Shown here piece by piece: positions 1 through 64,000 of a stretch of 64,000 bases of DNA. The DNA comes from Paraburkholderia sp. PGU19 (lineage in GTDB: Bacteria > Pseudomonadota > Gammaproteobacteria > Burkholderiales > Burkholderiaceae): positions 62,001 to 126,000 of the forward strand of contig NZ_AP023179.1 of NCBI RefSeq assembly GCF_013426915.1, in the 5' to 3' direction. The position numbers and the translations under genes were made by a program. The notes beneath the pieces are model-generated. The model searched no databases. It saw nothing but the letters and a program-made list of their open reading frames with translations, and was not told the origin of the DNA. The stretch's first letter is position 1, and each line of letters starts with the position of its first letter.

Positions 1-708
1 CGCGGCCATGTCGTCATCGGACAGATAGGTGATGTGGCCGATCATTCGCGCGACGCGCAAGCCGCGCTTGGGCTTCACGCCGTGCGCGTAGTAGTTGCCG
101 CCGTGAAAGTCCGGGTCCGACAGGATCGACGAGCGCGCCACTTCGTTGAATGCGATGTTCTGCGCGGAGAGCTTCGGCGTCGATGCAACGACGATGCAAT
201 GCGCGAGCCGGTCCGGATACATCATGCTCCACGCGAGCGCCTGCATGCCGCCGAGACTGCCGCCCATCACCGCCGCGAATTTCTCGATGCCGAACGTGTC
301 GGCGACGAGCGCCTGCGCGTTCACCCAGTCTTCGACCGTCACGACGGGGAAGCTCGCGCCGTACGGACGGCCCGTCGACGGATCGATGCTCATCGGGCCC
401 GTCGAGCCGAAGCACGAACCGAGATTGTTCACGCCGATCACGAAGAAGCGGTTAGTGTCGAGCGGCTTGCCGGGGCCGACCATGTTGTCCCACCAGCCGA
501 CGTTCTTCGGATCATCCGCGTAGACGCCCGCCACGTGATGCGACGCGTTGAGCGCGTGGCAAACGAGCACGGCGTTGCTGCGCGAGGCATTGAGCGTGCC
601 GTACGTTTCGACGACGAGGTCGTAGTTCGAGAGCGAGCTGCCGTTCTGCAGGCGCAGCGGCTCGGAGAAATGCATTGTTTGTGGAGTGACGATCCCGATC
701 GATTCCAT
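1..708 (-). CDS. metX: Homoserine O-acyltransferase, partial (3' end outside window)
   Basis: This alpha/beta-hydrolase-fold enzyme acylates L-homoserine, the first committed step of methionine synthesis, in the cytoplasm. The 236 residues present start [10 protein letters not shown] and contain the nucleophile elbow [12 protein letters not shown] with Ser151 as the expected catalytic serine; [14 protein letters not shown] near residues 92-105 is also typical of the MetX family. The catalytic Asp and His lie beyond the window edge. The start at 708 is preceded by AAGGCGGA; a second ATG at 712 is out of frame. Acetyl and succinyl donors cannot be told apart from this fragment. MetX is usually followed by metW, which would lie just outside the window. 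Confidence 0.93.
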
Positions 709-949
709 TCATTCCGCCTTCTGACATGGGGCGGCTAAATGGTGTCGGCGATGGCGCGGAAGGAACGTGTGCGCGGCTGACGACCTCTTTAGCCGCATTT
801 ATAGTGAACCGGGATGGATGAACTCCATCCGCTGGTTCGCGCGCCCGCAATCGAGTCAGCAAATCGGCGCGTTGTGCAATTCTGGACCGTCAAGAACGGT
901 CAAGCGCAAAGTATAGCGGAAAATGCGCCGCGTCTCTCGTCGGCCCGTC

Positions 950-1615
950 TTACTGGAGGATGAGGCGCAATTGCGCGTCGGCCTGTTCGATCGGCGCGCG
1001 CGAGAAACCGCTGCGCACGAATCGATGCCAGCGCCCGATGATGTAGCTGAGTAAAAGGCTCGCGCGCGCCACGGGATCGTAGTCGGCGGGCAGCGGGATC
1101 GCACTGTGTTCGGCGTGGCTCGACGCGTCCATCAAGCCGAGCCGCAGACATTGCTTTAGCGACGCCTCGACGCGTTCGAGCAACTGGTTGACGCGCTCGA
1201 TGAGCCGCTCGTGTTCGCCGACGAGCGCTTCGCAGGTCAGCACCCGTGTCATGCCAGGATTCTTCGCTGAAAAGTTGAGTAGTATCAGCGCGATCGCGCG
1301 CGCCTGCAGCACGCCGTTCGGCTCTTTCGCGATGATCTGGTTGATGAGCCCGAAGAGCGTCTGCTCGATGAACTCGATCAGCCCTTCGAACATCTGCGCC
1401 TTGCTCGCGAAATGGCGGTACAGCGCCGCTTCCGACACGCCGATGCGCGCGGCCAGCGCCGCCGTGGTGATTTTTTCGTTCTTCGGGGCCTCCAGCATCG
1501 CGGCCAGCGTCTGGAGGATATGCACGCGCCGCTCGCCCGGTTTCAGGCGCGTCGAGCGCGGTGCGGCGGTTTGGTCTTCGGTTACGTCCTCGTCATGCTT
1601 GCGGATAGGCTGCAT
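950..1615 (-). CDS. slmA: Nucleoid occlusion factor SlmA (TetR family)
   Basis: A 221-residue TetR-like DNA-binding protein. In the family SlmA binds chromosomal sites and blocks FtsZ ring assembly over the nucleoid. The N-terminal helix-turn-helix is visible around residues 50-70 (TTAALAARIGVSEAALYRHF), followed by an all-helical ligand/dimer domain. The frame is open to 1807, but MQPIRKHDED at 1615 fits the family N-terminus. It lies 14 bp downstream of the HAD nucleotidase gene on the same strand, so the two are probably cotranscribed, with argB further upstream. The argB-HAD-slmA neighbourhood is common in Burkholderiales (from memory). A general TetR repressor is the alternative, but the ALYRHFASKAQMFEGLIEFIE region is SlmA-like. 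Confidence 0.88.
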   Translation of the reverse strand: MQPIRKHDEDVTEDQTAAPRSTRLKPGERRVHILQTLAAMLEAPKNEKITTAALAARIGVSEAALYRHFASKAQMFEGLIEFIEQTLFGLINQIIAKEPNGVLQARAIALILLNFSAKNPGMTRVLTCEALVGEHERLIERVNQLLERVEASLKQCLRLGLMDASSHAEHSAIPLPADYDPVARASLLLSYIIGRWHRFVRSGFSRAPIEQADAQLRLILQ

Positions 1616-1629
1616 GTCTGTCGTCCCTG

Positions 1630-2409
1630 TTATCGCCAGGCCGGATGCTCCGTGAATGGTTCGATCGGCCTTCCTGGGCGAGTGCCCAGTCTCAACGATT
1701 TTAGCGAACGAATGCGATGGTCGACATAGTGCGGGCGACCCGTGCCCGGCAGTCGCGCAAGCGAGCCGTCCGCGCGGGCCGGCCGCGGCAGGTGGCCGAC
1801 GATCCACACCGTGCGGATGCCGAGCCGCCGGTAGTTCTTCAAATGGCTGCGCGTGTCTTCGACAAGTACCGCGTCCGAGAGACGCACGTGCGCGTCGCGC
1901 ATCGCACGGCGCAGCATCGCGTGATCGGGCTTGGCGCGCCAGAAGCGGCGGTCGCGCATATGCTCGATGGCGATCACGCGCTCGAACAGCCGCTCGATGC
2001 CAAGCTCTTTCAACACGTCGAGCGCATACGCTTCGGGCGCGTTGGTCAGCACGATTTTGCGGCCCGGCAGCGCGTCGACGAGACGCTTCAGGCCGCGCTC
2101 GCTGCGCAGCATCGCGCGCAGATCGGGGAACGTGTGGACGTAGTCGAGGAAGTCGTGCGCATCGACGTCATGATGGCGCGTGAGGCCGAGCAGCGCCGCG
2201 CCGTAGCGCTGCGTGTAGCCGGTGCGCAGACGGTTCGCTTCGTCGCGCTCGACTTGCAGCGCATCGATGATGTACTGCGTCATCGCGGTGTTGATGGCCG
2301 GGAAGATCGCGTGCGACGCGTGATGCAGCGTGTTGTCGAGATCGAACAGCCAGACGGGCGTGCCGGCGTGAATCTGCGGCCGACGGCGCTTCGGACGGAA
2401 AGTGCGCAT
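1630..2409 (-). CDS. Pyrimidine 5'-nucleotidase, HAD superfamily
   Basis: A 259-residue HAD phosphatase of the SDT1/YjjG type, predicted to dephosphorylate pyrimidine nucleoside monophosphates. HAD motif I is LFDLDNTLHH with nucleophile Asp23 and Asp25; motif II is VLTNAPEAYA; motif III uses the Lys in RAKPDHAML; motif IV is LVEDTRSHLKN. The start at 2409 is chosen because the domain begins shortly after it; the open frame extends to 2556 but that part is unlike protein. The C-terminus, rich in Arg and Pro, runs past the usual domain end. The gene sits between argB and slmA, all on the minus strand. Confidence 0.85.
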   Translation of the reverse strand: MRTFRPKRRRPQIHAGTPVWLFDLDNTLHHASHAIFPAINTAMTQYIIDALQVERDEANRLRTGYTQRYGAALLGLTRHHDVDAHDFLDYVHTFPDLRAMLRSERGLKRLVDALPGRKIVLTNAPEAYALDVLKELGIERLFERVIAIEHMRDRRFWRAKPDHAMLRRAMRDAHVRLSDAVLVEDTRSHLKNYRRLGIRTVWIVGHLPRPARADGSLARLPGTGRPHYVDHRIRSLKSLRLGTRPGRPIEPFTEHPAWR

Positions 2410-2547
2410 GATGTTGCGGCGTGATTGAATGTAGCGCGCGAGGTGCTCCGTTGCCGTGCGAGGCGGGCGGCGCGCGATGCGTGCAAAAGGGGAAGCGTAA
2501 GACAGCGCAACCTGCTGCGCGAGAGACGGAAGGCCAGTATGCCTTCT

Positions 2548-2580
2548 GCGAAGCACGGCGGCCAGCGTGCCGTGCTTCGC
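2548..2580. terminator. Hairpin between argB and the HAD gene
   Basis: A perfect 12-bp inverted repeat, GCGAAGCACGGC pairing with GCCGTGCTTCGC across a 9-nt loop, lies 42 bp downstream of argB. It has no T-run on the minus strand, so it is either a weak or Rho-assisted terminator, or a processing hairpin in a longer transcript. The 213-bp gap around it holds no gene. Confidence 0.5.
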
Positions 2581-2622
2581 GTGAAGCGTGAGTCTGCGTG
2601 ATGCGTAACGTGACGGCGGCGC

Positions 2623-3675
<1,053 letters not shown>

Positions 3676-3820
3676 TCACGCCGGAATTTGCAGCGGTGCG
3701 ACGGAAGGTTTGGGCCATTGCCCGGCGGGTAAGTTCTCTTCCGCAACAGGAAAGGCCGGCTGCCGGGAAAGCCGGGCGGCGAGCGGGCAGGCGTTTTGCT
3801 GACTGGCCGGAAGTGGCATT

Positions 3821-4102
3821 ATGTTTGAATCCACTGACCGGTTTCATCCCGTTGTCATGAATCCGTCCCCATCCGAATCGATTGGATCTTCCGCAACGTC
3901 GAGCGCTCGCTGCCCGCGCTGCCGCCGTGTGTTCGACTGCGGCGCGCGCGGAGGCCGTGAAGCATGCTGGTGCGTATCGATGCCCGCGTTGCCCACCGAC
4001 GTGCTCGACACCAGCACCGGCTGTCTATGCCCCGAATGTCTGGCCGATGCAATCGCGCGGACGCGCGCAATGGAAGGAAGCGCCACATCCACGCCGGACT
4101 GA
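3821..4102 (+). CDS. Cysteine-rich CWC family protein
   Basis: A 93-residue protein with paired cysteine clusters: CPRCRRVFDCG, then ACWC, then CLCPEC. This is the layout of the Cys-rich CWC domain, a small domain of unknown function presumed to bind zinc. The ATG at 3821 is preceded at good spacing by GGAAG; an alternative ATG at 3857 would give MNPSPSESIG with no clear Shine-Dalgarno. The gene is divergent from argB (334-bp spacer, which holds the promoters) and convergent with the TPR protein gene, 31 bp away. No function can be assigned from sequence. Confidence 0.75.
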   Translation: MFESTDRFHPVVMNPSPSESIGSSATSSARCPRCRRVFDCGARGGREACWCVSMPALPTDVLDTSTGCLCPECLADAIARTRAMEGSATSTPD

Positions 4103-4133
4103 AGCATCCCCGGCGAGCGGGCGTGGTGCGCGG

Positions 4134-5768
4134 CTATTTGCGCGAATCTGCCAGCGCCGCGAGATCGCGCGTCAGTTTGTCGAACACCGGCTCCCACTGC
4201 GCAAACTGCGGCTGCCGGTACAAGGTCGCGCTCGGATACCACGGGCTGTCGGTGCGATCGAGCAGCCACACCCAATGCGGATTGACGTCGAGCAGCACCC
4301 ACGTGCGCTGCCCGATTGCGCCGCTCAGATGCGCGACGGACGTGCACACGGTGATCACCAGATCGAGCGCGCCGAGATAGGCGGCAGTGTCGTCGAAGGT
4401 TTTGAATTCGGCCGTGTGGTCGGCGATATCCAGTCCTGCCGTGCGGGCTGCCGCCACTTCGGCTGCGGCGCCGGGCTGCAGCGAATAAAAGGCGACGTTG
4501 TCGAGCTCGCGGAAGGCGTCGACATAACGTTCCAGGCCGACGCGGCGGTACGGATTGCGTTGGTGCCCGTGGCTGCCCGTCCACACAAGTCCGACCTTCA
4601 GCCGCTTTTCACCGGCGAGGCGTTGACGCCATGCGTCGACGGCTTGCGGATCGGCTTGCAGATACGGAACAGTCGACGGGATCGTTGCTTCGCGCGTATC
4701 GAACAGCATGGGCAGCGTAAGCAGCGAAATCTCATAGTCGAATTTCGGCAACTGCTCGACGCCGCCGCCCAGCGTGAACTCGTCGGCGTGTTGCGCGAGC
4801 GAGCGTCCGAGCAGCGCGCCCATTTGCGGAAACGAGTTCCAGGCAAGGCGTCCGCCTTCGCGATGCACGCGCTCGGCCAGCATCGGAACATAGCGGCAGA
4901 ATTGCAGCAGATCGCCCATCCCCTGTTCGCCCCAAAGCAGCAGCGTCTTGCCTGCCAGCGATTCGCCACGCCAGGCGGCCCCCGGCAGCACGGGGCGTTT
5001 GCCCGCCAGTTCCTTCGATCCCTCCCAGCGCGCTTCGTGCTCGCGCCAGCCGTCGGCGTAATTGCCGCGCAGCAGGTGGATCATGCTCAGGTTGGACAGG
5101 TGCGACGGCTTGTCCGGCGCGGCGCGGTGCGCGGCCAATGTGAAGCGCTCGGCGTCTTCCCATTGCTGCGCTTCGCGGAGTGTCTGCCCGTGATTGCCGA
5201 GCACGACCGGGTTGTCGGGCTGAAGATTGACTGCATGCCGTTCGGCTTCGAGCGCACGGTCGAGGTCGAAGCGGGCGAGGTGCGACTTGCCGAGATTGAC
5301 CCACGCGTTCGCATCGGCGGGATTCTGGTGGAGCGCGGCCGTCAGCAGTTCATTCGCTTCCGCCGAAGCCGGATTCGTCCACATCAACGCGCTTGCCAGA
5401 TTGTTGCGCAGGCTATGCAGGTCGGGGTCGATGGCGAGCGCGTCACGGTAGGGCGCGACGGCATCGCCGTGCCGGTTCATCAATTGGAGTGTGAGACCCA
5501 GGCGAAAGAGCGCTCGGGGATCGTGCGGCGCGAGCGCGGCGAAAGCGCGGGCAATCGTCTCCGCCTCGACGCCGCGTCCTCCGGCGACGAGCTGCTGCGT
5601 CATTTCATCGAGCGAATCGGGAGTGGTTGGAAACAGATGGGAAGCGGCCTGGAGCCAGATGTCGTGGGCTTGCCGGTCGCCCTGGTGGAGCGCTGCGACA
5701 GCGTGACGCAGGAATGTCTGGAAGGAATCCAAAAGAACTTGATGTGGATCAACTGTTGTTTTACGCAT
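4134..5768 (-). CDS. TPR protein with C-terminal glycosyltransferase-like domain
   Basis: A 544-residue protein. Roughly residues 30-270 consist of helix pairs with the TPR pattern (for example NAWVNLGKSHLARFDLDRAL and NPVVLGNHGQTLREAQQWED). From about residue 280 a GT-B/heptosyltransferase-9-like domain follows, with VGLVWTGSHGH and VITVCTSVAHLSGAIGQRTW, the latter resembling the nucleotide-sugar binding end of that family. It may modify a protein or polysaccharide, but the acceptor is unknown. The start at 5768 (MRKTTVDPHQ) is preferred; an in-frame ATG at 5828 lies 17 nt from GGGAGGGG and cannot be excluded. The promoter region is shared with the divergent histidine kinase. Confidence 0.75.
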   Translation of the reverse strand: MRKTTVDPHQVLLDSFQTFLRHAVAALHQGDRQAHDIWLQAASHLFPTTPDSLDEMTQQLVAGGRGVEAETIARAFAALAPHDPRALFRLGLTLQLMNRHGDAVAPYRDALAIDPDLHSLRNNLASALMWTNPASAEANELLTAALHQNPADANAWVNLGKSHLARFDLDRALEAERHAVNLQPDNPVVLGNHGQTLREAQQWEDAERFTLAAHRAAPDKPSHLSNLSMIHLLRGNYADGWREHEARWEGSKELAGKRPVLPGAAWRGESLAGKTLLLWGEQGMGDLLQFCRYVPMLAERVHREGGRLAWNSFPQMGALLGRSLAQHADEFTLGGGVEQLPKFDYEISLLTLPMLFDTREATIPSTVPYLQADPQAVDAWRQRLAGEKRLKVGLVWTGSHGHQRNPYRRVGLERYVDAFRELDNVAFYSLQPGAAAEVAAARTAGLDIADHTAEFKTFDDTAAYLGALDLVITVCTSVAHLSGAIGQRTWVLLDVNPHWVWLLDRTDSPWYPSATLYRQPQFAQWEPVFDKLTRDLAALADSRK

Positions 5769-5871
5769 TTGTGGGTGGAGATTGTCAGCCGCGCCGGAAA
5801 CGATAAAGACCACTATAGTTCCGATCATTCGCTAGATGAATCAGACCCCTCCCAACAGATAAACTTGCAGG

Positions 5872-7176
5872 ATGCACCGCATAACCGTTACCGGCCGGGT
5901 CAACCTCGGGCATCTCTTCTGGCTACGCAGTCTTGCCATCATCGGGCAACTCGTGACGATTGCGTTCGTCCAGACCTTTGTCGGCGTCAAGCTGCCGTTG
6001 CCGGCCATGCTGCTCATCATCGGGCTCGAAGTGATTTTCAACGCGCTGACGTGGCTGCGCGTCGCGAGCCAGAAGCCCGAGTCGAACCTCGAGCTGTTCG
6101 GGCAACTGTGGGTCGATCTCGGCGCGCTGTCCGCGCTGCTGTTTCTGTCGGGCGGCACGACCAATCCTTTCGTCTCGTTGTATCTGCCGTCACTGGCGAT
6201 TGCGGCCGCCGTGCTGCCCTGGCAGCTGATGGCGTGGCTCGCCGCGTTCGCCGTGGCGTGCTACGCGGTGCTCGGCTTCGAATCGGTGCCGCTCAATCTC
6301 GACAATCCTGCGAATCTGTTCGACTACTACCGCGCCGGCATGTGGGTGAACTTCATGGTCAGCGTCGGCCTGATCGCGTGGTTCGTGGCGCGCATGTCGC
6401 GCGGGCTGCGTCAACGCGACGCGGCGCTCGGCGATGCGCAACAGCGTCTGCTGCGCGACGAGCGCGCGGTGGCGCTCGGCGTGCAGGCCGCGACAGTCGC
6501 GCATGAAATGGGCACGCCGCTGTCGACGATCGCGATGCTCACGGAAGAACTGCGCGATGCCGCCCGTAGCGACGAAGGTCTGAAGCCCTATTCCGCCGAC
6601 CTCGACATCCTCGACCAGCAGATGACGCTATGCACGTCGGCGCTCGCGCGCCTGCGCAGCCGCGCATCGACGCAAGGCAGTCGCCAACTGGTCGACGAAT
6701 GGCTCGATTCGTTCGTCGACCAGTGGCGCTTGCGCCATCCGCACGTTAAGTTCGAGCGCCTCGGCGAGCCGCCCGCGAACGTCAGTGTCGACGACACCGT
6801 CGCCATCAGCCAGATTCTCACCATCCTGCTCGACAACGCCGCGCGCGCGAGCCGCGATCACGTGACGCTCGCCGCGACGCTCGCCGACAACGATTCGATC
6901 GACTTCGAAGTCTGCGACGCCGGTCCGGGCGTGCCGGCGTCGCTGCGCGGCTTGCTGGGCGCGGCGCCCGTCGACAGCACGCAGGGCGGACATGGCGTCG
7001 GGCTGTATCTGGCGTTTTCGGCGGCGGCGCGGCTGGGCGGATCGATTGAGCTCACCGACGTCAACGAAACCAAGCCGCGCGGCACGCGCGCAGTATTGCG
7101 GTTGCCTTTGGCCCGCGAGCAAACGGGCGCGGGCCGGCAGGGCGCCGCGTCGTCCAATACGGAGAAGCAAGCATGA
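5872..7176 (+). CDS. regB: RegB/PrrB-type redox sensor histidine kinase
   Basis: A 434-residue membrane kinase. The N-terminal 170 residues form about six transmembrane helices containing LSGGTTNPF (92-100), the GGTTNPF motif known as the quinone-binding site of RegB. The H-box is TVAHEMGTPLSTIAM with His211. Cys254 in QQMTLCTSALARL sits where the redox-active cysteine of RegB is expected. The ATPase domain shows LLDNAARAS and GHGVGLYLAF. RegB senses the redox state of the respiratory chain and phosphorylates RegA. The stop overlaps the regA start by 4 bp (ATGA), so the two are translationally coupled. Regulated targets are not visible here. Confidence 0.88.
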   Translation: MHRITVTGRVNLGHLFWLRSLAIIGQLVTIAFVQTFVGVKLPLPAMLLIIGLEVIFNALTWLRVASQKPESNLELFGQLWVDLGALSALLFLSGGTTNPFVSLYLPSLAIAAAVLPWQLMAWLAAFAVACYAVLGFESVPLNLDNPANLFDYYRAGMWVNFMVSVGLIAWFVARMSRGLRQRDAALGDAQQRLLRDERAVALGVQAATVAHEMGTPLSTIAMLTEELRDAARSDEGLKPYSADLDILDQQMTLCTSALARLRSRASTQGSRQLVDEWLDSFVDQWRLRHPHVKFERLGEPPANVSVDDTVAISQILTILLDNAARASRDHVTLAATLADNDSIDFEVCDAGPGVPASLRGLLGAAPVDSTQGGHGVGLYLAFSAAARLGGSIELTDVNETKPRGTRAVLRLPLAREQTGAGRQGAASSNTEKQA

Positions 7177-7715
7177 GCGATAAGAATTTTCTGGTCATCG
7201 ACGACGACGAAGTGTTCTCCGGCATCCTCGCGCGCGGTCTGACGCGTCGCGGCTTCACGGTGTCCGAAGCGCACAACGCCGACGAAGCGATTCGCCTCGC
7301 GAATCAGCAGAAGTTCGGGCAGATCACCGTCGATCTGCATCTGGGCAACGACTCCGGGCTGAATCTCGTCGCGCCGCTGCGCGACCTCCAACCGAACGCG
7401 CGGATGCTGGTGCTGACGGGCTATGCGAGCATCGCGACGGCCGTTCAGGCGGTGAAGGACGGCGCGGATAACTATCTGGCGAAGCCCGCGAACGTGGAAA
7501 CGATCCTCTCCGCGCTGCAAACGGAAGCGAGTGCGTTGCAGGCCGAAGAGGCGATCGAAAATCCGACGCCGCTATCGGTCGCGCGGCTGGAGTGGGAGCA
7601 CATCCAGCGCGTGCTCGCGGAAAACGGCGGCAACATTTCGGCGACGGCGCGCGCGCTGAACATGCACCGGCGCACGTTGCAGCGCAAGCTCGCGAAGCGG
7701 CCGGTCAAGCAGTGA
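7173..7715 (+). CDS. regA: RegA/PrrA-type response regulator
   Basis: A 180-residue regulator. The receiver domain has the acidic pair in FLVIDDDEVF, the expected phosphoacceptor Asp54 in VDLHLGNDSGLN, and the Lys in LAKPANVETI. After a short proline-containing linker the C-terminus carries a Fis-type helix-turn-helix, GNISATARALNMHRRTLQRKL, which is the hallmark of RegA/ActR/RoxR proteins. It starts inside the kinase stop codon and is followed by a strong terminator at 7751. The pair is expected to switch genes for aerobic versus microaerobic respiration. Confidence 0.88.
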   Translation: MSDKNFLVIDDDEVFSGILARGLTRRGFTVSEAHNADEAIRLANQQKFGQITVDLHLGNDSGLNLVAPLRDLQPNARMLVLTGYASIATAVQAVKDGADNYLAKPANVETILSALQTEASALQAEEAIENPTPLSVARLEWEHIQRVLAENGGNISATARALNMHRRTLQRKLAKRPVKQ

Positions 7716-7750
7716 CCTTGCCCTAATCTTTCGCGGACGAGCATGAAAAA

Positions 7751-7786
7751 GGGCGGCGCTCCTTGCGGAGCGCCGCCCTTTCGTTT
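7751..7786. terminator. Bidirectional terminator between regA and hslU
   Basis: A perfect 12-bp stem, GGGCGGCGCTCC with GGAGCGCCGCCC, closed by TTGC. On the plus strand it ends in TTTCGTTT; on the minus strand the stem is followed by TTTTT. It lies between two convergent genes and should terminate both. Confidence 0.9.
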
Positions 7787-7813
7787 GGCTGTTCGCCGGT
7801 GTAACGACGCGCG

Positions 7814-9157
7814 TTACAGCACGTAGCGCGACAGGTCCTCGTCTTGGGCGACCTCGTTCAACGCGCGATCGACATACGCCGCGTCGATCATCACGTTCTT
7901 GCCGGCATGATTCCCCGCCGAGAACGAGACTTCCTCGAGCAGCTTTTCGATCACCGTATAAAGACGGCGCGCGCCGATGTTTTCCGTCTTCTCGTTCACC
8001 GAGTAAGCGATTTCCGCAAGACGGCGGATGCCGTCGTCGGCGAATTCGAGGTGGACGTCTTCCGTTTCGAGCAGCGCCTGGTATTGCTTGACGAGGCTGG
8101 CGTCGGTGGCGTCGAGAATCGCTTCGAAGTCCTTCACCGACAGCGAATCCAGTTCGACGCGAATCGGAAAGCGCCCTTGCAGTTCGGGAATCAGATCGCT
8201 CGGCTTCGCCAGATGGAACGCGCCGCTCGCGATGAACAGAATGTGATCGGTCTTCACCATCCCGTACTTCGTGTTGATCGTCGTGCCTTCGACGAGCGGC
8301 AGCAGATCGCGCTGCACGCCCTGGCGCGAGACCTCGCCGCCGCCGGCTTCGCTGCGCGACGCGATCTTGTCGATTTCATCGAGGAACACGATGCCGTTCT
8401 GCTCGACGTTCTGCACGGCCTTCGTCTTGACCTCTTCGTCATTGAGCATCTTTGCGGCTTCTTCGTCGGTGAGGAGCTTGAGCGCTTCCTTCACCTTGAC
8501 CTTGCGGCGCGTTTTCTTGCCGCCGCCCAGGTTCGCGAACATCGAGCGGATCTGCTCGGTCATGTCTTCCATGCCCGGCGGCCCCATGATGTCCATCGTG
8601 GTTTGCGGCATCTCGATGTCGAGCTCGATTTCCTTGTCGTCGAGCAGACCTTCGCGCATACGCTTGCGGAACGTCTGACGCGTCGCGTTCGATTCGTCGC
8701 CGCCCGACGATTCCGAACCCGAGCCGAAGCCGACCGTGCGCGCGCCCGGCAGCAGCGTATCGAGAATGCGATCTTCGGCGAGATCCTCCGCCTTTGTGCG
8801 GACCTTGCGCATTTCGGTTTCGCGCGTCTGCTTGACGGAAATTTCAATCAGATCGCGCACGATGCTGTCGACGTCGCGGCCCACGTAACCGACTTCGGTG
8901 AACTTGGTCGCTTCGATCTTGATGAACGGCGCGTCGGCGAGCTTGGCGAGGCGCCGCGCAATTTCCGTCTTGCCGACGCCCGTCGGCCCGATCATCAGGA
9001 TGTTCTTCGGCGTGATTTCCTGGCGCAGCGGGTCGGCGACCTGCTGGCGGCGCCAGCGGTTGCGCAATGCAACCGCGACGGCTTTCTTCGCGCGATGCTG
9101 GCCGATGATGTGCTTGTCGAGTTCCGAGACGATCTCGGCGGGAGTCATGGTGCTCAT
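7814..9157 (-). CDS. hslU: HslU, ATPase subunit of the HslUV protease
   Basis: A 447-residue AAA+ unfoldase that feeds substrates to HslV. Walker A is GPTGVGKT (residues 57-64) and Walker B VFLDEID (257-263). The family I-domain lies between them and here includes a Gly/Ser-rich stretch [14 protein letters not shown] (about 143-156). The C-terminus LSRYVL matches the HslU tail that inserts into HslV. The gene starts 9 bp after hslV on the same strand, so the two form one operon, probably read from the promoter region upstream of hslV. Length is normal for the family. Confidence 0.97.
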
Positions 9158-9166
9158 CGTGTGTCC

Positions 9167-9703
9167 TTACTCGATTGTCTCGATGACGCGGTTGTGGTTC
9201 GTGTAGATACACATGTCGCCGGCGATCTCCAGCGACTTTTCGACGATCTCGCGCGGAGAAAGATCCGTGTTGTCGGCGAGCGCCTTAGCGGCGGCCTGCG
9301 CGTACGCGCCGCCCGAGCCGATGGCGCAGATGCCGCCTTCCGGGTCGAGCACGTCGCCGTTGCCGGTGATGACCAGCGTGGTGGTCGCGTCGGCCGTGAT
9401 CAGCATCGCTTCCAGACGGCGCAACATGCGGTCGGTGCGCCAGTCTTTCGCCAGTTCGACGGCGGCGCGGGTGAGATTGCCCTGATGCTTTTCGAGCTTG
9501 GCTTCGAAGCGGTCGAGCAGCGAGAACGCGTCGGCCGTGCCGCCGGCGAAGCCGACCAGCACCTTGCCGTTGTAGATGCGGCGAACCTTCTTCGCCCCGC
9601 CTTTCATGACGATGTTGCCCAGCGTGACCTGGCCGTCGCCGCCGAGCGCGACCTTGTCGCCGCGGCGCACGGAGACGATCGTCGTGCCGTGAAATTGCTC
9701 CAT
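9167..9703 (-). CDS. hslV: HslV, peptidase subunit of the HslUV protease
   Basis: A 178-residue N-terminal-nucleophile hydrolase. The translated N-terminus is [14 protein letters not shown]; removal of the first six residues exposes the catalytic Thr, as in all HslV. The central [10 protein letters not shown] and [14 protein letters not shown] motifs are family-typical. The ATG at 9703 is used because it sets the propeptide correctly, although the frame is open to 9766. The 5' region holds three tandem hairpin repeats (9740-9870) and a heat-shock-like promoter (9964-9991). Confidence 0.97.
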
Positions 9704-9739
9704 ATGCGTTCCTTTTCCAAAACCGCAAATACTTTGCGT

Positions 9740-9870
9740 GGGACCAGAGTGAGCGCTAAGCGCCAACTCTGGATCGACTGGCCCAGGGACCGGAGTAAGC
9801 GCTGAAGCGCCAACTCCGGTCGACTCGCCATGGGACCAGAGTAAGCGCTAAAGCGCTAACTCTGGTCGAC
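9740..9870. repeat. Three tandem 39-bp hairpin repeats, exact 46-bp period
   Basis: Copies begin at 9740, 9786 and 9832. Each reads GGGACC-AGAGT or GGAGT, then AGCGCT, AGCGC, and closes with AACTCTGG or AACTCCGG and TCGAC. Each is an inverted repeat: ACCAGAGT with ACTCTGG in copies 1 and 3, ACCGGAGT with ACTCCGG in copy 2, with palindromic AGCGCT inside. The A-to-G change on one arm in copy 2 is matched by T-to-C on the other. They lie 37-167 bp upstream of the hslV start and would be transcribed in its 5' leader. A diverged copy is at 56472-56506. Confidence 0.9.
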
Positions 9871-9963
9871 AGACGCGGAGGCGTCGATGCGCCACCACGG
9901 AATCCGAGAGCGGCCGGCGCGCGATGCTGGGTGCCGCGCGCGCGTGCAACGCATGTCGGATTT

Positions 9964-9991
9964 ATTTTAGGGCGGACGCTGCCATATCAAG
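9964..9991 (-). promoter_or_regulatory. Candidate hslVU promoter, sigma-32-like
   Basis: On the minus strand CTTGATA (9991-9985) is followed after 15 nt by TAAAAT (9969-9964), preceded by GCCC. This fits either a sigma-70 promoter (TTGATA/TAAAAT) or a heat-shock promoter (CTTGAAA, then CCCCAT-like). Heat control of hslVU is known in other proteobacteria. The leader to the hslV ATG would be about 250 nt. The rest of 9871-10180 shows no gene. Confidence 0.45.
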
Positions 9992-10180
9992 AGCCGGAGT
10001 CGAACGGGCGCGAGAAAAGGTGAAAAGGGTGCGGAGACTGAGAAATGCGCGGTCGAGGCTTCGCCGGCGGTAAAAGGTGCTGACGAGCCGTGCACGCGTC
10101 AGATTATGCAGCGCGCATTTACCGATTAGCGTATGCAAGCCGGCGAGCGGACGGATAAAAGCGCGGCCCGAAAAGAAAAA

Positions 10181-10208
10181 AGAGGCGCACGGTTCACCGT
10201 GCGCCTCT
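10181..10208 (-). terminator. Rho-independent terminator of dksA
   Basis: A 12-bp stem AGAGGCGCACGG with CCGTGCGCCTCT and loop TTCA, 50 bp after the dksA stop. On the minus strand it is followed by TTTTTTCTTTT, a clear U-tract. Confidence 0.92.
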
Positions 10209-10257
10209 GACGAAGCGTATCTGGGGCGCGGACCCCGAAAACCGCGCCGCCCGTCGA

Positions 10258-10677
10258 TCAGTCGCCGAACAGCTTCTGGCGCAATTCGCGGCGTTCCTGT
10301 GCTTCGAGCGACAGGGTGGCGGTCGGACGCGCGAGCAGGCGGGGAATGCCGATCGGCTCACCCGTTTCTTCGCACCAGCCGTAGTCGCCCGATTCGATCC
10401 GTGCGATCGATTGCTGCACCTTCTTCAGCAGCTTGCGTTCGCGGTCGCGCGTGCGCAGTTCCAGCGCATGCTCTTCCTCGATCGTCGCGCGGTCGGCCGG
10501 GTCCGGCACGATCACGGTTTCGCGGAGGTTCTCGGTGGTCTGGCCGGCATTGCGGAGAATGTCCGCCTGCAGCTGCTCGAGCCGGTTCTTGAAGAAAGCG
10601 AGCTGATCCTCATTCATGTAATCCTTGTCGCTCATCTTCAGGATTTCGGCTTCGGTCAAGAGTCGTTTCGTCGTCAT
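10258..10677 (-). CDS. dksA: RNA polymerase-binding transcription factor DksA, Cys-poor type
   Basis: A 139-residue secondary-channel protein that acts with ppGpp on RNA polymerase. The coiled coil spans about residues 30-110, with DPADRATIEEEHALELRTRD at the family's tip region. The C-terminal finger reads YGWCEETGEPIGIPRL and then TATLSLEAQERRE: of the four cysteines that bind zinc in E. coli DksA only the first is present, the others being Thr, Ser and Ala. This resembles the zinc-independent DksA2 of Pseudomonas. The start at 10677 (MTTKRLLTEA) is chosen over the open frame to 10704. A COG0523 GTPase is the next gene upstream. Confidence 0.95.
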   Translation of the reverse strand: MTTKRLLTEAEILKMSDKDYMNEDQLAFFKNRLEQLQADILRNAGQTTENLRETVIVPDPADRATIEEEHALELRTRDRERKLLKKVQQSIARIESGDYGWCEETGEPIGIPRLLARPTATLSLEAQERRELRQKLFGD

Positions 10678-11015
10678 CTGGCTTGCTTCGTCAATGTGAG
10701 GCAAATCATTGCCCGCACTTTCGTGTTGCCCGCAAAGGCGCCTCGATGACGCTCAAATGAGCGCCGGCGAACACGGACGGTGGGCTGTCGTGACGCCGAA
10801 GCGCCGATGCGGGGCCGAACTCCTCTGGAAACCGATTCTTCCAATGCTCCTGAGGCAATGCTTCCCGGCAGCGCGTTATAAGCCGGAGTGTGGCCGGCCG
10901 GCATATCGGCGATGTCCCCGGATTAGATTTTCCGGCGCCGTTTATCGGCCCGGCACGGCTGCGAAGCGACTACGCGCTTTACACCGGGCAAATCGTTCTC
11001 TTTCTCCAGTGGGGC

Positions 11016-11040
11016 CGTATTGTAACTGAATCACAATACG
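11016..11040. promoter_or_regulatory. Inverted repeat in the dksA upstream region
   Basis: CGTATTGT and ACAATACG form a perfect 8-bp inverted repeat with a 9-bp spacer, about 340 bp upstream of the dksA ATG and 240 bp downstream of the COG0523 gene stop. It could be a protein-binding site or a small hairpin. The remainder of the 604-bp gap (10678-11281) holds no convincing gene; AT-rich tracts near 11080-11190 are possible promoters. Confidence 0.35.
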
Positions 11041-11281
11041 AAACCGCAAGCGGGGGAAATCCCTGCCGCAAACTCCACTTATCGTGAAAATATAACGCGC
11101 TGTTCACTAAAAAGCGATGGTCGTACACGTATTCTCGTAACAGGGTTTTCACGTGCTTTGACCGCAAACGGGCTTTTAAATTGCCGCGCTCGCGCTTTTG
11201 ACGCGTTTTTCGCGTTGGGAAGCGAACAGATGGCGGCTGGGACGAACGCTAAAAGGCAGTCATCCCAGCCAGTAGAACGAT

Positions 11282-12373
11282 TTAGACGAGGCAGGCTTCA
11301 AGACCGTCGGTGATCAGGTCTTGCGGCAGCTCGATGCCGATGAACACCATCTTGTTGGTCTTTTTCTCGATGGGTTGCCACTTGGCCGCGAGGTCGCTGC
11401 CCATCATCTGATGCACGCCCTGGAAGACGACCTTGCGATCGACGCCCTTCATGTACAGCACGCCCTTGTAGCGCAGCAGGCGCTCGCCATAAATCTGCAG
11501 AATGCCGCCGAGGAAGTCTTCGAGCTTGTTCGGATCGAACGGGCGATCGCTGCGGAAAACGAACGACTTGATCTTGTCGTCGTGATGCGCGTGATGATGA
11601 TGGCCGTGGTCGTGGCCTTCGTGATCGCACTGGCCGTGATCGTGATCGCAGTTCGCGTGGTCATGATCGTGATCGTGGTCATGGTCGTGATGCGCGTGAT
11701 CGTGATCGTCTTCGGCGAGGAAGTCCGGGTCGATTTCGAGCTTGGCGTTCAGGTTGAAGCCGCGCAGATCGAAGATTTCCTTGATGTCCGCTTCGCCGAA
11801 ATTCACGACGCGGATTTGCGCCCGCGGGTTCATGTGCAGCAGACGGTGGCGCAGATCGCCAACTACGTTTTCGTCGACGAGATCGGACTTCGTGATGAAC
11901 AGGCGGTCCGCGAAACCGACCTGGCGTTGCACGACTTCGTGTTCGTCGAGTTGTGCGTTGGCGTGCTTCGCGTCGACGAGCGTGATGATCGCGTCGAGCA
12001 GGAATTCGTCGGCGATCTGGTTATCCATGAAGAAGGTCTGCGCGACGGGGCCGGGGTTGGCCAGGCCCGTCGTTTCGATCACGACGCGGTCGAAGTCCAC
12101 CTTGCCTTCCTGCTTCTGCGCGGCGAGATCGCCGAGCACGCGCGCGAGGTCGCCGCGAATCGTGCAGCAGATGCAGCCGTTGCTCATCTGGATGATCTGC
12201 TCGCCCGTGTCCTGCACGAGGATGTCGTTGTCGATGTTTTCTTCGCCGAACTCGTTTTCGATCACGGCGATCTTCATGCCGTGCTTCTCGTTCAGGATGC
12301 GCTTGAGCAGCGTGGTTTTGCCGCTGCCGAGGAAGCCGGTCAGGATAGTGACGGGAATCATGTTGTTCGCCAT
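11282..12373 (-). CDS. COG0523/CobW-family GTPase, putative zinc metallochaperone
   Basis: A 363-residue G3E GTPase. Walker A is GFLGSGKT (residues 13-20); the metal-binding CICC motif has Cys67, Cys69 and Cys70; ETTGLA follows at 100-105 and the guanine-specificity motif TKSD at 161-164. A histidine/aspartate-rich linker (about 223-264) contains some 20 His residues and would bind zinc or a similar metal. The CobW C-terminal domain closes the protein. Family members deliver zinc (ZigA, YciC, ZNG1). The start at 12373 (MANNMIPVTI) is favoured over 12397. The neighbour dksA is of the zinc-free type, which fits a zinc-economy theme. Confidence 0.9.
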   Translation of the reverse strand: MANNMIPVTILTGFLGSGKTTLLKRILNEKHGMKIAVIENEFGEENIDNDILVQDTGEQIIQMSNGCICCTIRGDLARVLGDLAAQKQEGKVDFDRVVIETTGLANPGPVAQTFFMDNQIADEFLLDAIITLVDAKHANAQLDEHEVVQRQVGFADRLFITKSDLVDENVVGDLRHRLLHMNPRAQIRVVNFGEADIKEIFDLRGFNLNAKLEIDPDFLAEDDHDHAHHDHDHDHDHDHANCDHDHGQCDHEGHDHGHHHHAHHDDKIKSFVFRSDRPFDPNKLEDFLGGILQIYGERLLRYKGVLYMKGVDRKVVFQGVHQMMGSDLAAKWQPIEKKTNKMVFIGIELPQDLITDGLEACLV

Positions 12374-12539
12374 GTGAAGTCGCCTTGTGTTCGTCAAACT
12401 GGGGTGCGAACCGCGCGCTGCGCGCAGGGCCCGAACCGCATGAATTCAGCTGAATATTGAAGCATAAGTGCCGGGGCGCCGCTGCTGCATGGCCAAAGCC
12501 CCGTCAACGCCAGGGAAATAACGCCCTAACTATGGGCGA

Positions 12540-13742
12540 TCAGGCGATTTGCAACAATAGGCCTTTCAGATATTCGCCTTCCGGGAACGCCGTCAGCAGC
12601 GGATGATCGACGCCCGCGCCGAGTCGCTTGAGAATGCGCGCATCGACGCGCGCGTCGGCGGCTGCGCCGGCGACGATCTTCTGGAACAGTTCAGCATCGA
12701 TCGCGCCCGAGCACGAGTAGGTGAACAGCAGGCCGCCCGGCCGCAGCAGCTTGAGGCCGGTGAGGTTGATGTCCTTGTACGCGCGCGCGGCGCGGTCCAC
12801 GTGCTCGCGCGACGGCGCGAATTTCGGCGGATCGAGCACGATCAGGTCGAAGCGCTCGCCGTCGTCGTACAGGCGGCGCAGCGTCTTGAAGGCGTCGGCG
12901 TCGAGCCAGGTGGCGCGCGCGGCGTCGAAGCCGTTGGCCGTGACGTTTGCTTGCGCCAATGCCAGCGCTTCACCGGACGAATCGATCGATACCACGCGCT
13001 TCGCGCCGCCCTTGAGCGCCGCCAGCGAGAAGCCGCCCGTGTAGCAGAAGCAGTTCAGCACGTCGCGGTCTTTCGACAGTTCCTGCACCAGCGCGCGGTT
13101 GTCGCGCTGATCGACGTAAAAACCCGTCTTGTGGCCGTTGCGCACATCGACGTGATAGCGCACGCCGTTTTCGCTCGAAATCAGCGTTTCGGGTGGTGCG
13201 TCGCCGGCGAGTACGCCGACCGTCTGTTCGAGCCCTTCCTTTTCGCGGATCGACACGTCCGAACGCTCGTAGACGTTCGGGCAGCCCGTCACGCCGATCA
13301 GCGCCTGCACGATCGCGTCCTTCCACGCTTCGACGCCCGCTGCCATGAACTGACAAACGATCTGGCCACGCTTCGAATCGTCGTCCTGGATGTAGTAATC
13401 GACGATCAGCCCCGGCAGGCCGTCCGCTTCGCCGAAGATCAGCCGCGTCGCGCCCGTGTTGTGCACCATCGACTGACGGTGAGCGAGCGCGCTCTGCACG
13501 CGGCGCTTGAAGAACGCGTGATCGACGGGTTCGCTTTCGTCGAAGCTCCAGACGCGCGCGCGGATCTGCGAATGCGGGCTGTACGCGGCGCGCGCGAGAA
13601 AGCGGCCGTCGTGCGCGCGCACCAGCACGGTGGCGCCGGCGGCGGGCTTGCCGTCGACGCGGTCGATCGCATTCGCGTAGACCCACGGATGGCGGCGCAG
13701 CAGCGATTTCTCTTTCGACGGTTTGAGCGTAACGGTATTCAT
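12540..13742 (-). CDS. Class I SAM-dependent rRNA methyltransferase, RlmI-like
   Basis: A 400-residue protein of the RlmI/RlmK family, which methylates 23S rRNA cytosine at C5. The N-terminus is a PUA-like domain (KPSKEKSLLRRHPWVYANAI). The Rossmann methyltransferase half has DVLNCFCYTGGFSLAALKGG (SAM loop) and LIVLDPPKFAPS, the catalytic PPKFA motif, and SCSGAI near the end matches the second catalytic Cys region. Length equals E. coli RlmI (about 396). It is downstream of xerC on the same strand, 75 bp away. Confidence 0.88.
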   Translation of the reverse strand: MNTVTLKPSKEKSLLRRHPWVYANAIDRVDGKPAAGATVLVRAHDGRFLARAAYSPHSQIRARVWSFDESEPVDHAFFKRRVQSALAHRQSMVHNTGATRLIFGEADGLPGLIVDYYIQDDDSKRGQIVCQFMAAGVEAWKDAIVQALIGVTGCPNVYERSDVSIREKEGLEQTVGVLAGDAPPETLISSENGVRYHVDVRNGHKTGFYVDQRDNRALVQELSKDRDVLNCFCYTGGFSLAALKGGAKRVVSIDSSGEALALAQANVTANGFDAARATWLDADAFKTLRRLYDDGERFDLIVLDPPKFAPSREHVDRAARAYKDINLTGLKLLRPGGLLFTYSCSGAIDAELFQKIVAGAAADARVDARILKRLGAGVDHPLLTAFPEGEYLKGLLLQIA

Positions 13743-13817
13743 GACTTCGTGAGGATTCAGCAGAACAATATGCCGCCGGAAGCGGCAAAGCGGATATGAC
13801 TGGCGGCGCGGGCAGCG

Positions 13818-14741
13818 TCAGTCGCGTTTTTTGGCGCGCGGATGGGCCTGATCGTAGATGCGCGCGAGGTGCTGGAAATCGAGGCCGGTATAGACCTGAG
13901 TCGCGGCGATGCTCGCGTGGCCGAGCAGTTCCTGCACTGCGCGCAGATCGCCGCTCGACTGCAGCACGTGCGTCGCGAACGAATGGCGCAGCACGTGCGG
14001 ATGAACATTGGCGGGAATGCCCGCCGTGAGCGCCATGCGCTTTACGCGATCGCGCACGACATTCGGCGACATCCGGTTGCCGCGCGCCGACACGAACAGC
14101 GGATGCGGATCGAGCTTCAGCAGCTCGCCGCGCACGGCGAGCCACGCGCGCAGCGCATCGAGCGCCTTGCTGCCGACGGGCACCGTGCGCCGCCGGTTGC
14201 CTTTGCCGAGCACTTCGACTTCCGCTTCGTCGAGTTTCAGCCAGCCGGTCGAGCGATAGCCGTCGGCGTCGAAGAAATGCACGTCGAGGTTGACCAGTTC
14301 CGACAGGCGCAGGCCCGACGAGTAGAACAGTTCGAGCATCGCGTGATCGCGCGCGCCTTCGGCTGTGGCCGTCGCGGGCGCTTCCATCAGCCGGTGCGCG
14401 TCGTCGACGGAGAGCGCTTTCGGCAGCGTCTTCGCGCGTTTGGGCGCGCGCACCGTCGCGACCGGGTTCGCGGGCAGTTCGATGCGTCCCGCTAGCCAGC
14501 GGTAGAACGCGCGCCACGCCGACAGCCGGTGCCCGATCGAGCGCGCCGACAGCCCGCCCGCATGCGCGCGCGCGACGGCGCCGCGAATGTCGGTAGCGGT
14601 GAGGCTTTCGAGCGGCCGTCCGTTCGCGAGCGTTTTAAGTTCGTCGAGTTCGTGTGTATAGGCGCGCAAGGTATGCGCCGACAACCGCCGCTCGTGCTCG
14701 AGGCTCGACAGATAGGTGGCGATCGGGTCGGCGGGTGTCAC
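13818..14741 (-). CDS. xerC: Tyrosine recombinase XerC
   Basis: A 307-residue site-specific recombinase that, with XerD, resolves chromosome dimers at dif. All catalytic residues are visible: Arg145 in GLRLSELV, Lys180 in LGKGNRRR, His249 and Arg252 in HVLRHSFATH, His275 in LLGHASI, and the nucleophile Tyr284 in TQVYTGLD. The N-terminal SAM-like domain occupies about residues 5-90. The start lies 11 bp after the DUF484 gene stop, giving the DUF484-xerC arrangement seen in many proteobacteria. Confidence 0.95.
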   Translation of the reverse strand: MTPADPIATYLSSLEHERRLSAHTLRAYTHELDELKTLANGRPLESLTATDIRGAVARAHAGGLSARSIGHRLSAWRAFYRWLAGRIELPANPVATVRAPKRAKTLPKALSVDDAHRLMEAPATATAEGARDHAMLELFYSSGLRLSELVNLDVHFFDADGYRSTGWLKLDEAEVEVLGKGNRRRTVPVGSKALDALRAWLAVRGELLKLDPHPLFVSARGNRMSPNVVRDRVKRMALTAGIPANVHPHVLRHSFATHVLQSSGDLRAVQELLGHASIAATQVYTGLDFQHLARIYDQAHPRAKKRD

Positions 14742-14752
14742 GTGACGGACGC

Positions 14753-15472
14753 TCAGCGCGGCAGCAGGCGGCTCAGCGCAGCGCTGGCGAGCGCGCCGAT
14801 CTGCGTGAGGAAATCAGTGGCCATGCCGTCGTGAAAGCGGCGCGAATCGGGCGAGCCCATCACCAGCAGCCCGAACGCGGAAGCGTCATTCGACGCTTCC
14901 GGGTCGCGCAGCGCGATCAGCGCGATCGATTCGGTGCCGTTGCCGGATACGCCGTCACCAGGAGCCGCAGTCTCGCCAGCCACAGCCGATACGGCGGGCG
15001 TCAGCCATTGTGCTGCCTCGAAGCCCGTGTTCGCGCCGCAGTACGGCGTAGCCAGGCTGTTTGCGAAGATGCGCACTTCCTCACCGACATGGCGCGTGAA
15101 GTCCGCCTGCGAGTACGGCTCGGACACTTCCCACACGCGCAGCGCCGCTTGCGGCACGTCGAACACGTCGCGCAGGCCCATGGCGATCGTGCGCGGCAGC
15201 GCGCCCGGATCGCGTTCGGCCATCACGCGCGTCGTCCAGCGGCCGAATTTCGACGCGATGCTGTCGTTTTCATGCCCGTAACGCAGCAGTTCGGCAAGAC
15301 GCCGCTCGAGATGCTTGTTCTTCTCGCGCAGCATGTCCATCTGACGTTCCTGCAGCGAGACGGCCGCCTTGCCATGCGGATTCGCGAGCCGCACGGTGGC
15401 GAGCAGTTCCGCGTGTTCGGCGAAGAATTCGGGGTTGGCTAGCAGGTAGTCGGCGACTTCGCGTTCGTTCAT
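14753..15472 (-). CDS. DUF484 family protein
   Basis: A 239-residue protein beginning MNEREVADYLLANPEFFAEH, the standard DUF484 opening, followed by a coiled-coil (about 40-75, RQMDMLREKNKHLERRLAEL) and a GAF-like C-terminal half. The family is of unknown function and sits between dapF and xerC in many proteobacteria, exactly as here. It is probably in one transcript with xerC, and dapF lies 82 bp upstream. Confidence 0.92.
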   Translation of the reverse strand: MNEREVADYLLANPEFFAEHAELLATVRLANPHGKAAVSLQERQMDMLREKNKHLERRLAELLRYGHENDSIASKFGRWTTRVMAERDPGALPRTIAMGLRDVFDVPQAALRVWEVSEPYSQADFTRHVGEEVRIFANSLATPYCGANTGFEAAQWLTPAVSAVAGETAAPGDGVSGNGTESIALIALRDPEASNDASAFGLLVMGSPDSRRFHDGMATDFLTQIGALASAALSRLLPR

Positions 15473-15554
15473 GGTTTCAGCTTAATGGTTGCGCGCTTCG
15501 TTGCTGTCTTACTGCAGCGCCACGCGGTCCAGCCTCCGCGCGGCGGTGATGCAT

Positions 15555-16415
15555 TCAGTCGGCCAGCTCTATTTCGCCTTCGAACACGGTGGCGGCCGGC
15601 CCTGCCATCATCAGCGGCGACGCGGGCTCGCCGTCCCACGTGATGGTGAGCGCGCCGCCGTGCGTGTGCACCTTGACGGGCGCGTCCAGCAAGCCGCGAC
15701 GGATGCCTGCCGCGACGGCCGCGCAGGCGCCCGTGCCGCACGCGAGCGTCTCGCCCGCACCGCGCTCGTAGACGCGCAGCTTGATCTCGCTGCGGCTGAC
15801 GATCTGCATGAAGCCCGCGTTGACCCGCTGCGGGAAGCGCGGATGGTTTTCGATAACGGGACCGTCGGCCAGCACGGGAAACGCCTCGACGTCGTCCACG
15901 ATCTGCACGGCGTGCGGATTGCCCATCGATACGACCGACACCCAGCGCGTCGCGCCGTTGACGTCGAGCGGATAGAGCGCGTCGTTGCCGTCGCCGCGCG
16001 CATCGAGACCGCTTGCGTCGAACGGCACCTGAGCCGGCTCGAACACGGGCGCGCCCATGTCGACGACGACTTCGCCGTTTGCCTGCATGGTCAGCGTGAT
16101 CACGCCTTTCTGGACCTGGACGCGCACGCTCTGTTTGTCGGTGAGGCGCGTGTCGCGCACGAACTTGACGAAGCAGCGCGCGCCGTTGCCGCAGTGCTCG
16201 ACCTCGCCGCCGTCGCAATTGAAGATGCGGTATCTGAAATCGACGCCTTCGACGGTCGGCTTCTCGACCACCAGTAGCTGGTCCGCGCCGACGCCGAAAT
16301 GCCGGTTCGCGAGCGCGCGCACCTGCGCTTCCGTCAGATTGAGCGGTTGCGTGTAGCCGTCGAGCACGACGAAATCGTTGCCCGCGCCGTGCATCTTGGT
16401 GAATTTCAGTTTCAT
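15555..16415 (-). CDS. dapF: Diaminopimelate epimerase
   Basis: A 286-residue epimerase that converts LL- to meso-diaminopimelate for lysine and peptidoglycan synthesis. The two catalytic cysteines are Cys75 in HCGNGARC and Cys226 in [18 protein letters not shown] is also family-typical. It starts 54 bp after the lpxL stop on the same strand, so lpxL-dapF-DUF484-xerC may be one operon. Confidence 0.97.
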
Positions 16416-16469
16416 GCCGCTATTGTAAGTGACTGGCCGGACCTCTCGCCCACTGTGCGCCGCCGCGCT

Positions 16470-17354
16470 TCAGTAAAAACTCGGATCGCCGGGCGGGCGC
16501 GTCTTGAAGCGCTTGTGCACCCAGTAATACTGTTCGGGGATGCGCGGAATCTGCTCTTCGAGGAATTCGTTCATGCGGCGGGCGTCTGCGTCGTCGTCGC
16601 CCGTCGGATAGTTGTCCCACGGCTTGAACACCTTCAGCCGGTAACCCTTGTAGTTCGGCAGCACTTCGCCGATGAACGGCACGACCTGCGCGCGTCCGAC
16701 TTTCGCGAGGCGCCCGACGGCCGTCAGCGTGCAGGTCGGCACGCCGAAGAACGGCACGAAGGTCGAATTGCGCATGCCGTAGTCCATGTCGGCGCCGAGC
16801 ATCACGGGTTTGCGATCGCGCAGCCAGCGCAGCACGATGCGCGCGCTGTCGGCGCGGCTGGCCATTTCGGCGTCGAAGCGGCCACGCTGCGCTTTCGCCA
16901 CGGCTTCAAGCTGCGGGTTCGACATTGGCTGATACAGCGAGCCGCACGGGCGCTTCAACGAATAATTGAGGAAGATCGAACCCGCCTCGATCCCGACGAA
17001 GTGAAAGCCCAGAAACAGCGTGGGCGGCAGATTCGGGTCGGTCAGGTCGATTTCGCTGTCCAGCTGAATCAGTTTTTCAAGCTTTTTCGCCGAGCCGAAC
17101 CACTGCACGCTGCGCTCCATATAGCTGCGGATCGCGTGCCGGAAGTGCTTTTGCGCGACTTCCTCGCGGCGCTCGTCGCTCCACTCGGGGAAGCACAGCT
17201 TCAGGTTGATGTGGACGATGCGGCGGCGGCGGCTCGGAATCTGATAGAGCAGCCAGCCGAGGCCGTCGCCCAGACGCGCGACGAAGCCATACGGCAGCAA
17301 AGCGAACAGCTTGAGCAGACCGATAGCGAGGTTGACGCCCAGTCGGCTCAGCAT
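16470..17354 (-). CDS. lpxL: Lipid A biosynthesis lauroyl acyltransferase (LpxL/HtrB family)
   Basis: A 294-residue inner-membrane acyltransferase that adds a secondary acyl chain to Kdo2-lipid IVA. An N-terminal hydrophobic stretch (about 5-30) anchors it. The HX4E active-site motif reads HFVGIE, and GADMDYG and the WDNYP region are family-typical. The start at 17354 (MLSRLGVNLA) is chosen because the extra N-terminal residues up to 17435 overlap the metK promoter region. It is divergent from metK. LpxL and LpxM paralogues cannot be separated with certainty. Confidence 0.9.
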   Translation of the reverse strand: MLSRLGVNLAIGLLKLFALLPYGFVARLGDGLGWLLYQIPSRRRRIVHINLKLCFPEWSDERREEVAQKHFRHAIRSYMERSVQWFGSAKKLEKLIQLDSEIDLTDPNLPPTLFLGFHFVGIEAGSIFLNYSLKRPCGSLYQPMSNPQLEAVAKAQRGRFDAEMASRADSARIVLRWLRDRKPVMLGADMDYGMRNSTFVPFFGVPTCTLTAVGRLAKVGRAQVVPFIGEVLPNYKGYRLKVFKPWDNYPTGDDDADARRMNEFLEEQIPRIPEQYYWVHKRFKTRPPGDPSFY

Positions 17355-17438
17355 GCGGTGGCTCCGATTTGTGCGCGAAACCACGCCGGGTAAAGAAAAA
17401 CAACAAAAGAGTCGATATACCGCACGCGCAGACACTCT

Positions 17439-17465
17439 GTGACAAAAGAAAGAAGTCGCTATAAT
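17439..17465 (+). promoter_or_regulatory. metK promoter
   Basis: GTGACA (17439-17444) and a perfect TATAAT (17460-17465) are spaced by 15 bp; using TGTGAC as -35 gives 16 bp. Transcription would start near 17470, leaving a leader of about 160 nt before the metK GTG. Confidence 0.7.
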
Positions 17466-17468
17466 AAG

Positions 17469-17628
17469 GGCTTCGCCGAGTTAATAGACAACTTGCGGGG
17501 CGAAGCCGACGGACGCATATCTTCCAGATAAGCGGGCCGACGGTCAGGAAATCCGCTAAAGCGTCGCCGCTTCAGGCTCGAAGCAGGCTACGTGAAACTC
17601 AACCGTAACCAATAAGGGAGCCTGTAAC
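17469..17628 (+). promoter_or_regulatory. Structured metK 5' leader
   Basis: A 9-bp stem, GGCTTCGCC (17469-17477) with GGCGAAGCC (17499-17507), contains an inner AGTT/AACT stem and lies at the 5' end of the transcript. A second small hairpin is GCTTC/GAAGC (17569-17584). CAGGCT occurs twice (17573-17578, 17584-17589) and either can pair with AGCCTG (17619-17624), which overlaps the Shine-Dalgarno AGGGAG (17615-17620). It is not a SAM riboswitch class I can recognise. Confidence 0.5.
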
Positions 17629-18816
17629 GTGGCTAACGACTACCTCTTCACTTCTGAATCCGTCTCCGAAGGCCATCCGGACAAGGTCGCCGACCAGATC
17701 TCGGACGCCATCCTCGACGCGATCCTCGCCCAGGACAAATACTCGCGCGTTGCCGCGGAAACGCTGTGCAACACGGGTCTCGTCGTGCTGGCGGGTGAAA
17801 TCACCACGACGGCCAACGTCGATTACATCCAGGTCGCCCGCGATACGATCAAGCGCATCGGCTACGACAACACCGACTACGGCATCGACTACCGCGGCTG
17901 CGCGGTGCTCGTCGCGTACGACAAGCAATCGCCGGACATCGCGCAAGGCGTCGACCGCGCGCACGACAACAACCTCGACCAGGGCGCTGGCGACCAGGGC
18001 CTGATGTTCGGCTACGCATGCGACGAAACGCCCGAACTGATGCCGCTGCCGATCTACCTGTCGCACCGCCTCGTCGAGCGCCAGGCCAATCTGCGCCGCG
18101 ACGGCCGTCTGCCCTGGCTGCGCCCGGACGCGAAGTCGCAGGTTACCGTTCGCTACGTCGACGGCAAGCCGCACTCGATCGACACCGTGGTCCTGTCCAC
18201 GCAGCACGCGCCGGAAATGGAACTGGCGCAACTGCGCGAAGCCGTGATCGAGGAGATCATCAAGCCGACGCTGCCCGCTGATCTGATCAAGGGCGACATC
18301 AAGTTCCTCGTGAACCCGACCGGCCGGTTCGTGATTGGCGGCCCGCAAGGCGACTGCGGTCTGACGGGCCGCAAGATCATCGTCGACACGTACGGCGGCG
18401 CGGCTCCGCACGGCGGCGGCGCATTCTCGGGCAAGGACCCGTCGAAGGTCGATCGCTCGGCTGCGTACGCTGGCCGCTATGTCGCCAAGAACATCGTCGC
18501 GGCGGGCCTCGCCTCGCGCGCGCTGATCCAGGTGTCGTACGCAATCGGCGTGGCACAGCCCACGTCCGTGATGGTCAACACGTTCGGCACGGGCCGCGTG
18601 TCGGATGCGACGATCACGCGTCTGGTCCAGGAACACTTCGACCTGCGTCCGAAGGGCATCGTCCAGATGCTCGACCTGCTGCGCCCGATCTACGAAAAGA
18701 CGGCAGCTTACGGTCACTTTGGCCGCGAAGAGCCGGAATTCTCGTGGGAAGCGACCGACAAGGCACTCGCGCTGGCAGAAGCCGCCGGCACGGAGCCGGT
18801 TGCCGCGCTCGCCTGA
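17629..18816 (+). CDS. metK: S-adenosylmethionine synthetase
   Basis: A 395-residue enzyme that makes SAM from methionine and ATP. Signature motifs are [20 protein letters not shown] at the N-terminus, [12 protein letters not shown] (about 122-133) and the P-loop-like [16 protein letters not shown]. The start is GTG at 17629, with AGGGAG eight bases upstream. The gene is monocistronic: a promoter lies at 17439 and a strong terminator at 18884. Confidence 0.98.
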
Positions 18817-18883
18817 GCGAAGCTTTGAATACGCCGCGCGGCTGATTGTCGCGCGGCGTTGCTGGTTCAGATGGCAGGAAGCG

Positions 18884-18930
18884 AAAACGCCCTGTATGCG
18901 CTGAGAAGCGCATACAGGGCGTTTTGTTTT
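18884..18930 (+). terminator. metK terminator
   Basis: An 18-bp perfect stem (18884-18901 with 18908-18925), with core ACGCCCTGTATGCGC and loop TGAGAA, is followed by TTTTGTTTT. A second GC-rich hairpin (ACGCCGCGCG with CGCGCGGCGT, about 18833-18860) lies just before it. The stem also starts with AAAA, so it could work on both strands. Confidence 0.92.
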
Positions 18931-19041
18931 GGTGCGGCGGTTTCGTGCGAGCCGAACGCGCAGATCACGCGCGCCACGACGCACCAACGGCCGCAGCGGC
19001 GCCTCTATCGCATGCGAACGCGGAAACGAACGGTCGCGCGT

Positions 19042-19404
19042 TCAGCGCGCAAACGCAAACCAGCCTTCGCTCGTCACCGACAGCCGGCGCGGACGGCGGC
19101 TCGTCGGATGCACCACGCTCGCGGGCTTGGCGGCGCGCGGCGACACGCCGAGCATCCGCACGGGCGCCGGGTTGCGCAGCAGCGTGCGCAGCGAGAAGCG
19201 CCGCGACGCGCCTTGCATGCTCAGGGCGCTGAAGAAACTACGGAACCAGACGCGCACGTTATCGACGGGTTTCGCGTCGCGCAGTTGTTCGGCGAGCGCG
19301 CGTGTGCGAGCGGTATGGTGACGCAGCGCGCGCGCCACATGGCGGCGTGCGGGACGTGCGGCGTTGAACGCGTGGGTGATGCGAGTGCTCAATGGGCTGT
19401 GCAT
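19042..19404 (-). CDS. Hypothetical basic protein
   Basis: A 120-residue open frame, MHSPLSTRITHAFNAARPA, very rich in Arg (about one residue in six), His and Ala, with no transmembrane segment. The segment VRVWFRSFFSALSMQG has protein-like hydrophobic spacing. I recognise no family. The frame is open to 19485 and ATG 19404 is one option. It could be a spurious frame in GC-rich DNA; the evidence for it is that no competing frame fits this 360-bp stretch. The 19405-19818 gap upstream shows no other gene. Confidence 0.4.
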   Translation of the reverse strand: MHSPLSTRITHAFNAARPARRHVARALRHHTARTRALAEQLRDAKPVDNVRVWFRSFFSALSMQGASRRFSLRTLLRNPAPVRMLGVSPRAAKPASVVHPTSRRPRRLSVTSEGWFAFAR

Positions 19405-19818
19405 GGCTTTAGGAATCAGGCGACGTGACACGCGACGAAAGGTGCGCCAAAAACAGCACCATCCATGCCAGCGAGTGGGACGCAATAGCCTGAGGAAAGA
19501 CGGAATGAATCAGCAGCGGCTGCGGATGGCCGTGCCGATGGCGGGATAGCGTGTGTTGCAATCGACATGCACGACAGGCTACACGTGATTCGTGACCGTC
19601 GAAAGTCCGGAGGGATCAGGGTTTTTACGAGGACGAAGCCCGCATGATCGCGCCCTTTGCGCTCGACGAACGTGCACGGCTGCCCATCCGGCGTGCAGCT
19701 TCGCCCATCCCGATTGCACGTCGGGCGCAAGAGAAACGCACGACTGGCGCCGGTACGATCGTGCCCGTTTTACAATGAGAAGCCGTTGTCGAACGAACGC
19801 TAGCTGAACGGAACGTCC

Positions 19819-20580
19819 ATGTCAGTCCATTCGAAGAAAGAGCAGATCCAGGTGCTGCGGGATCAGGGTTATGTCATCGTCCCGGATCTCATTACGCCCG
19901 AGCGCTGCGCTGAGATGAAACAGATCGCGCGGCAGCAGTTGCAGGAAGCGGCCGATCCCGTCGAGTTCGAAGCAGACCTGCGCTATCCGGGCGCGCCGGA
20001 GTCGAAGCACGCGCCGGGCGGTCATACGGTGCGGCGGCTGCTGGATGCGTACGCGCGTCATCCGCACTTTGCCGCCTGGGCGACTGCGCCTGAGATTCGC
20101 GGCTGGATGGAACTGTATTTCGGCGAAGAGCCGCGCCTGTCGCGCGCGCATCACAACTGCATGATGACCAAGCATCCCGCGTACGGCAGCCTGACGGGCT
20201 GGCATCGCGATGTGCGTTACTGGTCGTTCGAGCGGGACGACCTGGTGTCGGTGTGGCTGGCGCTCGGCGACGAAACCGTCGATAACGGCGCGCTCTGGTT
20301 CGTGCCCGGCTCGCACTCGGCGGCATTCACGTCGGAACGTTTCGACGACGCGAAGTTTTTCCGCTCGGATCTGCCCGAGAACGACGCGTTGATCCAGAAA
20401 GCAGTGTCGCCCGCCTTGAAAGCGGGCGACGTCGTCTTTTTTCACTGCAACACGCTGCATTCGGCGGGCAAGAACCTGTCCGATCAGGTGAAGTTTTCGC
20501 TGGTCTTCACCTATCACGGCGCGAGCAACGTGCCGCTGCCGGGCACACGCTCCGCGTCCAAGCCCGAAGTGGCGTTCTGA
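19819..20580 (+). CDS. Phytanoyl-CoA dioxygenase (PhyH) family protein
   Basis: A 253-residue Fe(II)/2-oxoglutarate oxygenase. The metal triad is visible: His129 and Asp131 in GWHRDVRYWS and the distal His214 in HCNTLHSAGKN. The segment DNGALWFVPGSHS is the family's cofactor-side loop. The substrate is unknown; members hydroxylate small molecules such as ectoine or are halogenase-like. It is a single gene, convergent with the DUF3185 gene 12 bp away. Confidence 0.87.
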   Translation: MSVHSKKEQIQVLRDQGYVIVPDLITPERCAEMKQIARQQLQEAADPVEFEADLRYPGAPESKHAPGGHTVRRLLDAYARHPHFAAWATAPEIRGWMELYFGEEPRLSRAHHNCMMTKHPAYGSLTGWHRDVRYWSFERDDLVSVWLALGDETVDNGALWFVPGSHSAAFTSERFDDAKFFRSDLPENDALIQKAVSPALKAGDVVFFHCNTLHSAGKNLSDQVKFSLVFTYHGASNVPLPGTRSASKPEVAF

Positions 20581-20592
20581 GCCTTCAGCGTT

Positions 20593-20793
20593 TTAGCGCT
20601 TCGACGACGCGAGCCCGATCAATCCGGCGAGCGTCGCGACGATGCCGCCTGCGATCAGGAAGATGGTCTTGTTGGTTGGCGAGCCGGTGAACACGCGCGA
20701 CACGTCGTTGCTGAACGAATGAAACGACTGGCCGCCGAAGTACAGCAGCACCACGCCGCCGACGATCAATGCGAGCGAGATCGCTTTGGTCAT
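20593..20793 (-). CDS. DUF3185 family small membrane protein
   Basis: A 66-residue protein with two transmembrane helices, ISLALIVGGVVLLYFGGQSF and IFLIAGGIVATLAGLIGL, joined by a short polar loop. This is the DUF3185 layout. The ATG at 20793 is preceded by GAGGAGTG on the minus strand; an in-frame GTG two codons earlier is unlikely. Function is unknown. Confidence 0.85.
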   Translation of the reverse strand: MTKAISLALIVGGVVLLYFGGQSFHSFSNDVSRVFTGSPTNKTIFLIAGGIVATLAGLIGLASSKR

Positions 20794-20960
20794 GAACACT
20801 CCTCATCGTGGAATTACGGTGGCCGAAAGTCTAGGTGAAGGGCGGCGCCGAGTCCATGTCCGCTTCCCGCAATGTGGGCGTCTGCAGCGAGCGCGGCGAT
20901 TGGCTAACATAGCGTGTTGGGCCGCTGCTGCATGCGCTGCTGCACGATTACGCGCTGGTG

Positions 20961-20992
20961 TGATACCGGTATCAGATCGCGGATATCCGCGA
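20961..20992. promoter_or_regulatory. Two adjacent perfect palindromes
   Basis: TGATACCGGTATCA (20961-20974, 14 bp) and TCGCGGATATCCGCGA (20977-20992, 16 bp) are both perfect and separated by 2 bp, about 125-155 bp upstream of the aldo/keto reductase ATG. They look like operator sites for one or two dimeric regulators; none is encoded next to them. The 20800-21114 gap contains no other gene. Confidence 0.5.
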
Positions 20993-21114
20993 ATGGCATC
21001 TGCGAGGCAGCGCTTCGCTACAAGGCATCATCAATTACAACAAACACGCGTTATTCACGCGATGCGCGCGCCGCATCGCAGACTCCACTCCTGTTCTCGA
21101 CAAGGACACCAGCA

Positions 21115-22158
21115 ATGGCTTACGAAGCAGCTTCAGCACGCTATTCGGACATGCAGTACCGCGTTAGCGGCAAGTCAGGTCTCAAACTGCCGGCGCTGTC
21201 GCTCGGCCTGTGGCACAACTTCGGCGACACCACGCCGATCTCGACGCAACGTGAGATCCTGCGCACGTCGTTCGATCTCGGCATCACGCACTTCGACCTT
21301 GCGAACAACTATGGGCCGCCGTACGGCAGCGCGGAAACCAACTTCGGCCGCATCTTCAAGGACGACTTCAAGCCGTATCGCGACGAACTGCTGATCTCGT
21401 CGAAGGCCGGCTGGGACATGTGGCCCGGCCCGTACGGCCAGGGTGGCGGCTCGCGCAAGTACATCCTCGCGAGCCTCGACCAGAGCTTGCAGCGCATGGG
21501 CCTGGACTACGTCGACATTTTCTATTCGCACCGCTTCGACGTCGACACGCCGCTCGAAGAAACGGCGGGCGCGCTTGCGAGCGCCGTGCAGCAGGGCAAG
21601 GCGCTGTATATCGGCATTTCGTCGTACTCCGCGCAGAAGACGCGCGAAATGGCGAAGCTGCTGGCCGAATACAAGGTGCCGCTGCTGATCCATCAGCCGG
21701 CGTACAACATGTTGAACCGCTGGATCGAAGAGGAACTGCTCGACGCGCTGGAAGAAACCGGCTCGGGCGCGATCGCTTTCACGCCGCTCGCGCAAGGCGT
21801 GCTGACGGGCAAGTACCTGAACGGCGTGCCGCAGGATGCGCGCGTCAACAAGGCGGGCGGCGGCTCGCTGAAGCAGGAGCATCTGAGCGAGCAGAACATC
21901 GAGCGCGTGCGCAAGCTCAACGACATCGCGCAGCGTCGCGGTCAGAGCCTCGCGCAGATGGCGCTCGCATGGACGCTGCGCGATCCGCGCGTGACGTCGG
22001 CGTTGATCGGCGCGAGCAAGGTCGAGCAGGTTCGCGAGAATGTCGCGGCGCTGAAGAACCTGTCGTTCACGGCGGAAGAGCTTGCCGAGATCGACCGCTA
22101 TGCGACGGAAGGCAGCGTGAATTTGTGGGAGAAGCCGTCGACGGATCAGCATATCTGA
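21115..22158 (+). CDS. Aldo/keto reductase, L-glyceraldehyde-3-phosphate reductase-like (YghZ/GPR)
   Basis: A 347-residue NADPH-dependent reductase of the AKR superfamily. The catalytic tetrad is recognisable: Asp in FDLANNYGPP with its Tyr, Lys in ISSKAGWDMWPG, and His in FYSHRFD. The segment GPYGQGGGSRKYIL is typical of the YghZ/GPR subgroup, which reduces L-glyceraldehyde 3-phosphate and methylglyoxal. The start at 21115 (MAYEAASARY) follows AAGGACA; the longer open frame from 20914 is non-coding in character. It is a single gene followed by repeat element P1. Confidence 0.9.
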   Translation: MAYEAASARYSDMQYRVSGKSGLKLPALSLGLWHNFGDTTPISTQREILRTSFDLGITHFDLANNYGPPYGSAETNFGRIFKDDFKPYRDELLISSKAGWDMWPGPYGQGGGSRKYILASLDQSLQRMGLDYVDIFYSHRFDVDTPLEETAGALASAVQQGKALYIGISSYSAQKTREMAKLLAEYKVPLLIHQPAYNMLNRWIEEELLDALEETGSGAIAFTPLAQGVLTGKYLNGVPQDARVNKAGGGSLKQEHLSEQNIERVRKLNDIAQRRGQSLAQMALAWTLRDPRVTSALIGASKVEQVRENVAALKNLSFTAEELAEIDRYATEGSVNLWEKPSTDQHI

Positions 22159-22199
22159 GGGGTTGAGCAGGGGTGCTCAGTTTTTTGGTTTTATGCTTT

Positions 22200-22980
22200 G
22201 GCTGGAATCCTGAGGACGGCGGTGTTTGCCGCGCAAGCTGTGTGGTTTGCATGTGTTTTGCGCTGGCATCCGCGATGCGTTAGCTCGCTTCATGCGTCGC
22301 CCCTGTGCGGGGCGGCACCTACTTTTCTTTGCCGCCGCAAAGAAAAGTAGGCAAAAGAAAGCGGCTCACACCGCCAACATTTCTCCCCGCCCGAGGGACC
22401 CCAACCGGTCCCTCACTTCACGCGGCAATCACGTGAACCACGTTCGTTGCCAACGCTCTGAATGAGCGCCTCACCCGCTTCACGCACCCGCGTTGCAGCA
22501 TGCCGCCCCAGATATTCCGCCGCCGCCCAGGTGGCAAACTGTGTGTAGGCCCAAGTGTTCCGCACGCCTCACCCCTCGGACCGACAGTGCACGCGTTCCA
22601 CCCTGTAAGAGCGCTAACCCTGTACGCCGCGACAAGCTACACACAGTTTGCCACCTGGGCGGCATATACCGTTCGCTGCCGCTTGCCTGAGTACGGGGAT
22701 TCGAAGCGGGTGAGGCGTTTATTCGAGGCGTTGGCAACGCACGGGAACAAGGGTGTTTCCGTGTGAAGGGTGGGGACGTTGGGGGCCCGTGGATAAGAAC
22801 AAAAGCTGGCGGTGTGAGCCGCTTTCTTTTGCCTACTTTTCTTTGCGGCGGCAAAGAAAAGTAGGTGCCGCCCCGCACAGGGGCGACGCTTGAAGCGAGC
22901 TAACGCATCGCGGATGCCACCGCAAAACACATGCAAGCCAGACAGCTTGCGCAGCAAACACCGCCCTCCGGATGCCAGCG
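22200..22980 (+). repeat. Large inverted-repeat element, copy P1
   Basis: A non-coding element of about 780 bp. Its two ends (22201-22370 and 22808-22979) are near-perfect inverted copies of about 170 bp. Each end holds a perfect 14-bp hairpin (CTACTTTTCTTTGC with its complement, loop CGCC; 22319-22350 and 22833-22864) and a CGCCCC/GGGGCG hairpin. Inside is a perfect 25-bp inverted repeat (22524-22548 with 22637-22661, core GGTGGCAAACTGTGTG). Copies P2 (43741-44540, inverted) and P3 (50300-52801) share this structure. Short open frames inside it are translations of the hairpins and not genes. Confidence 0.92.
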
Positions 22981-23020
22981 CAAATACAAGAACAAAAAGC
23001 AAAAAAACAAAAGCAAACCG

Positions 23021-23203
23021 CTACACCAGCGCAGGCAGCCCCTCCACCAGCACGACCGCAAACACCACACCCAGCAGCGCACCAAGAACACGTAGTGTGT
23101 TGTGCCTGAACTCAGTTTTGCAGGGCAGCGCGCCCAGGAACAGCGCCCCGGCCAACGCCATCGGAATGACCAGAATGAAATCACCGATCGTGAAGTAGTG
23201 CAT
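23021..23203 (-). CDS. Small two-helix membrane protein
   Basis: A 60-residue protein, MHYFTIGDFILVIPMALAGA onward, with one hydrophobic helix at about 8-27 and another at about 41-56, and a single Cys. AAGGAGA stands seven bases before the ATG at 23203, an excellent ribosome-binding site, which is the main reason to call it a gene despite its size. I do not recognise a family. It ends 41 bp beyond element P1. Confidence 0.65.
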   Translation of the reverse strand: MHYFTIGDFILVIPMALAGALFLGALPCKTEFRHNTLRVLGALLGVVFAVVLVEGLPALV

Positions 23204-23482
23204 GCCTGTCTCCTTTGTGTACTCGTCCGACGCGACTGCATGCGGCGCGCCTGATACCAGTATAGGAGACGCTATCGACGCGTTCGGTGGTCTAAAGCGC
23301 ACGCAGGCGTCTGTCCCTCGCGGCGCACAGCCAGGCCGGACAAGGCTTTGCACCATCATCACGCCGACGCGCGAGATTCCGCGCTGTGCAAACGCCCGCT
23401 TACGCTGACCTTTCTGAATATGCGTTTTGTCAGTGAAAACGTGAGCGGGCGTAGCGTCCGTTGCACGGACGCCGTGTAACGC

Positions 23483-24757
23483 CTACGCCATGCCGACGCG
23501 TTCGCGCGCCCGCAGCCGCGCCGACGCAAGTATGCCGATCACCAGCAATCCGCCGACGAGCGCGGCAACCCCCGTCCACGCATAAGCCGCCCACACCCGC
23601 CCGCCATAAGACCCGACAATGCTCGATCCGAGGTAATACGCGAGCAGATACAGCGCGGCCGCCTGGCCTTTCGCTTCCTTCGCGATTCGGCCGACCCAGC
23701 CGCTTGCGACCGCGTGCCCAGCGAAGAAGCCGAACGTCACGCAGGCAATCCCGCACGCGATCAGCGCAAGCGACTGCGTGACGGTCAACAGCAAACCGCA
23801 CAGCATGATGACGATGCTGCCGATCAGCACGCGCCCGCGCCCGAACGTGTCGGCCATGCGACCCGACCACGGCGACGCGACGACACCCGTCAGATATACG
23901 ACGAAGATCCCGCCGATAGCCGTCTGACTCAGCCCGAACGGCGGCGCAAGCAGGCGGTAGCCGATGTAGTTGTACAGCGTGACGAAGCTGCCCATCAGCA
24001 CGAAGCCCATCAGGAACAGCAGCGGCAAACCGGGCCGTCCGAGATGCTTCACGAGCGCCGTGCGGTGATGCGAGAAGCCAAGTCCGCGGCGCGGGACGAA
24101 GTGGCGCGACGGCGGCAGCAGCGAGCGGAACGCGAGCATCGACAGAATGCCGAGCACGCCGATGGTGCCGATCGCGACGCGCCACGAGAAAAGATCCGCG
24201 ACGACGCCCGTAATCACACGCCCCGCCATCCCGCCGATCGCCGTGCCGCCCACGTACAGGCCCATCGCGAGGCCGAGGCCGTCGGGATGCACTTCCTCCG
24301 CGAGATAGGCCATCGCAACGGCGGGCACGCCGCCGAGCGCCAGCCCTTCGAGCGCGCGCAGCAACAACAGTGCGTGCCATTGCGGCGTGAACGCGACGGC
24401 TAGCGTCAGCAGCGACGATGCGGTGAGCGAAGCCGTCATTAACCGATGGCGGCTCCATCCTTCCGACACGAAGCCCGCGACGAACACGGCGAGCGCGAGC
24501 GCCGCCGTCGTCAGCGACAAGGACAGGCTGCTTTGCGCGGGGCTGACGTCGAATGAGGCGGAGAACGCGGGCAACAGCGGCTGCACGCAATAGAGCAGTG
24601 AGAACGTCGCGTAGCCGGCGAACAGCAGCGCGAGACTGGCGCGCCAGTAGGCGCGCGTGCCGCGCTCAAGATACGGCGCGCCGGTGGAGGAAGCAGAAGA
24701 GGATGAAGCGAAAGACGATGAATCAGCGGGCCGACTCGGGTCCGACGATGCGGTCAC
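23483..24757 (-). CDS. MFS transporter, YnfM/arabinose-efflux-like
   Basis: A 424-residue major facilitator with 12 predicted helices after a Ser/Ala-rich 30-residue N-terminus. PQWHALLLLRALEGLALGGV and the SGRMADTFGRGRVLIG loop (motif A-like, between helices 8 and 9) are typical of drug/sugar proton antiporters. The start is GTG at 24757 with GGGAG upstream. It lies 139 bp downstream of the RND efflux genes on the same strand and may be read with them. The substrate is not predictable. Confidence 0.88.
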   Translation of the reverse strand: MTASSDPSRPADSSSFASSSSASSTGAPYLERGTRAYWRASLALLFAGYATFSLLYCVQPLLPAFSASFDVSPAQSSLSLSLTTAALALAVFVAGFVSEGWSRHRLMTASLTASSLLTLAVAFTPQWHALLLLRALEGLALGGVPAVAMAYLAEEVHPDGLGLAMGLYVGGTAIGGMAGRVITGVVADLFSWRVAIGTIGVLGILSMLAFRSLLPPSRHFVPRRGLGFSHHRTALVKHLGRPGLPLLFLMGFVLMGSFVTLYNYIGYRLLAPPFGLSQTAIGGIFVVYLTGVVASPWSGRMADTFGRGRVLIGSIVIMLCGLLLTVTQSLALIACGIACVTFGFFAGHAVASGWVGRIAKEAKGQAAALYLLAYYLGSSIVGSYGGRVWAAYAWTGVAALVGGLLVIGILASARLRARERVGMA

Positions 24758-24896
24758 AACAAAACTCCCGGAAACGATTGAAACGACGCGGAGACTCGCG
24801 CAGTAAATATGTGCAATAAGCGCGAAGGGTCAACGATACGCCGATTGCGCGTACCACGTCGTCGAATCCGGCAACAGGAAAGGAACGCGGGCCACG

Positions 24897-26402
24897 TCAG
24901 CCACGCGTCGCGCCGGGCGCGCTGGCGGGCTGATCCACGGCATCGGGATGCGTGAGCTGTTCGTCGGTGGGCAACGAGGTCACGTCCCAGCCACCGCCGA
25001 GCGCCTTGATCAGCGCGACGCTCGCGGCCATCCGGCGGCGCGCGATCGAGACCGCCTGGCGCTCGTTGGTGAGCGCCGTCGTCTGCGCGACCACCACGTC
25101 GAGATACGTGATCGCGCCGTTCTTGTAGCGGTTCGACACGATCGCGAGCGAGCGCTGCGCGGCCGAGACGGCGTCGTCCTGCGCTTGCGCTTCCTGTTCG
25201 AGCACGCGCAAGGCCGCGATGTTGTCTTCGACCTGGCCGAACGCCGTCAGCACCGTTTGCCGGTACTGCGCGATGCCTTCGTCGTAGTTCGCCTGCGCTT
25301 CGGCTTTTTTCGCGGCGCGTCCGCCGAAATCGAGCAGCGTGCCGGCGAGCGTCGGACCGAGCGACCAGAAGCGCGCGGGCGCAAGCAGCCAGTCGCTGAA
25401 GTTGGTCGCCTCCAGCCCACCCGTCACCGACAAGATCAGATTCGGAAAATACGCTGCCGTCGCGACGCCGATCTGCGCATTCAGATCGACCATTTGCCGC
25501 TCGGCGGCGGCGATGTCGGGGCGCCGTTCCAGCAGCGTCGACGGCACGCCGACAGGCGCGACGGCGGGCACGGCGACGAGCGGCGCAACAGGCAACGAGA
25601 ACGTCGACGGCGTCTGGCCGGTCAGGATCGCGATCGCGTGTTCGAGTTGCGCGCGCTGCACGCCAAGATCGATCGATTGGGCCTGCGTCGTGCGCAACTG
25701 CGTCTGCGCCTGCGCGACGTCGGCGTCGGTGGCGATGCCGCCTTTGTAGCGGTTCTGCGTAAGTTCGACGGCCTCCTTGTAGGCGGCGATCGTATCGTCG
25801 AGCAGTTGCTTTTCGCGGTCGATGCCCCGCAGTTCGAAATAGTCCGTCGCGAGTTCGGCCTGCATCGACAGCAGCGCGCTTTGTGCATCGGCGGCGCTTG
25901 CCTGTGCGTTCGCGCGCGCGCCTTCGACGCTGCGCGACACGCGGCCCCACAAATCGGGCTCCCACGTCGCGTCGGCGCCGACGATCCAGTCGTTGAGCGT
26001 CTTGCCTGCCGTCGATTTGAACTTCACGTTCTCCGACGACCGTGCACGCGAGTAGCCGCCGCCCGCGGTGACGACGGGGAAGAACTGCGAGCGAAACTGC
26101 TCGACCTGCGCGCGCGCCGCGCGGAAACGCGCCTGGGCGGCCTGCACGTTCTGGTTCGCGCTGGCGACCTGTTGTTCGAGTGCGTTCAGCGCGGGGTCGT
26201 TGTAGACCTCCCACCAGGCGCTGCGGATACGCGCGTCCGCGGGCTCGGCCGGTTTCCAGCCGGTGCCTTCGAGTTCCTTGTAGGTGGTGGCGGTTGTTGC
26301 CGCGGGCCGCTTGTAGTCGGGGCCGACCGTGCACGCGGCAAGGAGACTCGCGCCCACCAGCGCGAAAGCCACCGAACGAAGACGCATGCGATACGTGCTC
26401 AC
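24897..26402 (-). CDS. Outer-membrane efflux lipoprotein, NodT/OprM family
   Basis: A 501-residue TolC-like channel. The N-terminus carries a lipoprotein signal with lipobox LLAAC (Cys about 24), followed by TVGPDYKRP, the standard NodT/OprM mature start. Two OEP repeats follow with long coiled-coil stretches. The GTG at 26402 overlaps the adaptor stop (GTGA); an ATG five codons later is possible. It is the third gene of a permease-adaptor-channel operon. Confidence 0.93.
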   Translation of the reverse strand: MSTYRMRLRSVAFALVGASLLAACTVGPDYKRPAATTATTYKELEGTGWKPAEPADARIRSAWWEVYNDPALNALEQQVASANQNVQAAQARFRAARAQVEQFRSQFFPVVTAGGGYSRARSSENVKFKSTAGKTLNDWIVGADATWEPDLWGRVSRSVEGARANAQASAADAQSALLSMQAELATDYFELRGIDREKQLLDDTIAAYKEAVELTQNRYKGGIATDADVAQAQTQLRTTQAQSIDLGVQRAQLEHAIAILTGQTPSTFSLPVAPLVAVPAVAPVGVPSTLLERRPDIAAAERQMVDLNAQIGVATAAYFPNLILSVTGGLEATNFSDWLLAPARFWSLGPTLAGTLLDFGGRAAKKAEAQANYDEGIAQYRQTVLTAFGQVEDNIAALRVLEQEAQAQDDAVSAAQRSLAIVSNRYKNGAITYLDVVVAQTTALTNERQAVSIARRRMAASVALIKALGGGWDVTSLPTDEQLTHPDAVDQPASAPGATRG

Positions 26403-27676
26403 TCTTGTGCCTTCGCAGGCTGCTCGCCTTGCGGCGAAGACGAGCCGCTAGAGGCGCCGGAAGCGCCAGACGCACCCGCCGCGCCCCCCGCTTTCGGATG
26501 CACGATACGCACCGCCGCGCCATCGACGATCGAATCCTGCGGATTCAGAATCACCTGCTCGTCGCCCGTCAGCCCGGAGGCGATGGCGACGCGCGTGCCG
26601 TAGTCGGTGCCGAGCGCGACCTTGACGAGCTTCACGCGTTGCTGCGCATCGACGGTCGCGACTTTCACGCCGTCCGGACGGAACAGGAACGCGTTACCCG
26701 GCAGCGTGTACGGCGCGGCGGCCTGCGACTTCAGCGCAAAGTGCACCTGCGCATAGGCGCCCGGCAGCAGATCGCCGTTGCGATTGTCGACGTCGACTTC
26801 GACGAGCATCGTGCGCTGCTGTTGATCGACGGCGCCCGACGTGCGCGCGACCGTGCCTGGATAGTGCTTCGCCGGTGTTTCGGTGAGCGTCAGAAACGCG
26901 CTCTGCTGCGCCTTCACTTCCCGCGCGTACGCTTGCGGCACGTTCACGTAGACGCGCAGCCGATCGGCCTGAGCAATGTGGAACAGTTCCTTCGCCGGGC
27001 CGCCCGAGCTGCCCGCATCGATCAACGCGCCGACGTCGACGTTGCGCGCGGTCACGATGCCGTCGAACGGTGCGTAGACCTTCTGGAACGACTGCATCTT
27101 TTCGAGTCGCGCGACGTTGAAACGCGCCGCGTCGAGCGTGCCCTTCTTCGCGAGCATGTCACCGACCTTTTCGTCGGTTTCCTGCTTCGAGACGGAATTG
27201 CTGCGAAGCATCTCCGACCAGCGGTCGGCGGTGCTTTTCGCGAGAGTGTAGGTCGCTTGTGCGTTGGCCAGATCGGCGCTCGCCGCTTTCAACTGGTCGT
27301 CGACTTCGGGCGTGTCGATTTCGGCGAGCAGTTGCCCCGCCTTCACGCGCGCGCCAATATCCGCATACCACTTCTTCACGTAGCCGTTGGTACGCGCGTA
27401 GATCGGCGTATCGAGAAACGCCTGCACGTTGCCGGGCAGCACGAGGTCGAGCGCCGCTGCGGATTTCTGCGGCTTCACCACTTCGACGCTCAGTTGCGCG
27501 GAATGCTGCGCGTCGCGTTCGAGTGCGGCCTGCGCGTCGTGACGCGACCAGATACCCTGCGCAGCGAGCGCCAGCACGACGATCGCCGCGCCGATTACGA
27601 TCCAGCGCGAACGTTTCGATGAGCTGCGCGGGCCTTCCCCGTGCGGCGCGGACTCATCAGGACGATTCCATTCCAT
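26399..27676 (-). CDS. RND efflux periplasmic adaptor (membrane fusion protein)
   Basis: A 425-residue HlyD/AcrA-type protein. An N-terminal membrane anchor spans about 25-42 (WIVIGAAIVVLALAAQGIW). The lipoyl halves are ARTNGYVKKWYADIGARVKAGQLLAEID and PFDGIVTARNVDVGALIDAG, separated by an alpha-helical hairpin. The tail (about 400-425) is Gly/Ala/Ser-rich. It bridges the inner-membrane permease and the outer-membrane channel. It starts 59 bp after the permease stop. Confidence 0.93.
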   Translation of the reverse strand: MEWNRPDESAPHGEGPRSSSKRSRWIVIGAAIVVLALAAQGIWSRHDAQAALERDAQHSAQLSVEVVKPQKSAAALDLVLPGNVQAFLDTPIYARTNGYVKKWYADIGARVKAGQLLAEIDTPEVDDQLKAASADLANAQATYTLAKSTADRWSEMLRSNSVSKQETDEKVGDMLAKKGTLDAARFNVARLEKMQSFQKVYAPFDGIVTARNVDVGALIDAGSSGGPAKELFHIAQADRLRVYVNVPQAYAREVKAQQSAFLTLTETPAKHYPGTVARTSGAVDQQQRTMLVEVDVDNRNGDLLPGAYAQVHFALKSQAAAPYTLPGNAFLFRPDGVKVATVDAQQRVKLVKVALGTDYGTRVAIASGLTGDEQVILNPQDSIVDGAAVRIVHPKAGGAAGASGASGASSGSSSPQGEQPAKAQE

Positions 27677-27735
27677 CGGAACTCCAGATACTGTGCTTGC
27701 GCATCGTTGTTATGACCGTGGCCACGTCGGCCACC

Positions 27736-30700
27736 TTATTGCGGTTTCTGGACGACATGCGCGGCGGCGCGTGCGCGTCGTTCCGACAGCCGTCGATAGA
27801 TCATCGAAAACACCACGGGCACGAACACCAGCGTCGCAATCGTCCCGATGGTCAAACCGCCGATCACCGCGCGCCCGAGCGGTGCGTTCTGTTCGCCGCC
27901 TTCACCGAGGCCGATCGCCATCGGCACCATGCCGATCACCATCGCGAGGGCCGTCATCAGCACGGGACGAAAGCGCGTGAAGCCGGCCTCGATCGCGGCG
28001 CGCGTCGCATCGCCATGTTCGAGCAACTGCTCGCGCGCAAAGCTGACGACGAGAATCGAGTTCGCCGTCGCGATGCCGATACACATGATCGCACCCGTCA
28101 ACGCTGGAATGGACAGCGTGGTATGCGTGAGAAACAGCATCCACACGATGCCCGCCAGCGCGCCCGGCAAACCCGTGATGATGATGAACGGATCGAGCCA
28201 CGACTGGAAGTTCACGACGATCAGCAGATACACCAGCACGATCGCGAACACGAGGCCAGTGAACAAGCCCGAGAACGAGTCGTTCATGGTCTGCACCTGG
28301 CCGCGAAGTTCGATCGACGAGCCTTTCGGCAATTGTGCCTTGGTGTCGGCGATGATCTTCTGGATATCGTCGGAGACGGCGCCGAGATCGCGGCCGTCGG
28401 CGGTGCCGTAGATATCGATCGTGGTTTGCGCGTTGTAGTGCGTGAGCACGGCGTTGCCGGCTTCGCGCCGCATCGTCGACAGCGCGCCGAGAATGTTCGT
28501 GTGGCCGTTCGCGTTCAGCGGAATGTTCGCGAGCGATTGCAGCGAATCGATCGTGTATTGCGGCGCTTCCGTGATCACGTTGTAACTGACGCCATTGCGC
28601 GGATTCAGCCAGAACGTCGGTGTGGTCTGCTGGCTGCCCGACAGCGTGATCAGCAGATTGCTCGCGACGTCGCGCTGCGTGAAGCCCGCCTGTTGCGCGC
28701 GCGTGCGGTCGACGTCGACGAAGATGCGCGGCAGGTCGGACGGCTGCTGGATGCGCGCATCCGCAAAGCCGGGTATCGCGCGCAGTTTGTCGAGCAGCAT
28801 CGCGGCGAACGCACGATTGCCTTGCACGTCGCGCCCCACAATCTGAATGTCGATCGGCGACGGCATGCCGAAGTTCAGCGTCTGACTGACGATATCCGCA
28901 GGCAGGAACGCGAACTGTACGCCGGGGAATTCGTCGGTGAGTGAGCGGCGCAATTTGCGCACGTACTCGGCTGTCGGCTTGTGCTCGGGGTTCAGGCTGA
29001 TCAGGATGTCGGCATCCGACGTGCCGATCGTGCCCGTCGCGCTGTACGACAGGTTGATACCCGATACGGGCAAGCCGATGTTGTCGATGATCGAATGCAG
29101 TTCGTCGCGCGGAATCAGTTCGCGGATGCGCGCATCGACGCGATCGGTGACGACGGCCGTCTCCTCGACGCGCATGCCCGTCTTCGCGCGCAGATGCAGC
29201 GCGATCGTGCCGGCATCGACGGCAGGAAAAAAGTCGCGGCCAAGGAACGGCATCAGCAGCAGCGACAGCAGACAGCATGCGAGAAAGCCCGTCACGAAGA
29301 TGCCGGGCCGCGCGACGCGCGCCACGAGAAACTCGTGATAGCGCCCGCGCACGTTCGCAAAGCCGCGCTCGAACGCCAGGTGCATCCGCATGAACGGGTT
29401 GCGCGTCTCATGTGAATGATGGAAGTCGGCGGGACGATGGTGATGGCGCAGCAGGTACTTCGCGAGCGTTGGCACCAGCGTTCGCGAGAAGAAGTACGAA
29501 GCCAGCATCGCGAACACGACGGCTTCGGCGAGCGGGATGAACAGATAGTGCGCGACGCCCGTCAGCAGGAACATCGGCACGAACACGATACAGATCGACA
29601 GTGTCGAAACCAGGGTTGGAATCGCGATCTGATGCGCGCCGTCGAGAATCGCCTGTTCGAGGTTCTTGCCCTGTTCGAGCTGGTGACTGATGTTCTCGAT
29701 CGCGACCGTCGCGTCGTCGACGAGAATACCGACGGCGAGCGCCAGCCCGCCCAAGGTCATGATGTTGATCGTTTCGCCGAGCGCGGACAGCGCGATGATC
29801 GATGTGATCATCGACAGCGGAATCGACACCGCGATGATCAGCGTCGCGCGCCAGTTGCCGAGGAACAGCAGAATCATCAGGCCCGTCAGGCACGCGGCAA
29901 TCAGCGCTTCGCGCAGCACGCCTTGCACCGATGCGCGCACGAACAGCGACTGGTCCGCGACGGGGTCGATGTTCAGCGACTCGGGCACGAGATTGCGCAG
30001 CGTCGGCATCATGGTCTTGATGCGATCGACGATTTCCAGCGTGGACGTATTGCCGCTTTTGTTGATGGTCAAGAGCGATGCGCGCTGCCCGTCCACCCGC
30101 ACGATGTTGGTTTGCGGCTGATAACCGTCGCGCACATGCGCGACGTCGCGAATATAGACGGTGCCGTTCGGCCCCGATTTGATGGGAATGTTGTTCAGGC
30201 CCGCGAGCGAATCGGGACTCGCGTTCATCTGCACCGAGTATTCCGTCGAACCGATTTTCGCCGTGCCCGTCGGCACGATCAGGTTCTGCGCGGTGATCGA
30301 ATTCACCACATCCATTGGCGACAGATTGCGCTCCTGCAGCTTGCGCGAGTCGATATCGACCATGATCTGACGCTGCTTGCCGCCGTACGGCAGCGGCGCC
30401 GACGCGCCCGGCACGGTCGCGAGCTGCGTCTTCAGGAAGTTATTACCGTAGTCGTACAGCTCCTGCTCGGTGAGCGACGGCGACGACAGCGACAGCCGCA
30501 GGATAGGCACGGTGGATGCGTTGTAGCGCAGTATGTTCGGCGGCGTGATGCCAGGCGGCAGCGAACGCAGCTGCGTTTGCGACAGCGCCGTGACTTGTGC
30601 GAGCGCTTCGTTGATGTTCGCGTGCGGCTGAAAGAAGATCTTGAGGACGGCGATGCCGTTCAGCGAAGTCGATTCGACGTGCTCGATATCGTTCACCGCG

Positions 30701-30918
30701 ACGGACAGCCCGCGCTCGTAATTCAGCACGATGCGCTTTTCCATCTCGTCGGCAGGCAGGCCGTTGTACGTCCAGATCACCGACAGCACGGGAATGTCGA
30801 TGTTCGGGAAGATGTCGGTGGGCGTGCGCAGAATCGTCAGCGGGCCAATGATCAGCAGCAGCAGCGCGAGCACGACAAACGTATAGGGGCGCCGCAGCGC
30901 GAGACGAACGATCCACAT
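27736..30918 (-). CDS. RND efflux permease (HAE1-type)
   Basis: A 1060-residue proton-driven inner-membrane pump. Visible features are the first helix after MWIVRLALRRPYTFVVLA, the pore/porter start PTDIFPNIDIPVLSV, and helix 4 with GILVDDATVAIENI, where the acidic pair drives proton relay. Two large periplasmic loops give the usual internal duplication. ATG 30918 is chosen as it opens the first helix; the frame is open to 31167 without protein-like content. It is first in the operon; a palindrome at 31076 may be its operator. The substrate range is unknown. Confidence 0.93.
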   Translation of the reverse strand: MWIVRLALRRPYTFVVLALLLLIIGPLTILRTPTDIFPNIDIPVLSVIWTYNGLPADEMEKRIVLNYERGLSVAVNDIEHVESTSLNGIAVLKIFFQPHANINEALAQVTALSQTQLRSLPPGITPPNILRYNASTVPILRLSLSSPSLTEQELYDYGNNFLKTQLATVPGASAPLPYGGKQRQIMVDIDSRKLQERNLSPMDVVNSITAQNLIVPTGTAKIGSTEYSVQMNASPDSLAGLNNIPIKSGPNGTVYIRDVAHVRDGYQPQTNIVRVDGQRASLLTINKSGNTSTLEIVDRIKTMMPTLRNLVPESLNIDPVADQSLFVRASVQGVLREALIAACLTGLMILLFLGNWRATLIIAVSIPLSMITSIIALSALGETINIMTLGGLALAVGILVDDATVAIENISHQLEQGKNLEQAILDGAHQIAIPTLVSTLSICIVFVPMFLLTGVAHYLFIPLAEAVVFAMLASYFFSRTLVPTLAKYLLRHHHRPADFHHSHETRNPFMRMHLAFERGFANVRGRYHEFLVARVARPGIFVTGFLACCLLSLLLMPFLGRDFFPAVDAGTIALHLRAKTGMRVEETAVVTDRVDARIRELIPRDELHSIIDNIGLPVSGINLSYSATGTIGTSDADILISLNPEHKPTAEYVRKLRRSLTDEFPGVQFAFLPADIVSQTLNFGMPSPIDIQIVGRDVQGNRAFAAMLLDKLRAIPGFADARIQQPSDLPRIFVDVDRTRAQQAGFTQRDVASNLLITLSGSQQTTPTFWLNPRNGVSYNVITEAPQYTIDSLQSLANIPLNANGHTNILGALSTMRREAGNAVLTHYNAQTTIDIYGTADGRDLGAVSDDIQKIIADTKAQLPKGSSIELRGQVQTMNDSFSGLFTGLVFAIVLVYLLIVVNFQSWLDPFIIITGLPGALAGIVWMLFLTHTTLSIPALTGAIMCIGIATANSILVVSFAREQLLEHGDATRAAIEAGFTRFRPVLMTALAMVIGMVPMAIGLGEGGEQNAPLGRAVIGGLTIGTIATLVFVPVVFSMIYRRLSERRARAAAHVVQKPQ

Positions 30919-31075
30919 GAACAGGGCGGTCCGGTGAGGGCGGGGCCGCTGCTTCTGGCGACAGCGAGCATGGCGCGACGGCGGCCCGGCCGGGCGTGCG
31001 CGACAGGAATATAGCGCGTATCGTAGCTTACATCGACATTTTTGAGACTGGCGTGCGGTCCGGTTTATGATGAGC

Positions 31076-31094
31076 CTGTTACGGGTCGTTACAG
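31076..31094. promoter_or_regulatory. 19-bp palindrome upstream of the RND operon
   Basis: CTGTTACGGGTCGTTACAG is symmetric except at one base pair (CTGTNACG with CGTNACAG). It lies 158 bp upstream of the RND permease start and 260 bp before the divergent small gene. It could be the operator of a TetR/GntR-type repressor; no such gene is adjacent. The rest of 30919-31353 shows no gene. Confidence 0.4.
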
Positions 31095-31353
31095 TTAGGG
31101 TTTCGTAAGTCGAATCGACCGGAGGACCCTCACCAGGCCTTACTTTTTGCTTTGCCAAAGCGCCCAAAAGGGCAACAATGGGGCTCAGGGGTTAGCATCG
31201 GCGCATGTGTGCCGGGTGCGATGCGAGTCGATTCTGGCCTCTGGTTTTCGATTCAGGTGCGCACGCAACCATTCGGATGTTGCGGCGCTTTTATCATCAC
31301 GTTGACCGGCGCAGTCCCAAACAAGCCGGCAATTGGGAGAACGGGGAAACATC

Positions 31354-31566
31354 ATGCAAGTCGGTTCTATTGTTCGATCCGTGCATATCGCCGTGCCACA
31401 GGGTGCACGGGGGATCGTGATGCGCATTCTCGGCGACATGGCGATGGTGGCGTGGTACGCCGGCGAGCCGGGGACGTCGAAGATACTGAACACGGAACCC
31501 TTTTTCCTCGAGGATCTGATCGACACGGGTGAATTCGTCCGCCCCGCTGGCGCGCAGATACATTGA
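31354..31566 (+). CDS. Conserved-looking small hypothetical protein
   Basis: A 70-residue protein, MQVGSIVRSVHIAVPQGARG onward, with alternating beta-type hydrophobicity and no membrane segment. The pattern (GSIVRS, GARGIVMRI, MAMVAWYAGE) suggests a small SH3/KOW-like beta barrel, but this is inference. The ATG at 31354 follows GGGGAAAC; an in-frame ATG at 31333 lacks such a site. It is 116 bp before the SrkA-like kinase. Confidence 0.6.
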   Translation: MQVGSIVRSVHIAVPQGARGIVMRILGDMAMVAWYAGEPGTSKILNTEPFFLEDLIDTGEFVRPAGAQIH

Positions 31567-31682
31567 TCGCGGTCTCCTTGCCTGCTGTCGTGATTGACGA
31601 GATGCGGCGCCGCTGAGCGGCCGACGCATCCCGAGTGACACTGGCGCTCGTTTTTGCGCGCGGCACGGCGCACAATGCGGGC

Positions 31683-32714
31683 ATGAACGAAGACACTCCC
31701 GAGATTCCCACTCCGCAGGACGGCCACGCCGTTCCCTTCGCTCGCCTCACGCCCGAAGTCGTGCTGGACGCGCTAGATAGCGCGCTCGACACGGTAGGCG
31801 TGCGCACGGACGGGCGCATGCTGCCGCTCAACAGCTACGAGAATCGCGTGTATCAGGTCGGCGTCGAAGACGGGCCGCCTGTCGTCGTGAAGTTCTATCG
31901 GCCGGAGCGCTGGACCGACGAAGCGATTCTCGAAGAGCACGCATTCGTCGCGGAACTGTGCGAGCGAGAGATTCCCGCCGTGCCGGCGCGCACGCTCGAT
32001 GGCCGCACGCTGCACACATTCGACGGCTTTCGCTTTTCGATCTTCGAGCGGCGTGGCGGCCGTGCGCCCGATCTCGACCGCAAGGACACGCTCGAATGGC
32101 TTGGCCGGTTTATCGGGCGCATTCATGCCGTTGGTCAGACGGTGAACTACGCGGCGCGCCCGACGCTCGACATCCACACCTTCGGCTACGAGCCGCGCGA
32201 CTATCTGCTCTCTCAAGACTTCGTGCCCGCTGACGTGCGCGTTGCGTGGGAAGCGGTTGTGAACATGGCATTGGAAGGTGTCGAGCAGGCGTTCGAACGC
32301 GCCGGCGACGTGCGCCAGTTGCGCATGCACGGCGACTGTCATCCGAGCAATGTGCTGTGGACGGACGCAGGCCCGCATTTCGTCGATTTCGATGACAGCC
32401 GCATGGGCCCCGCCATTCAGGATCTTTGGCTGTTGTTGCCGGGCGAACGCAACGAGGCGTCGCGCGCGTTGACCGATCTGCTCGCAGGCTATGAGGACTT
32501 CTGCGACTTCGATCAGCGCGAGTTACATCTGATCGAAGCGTTGCGGACCTTGCGGCTGATTCACTACTCGGCGTGGCTCGCGCGTCGTTGGGACGATCCG
32601 GCGTTTCCCGTCGCGTTTCCGTGGTTCAACTCGCGACGCTATTGGGAAGACCGCATTCTCGAACTGCGCGAGCAGATCGGCGCGATGCAGGAAGGGCCGC
32701 TCTGGCCGGTGTGA
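31683..32714 (+). CDS. Serine/threonine protein kinase SrkA-like (RdoA/YihE)
   Basis: A 343-residue APH-fold kinase. The family's stress-response kinase SrkA counters envelope stress and toxin-driven death. Key pieces are the ATP Lys in PPVVVKFYRPERW, the catalytic loop MHGDCHPSNVLW (Asp in HGD, Asn) and the metal Asp in FVDFDDSRMGP. SYENRVYQVG at the N-terminus is the glycine-loop equivalent seen in SrkA. The start at 31683 is selected since the family begins with a short extension before LTPEVVLDAL. It is convergent with the DUF3857 gene, 23 bp apart. Confidence 0.9.
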   Translation: MNEDTPEIPTPQDGHAVPFARLTPEVVLDALDSALDTVGVRTDGRMLPLNSYENRVYQVGVEDGPPVVVKFYRPERWTDEAILEEHAFVAELCEREIPAVPARTLDGRTLHTFDGFRFSIFERRGGRAPDLDRKDTLEWLGRFIGRIHAVGQTVNYAARPTLDIHTFGYEPRDYLLSQDFVPADVRVAWEAVVNMALEGVEQAFERAGDVRQLRMHGDCHPSNVLWTDAGPHFVDFDDSRMGPAIQDLWLLLPGERNEASRALTDLLAGYEDFCDFDQRELHLIEALRTLRLIHYSAWLARRWDDPAFPVAFPWFNSRRYWEDRILELREQIGAMQEGPLWPV

Positions 32715-32737
32715 TGCTTGAGCGTGTGTGCTGGTCG

Positions 32738-34735
32738 TCAGTCGGCGGATTGAGCGCGGGCTGGCGATCCGGCGATCACGCGCGACGGCATCGATTGTGT
32801 TGCTGAAGCGCCGCGTGCCGCATCCGCAAGTGTCGAACGCACGATCACTTGCGCGCGCACGTCGCGGCCGATCGTTTCGATGCCCGCGCGCATCTGCGTG
32901 AAATCCTCAGGCGAGCAGACCTCGCTGCCGAAACGGGTGGTCCCGTCACGCGTCACCGTGATGACATTCGCGTTCGAATCGTACGAATAGCTCGAGCGGT
33001 AGTCGATGAAGCGGTCTCGCGCGGCCATCGCTTCCGGCACGTCGAGCACGCGAAAATTTGCAGGCAGTGCAATCTGCGTGCGCTCGTGCAACTCGACATT
33101 GCGACACACGAAAGGCTGTGTGCGCTGCCGCTCGCCGAGCCAGTAGCGCGCGTCCGACTGAAACCCGCCAACGAAGCTCGTCAGCGCCGGAATCGACGCG
33201 GCCGTGCCAGGCACGACGAAGTCTTCGAGCTTGCCTTTCATCGTGAGCGACAGTGGGCCGTCTGTCGCGTTGAGGTTGCTGGTCGACAGTGTTGCGGTGC
33301 CCGACAGGTTCACGGAGCGCAGTTCCGCCTGGAGCGATTCTTCGCGCTGCGCAGGCGTTTGCATGCGCAGTAGCGCGCGTCCCTGCTCGGCCGCCCAACC
33401 CGCGGATTCCAGCCGGTAGACGAAGGTCGCTGAGCCGTCGTGCGCGACGTTGATCGACAGATCGGTGGTGCGGGACATCGTGGCCGTCGAAGGCGTGCGC
33501 GACAGCACGCCTGCGTTGACGAGCACGACGGGGCGGTTCATGTCGGTGGACGGCAGATAGCCGAACTCGACATTCGGCGCGGTCGAATCAGCGTATAGCT
33601 GAAGATCGGGCAGCCATGTGATCACGTGATTCAGCACCCCGTAGCCGGGCACGTCGGGCAGCGTGTAGATCGTGCCGCTGCTGATCAGCGCGGGCTCGTT
33701 GCGGATGCCGACGGCGTCGAGCAGCGCGCCATACAGCGCGACGTGGTCCTTGCAGTCGCCGTAGCGCAGCGCGAGGATCTCGGTCGCGCGATGCGGCACG
33801 ACCGCGCCGCGTCCGATGTTGACGGCGACATAGCGCACGTTCTTGCGTACCCAGTCGTAGAGCGTCCTGGCTTTGGCACGCGGCGTCTGATCGCGGGCTG
33901 TCAGCGAGTGGGCCAGTCCGACGATAGCCGGATCGCTGCCGCTCGCATCGACGGCTGATTCGCGATACTTCGCGGCGAACGCGGCGTAGTCGGGATACGT
34001 CGAGACCATCAGCCGGTCGCCGTAGCTCACGTACGCGATCGATCCATATTCGAGCCGCGCGAAATGCGCCTTGTCGTAGCGGAACTCATAAAGCGTGCGG
34101 CTGTTCGCCGTCGACGGCGGCAGCGCGACGAAGCCGCGCGCGTCGGCGTAAAGCGGCTTGTCGGCGGGAAGATCGTAGACGAGACGGAAGTGATGCGTCG
34201 GCGCGAGATCGGGCGGCGTGAAGTCGCTGAAATGACCGGGCACGATCGGCTGCATCTGCGTCTTCCGATACTTCAGGGTCACGCGCGCACCCGGCTCGAC
34301 GGCGGGAAACACGATCACCTTTTCGAGGATGTCCTGGAACATCGGCGCGTCGAACGAGCGCGCTTCCTGCACGTCGCGAATCTGCTCGGTGCGCACGTCG
34401 TGGCGCGTGCCGTCGGCAGATGTCGTGTACGCCTCCAGAATGTCGACGCTCGCCATGTTGCGGTTGAACCAGATGTAGTACTGCGCAACACGCGCGACAC
34501 CCGCCTCGTTGTTCACGCGAAGGGTCATTTCGTCGACTTTCGTATAGGAGCCGTCGGCATTCACCGTGAAGGTCTGCGTTTCGGTTTCGTTCGTGTATGG
34601 CTCGATGGGCGGGGCCGTTGCGGCGTTCAGTGTGGACAGGCCTGCGTTGTTCGCCGCCAGGTCGGCGGCACCCGCCGCGCCTGTGCAAAAGGCGCAAGCA
34701 GCCATCGCGATACGGATGATCGTGAAAAGGCGCAT
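32738..34735 (-). CDS. DUF3857 and transglutaminase-like domain protein, secreted
   Basis: A 665-residue protein. A signal peptide (about 1-23, cut after GAAGAA) is followed by a DUF3857 domain (about 60-240) and a transglutaminase-like core whose triad is visible: Cys in RYGDCKDHVAL, His in GVLNHVITW, Asp in QLYADSTAPN. A DUF2569-like tail is absent; the C-terminal third is beta-rich. It probably acts in the periplasm as a protease or cross-linking enzyme, but the substrate is unknown. It is a single gene, with no partner on its strand. Confidence 0.82.
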   Translation of the reverse strand: MRLFTIIRIAMAACAFCTGAAGAADLAANNAGLSTLNAATAPPIEPYTNETETQTFTVNADGSYTKVDEMTLRVNNEAGVARVAQYYIWFNRNMASVDILEAYTTSADGTRHDVRTEQIRDVQEARSFDAPMFQDILEKVIVFPAVEPGARVTLKYRKTQMQPIVPGHFSDFTPPDLAPTHHFRLVYDLPADKPLYADARGFVALPPSTANSRTLYEFRYDKAHFARLEYGSIAYVSYGDRLMVSTYPDYAAFAAKYRESAVDASGSDPAIVGLAHSLTARDQTPRAKARTLYDWVRKNVRYVAVNIGRGAVVPHRATEILALRYGDCKDHVALYGALLDAVGIRNEPALISSGTIYTLPDVPGYGVLNHVITWLPDLQLYADSTAPNVEFGYLPSTDMNRPVVLVNAGVLSRTPSTATMSRTTDLSINVAHDGSATFVYRLESAGWAAEQGRALLRMQTPAQREESLQAELRSVNLSGTATLSTSNLNATDGPLSLTMKGKLEDFVVPGTAASIPALTSFVGGFQSDARYWLGERQRTQPFVCRNVELHERTQIALPANFRVLDVPEAMAARDRFIDYRSSYSYDSNANVITVTRDGTTRFGSEVCSPEDFTQMRAGIETIGRDVRAQVIVRSTLADAARGASATQSMPSRVIAGSPARAQSAD

Positions 34736-34889
34736 GGGGAATCAGGCGTCCGAAGGAATTGGTCTAGTTCTGTCGCATCTCACACTTCAAAATCACACGG
34801 CGTTTGTGTCAAGCGGGCAAACCGCACACAACGGCACTATTTTCCGGAAGCGGGTTCAAGCCTTCGGGATTGAAAGAAATTACATTCTG

Positions 34890-34908
34890 TGTAATGATAG
34901 TTATTCGC
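34890..34908. promoter_or_regulatory. Fur-box-like site
   Basis: TGTAATGATAGTTATTCGC matches 13 of 19 positions of the Fur consensus GATAATGATAATCATTATC. It overlaps an inverted repeat ATTACA-N5-TGTAAT (34879-34895). It lies 226 bp upstream of the PepSY gene and 155 bp upstream of the divergent DUF3857 gene. The remaining 34909-35133 is non-coding by its composition. Confidence 0.5.
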
Positions 34909-35133
34909 ATCTGAAGGGTGTCGCCAGCTAATTGTCATTTTTCTGCTCATGACGAATCAGCCAGCCAGCTCTTCGATGAACATCCTGCTTTTGCCCGGAA
35001 TGCCGTAGCTGCCGTCTGTCACGCGGCAAGCGCAGTTCGGGCATCCGTCTTTCCGCTCCGGAACGACATTTCCAGTTTCCATTCCAACGTTGCCGCATGC
35101 CGGCGACGCACGACCCGTTTTGCCAGGAACACG

Positions 35134-35856
35134 ATGAACGCGCCCGAATCGATCGAACTGAAGCCTGCTGCCCGCGCGGGTGTGATGTCTGCCGGCGTCC
35201 AGCAACTGGACGCAGACGAACTGGCCACGCGGCGTCAGCGCTCGCGACGCGCGAATTTCATCAAATGGCTGCGCAAGGTGCACGGCTGGGTGGGGCTATG
35301 GGGCGCTGTGCTCGGGCTGCTGTTCGGCGTGACGGGCTTTCTGCTGAATCACCGTGCGGGACCGCTGAAGGTGTCGTCAGGCGAACCGCAGGTCGAGCAG
35401 TTGCAGATCGCGTTGCCGCAGAAGGGCTTCAAGTCTCCAGGCGACATGGCGCACTGGCTAAAGGACGAACTGCATATCGACGGCAAGCCGGGCAGGGCGC
35501 GCCGCGAGCCCGCGCACCCGGTCGCGTGGGGCGATCAAAGCGCCGTGCAGCCGGAGTTCTGGCAGATTGCGATCGCCGCGCCGGGGCAGAACGTGCAGGC
35601 CGAGTATTGGGTGGGCAACGGCTTCGTGTCGGTGAAACGTACGCAAAACTCGTTTCTCGGCACGATGAACAACCTTCATAAGGGCGTTGGGTTGAGCGTC
35701 GGCTGGGTGCTGTTGATCGATACGATCGCGGGCAGTCTGATTCTGCTGTCGCTGACGGGCGTGCTGCTGTGGACGGAGCGCAACAAGCGGCGGACCGTGG
35801 GTGTCGTGCTGGTTGGCGGGTCGATCGTGGCGGCGGTGGTTTGTGGGTTGATGTGA
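35134..35856 (+). CDS. PepSY-associated membrane protein
   Basis: A 240-residue protein with a cytoplasmic N-terminus, a first helix at about 48-72 (KWLRKVHGWVGLWGAVLGLL begins it), a periplasmic PepSY-like domain and two C-terminal helices. RKVHGWVGLW and NLHKGVGLSVGWVLLIDTIA, each with a conserved His near the membrane, are typical of PepSY_TM proteins linked to siderophore and iron uptake. ATG 35134 with AGGAACACG upstream is preferred to the open frame from 34918. The Fur-like site upstream supports an iron role. Confidence 0.82.
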   Translation: MNAPESIELKPAARAGVMSAGVQQLDADELATRRQRSRRANFIKWLRKVHGWVGLWGAVLGLLFGVTGFLLNHRAGPLKVSSGEPQVEQLQIALPQKGFKSPGDMAHWLKDELHIDGKPGRARREPAHPVAWGDQSAVQPEFWQIAIAAPGQNVQAEYWVGNGFVSVKRTQNSFLGTMNNLHKGVGLSVGWVLLIDTIAGSLILLSLTGVLLWTERNKRRTVGVVLVGGSIVAAVVCGLM

Positions 35857-35965
35857 TTCTATGGTGCACCGTCAGTCGCCTTGCTTCTTCACGAGTCAGC
35901 CGAATGGCTAAAGCCGGGCGAGGGAAATCGACCGCGAACAGGCACTGTTCGCGGTCTGAGAGAAT

Positions 35966-36994
35966 TTAATCCGGAATACTACAAGCCGCGCCACCACTAG
36001 CCGCAATCTCACGCGCCGCCTTGGCGCCTTCGACCTGCAGCAGCGTCGGCAGCGACACGCCATTCTTGGCCGCCGTGACTTCGGCAAGAATCGACACGGC
36101 GATCTCAGGCGGCGTTCTGCTACCGATATAAATCCCAACCGGCCCATGCAGCCTCGCGAGTTCCGTCTCGGTGAGATCGAACTCTTTGAGCCTTTCGCGC
36201 CGCGCCGCGTTATTGCGCCGCGAGCCCAACGCACCGACGTAAAACGCAGGCGTTTTCAACGCTTCCATCAGCGCGAGATCGTCGAGCTTCGGATCATGCG
36301 TCAGTGCGATCACGGCGCAGCGTTCATCGAGCTTCATATCGAGCACGGTATCGTCGGGCATCGTGCGAACGACCTTGGTGCCCGGCACGTCCCACTCATC
36401 CGTGTACTCTTCGCGCGGATCGCACACGGTCACCTGATAATCGAGCCCGACCGCGATATTGCACAGATAGCGCGACAGTTGCCCCGCCCCGATCACCAGC
36501 ATCCGATAACGCGGGCCGTGTATCGTCAGCAGACGCCGGTCGTCGAAATCGACGCCATCCGTTGCTTGCGCGGGACCCAAACGCGCGACACCCGTTTCCA
36601 TATCGAGCGTGCGCGCGACGAGCCGTCCGTCTTCAACGGCATCGCACAGTTCAGCGATACCGCTTGCCTCCGTCAAAGGCTCCAGCACGAGCTGAATGGT
36701 CCCGCCGCACGGCAAACCAAAGCGATGCGCTTCTTCGGCCGAAATGCCGTACTTCACCGCTTCGGGCTTCGTCTGCTCGATCCCACGCTGACGCACGCGA
36801 TCGATCAGATCGTCTTCGATACAGCCGCCCGACACCGAACCCACCACCGCGCCATCTTCGCGCACGACGAGCATCGCGCCCTCGGGACGCGGCGACGAGC
36901 CCCACGTCTTCACGACCGTCACGAGTAGCGCGCGATGTCCCTGTTCGAGCCAGCGCGCGCTGGACTTCAGGACTTCGAGATCCACGCTGTCCAT
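35966..36994 (-). CDS. xdhC: XdhC/CoxI family molybdenum-cofactor maturation protein
   Basis: A 342-residue protein that in the family binds molybdenum cofactor, promotes its sulfuration and inserts it into xanthine dehydrogenase-like enzymes. The XdhC N-terminal domain is seen in VVKTWGSSPRPEGAMLVV and VGSVSGGCIEDDL (the conserved Gly-Gly-Cys). The Rossmann C-terminal domain has MLVIGAGQLSRYL and FYVGALGSRRNNAARRERL. It is the last gene of the cox-like cluster and its first 28 bp overlap coxG. Confidence 0.92.
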   Translation of the reverse strand: MDSVDLEVLKSSARWLEQGHRALLVTVVKTWGSSPRPEGAMLVVREDGAVVGSVSGGCIEDDLIDRVRQRGIEQTKPEAVKYGISAEEAHRFGLPCGGTIQLVLEPLTEASGIAELCDAVEDGRLVARTLDMETGVARLGPAQATDGVDFDDRRLLTIHGPRYRMLVIGAGQLSRYLCNIAVGLDYQVTVCDPREEYTDEWDVPGTKVVRTMPDDTVLDMKLDERCAVIALTHDPKLDDLALMEALKTPAFYVGALGSRRNNAARRERLKEFDLTETELARLHGPVGIYIGSRTPPEIAVSILAEVTAAKNGVSLPTLLQVEGAKAAREIAASGGAACSIPD

Positions 36995-37548
36995 GATTTC
37001 TTCCTCTTCGGTTCTTCGCCACTGCCTTCGGCGGCGGCTTCGCCGTCACCGGCGGAACTGGCAGTGTCGCCTGAATCGCCCGATTCTGCCTGCACATCGC
37101 CACTGCCGCCCGTCAATTGCTCGCCGAAGCGCCTGAAAAACTCACTCGCGAGCTTGCGCGCCGCGCCGTCGACGAGCCGCGAGCCGATCTGCGCGAGCTT
37201 GCCGCCGACTTGTGCAGTCGCCGTGTAGGTGAGCGTCGTCGCGTCGTCGCCGTCGGGTTCGAGCGTCACATGCGTTTGCCCTTTACCGAAACCCGCCGCG
37301 CCGCCCTGGCCTTCGAACACGATCGTATACGTGTGAGGCGCGTCGATATTGGTGAGTTCCATGCGGCCCTTGAAGCGCGCCTTCACCGGTCCGACAGCCG
37401 CGCTCAACGCGACGGCGTACGCGTTCTCGCCATCCGGTTCGATGCTGTCGCAGCCAGGAATCGACGCGCGCAAAATCTCCGTGTCGTTCAGCGCTTCCCA
37501 TGCGCGCTGCTGCGGCACGAGTAGCGTGTAGGTTTCGGTCAGCTCCAT
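36967..37548 (-). CDS. coxG: CoxG-like SRPBCC protein
   Basis: A 193-residue protein with a START/SRPBCC-type CoxG domain (about 1-150): MELTETYTLLVPQQRAWEAL and GPVKARFKGRMEL are family-typical. The C-terminal 45 residues are Gly/Ser/Ala/Glu-rich and end in a basic tail, KRKKSWTAWISKS. CoxG is thought to recruit the carbon-monoxide dehydrogenase-type enzyme to the membrane. It overlaps coxE by 10 bp and xdhC by 28 bp, so the three are translationally linked. Confidence 0.9.
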   Translation of the reverse strand: MELTETYTLLVPQQRAWEALNDTEILRASIPGCDSIEPDGENAYAVALSAAVGPVKARFKGRMELTNIDAPHTYTIVFEGQGGAAGFGKGQTHVTLEPDGDDATTLTYTATAQVGGKLAQIGSRLVDGAARKLASEFFRRFGEQLTGGSGDVQAESGDSGDTASSAGDGEAAAEGSGEEPKRKKSWTAWISKS

Positions 37549-38780
37549 GACGTCGCTCCTTCAGAGATCGCGGCGCGCGCGGCATCGCGGGACACGCGCG
37601 TCAATTGCGCGAGATCGCGGCCGAACGCAGCCAGGCTGTCGAGATTGTGAACCGGCTTGTGCGCATCGACGAACGGCAGCATTGCCTGTACGCCGCGCGC
37701 CTTTGGCGAGAACTCGCGGTAACGCAACAACGGATTGAGCCACACGATGCGATGCGCGAAGCGGCGCAGGCGGGCCATTTCGGTTTCGAGCACGTCGATG
37801 GCTTCGTGATCGAGGCCATCGGTGACGAGCAGCACGGTCGCTCTGCCTGTCAGCACTCTGCGTGCCCAACGGCGGTTGAATTCGGCAAGCGCCGCGCCGA
37901 TGCGCGTGCCGCCCGACCAGTCGACCACCTGATCCGCGAGCGCAGCAATCGCGACATCGGGATCGCGTTCTTTTAGCGCACGCGTCGCATTGGTGAGGCG
38001 CGTGCCGAACAGAAACACCTGCAAGCGTTCGCGCGATTGCAGCAGCGCATGGCAGAAGTACAGCACGGCACGCGAATAGCTGCTCATCGACCCGGAAATA
38101 TCGAGCAACAACACGAGCGGCGGCTTGCGTGCGACCACCGCGCGATACTTCCACACCGTCCAGTCACCGCCCGCGCGCACGGCATGTCGCGCGCTCGCGC
38201 GCAGATCCGCATGCGTGCCGTGCGACGCCGCTTTCAGCCGACGCGTCGGCTCCATCGCGAGCGGCAGGCGCTGTGCGCGAATCAGGTGACGCAGCGTGCG
38301 CCATTCGTCTGCGGTAAGTGTGTCGAAATCGCGATGACGCAGACGCTCTTCGGCGCTGAACGTCACGTGCGCGTGCAGTTCGTGGCGGTCTTTGTCGGCG
38401 GCTTGGGCGGTTTGCTTGCGGTGCTTCGCGTGATGCGCGGCGAGCGCGTCGGCGAGCCGGTTGTTGCGCCTGGGCGGCGGGATGCCGCTCGTCACCCTTG
38501 GCAGAAGCAGCGCGCGCAGCTTGCCTTCCCAATCGGGATCGCGCCAGAAAAGATCGAACGCGGCGTTGAAGAGGTCGCGCTCATCGGGCGCGCACAACAG
38601 CAACGCGGCGAGCGCCGCGCGTACGTCGTCGCGCCGGTCGAGATCGATCCAGCGCAACGCTTCGAGCGCATCGACGGCTTGTGCCGGCGACATCGGCAAG
38701 CCTGCGCCGCGCAACAGCCGCACGAAGTGCACGACGTTGCGTGCGAGCGTCGCGGCGTTGGGATCGCTGATGGGCATCAT
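37539..38780 (-). CDS. coxE: CoxE-like VWA domain protein
   Basis: A 413-residue protein with a C-terminal von Willebrand A domain. The MIDAS motif is LLLDISGSMSSYS, with the downstream Thr and Asp in VDWSGGTRIG and LLVTDGLDH. CoxE works with the MoxR-type ATPase CoxD in building the molybdenum-copper or molybdenum active site. ATG 38780 (MMPISDP) follows GGAG; 38777 is equally possible. It begins 5 bp after coxD. Confidence 0.9.
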   Translation of the reverse strand: MMPISDPNAATLARNVVHFVRLLRGAGLPMSPAQAVDALEALRWIDLDRRDDVRAALAALLLCAPDERDLFNAAFDLFWRDPDWEGKLRALLLPRVTSGIPPPRRNNRLADALAAHHAKHRKQTAQAADKDRHELHAHVTFSAEERLRHRDFDTLTADEWRTLRHLIRAQRLPLAMEPTRRLKAASHGTHADLRASARHAVRAGGDWTVWKYRAVVARKPPLVLLLDISGSMSSYSRAVLYFCHALLQSRERLQVFLFGTRLTNATRALKERDPDVAIAALADQVVDWSGGTRIGAALAEFNRRWARRVLTGRATVLLVTDGLDHEAIDVLETEMARLRRFAHRIVWLNPLLRYREFSPKARGVQAMLPFVDAHKPVHNLDSLAAFGRDLAQLTRVSRDAARAAISEGATSWS

Positions 38781-38785
38781 CGACG

Positions 38786-39673
38786 CTACTCCGCCGCCGC
38801 AAGACATTGGCGGATCTGTTCGGCGTCGAATCGCGCGAGGTCGTCCTGGTACTTGAGCAGCACACCGAGCGTGTCCTGCACCGATTGCGGATCGAGTTCG
38901 GTGACGGTGAGCGCGGCGAGCGCGCGGCACCAGTCGATCGTCTCCGCGATGCCCGGCGCCTTGAACAGATCCATGCCGCGCAGCCGATGCACGAAATCGA
39001 CGGCGCGGCGTTGCAGCGCTTCGCCCGTTTCGGGCGCGCGCGCCGCGACGATCGCCAGTTCGCGCTCGCGGTCGGGATAACCAATCCACTGATACAGACA
39101 GCGGCGCTTCAACGCGTCGTGCACTTCGCGCGTGCGATTCGACGTCATCACGACGAGTGGCGGATGCTCGGCGCGCACCGTGCCGTATTCGGGAATCGAC
39201 ACCTGAAAGTCCGACAGCAGTTCGAGCAGGAACGCTTCGAACGGCTCGTCGGCGCGGTCGATTTCGTCGATCAGCAGCACGCGCCGCGCGCCGGGATGAT
39301 GCTCATCTGGCATCAACGCCTGCAGCAGAGGCCGCTTCAACAGAAACTCGCTCCGATACAGCGTGCTGCTGTCGGGCTTCTCGCCGGCCGCTTCGGCGAG
39401 CCGCAGCGCCATGATCTGACGCGGATAGTCCCACTCGTACAGCGCGCTCGCCGTATCGAGCCCTTCATAGCATTGCAGCCGCAGCATCGACGTGCCGAGC
39501 ATGCCCGCCGCCGCTTTCGCCAGTTCTGTCTTGCCGACGCCCGGCTCGCCTTCGACAAACAGCGGCCGTTCCATGCGCAGCGCGAGAAAGAGCGCAGTCG
39601 CGAGTTCGCGGCTCGCGAAGTAGCCTTGCGCGGTGAGCTGGGCGAGGGTGTCGTCGATTGAAGCGGGCTGCAT
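38786..39673 (-). CDS. coxD: CoxD-like MoxR AAA ATPase
   Basis: A 295-residue AAA+ ATPase. Walker A is GEPGVGKT (residues 42-49), Walker B is RVLLIDEIDRADEP, and VVMTSNRTREVHDALKRRC contains sensor 1 and the arginine finger region. In CO-dehydrogenase clusters CoxD matures the active site. The start at 39673 is fixed by GGGAGGA immediately upstream; earlier in-frame ATGs at 39700 and 39727 lack this. A hairpin terminator separates it from coxM, but coxE follows at once. Confidence 0.92.
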   Translation of the reverse strand: MQPASIDDTLAQLTAQGYFASRELATALFLALRMERPLFVEGEPGVGKTELAKAAAGMLGTSMLRLQCYEGLDTASALYEWDYPRQIMALRLAEAAGEKPDSSTLYRSEFLLKRPLLQALMPDEHHPGARRVLLIDEIDRADEPFEAFLLELLSDFQVSIPEYGTVRAEHPPLVVMTSNRTREVHDALKRRCLYQWIGYPDRERELAIVAARAPETGEALQRRAVDFVHRLRGMDLFKAPGIAETIDWCRALAALTVTELDPQSVQDTLGVLLKYQDDLARFDAEQIRQCLAAAE

Positions 39674-39751
39674 GATCCTCCCTGGCACTTCGGCTTGCAT
39701 CGCTCGAATACTGAACAAGCCGGACAAACCCGATAAACCCGATAAACGAAA

Positions 39752-39772
39752 GGGCCCGGACGCGCCGGGCCT
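39752..39772 (-). terminator. Terminator between coxM and coxD
   Basis: GGCCCGG pairs with CCGGGCC over a 5-nt loop, 33 bp after the coxM stop; on the minus strand it is followed by CTTTCGTTTATC. It probably lowers read-through from the structural genes to the maturation genes. Confidence 0.65.
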
Positions 39773-39804
39773 CGGGTGCTCAAACGCGTCGCACGCCGCG
39801 TCCG

Positions 39805-40602
39805 CTAGCCGTTTGCGGCTCGCACCGCGCGCGCCGTCAGCACGGGTATCAGATGAGCGCGATATTCAGCGCTCGCGTGCATGTCGGTGTTGAGGTCGTC
39901 CGGTGCGATCGTCACGCCGCGTGCGGCGGCTTCCGTGAAGTTCGCGGCGAGCGCGTTCTCCATGTCCGTCGCGCGAAACACCGATGCCGCCGCGCCCGTG
40001 ATCGCGACGCGCACACCGCCCGCCGTCTTCGCGACGAACACGCCCGTCAACGCGAAGTGCGACGCCGGATTCTTGAACTTCTCGTACGCGGCTTTCTCCG
40101 GCACGGGAAACTCGACGGCGACGATCAGTTCGTCGGGTTGCAACGCCGTTTCATACATACCGACGAAGAAATCCGCCGCCGAAATGCGGCGCCGGTCCGT
40201 CACGACGGTTCCGTCGAGGCCGAGCACGGCGGCGGGATAATCCGCCGCGGGATCGTTGTTCGCAATCGATCCGCCGATCGTGCCGAGTGAGCGCACCTGC
40301 CGGTCGCCGATATGCCCCGCGAGAAACGCGAGCACCGGCAATACGCGCTGCACGTCCGCGTGACTCGCGACGTCCGCATGACAGACGGCCGCACCGACCG
40401 TCACTTTGGCCGGCTCGACGCGAATCTCCTTCAACTGCGGAATGCGCGTGACGTCGATCAGCTTCGATGGCTGCGCGAGACGGAGGCGCATCGTCGGCAG
40501 CAGGCTTTGTCCGCCTGCCAGATACTTTGCCTCGCTGTCGGCGCTCAGGTTGGCCACGGCGCTCTTCGGATCGGCTGCACGTTGATAGTCGAATGAATAC
40601 AT
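39805..40602 (-). CDS. coxM: Molybdenum hydroxylase FAD subunit (CoxM-like)
   Basis: A 265-residue flavoprotein that passes electrons from the iron-sulfur subunit to an acceptor. The FAD pyrophosphate motifs are AGGQSLLPTM (about 29-38) and TIGGSIANND (about 108-117), as in CoxM and xanthine dehydrogenase. The C-terminal CO-dehydrogenase flavoprotein domain follows. It begins 12 bp after coxL. Confidence 0.93.
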   Translation of the reverse strand: MYSFDYQRAADPKSAVANLSADSEAKYLAGGQSLLPTMRLRLAQPSKLIDVTRIPQLKEIRVEPAKVTVGAAVCHADVASHADVQRVLPVLAFLAGHIGDRQVRSLGTIGGSIANNDPAADYPAAVLGLDGTVVTDRRRISAADFFVGMYETALQPDELIVAVEFPVPEKAAYEKFKNPASHFALTGVFVAKTAGGVRVAITGAAASVFRATDMENALAANFTEAAARGVTIAPDDLNTDMHASAEYRAHLIPVLTARAVRAANG

Positions 40603-40614
40603 GTCGGCCTCCGC

Positions 40615-43002
40615 TCAGGGACGTGAGTTTTGCGCTGCGTGGATCGCGGACCACACGCGATGCGGCGTGGCCGGCATCTGCAGGTCCGTGACGCCGAGCG
40701 GCGCGAGCGCATCGATGATCGCGTTGATCACGGCAGGAGGCGAACCGATCGCGCCCGCTTCACCGCAACCCTTCACGCCGAGCGGATTGTGCGTGCACGG
40801 CGTGCCCTTCGCGGTTTCGACGGTGAACGACGGCAGATCGGACGCATGCGGCATCGCGTAGTCCATGTACGAACCGGACAGCAACTGGCCGGTGTCTTTG
40901 TCGTACACGCAGCGCTCCAGCATCGCCTGGCCGATGCCCTGGCCAAGACCGCCGTGCACCTGTCCTTCGACGATCATCGGATTGATCACGTTGCCGAAGT
41001 CATCGACAGCCGTGAAGCGCTCGATGCGCGTCTCGCCCGTATCGACGTCCACTTCGACTTCGCAGATATACGCGCCCGCCGGATAGGTGAAATTGGTCGG
41101 ATCGTAGAACGCGCTTTCGTCGAGGCCAGGCTCAAGCTTGTCGAGCGGATAGTTGTGCGGCACGTAGGCGGCGAGCGACACGTCGGCGAAGGTTTTCGTG
41201 CGGTCGGTGCCGGCGACGCGGAACGTGCCGTCCTTGAACTCGATGTCATCCGCCGATGCTTCGAGCAGATGCGCCGCGATCTTCTTCGCTTTCGATTCGA
41301 TCTTGTCGAGCGCCTTCATGATCGCCGAGCCGCCGACGGCGATCGAACGCGAGCCATACGTGCCCATGCCGAATGGAATGCGCCCGGTGTCGCCGTGGAC
41401 GATATCGATGTTGTCGATCGGCACGCCGAGGCGGTCGGACACGACCTGCGCGAAGGTCGTTTCATGGCCCTGGCCGTGACTGTGCGAGCCGGTGAAGACG
41501 GTGACGGAGCCGGTCGGATGCACGCGCACTTCGCCCGCTTCGAACAGGCCCGCGCGTGCACCGAGCGCGCCCGCGATGTTCGACGGCGCGAGCCCGCACG
41601 CTTCGATGTAGCACGAGTAACCGAGTCCGCGGCGCTTGCCGTTCTTCTCCGATTCCTGCCTGCGCGCGGCGAAGCCTTTGACGTCTGCGAGTTCCATCGC
41701 GCGGTCGAGACAGGGTTCATAGTCGCCCGTGTCGTACGTGAGGCCGACGGGCGTTGCATACGGGAACGAGCGGATGAAGTTGCGGCGGCGGATTTCAGCG
41801 GGGTCCATGTTCATGTCGCGCGCCGCTGTTTCGACGAGGCGCTCGACTACGTATGTCGCTTCCGGGCGGCCTGCGCCGCGATACGCATCGACGGGCACCG
41901 TGTTCGTGAAGACCGCTTTCACTTCCGCATAGATCGCGGGCGTCGCGTACTGGCCGGCGAGCAGCGTCGCGTAGAGGATGGTCGGCACGCTGGAGGCGAA
42001 GGTCGACAGATACGCGCCCATGTTGGCGATCGTGTGCACGCGCATCGCGAGGAACTTGCCGTCGGCGTCCATCGCCAGTTCGGCTTTCGTCACGTGATCG
42101 CGGCCGTGCGCGTCCGATAGAAACGCTTCGGAACGCTCGGCCGTCCACTTAACCGGACGGCGGATTTTCTTCGACGCCCACGTCAGCGCGACGTCTTCCG
42201 CGTACAGAAAAATCTTCGAGCCGAAGCCGCCGCCGACATCCGGCGCGACCACGCGCACTTTCGATTCCGGCAGCGACAGCACGAACGCGGCCATCAGCAG
42301 CCGTTCGACGTGCGGATTCTGATTGGCCACATACACGGTGTAGCTGTCGTCCTGCGGCGCGTAGCTGGCGTTGACGGCGCGCGGCTCGATCGCATTCGGG
42401 ATCAGGCGGTTGTTGACGATATCGAGCGTCGTCACGTGATGCGCCTTGGCAAACGCGGCATCGGTGGCCGCCTTGTCGCCGTGGCCCCATGTGTAGCAGG
42501 TGTTGTCGGGCACTTCGTCGTGGACGGCGGGCTGGCCGGCATCGGACGCGTGCGTGGTGTCGATCACGGCGGGCAGTTCGGCGTAATCGACTTCGATCAG
42601 TTCGGCGGCATCTTTTGCGGCTTTCACCGAATCGGCGATCACGATCGCGACCTGGTCGCCGACGTGGCGCACTTTCGTATGCGCAATCACGGGATGCGGC
42701 GGCTCGTGCATCGGTTTGCCGTCGATGCTGTGGATCAGCCAGCCGCACGGCAGCCCGCCGACGTTTTCAGCGGCGAGATCCGCGCCGGTGAAAATCGCGA
42801 CGACGCCGGGCGACTGCTTCGCGGCGGTGGTGTCAATACGGGTGATGCGCGCGTGCGCGTGGGGCGAGCGCAGGAATACGGCGTAGGTCTGACCGGGCAG
42901 GACGATGTCGTCGGTGTACTGGCCGTTGCCGGTGAGGAAGCGATAGTCTTCCTTGCGCCGGACGGGGGTGCCTACCATGCGGTGCGAATCGGGTGCGTTC
43001 AT
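40615..43002 (-). CDS. coxL: Aerobic CO dehydrogenase-like large subunit, form II (molybdopterin-binding)
   Basis: A 795-residue catalytic subunit. Molybdopterin motifs seen include NQNPH (227-231), GGGFGSK (257-263) and the C-terminal [15 protein letters not shown] with the catalytic Glu. The active-site loop is AYRGAGR (373-379), which marks form II enzymes. True CO dehydrogenases (form I) have AYXCSFR, with the Cys that binds copper; that Cys is absent here. The substrate may therefore be something other than CO, perhaps an aldehyde or heterocycle. It is the second gene, 10 bp after coxS. Confidence 0.93.
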
Positions 43003-43012
43003 GGCGGGCTCC

Positions 43013-43513
43013 TCAGACGGTCGTGGCGGCTTTCGAAGACGCGTCGGCTTGCATGCCGGCAGCGCCCTGAACGACGGCCTTGACGATGTTGTGGTAGCCC
43101 GTACAGCGGCACAGGTTGCCGTCGAGTTGACGGCGCACTTCGTCTTCCGTGAGGTTCGGATTGGTCGCGACCAGCGCGGTCGCGCTCATCACCATGCCTG
43201 GCGTGCAGAATCCGCACTGCAGGCCGTGGCATTCGCGGAAAGCGGCTTGCATCGGGTGCAGTTCGCCGTTTTTCGAAAGCCCTTCGATCGTGGTGATTTC
43301 CTGGCCTTCTGCCTGCACGGCAAGCATGTTGCAGGATTTGATCGCGCGGCCGTTCAGATGAATCGTGCACGCGCCGCATTGCGCGGTATCGCAGCCGACG
43401 TGCGTTCCTGTCAGCCGCAATTGTTCTCGTAGAAACTGGACAAGCAGGGTGTGCGGCTCGACGTTCGCGGTAACGGGTGAACCGTTCACCGTCAGACTGA
43501 TGCTGATCGCCAT
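43013..43513 (-). CDS. coxS: Molybdenum hydroxylase iron-sulfur subunit (CoxS-like)
   Basis: A 166-residue protein with two [2Fe-2S] clusters. The plant-type cluster uses Cys41, Cys46, Cys49 and Cys61 ([11 protein letters not shown]); the second uses Cys100, Cys103, Cys135 and Cys137 (QCGFCTPGM and CRCTGY). It relays electrons from molybdopterin to FAD. ATG 43513 has AGGAGA upstream, so it is preferred to the longer open frame. It is the first gene of coxS-coxL-coxM. Confidence 0.94.
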
Positions 43514-43740
43514 GAACTGTCTCCTAGGGGACGCTCTTGTATTGAGCCCCGGGTGGGGTGAGACCGGCTCGGGCCCGATGTTCACTTGCTACCGCCTGCC
43601 TGCTGGGAGGGTCCGGTACGGTTTGGGTGCTTTTTTGCTTTGTTTTTGTTGTTTGTGACGAAAAGTAAAACACAAAAAGCGGGAGGCGGCTATTGGGGGT
43701 CTGTGCCTTCGGCGGTTTTTGGTTTGGTTTTGGTTTTGGT

Positions 43741-44540
43741 TTTTGCTGCGCAAGCTGTCTGGTTTGCATGTGTTTTGCGCTGGCATTCGCGATGCGTTAG
43801 CTCGCTTCAGGTGTTGCCCCTGTGCGGGGCGGTAACCGCTTTGGGTTGTCTGCGACGCTGGGTGGTTTGCTTGTTTTGATGTTGGCATCCGCGATGCGTT
43901 AGCTCGCTTCAGGCGTCGCCCCTGTGCGGGGCGGCACCTACTTTTCTTTGCCGCCGCAAAGAAAAGTAGGCAAAAGAAAGCGGCTCACACCGCCAGCTTT
44001 TGTTCTTATCCACGGGTCCCCAGCGTCCCCTCGCTTCGCACGGTAGCGCGCTTGCACAGGTTCGTTGCCAACGCATCGTTTAAACGCCTCACCCACTTCA
44101 AACACCCGTACATGGGCTCGCGCCAGCGAACGGTTACTGCCGCCCAGGTGGCAAACTGTGTGTAGGTTGTCGCGTCGTATGCGTTAGCGCTCTTACAAGG
44201 TGGTGCGCGTGCGCTATCGGTCTGGAGTGATGCGTGTGGAGCGCTGGGGGCCGACACACAGTTTGCCACCTGGGCGGCGGCGGAATATCTGGCGCGGCAT
44301 GCTGCAACGCGGGTGCGTGAAGCGGGTGAGGCGCTCAGTCAGAGCGTTGGCAACGGACGTGGGTGACGTGATTGCCGTGTGAAGTGAGGGACCGGTTGGG
44401 GTCCCTCAGGCGGGGAGAAATGTTGGCGGTGTGAGCCGCTTTCTTTTGCCTACTTTTCTTTGCGGCGGCAAAGAAAAGTAGGTGCCGCCCCGCACAGGGG
44501 CGACGCGTGAAGCGAGCTAACGCATCGCGGATGCCAGCGA
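43741..44540 (-). repeat. Large inverted-repeat element, copy P2
   Basis: An inverted copy of P1, about 800 bp, between coxS and the amino-acid permease. Its left half matches the right half of P1 (for example CAGCTTTTGTTCTTATCCAC) and vice versa. It has the same 14-bp hairpins (starting near 43938 and 44452), the same 25-bp class inner repeat, and an extra 102-bp unit at its left end (GATGCGTT at 43791 and again at 43893). No gene lies in 43514-44581. Confidence 0.92.
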
Positions 44541-44581
44541 AACCACAAGCAAACCAAACCGGCCGCACCGCGAGACAAGAC

Positions 44582-45979
44582 TTAACGCTCGCCGTGCGCG
44601 AGTTTGGAATGCCTCCGCGAGTACCCAAAATAAACAATCATCCCAACCAGAAGCCAGATCACAAACGCAATCCAGGTAACCTTGCTGAGATTGACCATCA
44701 AGAACAGGCAGGAGGCAACAGCCAGCACAGGCACAATGGGGACGCCAGGGCAGCGGAAAGCCCTGGGCAAATCAGGATGCGTGCGCCGCAGCACGAGCAC
44801 GGCGATGGACACCATCGAAAACGCCGCCAAGGTCCCGATATTGATCAGCTCAGCGAGCACATTCAAAGGCACGAGGGCACCGATCAGCCCAAACACAATC
44901 CCAACGAGCCAGGTCGTGGCAAAAGGCGTAGCAAACCGCGGATGCACCTTAGACAGCGCCGCAGGCAACAACCCATCCCGCGACATCGCAAAGATCACCC
45001 GCGTCTGCCCGTAGGCCATCACAAGAATCACGGTCAGCATCCCAAGCACCGCACCGAGATCGATAAACCCGGCAACCCAGTTCTGCCCAGCAACCTGCAA
45101 CGCATACGAAACCGGATGCGAAATATTCGCGAACTGCGCCGACGGCACGATCCCCGTCACGACGGCGGCGACAGCGACATACAGCACCGCGCAAACGCCC
45201 AGCGACGCAATGATCCCGATCGGCAGGTCGCGCTTCGGGTCCTTCACTTCTTCGGCCGCCGACGACACCGAATCGAACCCGATAAACGCAAAGAACATCA
45301 CAGCCGCCGCGCCGAACACGCCGCCCATCCCGTTCGGCATGAACGGATGCCAGTTCTCGGGCTTCACATGAAACACACCGACGGCAATCACCAGCAACAC
45401 CACGGTCACCTTGATCGCAACCATCAGATTGTTCACGCGCGTCGATTCGCGCACGCCGACAGAGAGCAGCGTCGTGATCGCCATCATCACGAGAAACGCG
45501 GGCAAGTTGAACAGCGTCTCGTGGCCGGGCAGCGCGCCAGGCGCAGCCGTCAGTGCAACGGGCAGCGACACGCCGAAACCCGACAGCAGCGATTGCAGAT
45601 ACCCCGACCAGCCAACCGACACCGCCGAAGTGGCAAGCCCATACTCGAGCATCAAATCCCAGCCGATGATCCACGCGGCCAGCTCGCCGAGCGTCGCGTA
45701 CGAATACGTGTAGATCGAACCGGCGACGGGTATCGTCGAGGCGAATTCCGCATACGCGAGCGCCGCGAAGCCGCACGCGACGGCTGCGATCAGGAATGAC
45801 AGCATCAGTGCCGGGCCGGCCTGCACCGCGCCCGTCCCCGTCAGCACGAAGATGCCGGTGCCGATGATGGCGCCGACGCCGAGAAAGGTCAGATCGAGCG
45901 CGCCGAGCGCTTTCTTCAGGCCGGCAGCCTGCGCGCCGGCGATCATGTGCTCGACGTTCTTTTTGCGAAAGAGGGACAT
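44582..45979 (-). CDS. APC-family amino acid permease
   Basis: A 465-residue transporter with 12 or more helices. GVGAIIGTGIFVLTG near residues 35-49 is the unwound helix 1 substrate site of APC cationic amino-acid transporters, and AFIGFDSVSSAAEEVKDPKR is the family's central motif. It resembles YfnA-type proteins. ATG 45979 follows GGAGACC. The product ends with a short basic tail. The exact substrate cannot be read from sequence. Confidence 0.9.
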   Translation of the reverse strand: MSLFRKKNVEHMIAGAQAAGLKKALGALDLTFLGVGAIIGTGIFVLTGTGAVQAGPALMLSFLIAAVACGFAALAYAEFASTIPVAGSIYTYSYATLGELAAWIIGWDLMLEYGLATSAVSVGWSGYLQSLLSGFGVSLPVALTAAPGALPGHETLFNLPAFLVMMAITTLLSVGVRESTRVNNLMVAIKVTVVLLVIAVGVFHVKPENWHPFMPNGMGGVFGAAAVMFFAFIGFDSVSSAAEEVKDPKRDLPIGIIASLGVCAVLYVAVAAVVTGIVPSAQFANISHPVSYALQVAGQNWVAGFIDLGAVLGMLTVILVMAYGQTRVIFAMSRDGLLPAALSKVHPRFATPFATTWLVGIVFGLIGALVPLNVLAELINIGTLAAFSMVSIAVLVLRRTHPDLPRAFRCPGVPIVPVLAVASCLFLMVNLSKVTWIAFVIWLLVGMIVYFGYSRRHSKLAHGER

Positions 45980-46107
45980 TTGGCGGGGTCTCCAGTAAAG
46001 CACGCGTGTGGCGCGCCCAATGTCGGGAAAACCCGCAATTTTAGCGGAAGTGGGACGGACAGCCCCTCGTGGTGCACAACGGCTGTGCGCCGCGAGCGGC
46101 GCGGCTG

Positions 46108-46764
46108 TCAGCCGGCCATCGCCGGATTCAGGTCGACGAGGCGGTTGCTCATCACATAGAAGGTCAGCTCGGCGTTGTTGCGCAGCTTCATTTTCTCCAG
46201 CAGCCGCGTGCGATAGACGCTCACCGTCTTCACCGACAACGACAGCGCGTTCGCGATATCCGTCAGCCGCTTGCCCGACGCGAGCATGCACAGCGTCTGG
46301 TACTCGCGGTCGGAGAGCTTCTCGTGTGGCAACTGCTCGCCGTCGAACGATACGTAGTCGGCGAGCGCTTCCGCCATCGCCGGGCTCACGTACTTGCGGC
46401 CCGCCGCGACCTGCTGGATCGCGGCGATCATCTGCGTGGCGTCGACGGTCTTCGACAAGTAACCGGCCGCGCCTGCCTTTAGCGCCCGCACCGCATACTG
46501 GTCCTCGCGATACATCGAAAACATCAGCACGGGAGCGCGCGGCAGCTTGCGCTTCAGACGCTTGAGCACCTCGACGCCGTTCATGTCCGGCAGCGAGATA
46601 TCGAGCAGGATCACGTCGTACACGTGCTTCGACGCTTCCATGAGCACCTCGGTACCCGTCTGCGCCTCGGCGACATCGTCGGCGACGCCGCGGTCGATCA
46701 GCAGCTGCCGCACGCCCTGTCGAACGATGGCGTGGTCCTCGGCAATCAGAATGCGCAGGCTCAT
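46108..46764 (-). CDS. NarL/FixJ-family response regulator
   Basis: A 218-residue regulator. The receiver has Glu9-Asp10 and phosphoacceptor Asp55 in ILLDISLPDMNG, and Lys in GYLSKTVDAT. The LuxR-type helix-turn-helix is LTDIANALSLSVKTVSVYRT near residues 168-187. It begins 52 bp after the kinase gene on the same strand, so it is its cognate regulator. It is GacA/UvrY-like in layout. Targets are unknown. Confidence 0.92.
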   Translation of the reverse strand: MSLRILIAEDHAIVRQGVRQLLIDRGVADDVAEAQTGTEVLMEASKHVYDVILLDISLPDMNGVEVLKRLKRKLPRAPVLMFSMYREDQYAVRALKAGAAGYLSKTVDATQMIAAIQQVAAGRKYVSPAMAEALADYVSFDGEQLPHEKLSDREYQTLCMLASGKRLTDIANALSLSVKTVSVYRTRLLEKMKLRNNAELTFYVMSNRLVDLNPAMAG

Positions 46765-46816
46765 AACGGGAAGTCAGTGTTCACAAACAGCAGGTTACAA
46801 GCGGGCCAGAACCGGC

Positions 46817-47716
46817 TCACAAGCGGATCGCGGTGCGTCGCGCGCGCGGCGCATTGCCCAACAAGGCTTTCCATTCGAAGCGCGCATTCACGGTCGTGCC
46901 GCGCGCCTGACCGGCGGACGCAGCGACGCGCAATTCGCCGTCGAACGCGTTGCAGCGCGCGCGCATGCCCGCCAGCCCGAACTGGCGCTCGTCCTGTCCC
47001 GCGTGCGCGGGAATGCCGACGCCGTCGTCGCTGACGACGATGCTCAGATGCTGCGCGGTGGTTTCGATGCGCATGTCGGCGCCCGATGCGCGTGCGTGCT
47101 TGGCGACGTTGTTCAGCGCTTCCTGGGCGACGCGGAACACGGCGAGCGATGCATCAGCGGACAGGCGCGTGAGGCGGGCGTCGGCGGCGCACACGAAGCT
47201 CATGCGCAGGCCGGTACGCGCGGCGAAGCTGTTGGTCCAATGCGACAGCGCGCAGACGATGCCCTTGTCGAGCGTCGGCGAGTGCAGATCGCCGACGGCC
47301 TGTTGCGCCGCTTCAGTAACGGCGTCGAGCGAGCGCTGCGCGGTGGCGAGGGCGGTGGTGCATTGGGGCGGGGCGTCGGCGGGTAGCCAGGTTTCGACGC
47401 CAGCGAGCGCGAAGCGCGCGGCCGTCAATTCGGCGCCGAGGCTGTCGTGCAGTTCCTGCGCGACATGGCGGCGCGTGGCTTCCTGCGTGCGCGTCAGCTC
47501 GGATGCCAGCTCGCGTACCCGCGCTTGCAGACGCGCGAGTTCGTCGCTGGATGCCGTGCGCGCGGTGGTGTCCGCAGTGGCGTCCGCGTTGGCGTGGTTT
47601 GCCATCGCGGCTTTGCTGGAACGGCGGCGGGCAGACGCATTGGATGCGCGTGTGGCATCGCTCGCGCGAGCAGCCGCGCCGTGCACATGCATCGGCACCA
47701 CGATCGACGAATCCAT
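46817..47716 (-). CDS. Soluble HisKA_3-type sensor histidine kinase
   Basis: A 299-residue kinase without any transmembrane segment. The first 55 residues are Ala/Ser/Thr-rich and low in complexity. A coiled coil (about 57-85) leads to the H-box RRHVAQELHDSLGAELTAAR with His90, and the C-terminus has the HATPase N-box QEALNNVAKHARAS and DDGVGIP. This is the NarX/DesK class that pairs with LuxR-type regulators. ATG 47716 is preferred over a GTG at 47728. With no sensor domain visible, the input must come from a partner or the N-terminal tail. Confidence 0.88.
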   Translation of the reverse strand: MDSSIVVPMHVHGAAARASDATRASNASARRRSSKAAMANHANADATADTTARTASSDELARLQARVRELASELTRTQEATRRHVAQELHDSLGAELTAARFALAGVETWLPADAPPQCTTALATAQRSLDAVTEAAQQAVGDLHSPTLDKGIVCALSHWTNSFAARTGLRMSFVCAADARLTRLSADASLAVFRVAQEALNNVAKHARASGADMRIETTAQHLSIVVSDDGVGIPAHAGQDERQFGLAGMRARCNAFDGELRVAASAGQARGTTVNARFEWKALLGNAPRARRTAIRL

Positions 47717-47864
47717 GGCCCTGCTCACGAAACGGACCGGCCGGCGCCACAGCGACGCATCGGCAGCATGTAGACGGAAGAACGCATGCGAACCCTGACC
47801 CCCAGATATGTCCGTCGCAGGAACTATCTCGACGGAAAAACGCTACGTCGGGACGTAACGAAAT

Positions 47865-48061
47865 TTACATTCTGTAACAAATAGAAGACAGTATTGTTAA
47901 AAGTCTGTTAAATGCTGCTGCGCTGGGATCATATCTTAAAAAAAGAAAAAATGCCCGTCCATCTTGGCTTGCAGCGCAAAGTTCACGCAATAGTCGAGGT
48001 AAACGCCATCGCTTGTGTAGGATAAATTCCTACATGCAAGGTTATTCAATAGCCATTGAAT
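47865..48061. promoter_or_regulatory. Three palindromes upstream of the kinase gene
   Basis: TTACATTCTGTAA (47865-47877), TGTAGGATAAATTCCTACA (48016-48034) and ATTCAATAGCCATTGAAT (48044-48061) are perfect or near-perfect inverted repeats in an AT-rich stretch, 150-345 bp upstream of the kinase. The second resembles the GacA box (TGTAAG-N6-CTTACA) in outline but has GG/CC and a 7-bp spacer. The 47717-48230 gap holds no gene. Confidence 0.4.
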
Positions 48062-48144
48062 TTGTAACCTGGTATCTGACGGGATATGGGCACGCCCAGG
48101 CGTGGTCCGCCAACCGCTCGACACAGCCTGGCGTGCCAAAAGAA

Positions 48145-48170
48145 AAACCGGAGCGCGAAGGCTCCGGTTT
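48145..48170 (-). terminator. Terminator of the ferredoxin-NADP reductase gene
   Basis: AAACCGGAGC pairs with GCTCCGGTTT across a 6-nt loop; on the minus strand it runs into TTCTTTTGG after the T-ending stem. It lies 60 bp after the fpr stop. Confidence 0.88.
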
Positions 48171-48230
48171 CGGGTGTTGCGGCCCGCGCACGCGTCGTGG
48201 ACGCGGCGCCAGCGTTGGTGCGGCGCAGTC

Positions 48231-49001
48231 TTAGCCGACGAACGCCTTTTCGACGACGTAGTGGCCAGGATTGTTGTTGCTGCCTTCCTGGAAGCCCAGG
48301 CTGTCGAGCAGTTCACGCGTGTCGCGCAGCATGTGCGGGCTGCCGCAGAGCATCACGCGGTCGTTTTCGAGCGAGAAGTGCGGCAGGTCGAGATCTTCGA
48401 AGAGCTTCTTCGTTTCGATCAGGTCCGTGATGCGGCCACGGTTCGCGAACTGCTCGCGCGTGACGGTCGGGTAGTACACCAGCTTTTCCTGGATCAGCTC
48501 GCCGATGTGCTCGTGCGCCGGCAGGTGGTCCGTGATGTATTCCTTGTATGCCAGTTCGTCGACGAAACGGCAGGTGTGCGTCAGCACCACGCGCTCGTAG
48601 CGGTCATAGACGTCCGGGTCCTTGATGATCGACATGAAGGGCGCGAGGCCCGTGCCCGTCGACAGCAGCCACAGCGTCTTGCCGGGCAGCAGGTTGTCGG
48701 CCATCAGCGTGCCCGTCGGCTTCTTGCCGATCAGGACCTGGTCGCCGACCTTCAGATGCTGGAGGCGCGACGTCAGCGGGCCGTCCTGCACCTTGATGCT
48801 CAGGAATTCGAGGTTTTCTTCGTAGTTGGCGCTAGCCATGCTGTACGCACGGATCAGCGGCTTGCCGTCGACTTCGAGGCCGACCATCGTGAACTGGCCA
48901 TTTTCGAAGCGGAACGACGCGTCGCGCGTGCAGGTGAAGCTGAAAAGCGTATCGGTCCAGTGGTGGACGCTCAGGACGGTTTGTGGATTCAGGTTGCTCA
49001 T
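48231..49001 (-). CDS. fpr: Ferredoxin-NADP reductase
   Basis: A 256-residue flavoenzyme. The FAD site is RAYSMASANYEENLEFLS (Arg-x-Tyr-Ser), the NADP site STGTGLAPFMSIIKD, and CGSPHML near the C-terminus precedes the family's terminal region ending VVEKAFVG. It links NADPH with ferredoxin or flavodoxin in oxidative stress and iron-sulfur metabolism. The length equals bacterial Fpr of subclass I. It is a single gene with its own terminator. Confidence 0.94.
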   Translation of the reverse strand: MSNLNPQTVLSVHHWTDTLFSFTCTRDASFRFENGQFTMVGLEVDGKPLIRAYSMASANYEENLEFLSIKVQDGPLTSRLQHLKVGDQVLIGKKPTGTLMADNLLPGKTLWLLSTGTGLAPFMSIIKDPDVYDRYERVVLTHTCRFVDELAYKEYITDHLPAHEHIGELIQEKLVYYPTVTREQFANRGRITDLIETKKLFEDLDLPHFSLENDRVMLCGSPHMLRDTRELLDSLGFQEGSNNNPGHYVVEKAFVG

Positions 49002-49522
49002 GGCTTCTTCGATGGTGCGAAATCAAGGTCGGCCACATAAAAGCGGGGCCGGCACGGCAAAGGCAATGCACCGTCCCGCGCCGGAAGCGACCCGGGAATG
49101 ATGCGCAATCCGCTATTTTACCGCGTTCCGCGCCGGGCATTGCCGCGGCGGGTTGGGCGGTGAATGTGGTCTGTCAAGCTGGTTATCAAGCGCCGGCGCG
49201 GCTGTCGTCCGGTTTCGCCGGAACGGCTAACTGCGGCGCGGCATGGGTGTACTGCTGGGGTGTGCGGCGCTGGGTCTGTGCCCGGTCGACCCTACGAGGA
49301 CCCGTGCGGGTGTCGCCCTTCGGGTCTTGCCCGTTCGCGGCGGGCGTCGGGCCGTTGCCGCCTGACCGGCTCTCGCCCGTCAATCATCGGGTGATGGCAG
49401 CCGTTCAACGAACACAGGCGCTGGTAGGCGCTATTTCGGGATAATACCGGAAACCTATCGCGCGCTGCAGCATTGACCCTTCTCGCGAAGCTGGAAAACT
49501 TCGACGGAAACGGCCCCAGCGC
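49002..49522. other. Intergenic region with serial GC hairpins
   Basis: No gene is supported. Between about 49290 and 49350 short hairpins follow one another (ACCCGTGCGGGT, GCCCTTCGGGTC, TTGCCCGTTCGCGGCGGGC). They might be a terminator set or part of a small RNA, but no promoter or U-tract is clear. The fpr promoter must lie in 49002-49150. Confidence 0.3.
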
Positions 49523-50164
49523 TCAGCTTTCGGCGGCGAGTTTCGCACCTAAGCCGACGAGCAGCGCGCCGCACACGCCGTCGATCGGCCGGCGCAGGCG
49601 TCGATAGCCGCGTTGCGTGCGCTCCGTCGCGAACATCAGCGCGACGCTGCCGTACCAGCCCACCGACATCATCCCGATCATCGCGAGCGCCACGCCGTAG
49701 AACCACAGCGGCGGGTGCGCCGGAAACAGTGTCGCAAAGATACTGGTCCAGAACGCGCAGGATTTCGGATTCGTCAGACACGTGAGCATGCCCGTGCGCC
49801 ATGCGCGGAAATGCGCGCCGCGGTCGTTGGCGGGCGGCGTTTCGACGTTCACGACGATGGCTTCGCCGCGTTTCGTGCTCGAACGCACGAGCTTGATGCC
49901 GAACCACACCAGATAGATCGCGCCCGCGATGCGAATGCCGTTGTACAGCCAGTCAATCCGTTGCAGCACGGTCGCGAAGCCGAGCATGGCGAGCGACGCC
50001 CAGATCGTCGACCCTGTGCCGACGCCCAGCGCCGACGCCGCGCCCAGCCTGCGTCGTCCGGCCAGCGAGAGCTGCGTGATCATAAAGAAGTTGGGACCGG
50101 GACTGACCAGCGCGATCAGATAGACGAGGGCGATTTGCAGCAGGATCGGCAGATAGTGGTGCAT
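49523..50164 (-). CDS. LysE/RhtB-family amino acid exporter
   Basis: A 213-residue membrane protein with six predicted helices. ALVSPGPNFFMITQLSLAGR near the N-terminus is the LysE/RhtB signature, and LTNPKSCAFWTSIF is the second family motif. ATG 50164 is used since it opens helix 1 (LPILLQIALVYLIALVSPG). It lies beside element P3. The amino acid exported is not predictable. Confidence 0.9.
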   Translation of the reverse strand: MHHYLPILLQIALVYLIALVSPGPNFFMITQLSLAGRRRLGAASALGVGTGSTIWASLAMLGFATVLQRIDWLYNGIRIAGAIYLVWFGIKLVRSSTKRGEAIVVNVETPPANDRGAHFRAWRTGMLTCLTNPKSCAFWTSIFATLFPAHPPLWFYGVALAMIGMMSVGWYGSVALMFATERTQRGYRRLRRPIDGVCGALLVGLGAKLAAES

Positions 50165-50705
50165 GGGATGCGTGGCGACGATTTGCCGCGCTTGGCGGCG
50201 ACGCGTTGAACAGGAAGCGGGCGGAATCGCGATCTTACTCCGGCTTGCAACGGGTAACTGCGCGACACGCCCTGCGTCGCCTGTGTGCTTGTCTTTGTTC
50301 TGGCATCCGGAGGATGGTGTTTGCTGCGCAAGCTGTGTGGTTTGCATGTGTTTTGCGCTGGCATCCGCGATGCGTTAGCGTGCTTCACGCGTCGCCCCTG
50401 TGCGGGGCGGCACCTACTTTTCTTTGCCGCCGCAAAGATAAGTAGGCAAAAGAAAGCGGCTCACACCGCCAACATTTCTCCCCGCCTGAGGGCCCCCAAC
50501 CGGTCCCTCACTTCACACGGCAATCACGTCACCCACGTCCGTTGCCAACGCTCGAATTGAGCGCCTCACCCGCTTCACGCACCCGGGTTGCAGCATGCCG
50601 CACCGGATATTCCGCCGCCACCCAGGTGGCAAACTGTGTGTAGGCCCAAGTGCTCCGCACGCCTCACTTCGGACCAATAGCGCACGCGTTCCACCCTGTA
50701 AGAAC

Positions 50706-52172
50706 CAGCCCTTTCAAGGTCTTGATCAAGATGTCCCGCCTTTGGCGCGTTTAAGCAGGCGAGCGGTACTGTGATGGGCGCGGGCTACCGCACCTTCGAC
50801 ATAGGGTGCGGGTTTGCGGGTCTTGGGGCCACGCGTGCGTGTGCGCACCTGAATCGGGTCGACGCAGCGGGCCAGCTCGAGCAGTTTGCCGGCAATCACG
50901 TCGGGCGTGGCATCGCTCCAGTGCGACCATTCATTTGGCGGCAGCGCGATGAGCATGCCCTCATACTGGCTGCGAATCTGCACGGCGAGGTAGTACGTCG
51001 AGACGTCCGGCGGCGCTGCACCTGTTTCATCGGCGGCAGCATGCGCAGCTTCAACACTGCGCTTGAGCGTGGCCAGCACGTTGTACGCCAGCACCGCGAC
51101 GGTAAAGCCCAGCAGCGCGGCACGTGGATGACCCAAGGTGCGGATCTCGCTGTGCAGGACCGACTCGAGTCGCTGGAACATGCCCTCGATACGCCAGCGC
51201 TTGCGGTACAGCCGGGCAATCTCGTGTGCGCCCACCGCGGCAGGCAGGTTGCTCCACAACAGAATCACGGTATCGCCTGCATCAGTCGGCTTGTCCAGCG
51301 TCAGCTCGATGCGACGCCAGACGAAGCCAGCCTTCAGGTCAATGCGTTGCTCTCGCACCTGACCTGTCTCGATACGTGCACCGTCCACCCATGGCCCACT
51401 GCTGGCAAGCGCCGGGCTGTTGCGGCCGTGTTCGCGCACGATGAAGCAGGCCTGTGCCTGATGCCAGCCCTGCAGGATGGTCCCGGTGCAGAAGTTCCGG
51501 TCAGCCAGCCACAATTCGCCCGCGCCGGCACATTCAATCAGCGGGGCCATGGCCGAGCGCTCCTGCGCGTGCGCATCCTCGATGGCGACCAGATCTGTGA
51601 CCAGACCCAGATCCGGCTCGTAGACCACCAGCGCGTGCCCCGGCAACGCCGCGCCACGCTGCTCGCGCAACGCCGCCAGCCGTTTCTCACTGGCCGGCAG
51701 GTGATTGCCATCAAGCACCCGCACACGCCAGCCGGGCAGGCTGGGCTGGCATGGCAACGCCGCCAGCACCGGCCCCAGACGCTGTGCGCTGCCCTGTACC
51801 AGGGCACGCAGGATCGCGGGTTCGGTACGGTTGACCTTCTCGTAGAACGCGGCCAGCGACACCGGCAGGGGCTTCGTCTGTGTCGCTGCAGCGTGCAGCG
51901 ACGGACTCAGTCCCAGCGACACCAGCGTCATCAGTTCAACCACCGTCGAGAACAGCAATTCACGTGGATATTGCCGCTGCCGGTGCTCGGCGAACACCCC
52001 GTCGATCCATTGCGGCGCGATGGCTCTCTGCAGTGCCAGGCGTGCCATCACGCATACCGGTGCCTGCTGCTCGAAACGCTTCATCACCTCGTCGAACATC
52101 CCTTCGTACCCGTCGTTCCTTAACATCTCGCCAGGTTACTAGGTTTGCAGCGCAAAGACCTTGAAAGGGCTG
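50706..52172 (-). mobile_element. IS4-family insertion sequence, complete, 1467 bp
   Basis: Perfect 18-bp terminal inverted repeats, CAGCCCTTTCAAGGTCTT, are at 50706-50723 and 52155-52172. An 11-bp direct repeat CCTGTAAGAAC flanks it (50695-50705 and 52173-52183), which fits IS4-family target duplications. The uninterrupted target is visible in P1 near 22600 (CCCTGTAAGAGCGC). It encodes one full-length transposase, so it could be active. Confidence 0.95.
50726..52126 (-). CDS. IS4-family transposase
   Basis: A 466-residue DDE transposase. The catalytic residues are likely Asp139 in VLDGNHLP, Asp209 in LADRNFCTG and Glu314 in YRKRWRIEGMF; Tyr307, Arg310 and Glu314 form the YREK-type signature, with the final Lys replaced by Glu321. 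The start at 52126 lies 46 bp inside the right end; an internal ATG at 52099 is possible. Length and layout are intact. Confidence 0.93.
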   Translation of the reverse strand: MLRNDGYEGMFDEVMKRFEQQAPVCVMARLALQRAIAPQWIDGVFAEHRQRQYPRELLFSTVVELMTLVSLGLSPSLHAAATQTKPLPVSLAAFYEKVNRTEPAILRALVQGSAQRLGPVLAALPCQPSLPGWRVRVLDGNHLPASEKRLAALREQRGAALPGHALVVYEPDLGLVTDLVAIEDAHAQERSAMAPLIECAGAGELWLADRNFCTGTILQGWHQAQACFIVREHGRNSPALASSGPWVDGARIETGQVREQRIDLKAGFVWRRIELTLDKPTDAGDTVILLWSNLPAAVGAHEIARLYRKRWRIEGMFQRLESVLHSEIRTLGHPRAALLGFTVAVLAYNVLATLKRSVEAAHAAADETGAAPPDVSTYYLAVQIRSQYEGMLIALPPNEWSHWSDATPDVIAGKLLELARCVDPIQVRTRTRGPKTRKPAPYVEGAVARAHHSTARLLKRAKGGTS

Positions 52173-52436
52173 CCTGTAAGAACGCTAACCTGTACGCGCC
52201 GCGACAACCTACACACAGTTTGCCACCTGGGCGGCAGTAACCGTTCGCTGGCGCGAGCCCATGTACGGGTGTTTGAAGTGGGTGAGGCGTTTAAACGATG
52301 CGTTGGCAACGAACCTGTGCAAGCGCGCTACTGTGCGAAGCGAGGGGACGCTGGGGGCCCGTGGATAAGAACAAAAGCTGGCGGTGTGAGCCGCTTTCTT
52401 TTGCCTCCTTTTCTTTGCGGCGGCAAAGAAAAGTAG

Positions 52437-52806
52437 GTGCCGCCCCGCACAGGGGCGACGCCTGAAGCGAGCTAACGCATCGCGGATGCCAGCATCAAAG
52501 CAAGCAAACCACCCAGCGTCGCAGACAACCCAAAGCGGGTGCCGCCCCGCACAGGGGCGACGCATGAAGCGAGCTAACGAAACGCGGATGCCAACATCAA
52601 AACAAGCAAACCACCCAGCGTCGCAGACAACCCAAAGCGGGTGCCGCCCCGCACAGGGGCGACGCGTGAAGCGAGCTAACGAAACGCGGATGCCATCATC
52701 AAAACAAGCAAACCACCCAGCGTCGCAGACAACCCAAAGCGCTTACCGCCCCACACACTGGCGACGCGTGAACCGAGCTAACGCATCGCGGATGCCAGCG
52801 AAAGCA
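52437..52806. repeat. 102-bp tandem repeat at the right end of P3
   Basis: Units start at 52437, 52539, 52641 and 52743, exactly 102 bp apart; the last is partial (about 60 bp) and diverged. Each opens with GTGCCGCCCCGCACAGGGGC, runs through GAAGCGAGCTAACG and ends CAGACAACCCAAAGCG. Two such units are in P2 and one in P1. Confidence 0.93.
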
Positions 52807-52813
52807 AAAAACC

Positions 52814-53806
52814 TCACCCCGCAGATTGCCCCGCACCCGCACCCGCACCCACGCCCGGCGTCGTGGCCTTATGTGCGCGCTGTTTGAGCACGCGCGCCTG
52901 CAGCACGATCACGAGCAGCAGGAACACGCCGCGTATCACCGACTGCCAGTACGCCGACAGACTGATAAACCCAAGCCCGTTCTCGAAGTTCAGCAGATTG
53001 AACACGAGCCCGAGCAGCAGCACGCCCGCGATGGTCATTGCGATCGAGCCTTCGCCGCCCGTCAGCAGCGTGCCGCCGAGCACCACAGCCGAAATCGCAA
53101 ACAACTCCCAGCCGACGCCCTCATTCGGTTGCCCCGCGCCGAACTGTGCGGCGAGGATCACGCCCGCCAGCCCGGCCAGCAAACCGCTCACGGCATACAC
53201 GGCGACCAGCGTGCGGTTCACGTTCAACCCCATCAAACGCGCCGCTTCCTCGCTGCCGCCGATCGCCAGCGAATGCCGGCCGAAGCGCGTGCTGCGCAGC
53301 GCGAGCCAGCCCGCGACGGCGGCGACAAGCGCGATGAGACCGGGAATCGGCAGGCCGAACAGATCACCCTGACCGAAGTTCGCGAAGTTCGTATCGGACG
53401 AAATCGACACAGCGTCATTCTTGCCGAGTAGCAGCCCGAGGCCGTGCGCGCCGAGGCTCGTCGCGAGCGTCGTGATGAACGGCAGGATTTTCAGCCGCGT
53501 GATGATGAAGCCGTTGAGCACGCCGACCAGCAGGCCCGCGCCCGCGCCCGCGAGCACGGCGACCCAGCCGCCGTACGGACTCGCCAGCGCCGCCACCACG
53601 CTCGACATCGCCGCGACCGTGCCGACGGACAGATCGATGCCGCCCGTGATGATGACGAACGCCATGCCGACGGAGATCAGCGCGAACATCGAGTTGTAGC
53701 GCCAGAAAGACGTGATGTTGTACTCGGACGCGAAATGCTCGTAGCGCACGAGTCCGAGCACGATTAGCGCGCCGAGCGCGATCAGGATGGGCAGGTTCTT
53801 TTTCAT
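52814..53806 (-). CDS. yjfF: Sugar ABC transporter permease, YjfF-like
   Basis: A 330-residue inner-membrane permease of the ribose/galactofuranose (CUT2) family, with about 9-10 helices. VIITGGIDLSVGTVAAMSSV and VLGGTLLTGGEGSIAMTIAG are the signature regions of this family. The C-terminus is a Gly/Ala-rich repeat (GVGAGAGAGQSAG). It starts 22 bp after ytfT and is the last gene of the operon, ending 12 bp beyond P3. Confidence 0.88.
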   Translation of the reverse strand: MKKNLPILIALGALIVLGLVRYEHFASEYNITSFWRYNSMFALISVGMAFVIITGGIDLSVGTVAAMSSVVAALASPYGGWVAVLAGAGAGLLVGVLNGFIITRLKILPFITTLATSLGAHGLGLLLGKNDAVSISSDTNFANFGQGDLFGLPIPGLIALVAAVAGWLALRSTRFGRHSLAIGGSEEAARLMGLNVNRTLVAVYAVSGLLAGLAGVILAAQFGAGQPNEGVGWELFAISAVVLGGTLLTGGEGSIAMTIAGVLLLGLVFNLLNFENGLGFISLSAYWQSVIRGVFLLLVIVLQARVLKQRAHKATTPGVGAGAGAGQSAG

Positions 53807-53828
53807 CGGATCGTCTTTTGCAAAGCGT

Positions 53829-54836
53829 TTAGCGCGAACGCCGCTGCACGTACACAGCCGCGATGATGATGCCCGCCTTGACGACGAGCGCGGCCGCATC
53901 GGGGATGCCGTGCGCAAGCAGCGTGTAGCGCAGCAACTGGATGATCAGCGCGCCAATCAGCGTGCCGCCGATATACGCCTTGCCGCCCGTCAACGCCGTG
54001 CCTCCAACGGCCACGGCCGCAATCGCATCGAGTTCGATGCCGAGCCCGACCACGTTCGCATCCGACGACGAATTCACCGAAATCGAAATCAGCCCCGCGA
54101 GTCCCGACAGCGCCGCACACAGCGTATACGCGATCATCTTCACGCGCGCGGTCGGCACGCCGCTCAGATACGCGGACTTTTCGTTGCCGCCCGTCACGAG
54201 CAGATACTGACCGAACAGCGTCTTCTTCACGACCCACGCGAAGAACGCGACGAGCGCGAACATCAGCAGCACCTGGAACGGGACGCCCGCCACCTTGCCG
54301 AGCGCGATCCACTGGAACGCCGGATTGTTGAACGCTTGCAGGCTGCCGTCAGTGACGACTTGCGCGATGCCGCGCCCGGCGATGAACAGCACCAGCGTGG
54401 CGACAATCGGTTGCACGGCTAATCGCGTGACGAGAAAGCCGTTGAACACGCCGCACACGGCGGCGGCCAGAACGGGCAGCACGAACGCGAGCGCGATGCC
54501 GAGCGGGCCGGCGATGTGCAGGAACAGCATCGGCGCAAGCGCGCCCGCAATCGCCATCGAAGCGCCAACGGACAAATCAATGCCGCCCGTCGCCACGACC
54601 AGCGTCATGCCGATCCCGACGATCACAATCGTCACGACCTGCGTCAGATTCACGTTGAAGGTTTGCAACGACCAGAAGTGTTGTGTGAAGAGCAGGTTGA
54701 AGACGAGCATCGCCAGCAGCACGACGATCTCGCGCTGGACCGCGATGCGCCGCTTCTTCTTCACCGTCGACGCATCGGGCGCGGGTTTCGCCGAAGCGAG
54801 TGGCGCGCCGTCATTGCGCAGCGACTCATGAGCCAT
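53829..54836 (-). CDS. ytfT: Sugar ABC transporter permease, YtfT-like
   Basis: A 335-residue CUT2-family permease. A basic cytoplasmic N-terminus of about 32 residues precedes the first helix. The signature stretches are VVATGGIDLSVGASMAIAGA and AVGGTALTGGKAYIGGTLIG. It overlaps the ATPase gene end by 11 bp, so translation is coupled. With YjfF it forms a heterodimeric channel, as in the E. coli galactofuranose importer. Confidence 0.9.
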   Translation of the reverse strand: MAHESLRNDGAPLASAKPAPDASTVKKKRRIAVQREIVVLLAMLVFNLLFTQHFWSLQTFNVNLTQVVTIVIVGIGMTLVVATGGIDLSVGASMAIAGALAPMLFLHIAGPLGIALAFVLPVLAAAVCGVFNGFLVTRLAVQPIVATLVLFIAGRGIAQVVTDGSLQAFNNPAFQWIALGKVAGVPFQVLLMFALVAFFAWVVKKTLFGQYLLVTGGNEKSAYLSGVPTARVKMIAYTLCAALSGLAGLISISVNSSSDANVVGLGIELDAIAAVAVGGTALTGGKAYIGGTLIGALIIQLLRYTLLAHGIPDAAALVVKAGIIIAAVYVQRRSR

Positions 54837-56391
54837 GACGGTCGCCCTCCAGTGCATCGTCGATATGCGCGGACTGCGCCGCTTCCACCAGTTGCGAGGT
54901 GCCCGCGCTGCCGTAGGCAATCGCGTCCATGATCGCGGATTCGCTCATTTGCGCGCCATCCAGTTCGGCAACCGTGCGGCCGTCGCGGATCACCACCGCG
55001 CGATCGGCCACGGCCGTCAGTTCTTCGAGTTCGGAAGCGGACAACAGTACCGCCATGCCTTCGTCGCGCAGTTCGCGCACGATCTTCGCGACATCGGCTT
55101 TGGCGCCGACATCGATGCCGCGCGTCGGTTCGTCGAGCAACAGCAGCGAAGGCTGTGCAGCGAGCCAGCGCGCAAGCAGCACCTTCTGCTGATTACCGCC
55201 CGAGAGTTCGCGGATCGGTTGATCGGGCGAACGCAGCTTGATGCCAAGCGACGCAATAAAGCGATCGACGATCGCCTGCTGTTGCTTCACATCGACGATG
55301 CCGTGCTTCGACAGCGTGCGCAGACAGACGAGGGTGAGGTTGTCGCGCACCGACAGGTCCGGCACGATGCCTTCGGCCTTGCGGTCTTCCGTGAGATACG
55401 CGAGGCCGCGCGCGATTGCGTCCTGAGGCGACTTCAGCGCGACGTCCTTGCCGTTGATCGACAGCGTGCCGCGCTCGGCGGGGTCCGCGCCGAACAGCAG
55501 GCGCATCGTTTCCGTGCGGCCCGAGCCGAGCAGGCCTGCGAGGCCGACGGCTTCGCCCGCGTGCACGTCGAGGGACACGTCGCTCACCTTTGGATGCGCG
55601 GACAGATTGCGCGCCGAGATCGCCTTGTCGCCGCGTCGCGCGAGATTTGCTTCGCGTGTGGCGCTGTCGTCCTGCACGACGGCAGCGAGCGTGCGGCCGA
55701 GCATCGTCGTGACGAGCTGGCGTTTGTCGATATCCTTCATCGCGCTTTGCGCAACGGTCTGGCCGTCGCGCATCACCGTCACGCGGTCGCACAGCGCGTA
55801 CAGCTCGTCGAGCCGATGCGACACGAAGATCACCGCGCGCCCGTCGTCGCGCAGCTTGCGCACGACGGTGAACAGCAGTTCGACTTCGCGTTCGTCGAGC
55901 GACGAAGTCGATTCGTCCATGATGACCATCTTCGCGTCCGACGACACGGAGCGCGCGAGCGCAACCATCTGCTGAATCGCCGTTGAATAGCTGCCCGCGG
56001 GCTTCTTCACGTCGATCTGCAAACCGAACGATTCGAGCAGCGCGGACGCGCGCCGCTGCACTTCGCGCCAGTCGATCAGACCGAAGCGGCGCGGTTCGCG
56101 GCCCAGGAAAATGTTCTCTGCCACCGAGCGGAACGGCACCAGGTTGATCTCCTGATAGATCGTGCTGATGCCTGCTTCGCGCGCTTCTTTCGGCGTGCGG
56201 AAGTCGATCTCGCGGCCCTCGAAGCGCACCGTGCCGCCCGAGCGACGATAAGCGCCAGTGAGGATCTTGATCATCGTCGATTTGCCCGCGCCGTTCTGGC
56301 CGATCAACGCATGCACCTCGCCCGCGGCGACGCTGAGATTCGCGCCGCGCAACGCCGGCACGCCGCCGAACGAAATGTCGATGCCCTGCAT
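54826..56391 (-). CDS. ytfR: Sugar ABC transporter ATPase, YtfR-like
   Basis: A 521-residue duplicated ATPase. The first half has Walker A GQNGAGKST (residues 32-40) and KMVIMDESTSSLDEREVELL; the second half has a degenerate Walker A (GLLGSGRTE), LSGGNQQKVLLARWL and LLLDEPTRGIDVGAK. The ATG at 56391 lacks a Shine-Dalgarno and cuts the first beta-strand short by about ten residues. A GTG at 56456 with AGGAGA upstream is out of frame by one base, which suggests a one-base deletion or error in the N-terminal region. Confidence 0.88.
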   Translation of the reverse strand: MQGIDISFGGVPALRGANLSVAAGEVHALIGQNGAGKSTMIKILTGAYRRSGGTVRFEGREIDFRTPKEAREAGISTIYQEINLVPFRSVAENIFLGREPRRFGLIDWREVQRRASALLESFGLQIDVKKPAGSYSTAIQQMVALARSVSSDAKMVIMDESTSSLDEREVELLFTVVRKLRDDGRAVIFVSHRLDELYALCDRVTVMRDGQTVAQSAMKDIDKRQLVTTMLGRTLAAVVQDDSATREANLARRGDKAISARNLSAHPKVSDVSLDVHAGEAVGLAGLLGSGRTETMRLLFGADPAERGTLSINGKDVALKSPQDAIARGLAYLTEDRKAEGIVPDLSVRDNLTLVCLRTLSKHGIVDVKQQQAIVDRFIASLGIKLRSPDQPIRELSGGNQQKVLLARWLAAQPSLLLLDEPTRGIDVGAKADVAKIVRELRDEGMAVLLSASELEELTAVADRAVVIRDGRTVAELDGAQMSESAIMDAIAYGSAGTSQLVEAAQSAHIDDALEGDRHGS

Positions 56392-56471
56392 GTCGAGCAG
56401 GGTCGCGCGTGAGGACGGCGGCGGATGAGCGCCGGGGCCGCGTCGGATTGCGTCACGTGTGTCTCCTATCT

Positions 56472-56506
56472 GACGGAGTGAGCGCTTTGGCGCTGACTCG
56501 GGTCCC
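56472..56506. repeat. Fourth, diverged copy of the hslV hairpin repeat
   Basis: On the minus strand it reads GGGACCCGAGTCAGCGCC, then AAAGCGCTCACTCC, close to the copies at 9740-9870. GAGT/ACTC and AGCGC/GCGCT can pair. It lies 16 bp upstream of the GTG at 56456, immediately before the ytfR ribosome-binding site. Confidence 0.65.
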
Positions 56507-56689
56507 GTGCATCGCTGATGCCTTTTTGCTCATTGAGCTTAAGTGTCGGCGGCGAATGTCGGCGAACGCGCAGCGGACTCTTCCGGCCTTCAATTCGCGA
56601 CGTCAATCGTACGCCCGACAAAGCGAAGCGACGTTCCATGGAACGCGAATGCGCACGCCACGGACACGTCGCCTCGAACCCTTCCCGCT

Positions 56690-56712
56690 GTCGGGGCACG
56701 GTGCGCCCCGAC
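56690..56712 (-). terminator. Hairpin between ytfQ and ytfR
   Basis: GTCGGGGC pairs with GCCCCGAC over a 7-nt loop, 84 bp after the ytfQ stop. It has no U-tract and probably protects or limits the transcript downstream of the binding-protein gene, as is common in ABC operons. The gap 56457-56795 holds no gene. Confidence 0.5.
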
Positions 56713-56795
56713 GAGGTCCTGCCTTCTGACCGTGCTACGCGCGCCTCGCTGCGTGAAAACCGAAAACGCGCCGGCCGGGTTACATCAACGAACGC

Positions 56796-57800
56796 TCAAT
56801 AACCGTACTGCATGCTTTCCTGTACGTTGCCCTTGTCGTAGAAGCGGTCCGACACCTTGACCCACGTCGGCACCTTCTCGCCCTTCGCGAACTTCTGCGC
56901 GACGTCGCATGCGAGCGGGCCGAAGAACGGGCTCGACTGCACGCTCGCGCCAAGCTCGCCGGCTGCGATCGCGTCGAGGCCGCCCTTCGTGCCGTCGATT
57001 GTGACGATCTGGATATCCTTGCCCGGCTGCTTGCCGGCCGCCTTGATCGCGGCGATCGCGCCGAGCGCCATTTCGTCGTTGTGCGCATAGACGGCCGTAA
57101 CGTCAGGATGCGCCTGCAGCAGCGTTTCCATCACCTGACGGCCCTTGTCGCGCGCGAAGTCGCCGCTTTGCGATGCGATGATCGACATGCCCGGATTCTT
57201 CGCGATCACTTCGTCGAAGCCCTTCTTGCGATCGTTCGCGGCGGACGCGCCCGTGGTGCCTTCGAGTTCGATGATCTTCGCCTTGCCGCCCGTCGCCTTG
57301 ACGAGCCAGTCGGCTGCGCGATGGCCCTGGTCGATGAAGTCCGAGCCGATGAACGTGATGTAGTCGCGGCCCGCCTTCGCCACCGACTGATCGACGTTGC
57401 GGTCGACGAGAATCACGGGAATGCCCGCCTTCTTCGCCTGCAACACGACGGGCGCGAGCGGCTTCTCTTCACGCGGCGGGAACACGAGCAGATCGACGTG
57501 CTGCGCGATCATGCTCTGGATGTCGGAGACCTGCTTCGAGTTGGAACCGTTGGCATCCGTCATCACCATCTGCCAGCCGCACTTGGCCGCGATGTCCTTG
57601 AAGCTCTGCGTTTCGGCGAGGCGCCACGGGTTGTTGCTCTCCGTTTGCGCGAAGCCCACTTTGAGCGGTTTCTTGGTCGGGATTTTCGGCAGATCGTCAG
57701 CCTGCGCCGATGCCATGCCAAATCCCAAAGCGATTGCCAGCAATGCTGCGGCGAGCGGCTGAAGCCTTTGCCCGCGCGAATCCCGATTCTGCGACGCCAT
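56796..57800 (-). CDS. ytfQ: Sugar ABC transporter substrate-binding protein, YtfQ-like
   Basis: A 334-residue periplasmic binding protein. A signal peptide with a hydrophobic core (PLAAALLAIALGFGMASAQA) is cut near residue 34. The mature part matches the galactofuranose/ribose type: KVGFAQTESNNPWRLAETQS, VFPPREEKPLAPVV, ILVDRNVD and YAHNDEMALGAI. ATG 57800 follows GGAGGAA. It lies between the LacI gene and the ATPase gene, with an operator-like palindrome upstream at 57899. Confidence 0.93.
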   Translation of the reverse strand: MASQNRDSRGQRLQPLAAALLAIALGFGMASAQADDLPKIPTKKPLKVGFAQTESNNPWRLAETQSFKDIAAKCGWQMVMTDANGSNSKQVSDIQSMIAQHVDLLVFPPREEKPLAPVVLQAKKAGIPVILVDRNVDQSVAKAGRDYITFIGSDFIDQGHRAADWLVKATGGKAKIIELEGTTGASAANDRKKGFDEVIAKNPGMSIIASQSGDFARDKGRQVMETLLQAHPDVTAVYAHNDEMALGAIAAIKAAGKQPGKDIQIVTIDGTKGGLDAIAAGELGASVQSSPFFGPLACDVAQKFAKGEKVPTWVKVSDRFYDKGNVQESMQYGY

Positions 57801-57898
57801 GTCTTCCTCCAGTACCAGTTGGTGTGTTTTGCTTTTGTGCTTCAACTGCCGCCGGCACGTCGGTGGTGACCGGACGTGCCGATTATTCCATCGCGAAT

Positions 57899-57923
57899 TA
57901 TTATTGGTCAATCACTAATAATA
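57899..57923. promoter_or_regulatory. Operator-like palindrome upstream of ytfQ
   Basis: TATTATTGGT and ACTAATAATA are inverted repeats (one G-T mismatch) over 5 bp, overlapping the last codons of the LacI gene. The half-site ACTAATAATAT recurs at 59058-59068 and 59148-59157. Confidence 0.6.
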
Positions 57924-58990
57924 TTAACTGCAGCGCGTTTTGCCTCGGTAATTTCCCTGACTGACCCACGTTCGATCAACGGCCCGTCGAGTTTCACCAT
58001 CCGGTGACGCACGGGTGCGCCGGCTGCCTGGTTGTGCACTTCCTGAAGCAGCGTATCGACGGCCCAGCGCCCCAGTTCGTAGTTCGGCAGCACGACAGTC
58101 GATAGCGGCGGATGCGTGTGGCGCGCGATTTCCTGATCGTCGTAGCCGAGCACCGAGACGTCGTCGGGCACGCGGTAGCCGAGCTGCTTCAGCGCCTCGA
58201 TCGCACCGAGCGCCATCAGGTCGTTCGCGCAGAAGATCGCGGTCGGCGGATTAGGCTCGCGCATCAGCGACAGCGTGTGCTCGAAGCCCGTGCCCGAACT
58301 CCAGTCGCCGTCGCGGACCATCTCCGGCGCGAACGGCAGGTCGGCCGTGGCGAGTGCGGTGCGGTAGCCCTTCAGGCGGTCTTTCGCCGCGTCCTGCCAG
58401 TGCTCGCCGTTGATGTAGCCGATCCGCCGGTGTCCCGCGCGCAACAGGTATTCGGTTGCGACATGGCCGCCCGCGACTTCGGCAGGAACGATCGACGACT
58501 GGTCGCCCTCGCTCGTATAGCAGTTCAGCAGGACGGTCGGCACACGCGCCAGTGCGGCGGGCAGCGTGACCTTGCGGGTGTAGACGGTTGCGTAGACCAC
58601 GCCGAACACGGTCGGGCTCGCGAGAGCTGCGTCGAGCACCTGCTGCTCGATGTCGGCGTTGCCGTGCGTCGAGTAGACGGCGAGCAGCTTGCCGTTCGCG
58701 TAGGCGGCATCGCGCGCGCCGTCGATGTTCACGACGGGGTGCGGACTGGTCGAGATTTCGTCGGCGAGATAGATGATCAGATTGCGCTCGCCCGACGACG
58801 GCGGCAGCGGTTCACGCGGGGCGAGGCGATAGCCGAGATCCTGCGCGGTTTTCAGCACCTTGTTGCGGGTCGCTTCGGAAAACTTCGCGCTGGTCGCGTT
58901 GTTCAGGACGAGAGAAACAGTCGATTGCGACACGCCGGTGAGCTTGGCGATATCGGTCATCGTCGGGCGGCGCTGAGTCGATTTTTTCAT
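57908..58990 (-). CDS. LacI-family transcriptional regulator
   Basis: A 360-residue repressor. The HTH is MTDIAKLTGVSQSTVSLVLN (residues 11-30) with the hinge near KVLKTAQDLGY. The periplasmic-binding-protein-like core includes ADEISTSPHPVVNIDGARDA and ALGAIEALKQLGYRVPDDVS. The start at 58990 (MKKSTQRRPT) is used. It is upstream of and codirectional with ytfQ; repeated ACTAATAATAT motifs in three promoters are likely its operators, making it self-regulated and sensitive to the imported sugar. Confidence 0.92.
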   Translation of the reverse strand: MKKSTQRRPTMTDIAKLTGVSQSTVSLVLNNATSAKFSEATRNKVLKTAQDLGYRLAPREPLPPSSGERNLIIYLADEISTSPHPVVNIDGARDAAYANGKLLAVYSTHGNADIEQQVLDAALASPTVFGVVYATVYTRKVTLPAALARVPTVLLNCYTSEGDQSSIVPAEVAGGHVATEYLLRAGHRRIGYINGEHWQDAAKDRLKGYRTALATADLPFAPEMVRDGDWSSGTGFEHTLSLMREPNPPTAIFCANDLMALGAIEALKQLGYRVPDDVSVLGYDDQEIARHTHPPLSTVVLPNYELGRWAVDTLLQEVHNQAAGAPVRHRMVKLDGPLIERGSVREITEAKRAAVNIISD

Positions 58991-59057
58991 TGATCTGGCC
59001 GCGCAACGGCGGCTCGTTGACGGTGAATGCCGCAGGCATCGTTGCACTGACGGTACC

Positions 59058-59068
59058 ACTAATAATAT
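59058..59068 (-). promoter_or_regulatory. Operator half-site upstream of the LacI gene
   Basis: ACTAATAATAT lies 68 bp upstream of the lacI-type ATG, the same motif as in the ytfQ and epimerase promoters. It has no clear second arm. Confidence 0.5.
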
Positions 59069-59140
59069 GCCCTGGACAACACACGCAAACCCCGCTTTTT
59101 ACTGGACCTTGATGGCCTCCAGTAGTGGAGTTTTGTCAGA

Positions 59141-59159
59141 ATTATTACTAATAATATTG
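59141..59159 (+). promoter_or_regulatory. Operator-like palindrome upstream of the epimerase
   Basis: ATTATT-ACT-AATAAT is a perfect palindrome containing ACTAATAATATT. It ends 50 bp before the ATG at 59210 and 3 bp before GGAGG, so a repressor bound here would block the divergent gene. Confidence 0.55.
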
Positions 59160-59209
59160 ACCGGAGGATTCAGCCGTGCGATTCTCGCTCGCGCGGGCCG
59201 CTTCGGCGC

Positions 59210-60250
59210 ATGGCATCGAACGCGCGCCCGACGACGTCGCAACCGCCCACACCCATTCAAACGACTATGCGCGAAGCTTCCCTCCATTCGTCCGCAGCCG
59301 ATCCCGCCACCGATCTGCGCATCGACGACCCGTCGCTCGTCGTGTTGTCCAGTGGCGATACGACGCTCGTGGTCGCGCCGGAGGTCGGCGGATCGATTGC
59401 CGCTTATTTCGGCGTGGTGCGCGAGCACTCGTCGCAACGCGTGCTGCACTGGCTGCGTCCCGCGACACGCGCGGCGCTCGCCGCTTGTGATCCGCTGCGC
59501 ATGGCGAGCTTCCCGCTCTTTCCGTATTGCAACCGCATCCGCGATGCGCGCTTCGAGTTCGACGGTCGCACGATCGATCTCGGCGGCGACGGAAACGCCT
59601 ATGCGCATGCGCTGCATGGTCACGCGTGGCGCAGGCCGTGGCGTGTCAGCGCGCGCACGGCTTCATCTGTCGAACTGCATTTCGAGCATGAGCCGGATAG
59701 CGAAAAGCAAGGCGACTGGCCGTTTCGTTATCGCGCGAGCCAGCGCATCGAATTGCTGGGCGATGCGTTGCGCGTGACACTCACCGCGCAGAACCTCTCG
59801 GAAAGTCCGATGCCGTTCGGCATGGGCCATCACCCGTACTATCCGCGCACGTCGAACACGGTGATTACCGCGCATGTGGATGAAATGTGGCACTCAGACG
59901 CGCACGTGTTGCCGACACATCTCGGCCCGCATGGCGCCGTCGATGCACTCAGGCGCGGCATGAGCGCCGACGCGTTCGATCTGGACAACAACTTCAGCGG
60001 CTGGACGCGCAGCGCGACGATTGCATGGCCGGACGAAGCGCGCAGCGTGACGCTGACCGCCGATGCGCCGTTCGATCATCTGGTGGTGTTCGCGCCCGCG
60101 AACGATGTGCAGTTGTGCGTCGAGCCCGTCACGAATACGACCGACTGCTTCAACGCCGATGAAGACGGGCGCAAGCGCACAGGCTACCGCGTGCTCCAAC
60201 CCGGCGAAGCGATCAGCGCCGGGCTCAACTGGAAGCCGCAGCGCAACTGA
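59210..60250 (+). CDS. Aldose 1-epimerase family protein (mutarotase)
   Basis: A 346-residue beta-sandwich epimerase that interconverts sugar anomers. NRIRDARFEFDGRTIDLGG and LHGHAWRRPW carry the first conserved His; MGHHPYYPR the second; and QLCVEPVTN the catalytic Glu. The start is uncertain: ATG 59210 and ATG 59267 (MREASLHSSA) have no Shine-Dalgarno, whereas GGAGG at 59162 leads to a GTG at 59176 in another frame that stops at 59490. It is divergent from the LacI/ABC genes and shares their operator motif, so it probably prepares the imported sugar. Confidence 0.88.
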   Translation: MASNARPTTSQPPTPIQTTMREASLHSSAADPATDLRIDDPSLVVLSSGDTTLVVAPEVGGSIAAYFGVVREHSSQRVLHWLRPATRAALAACDPLRMASFPLFPYCNRIRDARFEFDGRTIDLGGDGNAYAHALHGHAWRRPWRVSARTASSVELHFEHEPDSEKQGDWPFRYRASQRIELLGDALRVTLTAQNLSESPMPFGMGHHPYYPRTSNTVITAHVDEMWHSDAHVLPTHLGPHGAVDALRRGMSADAFDLDNNFSGWTRSATIAWPDEARSVTLTADAPFDHLVVFAPANDVQLCVEPVTNTTDCFNADEDGRKRTGYRVLQPGEAISAGLNWKPQRN

Positions 60251-60265
60251 CGCATCAAAGCGCGT

Positions 60266-61063
60266 TCAGTCGACGCGCAGTCGCGCCATATAAGGCAGGT
60301 GATCCGACAGCCATGCCGTCTCTTGCGCCGGCTGGATCCATTCGACAGGCTTCATCCCGCGCACGAACATCTTGTCGAGCGCCAGTGCGGGCGAGAAAGC
60401 CGGAAACGTGCGTCCCGGCTCACCGAGCAGCGTCGCGACTTCTTCCAGGCCATGCTCACGAAAGAGCGGCACGGAATCGTTGCGCCAGTCGTTGAAGTCG
60501 CCCGCGAGCACGAGCGGACCGTCGGGCGCTTCCTTCGAAATCCAGTGCGCAATCCAGTTCATCTGCCGCAGCCGCGCCTGGCGCGTGAGCGCGAGATGCG
60601 CGCACAGCAGCGTCACCGCGTGACCGCCGAACGTCGCGCGCGCGACGAGCAGGCCGCGCCGCTCGAAGCGGTGTGCGGAAATGTCCCAGCGTCCGCCGAG
60701 ATCGAGCGGATGCGGCGACAGGATTGCATTGCCATGCCGCCACGACGGTTTGAATACGTTCGGTCCCAGCGCGATCTGCAACTGCAGCGCATCGGCGATT
60801 TCAGTCGCCTGGCAATGCCACACGTCGTTATCGAAGTCGCCCAGCGGCGCGCCGAACGAACTGGCCAGCACGGGGCCGGGCATGCGGCGCGCCATTGCTT
60901 CTTGCAGGAAGTACGCGTCGGCATGAACGGACTGCACCCAGCGCTGCATCGCCTGCCATGCCTGGAAGCCAAGTGGTGAGCGGCCCTTGTGCAGGTTCCA
61001 GCTCACGGCGATAAAGTCCTTCCGGTCGAGGTTTTCGCGTATCAGTTCTTCGGGGTTTCGCAT
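60266..61063 (-). CDS. Endonuclease/exonuclease/phosphatase family protein
   Basis: A 265-residue hydrolase of the DNase I-like fold. The metal and catalytic residues are seen in VSWNLHKG (Asn), YFLQEA (Glu), LLCAHLALT (His), LAGDFNDWRN (Asp and Asn) and WLSDHLPY (Asp-His). It has no signal peptide. Its substrate could be nucleic acid, phosphoinositide or phospholipid, none of which can be chosen from sequence. It ends 16 bp from the convergent epimerase stop. Confidence 0.87.
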   Translation of the reverse strand: MRNPEELIRENLDRKDFIAVSWNLHKGRSPLGFQAWQAMQRWVQSVHADAYFLQEAMARRMPGPVLASSFGAPLGDFDNDVWHCQATEIADALQLQIALGPNVFKPSWRHGNAILSPHPLDLGGRWDISAHRFERRGLLVARATFGGHAVTLLCAHLALTRQARLRQMNWIAHWISKEAPDGPLVLAGDFNDWRNDSVPLFREHGLEEVATLLGEPGRTFPAFSPALALDKMFVRGMKPVEWIQPAQETAWLSDHLPYMARLRVD

Positions 61064-61091
61064 GCCGCGTTATCCACGTCTTTCGTTAAGT

Positions 61092-61598
61092 TCACGGGTT
61101 GTTTGGGACGCTTGCACGCAATCGATATACGAGATTCGGGTCCTTGTCGACGATTGTCCATGACGTCCAGTCGCCGGGCGGCACCTTCAGCCCCGGATGG
61201 CTCGCGCTCACCTGACGCGGCTGCGGCGGAAGCTTGCAGCCGGTGCTCGTGGTGGGCGTAGAGGTTTCTTCAAGCGTTTCCTGCGCGTCGATCACGAACG
61301 TGACGCCGCTCGCATCCGCTTGCGTCGGCGAAACGGTCAACGTGCGCGCGAGATCGATGCTACCCGCCGGTACGTCCTTGCAACCGACGCTGTTCTGCAC
61401 GACGCGATGATGCGTATCCGTGCGCGCCTGGCCGACGGTCGTGTTGCCGTCGAACGAATCGATCTGCTGGCCGTCGCGCACCACCTGCAGTTCCCATTTG
61501 ACGACGGGCGGCGCGCTGCGCGGCTGCGTCTGGGCCATCGTGCCCTGCGCCATCAACGTGGTGCCGAACACGGCGGCAACGAGGCTGGTTTTCCACAT
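61092..61598 (-). CDS. Periplasmic hypothetical protein
   Basis: A 168-residue protein with a signal peptide (MWKTSLVAAVFGTTLMAQGT, likely cut after AQ near 23). The mature part is beta-rich, with two Cys (VGCKDVP and TGCKLPP) that could form a disulfide and DWTSWTIVDKD near the C-terminus. I do not recognise the family. It lies 28 bp after the nuclease-like gene's start on the same strand and may precede it in an operon. The longer open frame to 61676 is less likely. Confidence 0.75.
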   Translation of the reverse strand: MWKTSLVAAVFGTTLMAQGTMAQTQPRSAPPVVKWELQVVRDGQQIDSFDGNTTVGQARTDTHHRVVQNSVGCKDVPAGSIDLARTLTVSPTQADASGVTFVIDAQETLEETSTPTTSTGCKLPPQPRQVSASHPGLKVPPGDWTSWTIVDKDPNLVYRLRASVPNNP

Positions 61599-61838
61599 GA
61601 AGAAAGAGTCTCCGGAATCGCTGCGTTTCGCTAAAGCGTGCGGCATCCGCGCGTTCTTTCTGCGACCGCCGACCATCTTACGCTTTATCGGGATAACGGT
61701 TTTCTGACACCCGATCTGGAACCAAGGTTCAGCGCGCGGCGGTTACATTGCATTGCAGATAGGGGCGCGAATGTGACGATTCAAGCAATTGTCTCGCCCG
61801 ACATGTGCGGTTAGCAGCAGACCCGCATGACTGCTGGC

Positions 61839-61866
61839 TTGCATGCCATTTCGGCGTCGTTACACT
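61839..61866 (+). promoter_or_regulatory. Candidate sigma-70 promoter of the AAA ATPase gene
   Basis: TTGCAT (61839-61844) and TACACT (61861-61866) are separated by 16 bp, 60 bp before the ATG at 61926. The remainder of the 327-bp divergent gap shows no gene. Confidence 0.5.
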
Positions 61867-61925
61867 GAAATTGAAGCGGCGTCGGGGACGCTGCGGATGC
61901 AAGACCAGCACGACGGGGTGAAGCA

Positions 61926-62902
61926 ATGACAACGGCCATGGTGAAACAGGAAATCGCGGTTGCATCGTTCAGCAAGGTCTATGACCTGGATCAGGTCGAG
62001 ACGGCGCTCAACGAACTCAGCGAGGGCGCCAGCGACGCACTGCGTTCCACATACGAAAAGATGCTGAAGGTCGGCAATCTGCGTTTTTGCGTGAAGCCGA
62101 ACCGGATGCCGTCCATCGACGATCTGATCGGCTCGCTGCCGAATTTCACCGAGCCGCTCGACGACATCCGCAAGCAGGTCGCGCTGTGCCTCGAAACGGA
62201 CGACCGCCTCGAACTGATGCCGATCCTGCTGCTCGGCGATCCCGGCATCGGCAAGACGCACTTCGCGAAGCAGCTGTCGCGGCTCCTCGGAACCGCGTAT
62301 CACTATGTCGCGATGAGTTCGTTGACGGCGGGCTGGATTCTGTCGGGCGCGTCGTCGCAATGGAAGAACGCGAAGCCGGGCAAGGTGTTCGACGCGCTGG
62401 TGCATGGCAGCTACGCGAACCCCGTGATCGCCGTCGACGAAATCGACAAGGCAACGGGCGACTCACAATACGATCCGCTCGGCGCGCTTTACGCGCTGCT
62501 CGAACATGACACTGCGCAGACGTTCATCGACGAGTTCGCGGAGATTCCGATCAACGCGGGCCATGTGATCTGGATCGCGACCGCGAACGACGAACGCGCG
62601 ATTCCCGAGCCGATCCTGAACCGGATGAACGTCTACGAAATTCCGCCGCCGGACCGCGACGGCTCGCGGCGCATCGCGCAGTCGATCTACAACGAAATAC
62701 GCTCGGCGCACGGTTGGGGCCAGCGGTTTCCGGCGCAACTCGGGGGGCGGCGCTCGACGCGCTGGCGCAGGCGTCGCCGCGTGAAATGCGGCGCGCGATC
62801 CTGAACGGTTTCGGCTCGGCGCGCATCGCGAGCCGCGACCATATCGGCGCCGACGACATTCGCCTTGACTACAATTCGCGCCGCAAACCGATCGGTTTCT
62901 AG
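61926..62902 (+). CDS. AAA family ATPase, apparent frameshift at a G6 tract
   Basis: An AAA+ protein. Walker A is GDPGIGKTH and Walker B VIAVDEID, followed by IWIATANDE (sensor 1) and NRMNVYEIPPP. In the reading frame from 61926 the product ends at 62804 with an Arg-rich tail unlike protein. The frame one base back encodes AALDALAQASPREMRRAIL and continues to 62902, a sensible lid domain. The frames would join if GGGGGG (62743-62748) had one more G. The full product would be 325 residues. It is either a sequencing error, a pseudogene or a slippage site. Confidence 0.8.
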
Positions 62903-63135
62903 CGTCATTGGCGTCATTTATGCGAACAGGCCGCGCTCGCGCGACCTGTTCATTGTTCCAATGTTGCGTCTATTCCATAGCAAAGACAGGGCGATTCGCG
63001 CCTGATTTGAACGTATTCGAGCAACAGTCAATTCCGTTAATGAGGGTCGGTAAACCGATAGGTGAGGACTAGACTCCGTTCACTGAAATGCAAACCGCGT
63101 TTCGCTCGAACTGGACTTCACCTCAGGAACCGATC

Positions 63136-63423
63136 ATGAAAAAGCTTTCGCTTGCCGCTTTGCTGATTTCCGCAGTCGTCGCCGCGCCCGCTTTCGCAAG
63201 CGGCTACAGCCCGGCTCCGACGCAATCGCCGTCCAGCGTCAACGGCCCGAAAACGCGTGCCGAGGTGAAGGCCGATCTGGCGCAAGCCCGGGCGAACGGT
63301 GAACTGAGCCTGAATCCGAACGCACCTGCTTATCCTCAGCAATTTGCAACGGGCGGTTATACGGTGCCCATCGCACACGTCGACCTGCACCATCTGTTCA
63401 AACGCACAACTGCACAGGATTGA
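63136..63423 (+). CDS. DUF4148 family secreted protein
   Basis: A 95-residue protein with a signal peptide (MKKLSLAALLISAVVAAPAF, cut after ASA-like AFA near 22). KTRAEVKADLAQARANGELS is the DUF4148 core seen in many small Burkholderia proteins, followed by YPQQFATGG. Function is unknown. ATG 63136 starts the signal peptide directly; the frame is open from 63088. Confidence 0.85.
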   Translation: MKKLSLAALLISAVVAAPAFASGYSPAPTQSPSSVNGPKTRAEVKADLAQARANGELSLNPNAPAYPQQFATGGYTVPIAHVDLHHLFKRTTAQD

Positions 63424-63528
63424 TCAAGCCTGTTGTGGCTCAGGCGGAACGAGTCCGCCAAATTCACCTGGAATGCGCGTCGTGGGCGTACACTGAATCA
63501 AACGCTCGACGCGTTCCCACATATTGAT

Positions 63529-63554
63529 GCCCGCAGCCGCACAAGGCTGCGGGC
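63529..63554 (+). terminator. Terminator-like hairpin after the DUF4148 gene
   Basis: GCCCGCAGCC pairs with GGCTGCGGGC over a 6-nt loop, followed by ATTTGTGTCT. The T-run is weak. The 63424-63704 gap holds no gene. Confidence 0.6.
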
Positions 63555-63704
63555 ATTTGTGTCTGTAGCGCGTCGCGTCATTTCGCATTGTGCATGTGAA
63601 GCGTTCGACAGCACGCGGTCACGGTTTTCGACGACACCGCACGCTATCGAAATCCTGGTGGATGACGAGGTAGAACGCGGCGCGTCGAGCCGCGTCCAAC
63701 GGAC

Positions 63705-64000
63705 ATGGATCAGATCGAATGTGTGGTGATCGGCGCTGGTGTCGTCGGTCTTGCCGTGGCGCGCGCGCTGGCTGCGCGCGGACGTGAAGTGATCGTGCTG
63801 GAGGCTGCGGAAGCCATCGGCGTCGGCACGAGTTCCCGCAACAGCGAAGTGATACACGCGGGCATCTACTATCCGCGCGGCTCGCTCAAGGCGGCACTCT
63901 GCGTGCGCGGCCGCGAGATGCTGTACGACTACTGCGCCGAACGCGGCGTGCCGCACCAGCGCTGCGGCAAATTGCTCGTCGCGACTGCGCGCAACCAGAT
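63705..64000 (+). CDS. FAD-dependent oxidoreductase, LhgO/DadA-like, partial (5' part)
   Basis: The first 98 residues, [20 protein letters not shown] onward, contain the dinucleotide motif GAGVVG and [20 protein letters not shown], which is typical of L-2-hydroxyglutarate oxidase-like flavoproteins of the DAO family. The remainder lies outside the window. The ATG at 63705 is chosen as it directly precedes the first beta strand. Confidence 0.85.

Follow-up and report, generated by a model that had tools for sequence, protein, structure and literature searches.

Three copies of a large, near-palindromic and non-coding element, P1 to P3, lie in the window, which is the whole 64,000-nucleotide stretch of the Paraburkholderia sp. 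PGU19 contig NZ_AP023179.1 that was analysed (positions 62,001 to 126,000). The conserved unit, as delimited by an nhmmer profile, measures about 658 bp and is bordered on the outside by a T/G-rich collar without a clear outer limit, and this unit length replaces the 780 bp given by a sequence-only reading of the same DNA. P1 occupies 22262..22919 on the + strand (721 bits in the nhmmer search, with inverted repeats), and its terminal inverted repeats form outer arms of 192 nt that are 91% complementary, so that the inverted ends described in that reading are present, although longer than the 170 bp or so proposed. Inverted-repeat analysis of the same strand placed a hairpin, H2, with a perfect 15-bp stem and a 4-nt loop in the left arm (22318..22351) and in the right arm (22832..22865), as well as a perfect inner inverted repeat of 27 bp per arm (22522..22548 and 22637..22663), the arms of which are separated by an 88-nt loop. 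The folding energy of P1 is −471 kcal/mol, whereas 20 shuffled sequences average −255 (sd 5.3) and, therefore, its palindromic structure does not arise by chance.

P2 aligns best when inverted and lies at 43882..44538 on the − strand (712 bits), adjoined by an extra partial end unit at 43738..43832, which is 93% identical to the P1 end over 95 bp. P3 is split into a left part reaching as far as the loop (50357..50704, + strand, profile positions 1–348) and a right part (52173..52493, + strand, profile positions 339–658), and three tandem end units, recognized by alignment with the P1 end and by the nhmmer profile, follow at 52532..52803 (52532–52626, 52634–52728, and 52746–52803). Thus, the three copies were located about correctly in the earlier reading, but the extents of P2 and P3 resolve into an element with an end unit and into two parts with three end units, respectively. 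The perfect 14-bp hairpin claimed for each arm holds in P1, where it reaches 15 bp, but not in P3, where by eye each 34-nt hairpin has one mismatch; likewise, the perfect 25-bp inner repeat is found in P1 and, with about 25 bp by eye, in P2, whereas that of P3 also has a mismatch.

The loop of P3 is interrupted by an IS4-family insertion (50706..52172), the ends of which were read from the sequence together with an 11-bp duplication, CCTGTAAGAAC, on both sides. Its transposase (50726–52126, − strand; NCBIfam IS4, 143 bits with a cut-off of 115) is the only gene that a codon-score gene caller finds inside the elements, in keeping with the claim that no copy encodes a protein. Rfam gives 0 matches in the window at the gathering score. 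The copies are, consequently, not degraded transposons with a transposase of their own, the only such gene having arrived with the inserted IS. This IS4-family element recurs in other copies as well as elsewhere, and 19 of 111 elements carry a total of 20 IS insertions, several of them at identical points, which shows that several IS families land repeatedly at the same points in the elements.

Abundance and Distribution of the Element

There are about 135 copies in the 11.2-Mb genome. A pattern of the inner arm, with three mismatches at most, gives 135 forward and 133 reverse matches, versus 0 forward and 1 reverse matches for the reversed-pattern control. The family is, therefore, abundant, as had been supposed, and matches occur genome-wide and not in the window only, so that the description as a genome-wide, polar, palindromic, and non-coding family stands. 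For the location analysis, 111 copies were catalogued, and 101 copies (genome G000) served for identity, column conservation, and covariation.

The soil bacterium Paraburkholderia caribensis and P. largidicola also carry the element, and a Caballeronia relative retains the ends, including hairpins H1 and H2, around a palindromic but different interior; phage records contain no match to the element. Families that have diverged, for instance the one in G059, escape the arm pattern, and its zero matches in 21 further genomes of the genus and 16 other genomes do not amount to absence. Moreover, a short-read contig (G021:C214) terminates inside an element, and draft genomes may thus hide the family. 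For both reasons, scoring of presence and absence by pattern was dropped.

Stability of Positions

Many positions are common to strains and species. The P1, P2, and P3 sites are all filled in G058, G069, and G059. Such full occupancy is seen in a relative with 90.9% identical genes, and the P2 site is filled in both G000 and G020. Comparison of two P. caribensis strains shows 12 of 12 aligned sites filled in both, one of them by a half copy, and no insertion polymorphism is seen at these sites. Some relatives have lost or lack a site, thus, no single copy looks essential; P1 is empty in G020, G021, and G005, P2 in G005, and P3 in G001, G020, and G005. No target duplication is visible by eye at the empty and filled P1 and P3 sites, the flanks of which have diverged. 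Considering the shared sites and the lack of a visible duplication, the element seems not to be an active transposon, and its earlier interpretation as a non-autonomous mobile element does not seem to apply to present activity, although an old mobile origin, now quiet, may lie behind the family.

Sequence Exchange among Copies

While positions are conserved, sequence is swapped between copies, which behave like a small recombining population within one genome; this is the main result. Identity is 84.7% among the 101 G000 copies and 87.6% among 9 G020 copies, versus 73.4% between both sets, and copies are closer to others of their own genome than to the copy at the same site in more distant species. 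Linkage between variants falls from an r2 of 0.27 at 1 bp to 0.042 at 21–40 bp and 0.013–0.016 beyond 80 bp, being lost within 40–80 bp, whereas a clonal simulation gives 0.31–0.41 at every distance. Between the two P. caribensis strains, elements differ in a patchy manner by 2–11% and flanks mostly by 1–2%; at nine sites, element identity is 88.7–97.9% with clustered mismatches, and a tenth pair aligns best inverted, with 91.7%. For 328 of the 413 differences between the strains both alleles are present in other copies, versus 18% expected for new mutations. Furthermore, 26 of 34 mirror positions of the arms share alleles (15.3 expected), with no linkage between such positions within a copy. 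These data show the copies to be members of a recombining pool in which short stretches are swapped, including from one arm to the other, and the copies of each genome thereby evolve together. Judged from sequence comparison, the copies undergo concerted evolution through the exchange of short tracts. Constancy is highest in the end hairpins, with 96–99% conservation per column in H1 and H2 versus 83–93% in most other columns of the 101 copies.

The exchange would proceed by ectopic homologous recombination or gene conversion, with replication stalling or breaks at the extruded hairpin as the probable trigger. SbcD is the usual palindrome nuclease, but its model exceeds the cut-off in only one of ten genomes, which makes a nuclease trigger doubtful and weakens the case for SbcCD-driven conversion; weak matches occur in all ten.

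Gene Context and Candidate Role at Transcript Ends

The elements lie at gene 3' ends. Among the 111 catalogued copies, 51 are between convergent genes, 47 between tandem genes, and 6 between divergent genes, with 7 left without assignment, and no called gene spans any of them. This location fits the transcription insulator suggested earlier, but tests on the sequence give mixed results. In P1, 9 terminator-like sites occur versus 1.9 expected, whereas a stricter score leaves the consensus with just one weak terminator on each strand. Replacement of a terminator by the element was hinted at by canonical terminators seen by eye at the empty P1 sites (G020, G021, and G005) and the empty P2 site (G005), with none seen at the empty P3 sites (G001, G020, and G005). 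Nevertheless, the genome-wide count goes the opposite way, with a canonical terminator between gene and element in 12 of 118 cases versus 4 of 129 control gene ends, the excess having the same direction at all five thresholds, and this candidate was rejected.

Selection on arm-to-arm RNA pairing was likewise discarded, since left–right covariation in the 101 copies hardly surpasses the shuffles: pairing is 79.4% versus 79.25% (sd 0.075, highest 79.45%), with 493 double-change cells versus 476 (sd 24), even though slid versions of the arm pairing reach only 35–43%. Selection does not, therefore, act on the individual pairs of a folded whole-element RNA; the RNAalifold consensus, being weak, was left unused. 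Transcription does not account for the T/G skew, as flanks facing gene 5' ends share the same composition.

With mixed evidence, we infer a two-sided role at transcript ends. The element may act as a terminator or insulator on both strands by means of hairpins near U-rich runs, which would limit read-through, above all between convergent genes, and such a cis role, less sure than the mechanism proposed for the exchange, could hold the copies in place.

Interpretation and Alternative Explanations

A dispersed family of about 135 copies at gene 3' ends, with short-tract exchange and a putative transcript-end role, is the best explanation, to which we give roughly even odds of being right. Its strongest competitor, somewhat less probable yet serious, is that the copies are neutral or selfish leftovers of an old non-autonomous family, now immobile and kept alike by recombination without host function, found behind genes since insertions elsewhere were selected against. 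The position and exchange data fit this without any function, occupancy varies between relatives, the terminator count contradicts a replacing role, and IS break 19 of 111 copies; however, the conservation of H1 and H2 above most other columns, their recurrence in Caballeronia around a different interior, and the strong excess between convergent genes are harder to reconcile with neutrality.

Continued movement in trans, as a MITE-like element that prefers sites behind genes and depends on a putative transposase, seems improbable. The inverted ends, the large number of copies, their occurrence in both orientations, and two copy pairs with 98.8% and 97.6% identity would agree with it, but the 12 of 12 sites common to two strains, the empty and filled pairs without target duplication (albeit with diverged flanks), and the fuzzy ends, which bear tandem end units and a compositional collar, would not, nor were the same ends met around an inner transposase in the loci read. 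Spread as an oversized REP/REPIN by a RAYT (Y1) transposase is very improbable and finds no support, for although the element is palindromic, extragenic, multicopy, and an IS target, its H1 (CGTC followed by GCCCC-TGTGC-GGGGC) resembles CGTC-tagged REPs by eye, and PF01797 exceeds the cut-off in 58 of 58 genomes of the genus, this genus-wide match is weak (24–32 bits), also occurs in few-contig genomes with 0 arm-pattern matches (G011, G014, and G022), and has no element (profile E ≤ 1) within 4.2–4.4 kb at the 4 of 4 loci covered, and the element greatly exceeds a REPIN in size. G000 has two strong Y1 genes besides this genus-wide one.

Returning to the transcript-end family, a bolder and distinctly tentative proposal is that it represents a new kind of genome-wide cis-system, in which selection would hold large palindromes at fixed gene ends, where they insulate transcripts on two sides. 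Exchange of short tracts across all copies and arms, at an unusual frequency, would then preserve both their likeness and their palindromic form, and may be tolerated since most of these bacteria, as judged by SbcD, seem to lack SbcCD. Whether dispersed bacterial palindromic repeats persist by mobility, function, or gene conversion is an old question, which the stable positions and high copy number of this family make testable. Exchange is fast enough to appear between strains with 1–2% flank difference. The family also offers a natural readout of the tract length of ectopic exchange, and some 50 convergent gene pairs are usable for insulation tests.

Comparison with Known Systems

Word searches, mostly of titles and abstract openings and with thin coverage of subscription literature, found no description of the element; its sequence strings gave only one unrelated paper, and the two P. 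terrae/hospita genome papers use "palindromic repeats" in the CRISPR sense only. REP/BIME sequences are palindromic, extragenic, multicopy units of 20–40 bp, tagged with GTAG/CGTC, located near gene 3' ends between convergent and unidirectional gene pairs (PMC3733652), and REPs are IS targets (PMC1525189). The element shares with them its palindromic and extragenic nature, many copies, convergent or tandem pairs, closeness to 3' ends, and IS targeting, but its unit is 658 bp and contains, besides the hairpins nested in both arms, a pair of inner arms and a loop, and its short-tract exchange between copies has been measured. REPINs are inverted pairs of end modules, non-coding and dispersed in one genome, with RAYT transposases (PMC3116915). 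The element resembles this outline in its paired inverted end modules, lack of protein, and dispersal within a genome, and differs in being about ten times longer, absent beside the genus-wide RAYT-like gene (4 loci), and located at sites common to species.

MITEs have inverted ends, are non-coding, and reach high copy number, all of which the element shares, whereas it has no target duplication that could be seen, fuzzy ends, and sites common to strains. Finally, Higgins et al. reportedly proposed in 1988 that REPs evolve by gene conversion, and the element would likewise consist of extragenic palindromes kept alike by conversion; here, the decay of linkage, the comparison of same-site copies between strains, and the sharing of alleles between arms provide direct sequence evidence.

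Architecture of the Element

P1, P2, and P3, the three sites in the window, are copies of a single non-coding element, whose profile, built on 46 copies, has a length of 658 bp. From outside to inside, each arm comprises a T/G-rich collar, an end unit that starts with GCTGGCATCCGCG, and two hairpins, H1 (GCCCC-TGTGC-GGGGC) and H2 (whose 15-bp stem is perfect in P1). A variable stretch comes next, followed by the inner inverted repeat, which measures 27 bp in P1 and encloses an asymmetric 88-nt loop. The single-strand fold of P1 reaches −471 kcal/mol, versus −255 (SD 5.3) for 20 shuffles. Among 101 copies, conservation is highest in H1 and H2 (96–99% per column) and in the right inner arm (97%), with the other stretches mostly 83–93% conserved. 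P3 carries three additional tandem end units, and its loop is split by an IS4-family insertion that is flanked by a duplication of 11 bp.

Copy Number and Genomic Location

The inner-arm pattern gives 135 forward and 133 reverse matches in the window's own genome (up to three mismatches) and, thus, this genome holds about 135 copies. The location catalogue covers 111 copies, on contigs C1–C3 only, with genes called by our own codon-score caller. Convergent gene pairs enclose 51 of these copies, tandem pairs 47, and divergent pairs 6, with 7 left without a class; for adjoining gene pairs in the window, the three element sites counted in, the figures are 6, 36, and 7, respectively. Called genes never run across a whole element, and the few that overlap an element edge do so by at most 47 bp. 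The median distance from the element is 96 bp to the 3′ end of a neighbouring gene (n = 149) and 223 bp to a 5′ end (n = 59).

The 60 bp outside each element end, read inward, consist of 6% A, 19% C, 36% G, and 39% T (146 flanks), control gene ends (n = 52) having 18%, 30%, 30%, and 22%, respectively. Since this T/G skew is equal in flanks facing gene 3′ ends (104) and 5′ ends (40), it is a property of the element itself. Tandem TTTTGC occurs in 7 of the 146 flanks; TTTTGC/GCAAAA hexanucleotide repeats also lie beside the element at the C1:1783297 site of P. caribensis 852011 (near 3,000–3,700 of extracted locus L268), where the repeat number differs between P. caribensis strains.

Occurrence in Other Genomes

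The arm pattern (up to one mismatch) was found in 3 of 40 genomes, each of the same genus, with forward/reverse counts of 128/129 in the window's genome, 164/161 in G001, and 95/107 in G020. The zero counts include draft genomes and are no proof of absence, because the draft contig G021:C214 stops inside the element at the P2 site and the copies in G059, a relative outside this sample, are divergent. Short-read assemblies may likewise break at the element and hide the family. Of 260 genomes from the order, only 8 of which belong to the same family, 3 contain the H1 pattern. A longer arm pattern recovered 58 stretches from two named genomes, Paraburkholderia sp. Tr-20389 (53) and Burkholderia sp. 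Ac-20365 (5), in a search set that may omit genomes very near that of the window.

Matches were also present in 19 plasmid records. Three of P. caribensis, two of P. largidicola, and one of Paraburkholderia sp. 22B1P have at least 39–40 match places each, palindromic matches being counted on both strands, those of P. phymatum and P. terrae show partial or few matches, and three Caballeronia and seven Burkholderia records contain end pieces. In the sole Caballeronia element examined, that of plasmid pNK81 of strain NK8 (L264, 3001–3532), the H1/H2 ends are kept and the interior does not match the family of the window's genome, yet it is 79% palindromic over 622 bp. A search of phage records for the element gave no match.

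Stability of Positions

In the syntenic region, the P1, P2, and P3 sites are all occupied in G058, G069, and G059. G001 has P1 and P2 occupied and P3 empty, and the right H2 of its P1 copy (L123, from about 2911) is split by a different IS-like sequence; G020 is occupied at P2 alone, G005 at none, and G021 has an empty P1 site and a piece of the element at P2. Identity to the window's genome over 16 genes is 90.9% for G059, 91.0% for G020, 90.1% for G005, and 89.8% for G021. Because G059 and the group of the window's genome have all three sites in common, the distribution requires either several losses or repeated gains, on a tree that is unrooted. Empty/filled pairs, whose flanks have diverged, showed no visible target duplication. 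Between P. caribensis MWAP64 and 852011, all 12 aligned sites are occupied in both strains, one of them retaining in MWAP64 about half an element beside an insertion of ~7.4 kb. Element positions are largely stable.

Sequence Exchange among Copies

The element family is under strong concerted evolution. Mean identity within genomes is 84.7% (101 copies of the window's genome), 87.6% (9 of G020), and 80.4% (3 of G059), versus 73.4% between the window's genome and either G020 or G059. Even at the same site, G059 is only 74% (P1) and 73% (P2) identical to the window's genome, and 72% (P3) to G058, its three copies being 78–83% identical to each other. For the closest relative, G058, the best match is still the copy at the same site (91.6% between its P1 and that of the window's genome, followed by 91.5% between P1 and P2 of the window's genome). 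Over 112 common variant sites without gaps nearby, r2 decays from 0.27 at 1 bp to 0.042 at 21–40 bp and 0.013–0.016 beyond 80 bp, with about 0.010 expected for unlinked sites; in G001 (137 sites in 37 copies), the decay is from 0.24 to 0.037, with about 0.027 expected, whereas r2 remains at 0.31–0.41 in one run of a clonal simulation.

At ten sites common to MWAP64 and 852011, nine elements are 88.7–97.9% identical, and the tenth (site E) aligns best when inverted (91.7%). Flanks are 98.2–99.7% identical except for the right flanks of sites D3 and E (0.73), at which an insertion divides one copy. Element mismatches are clustered in patches, and both alleles are found in other copies for 328 of the 413 strain differences at nine of these sites, where new mutations would give 18%. 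Moreover, mirror positions are variable in both arms in 34 cases (13.7 expected), 26 of which have the same alleles (15.3 expected; none of 2000 draws as high), without linkage within a copy (r2 0.027); thus, exchange goes between copies, in both relative orientations. Copies up to 100 kb apart are slightly more alike (85.4% versus 84.7%; 4 of 1000 permutations as high). Two pairs in the window's genome, C2:2268825/C2:2278361 and C2:1735143/C1:3694089, are nearly identical (98.8% and 97.6%), one ~10 kb apart in opposite orientation and the other on different replicons, and are perhaps recent whole-element conversions.

Plausibly, an extruded hairpin would trigger recombination and, with it, exchange between copies. 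For E. coli, SbcCD is described as cutting an interrupted palindrome of 246 bp, which homologous recombination then repairs (PMC6061781). Among ten Paraburkholderia genomes, the SbcD model (TIGR00619) exceeds its cut-off only in G059, with weak matches in the other nine (G000, the window's genome, G001, G005, G014, G020, G021, G022, G058, and G069), so the exchange may need a trigger other than SbcCD. A missing SbcCD may also be what allows such palindromes to survive and, if it is truly missing, the genus may tolerate long palindromes.

Possible Function at Transcript Ends

Location, together with a scan of P1 that found 9 terminator-like sites (1.9 expected), suggests a two-sided role at transcript ends. 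By eye, canonical terminators are present at the empty P1 sites of G020, G021, and G005 and at the empty P2 site of G005, and absent from the empty P3 sites inspected. Against this role count the greater frequency of canonical terminators between gene and element (12 of 118) than at control gene ends (4 of 129), the single weak site per strand under a stricter score, and the scant covariation in left–right arm pairing. The predicted transcript-end function stands at about even odds.

IS Insertions and Comparison with Known Repeats

Twenty insertions lie in 19 of the 111 elements. IS30-family elements occupy the base of H2 in five copies and another place in one, IS5-family elements adjoin the IS30 point at the H2 base in two, an unclassified 1.45-kb IS lies at the H2 apex in four, IS4 occupies one identical loop point in three and another place in one, and an unclassified IS is found at one mirrored point in two; the remainder are one IS110-family and one further unclassified insertion. 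Host elements with the same IS are 83–90% alike where tested, whereas the IS copies are >99% alike (92.5–100% for the IS30 set), so that these same-IS insertions were independent. The genome has eight IS4 copies, one of them broken; five are inside an element or at its edge, and the two on C4 have no element alongside. At C3:655132–660801, the loop point used by IS4 is precisely where a half element begins; an IS4 copy adjoins it and an IS4 end fragment lies about 4 kb off, an apparent IS-linked rearrangement.

The family is real, abundant, largely position-stable, and palindromic. Membership in REPIN–RAYT was rejected on the tests made. The element lies outside the size of REP/BIME sequences, but resembles them in location and in IS targeting; REPs are described as targets of IS, the IS4 and IS110 families among them (PMC1525189), with which the landing of IS in the element agrees.
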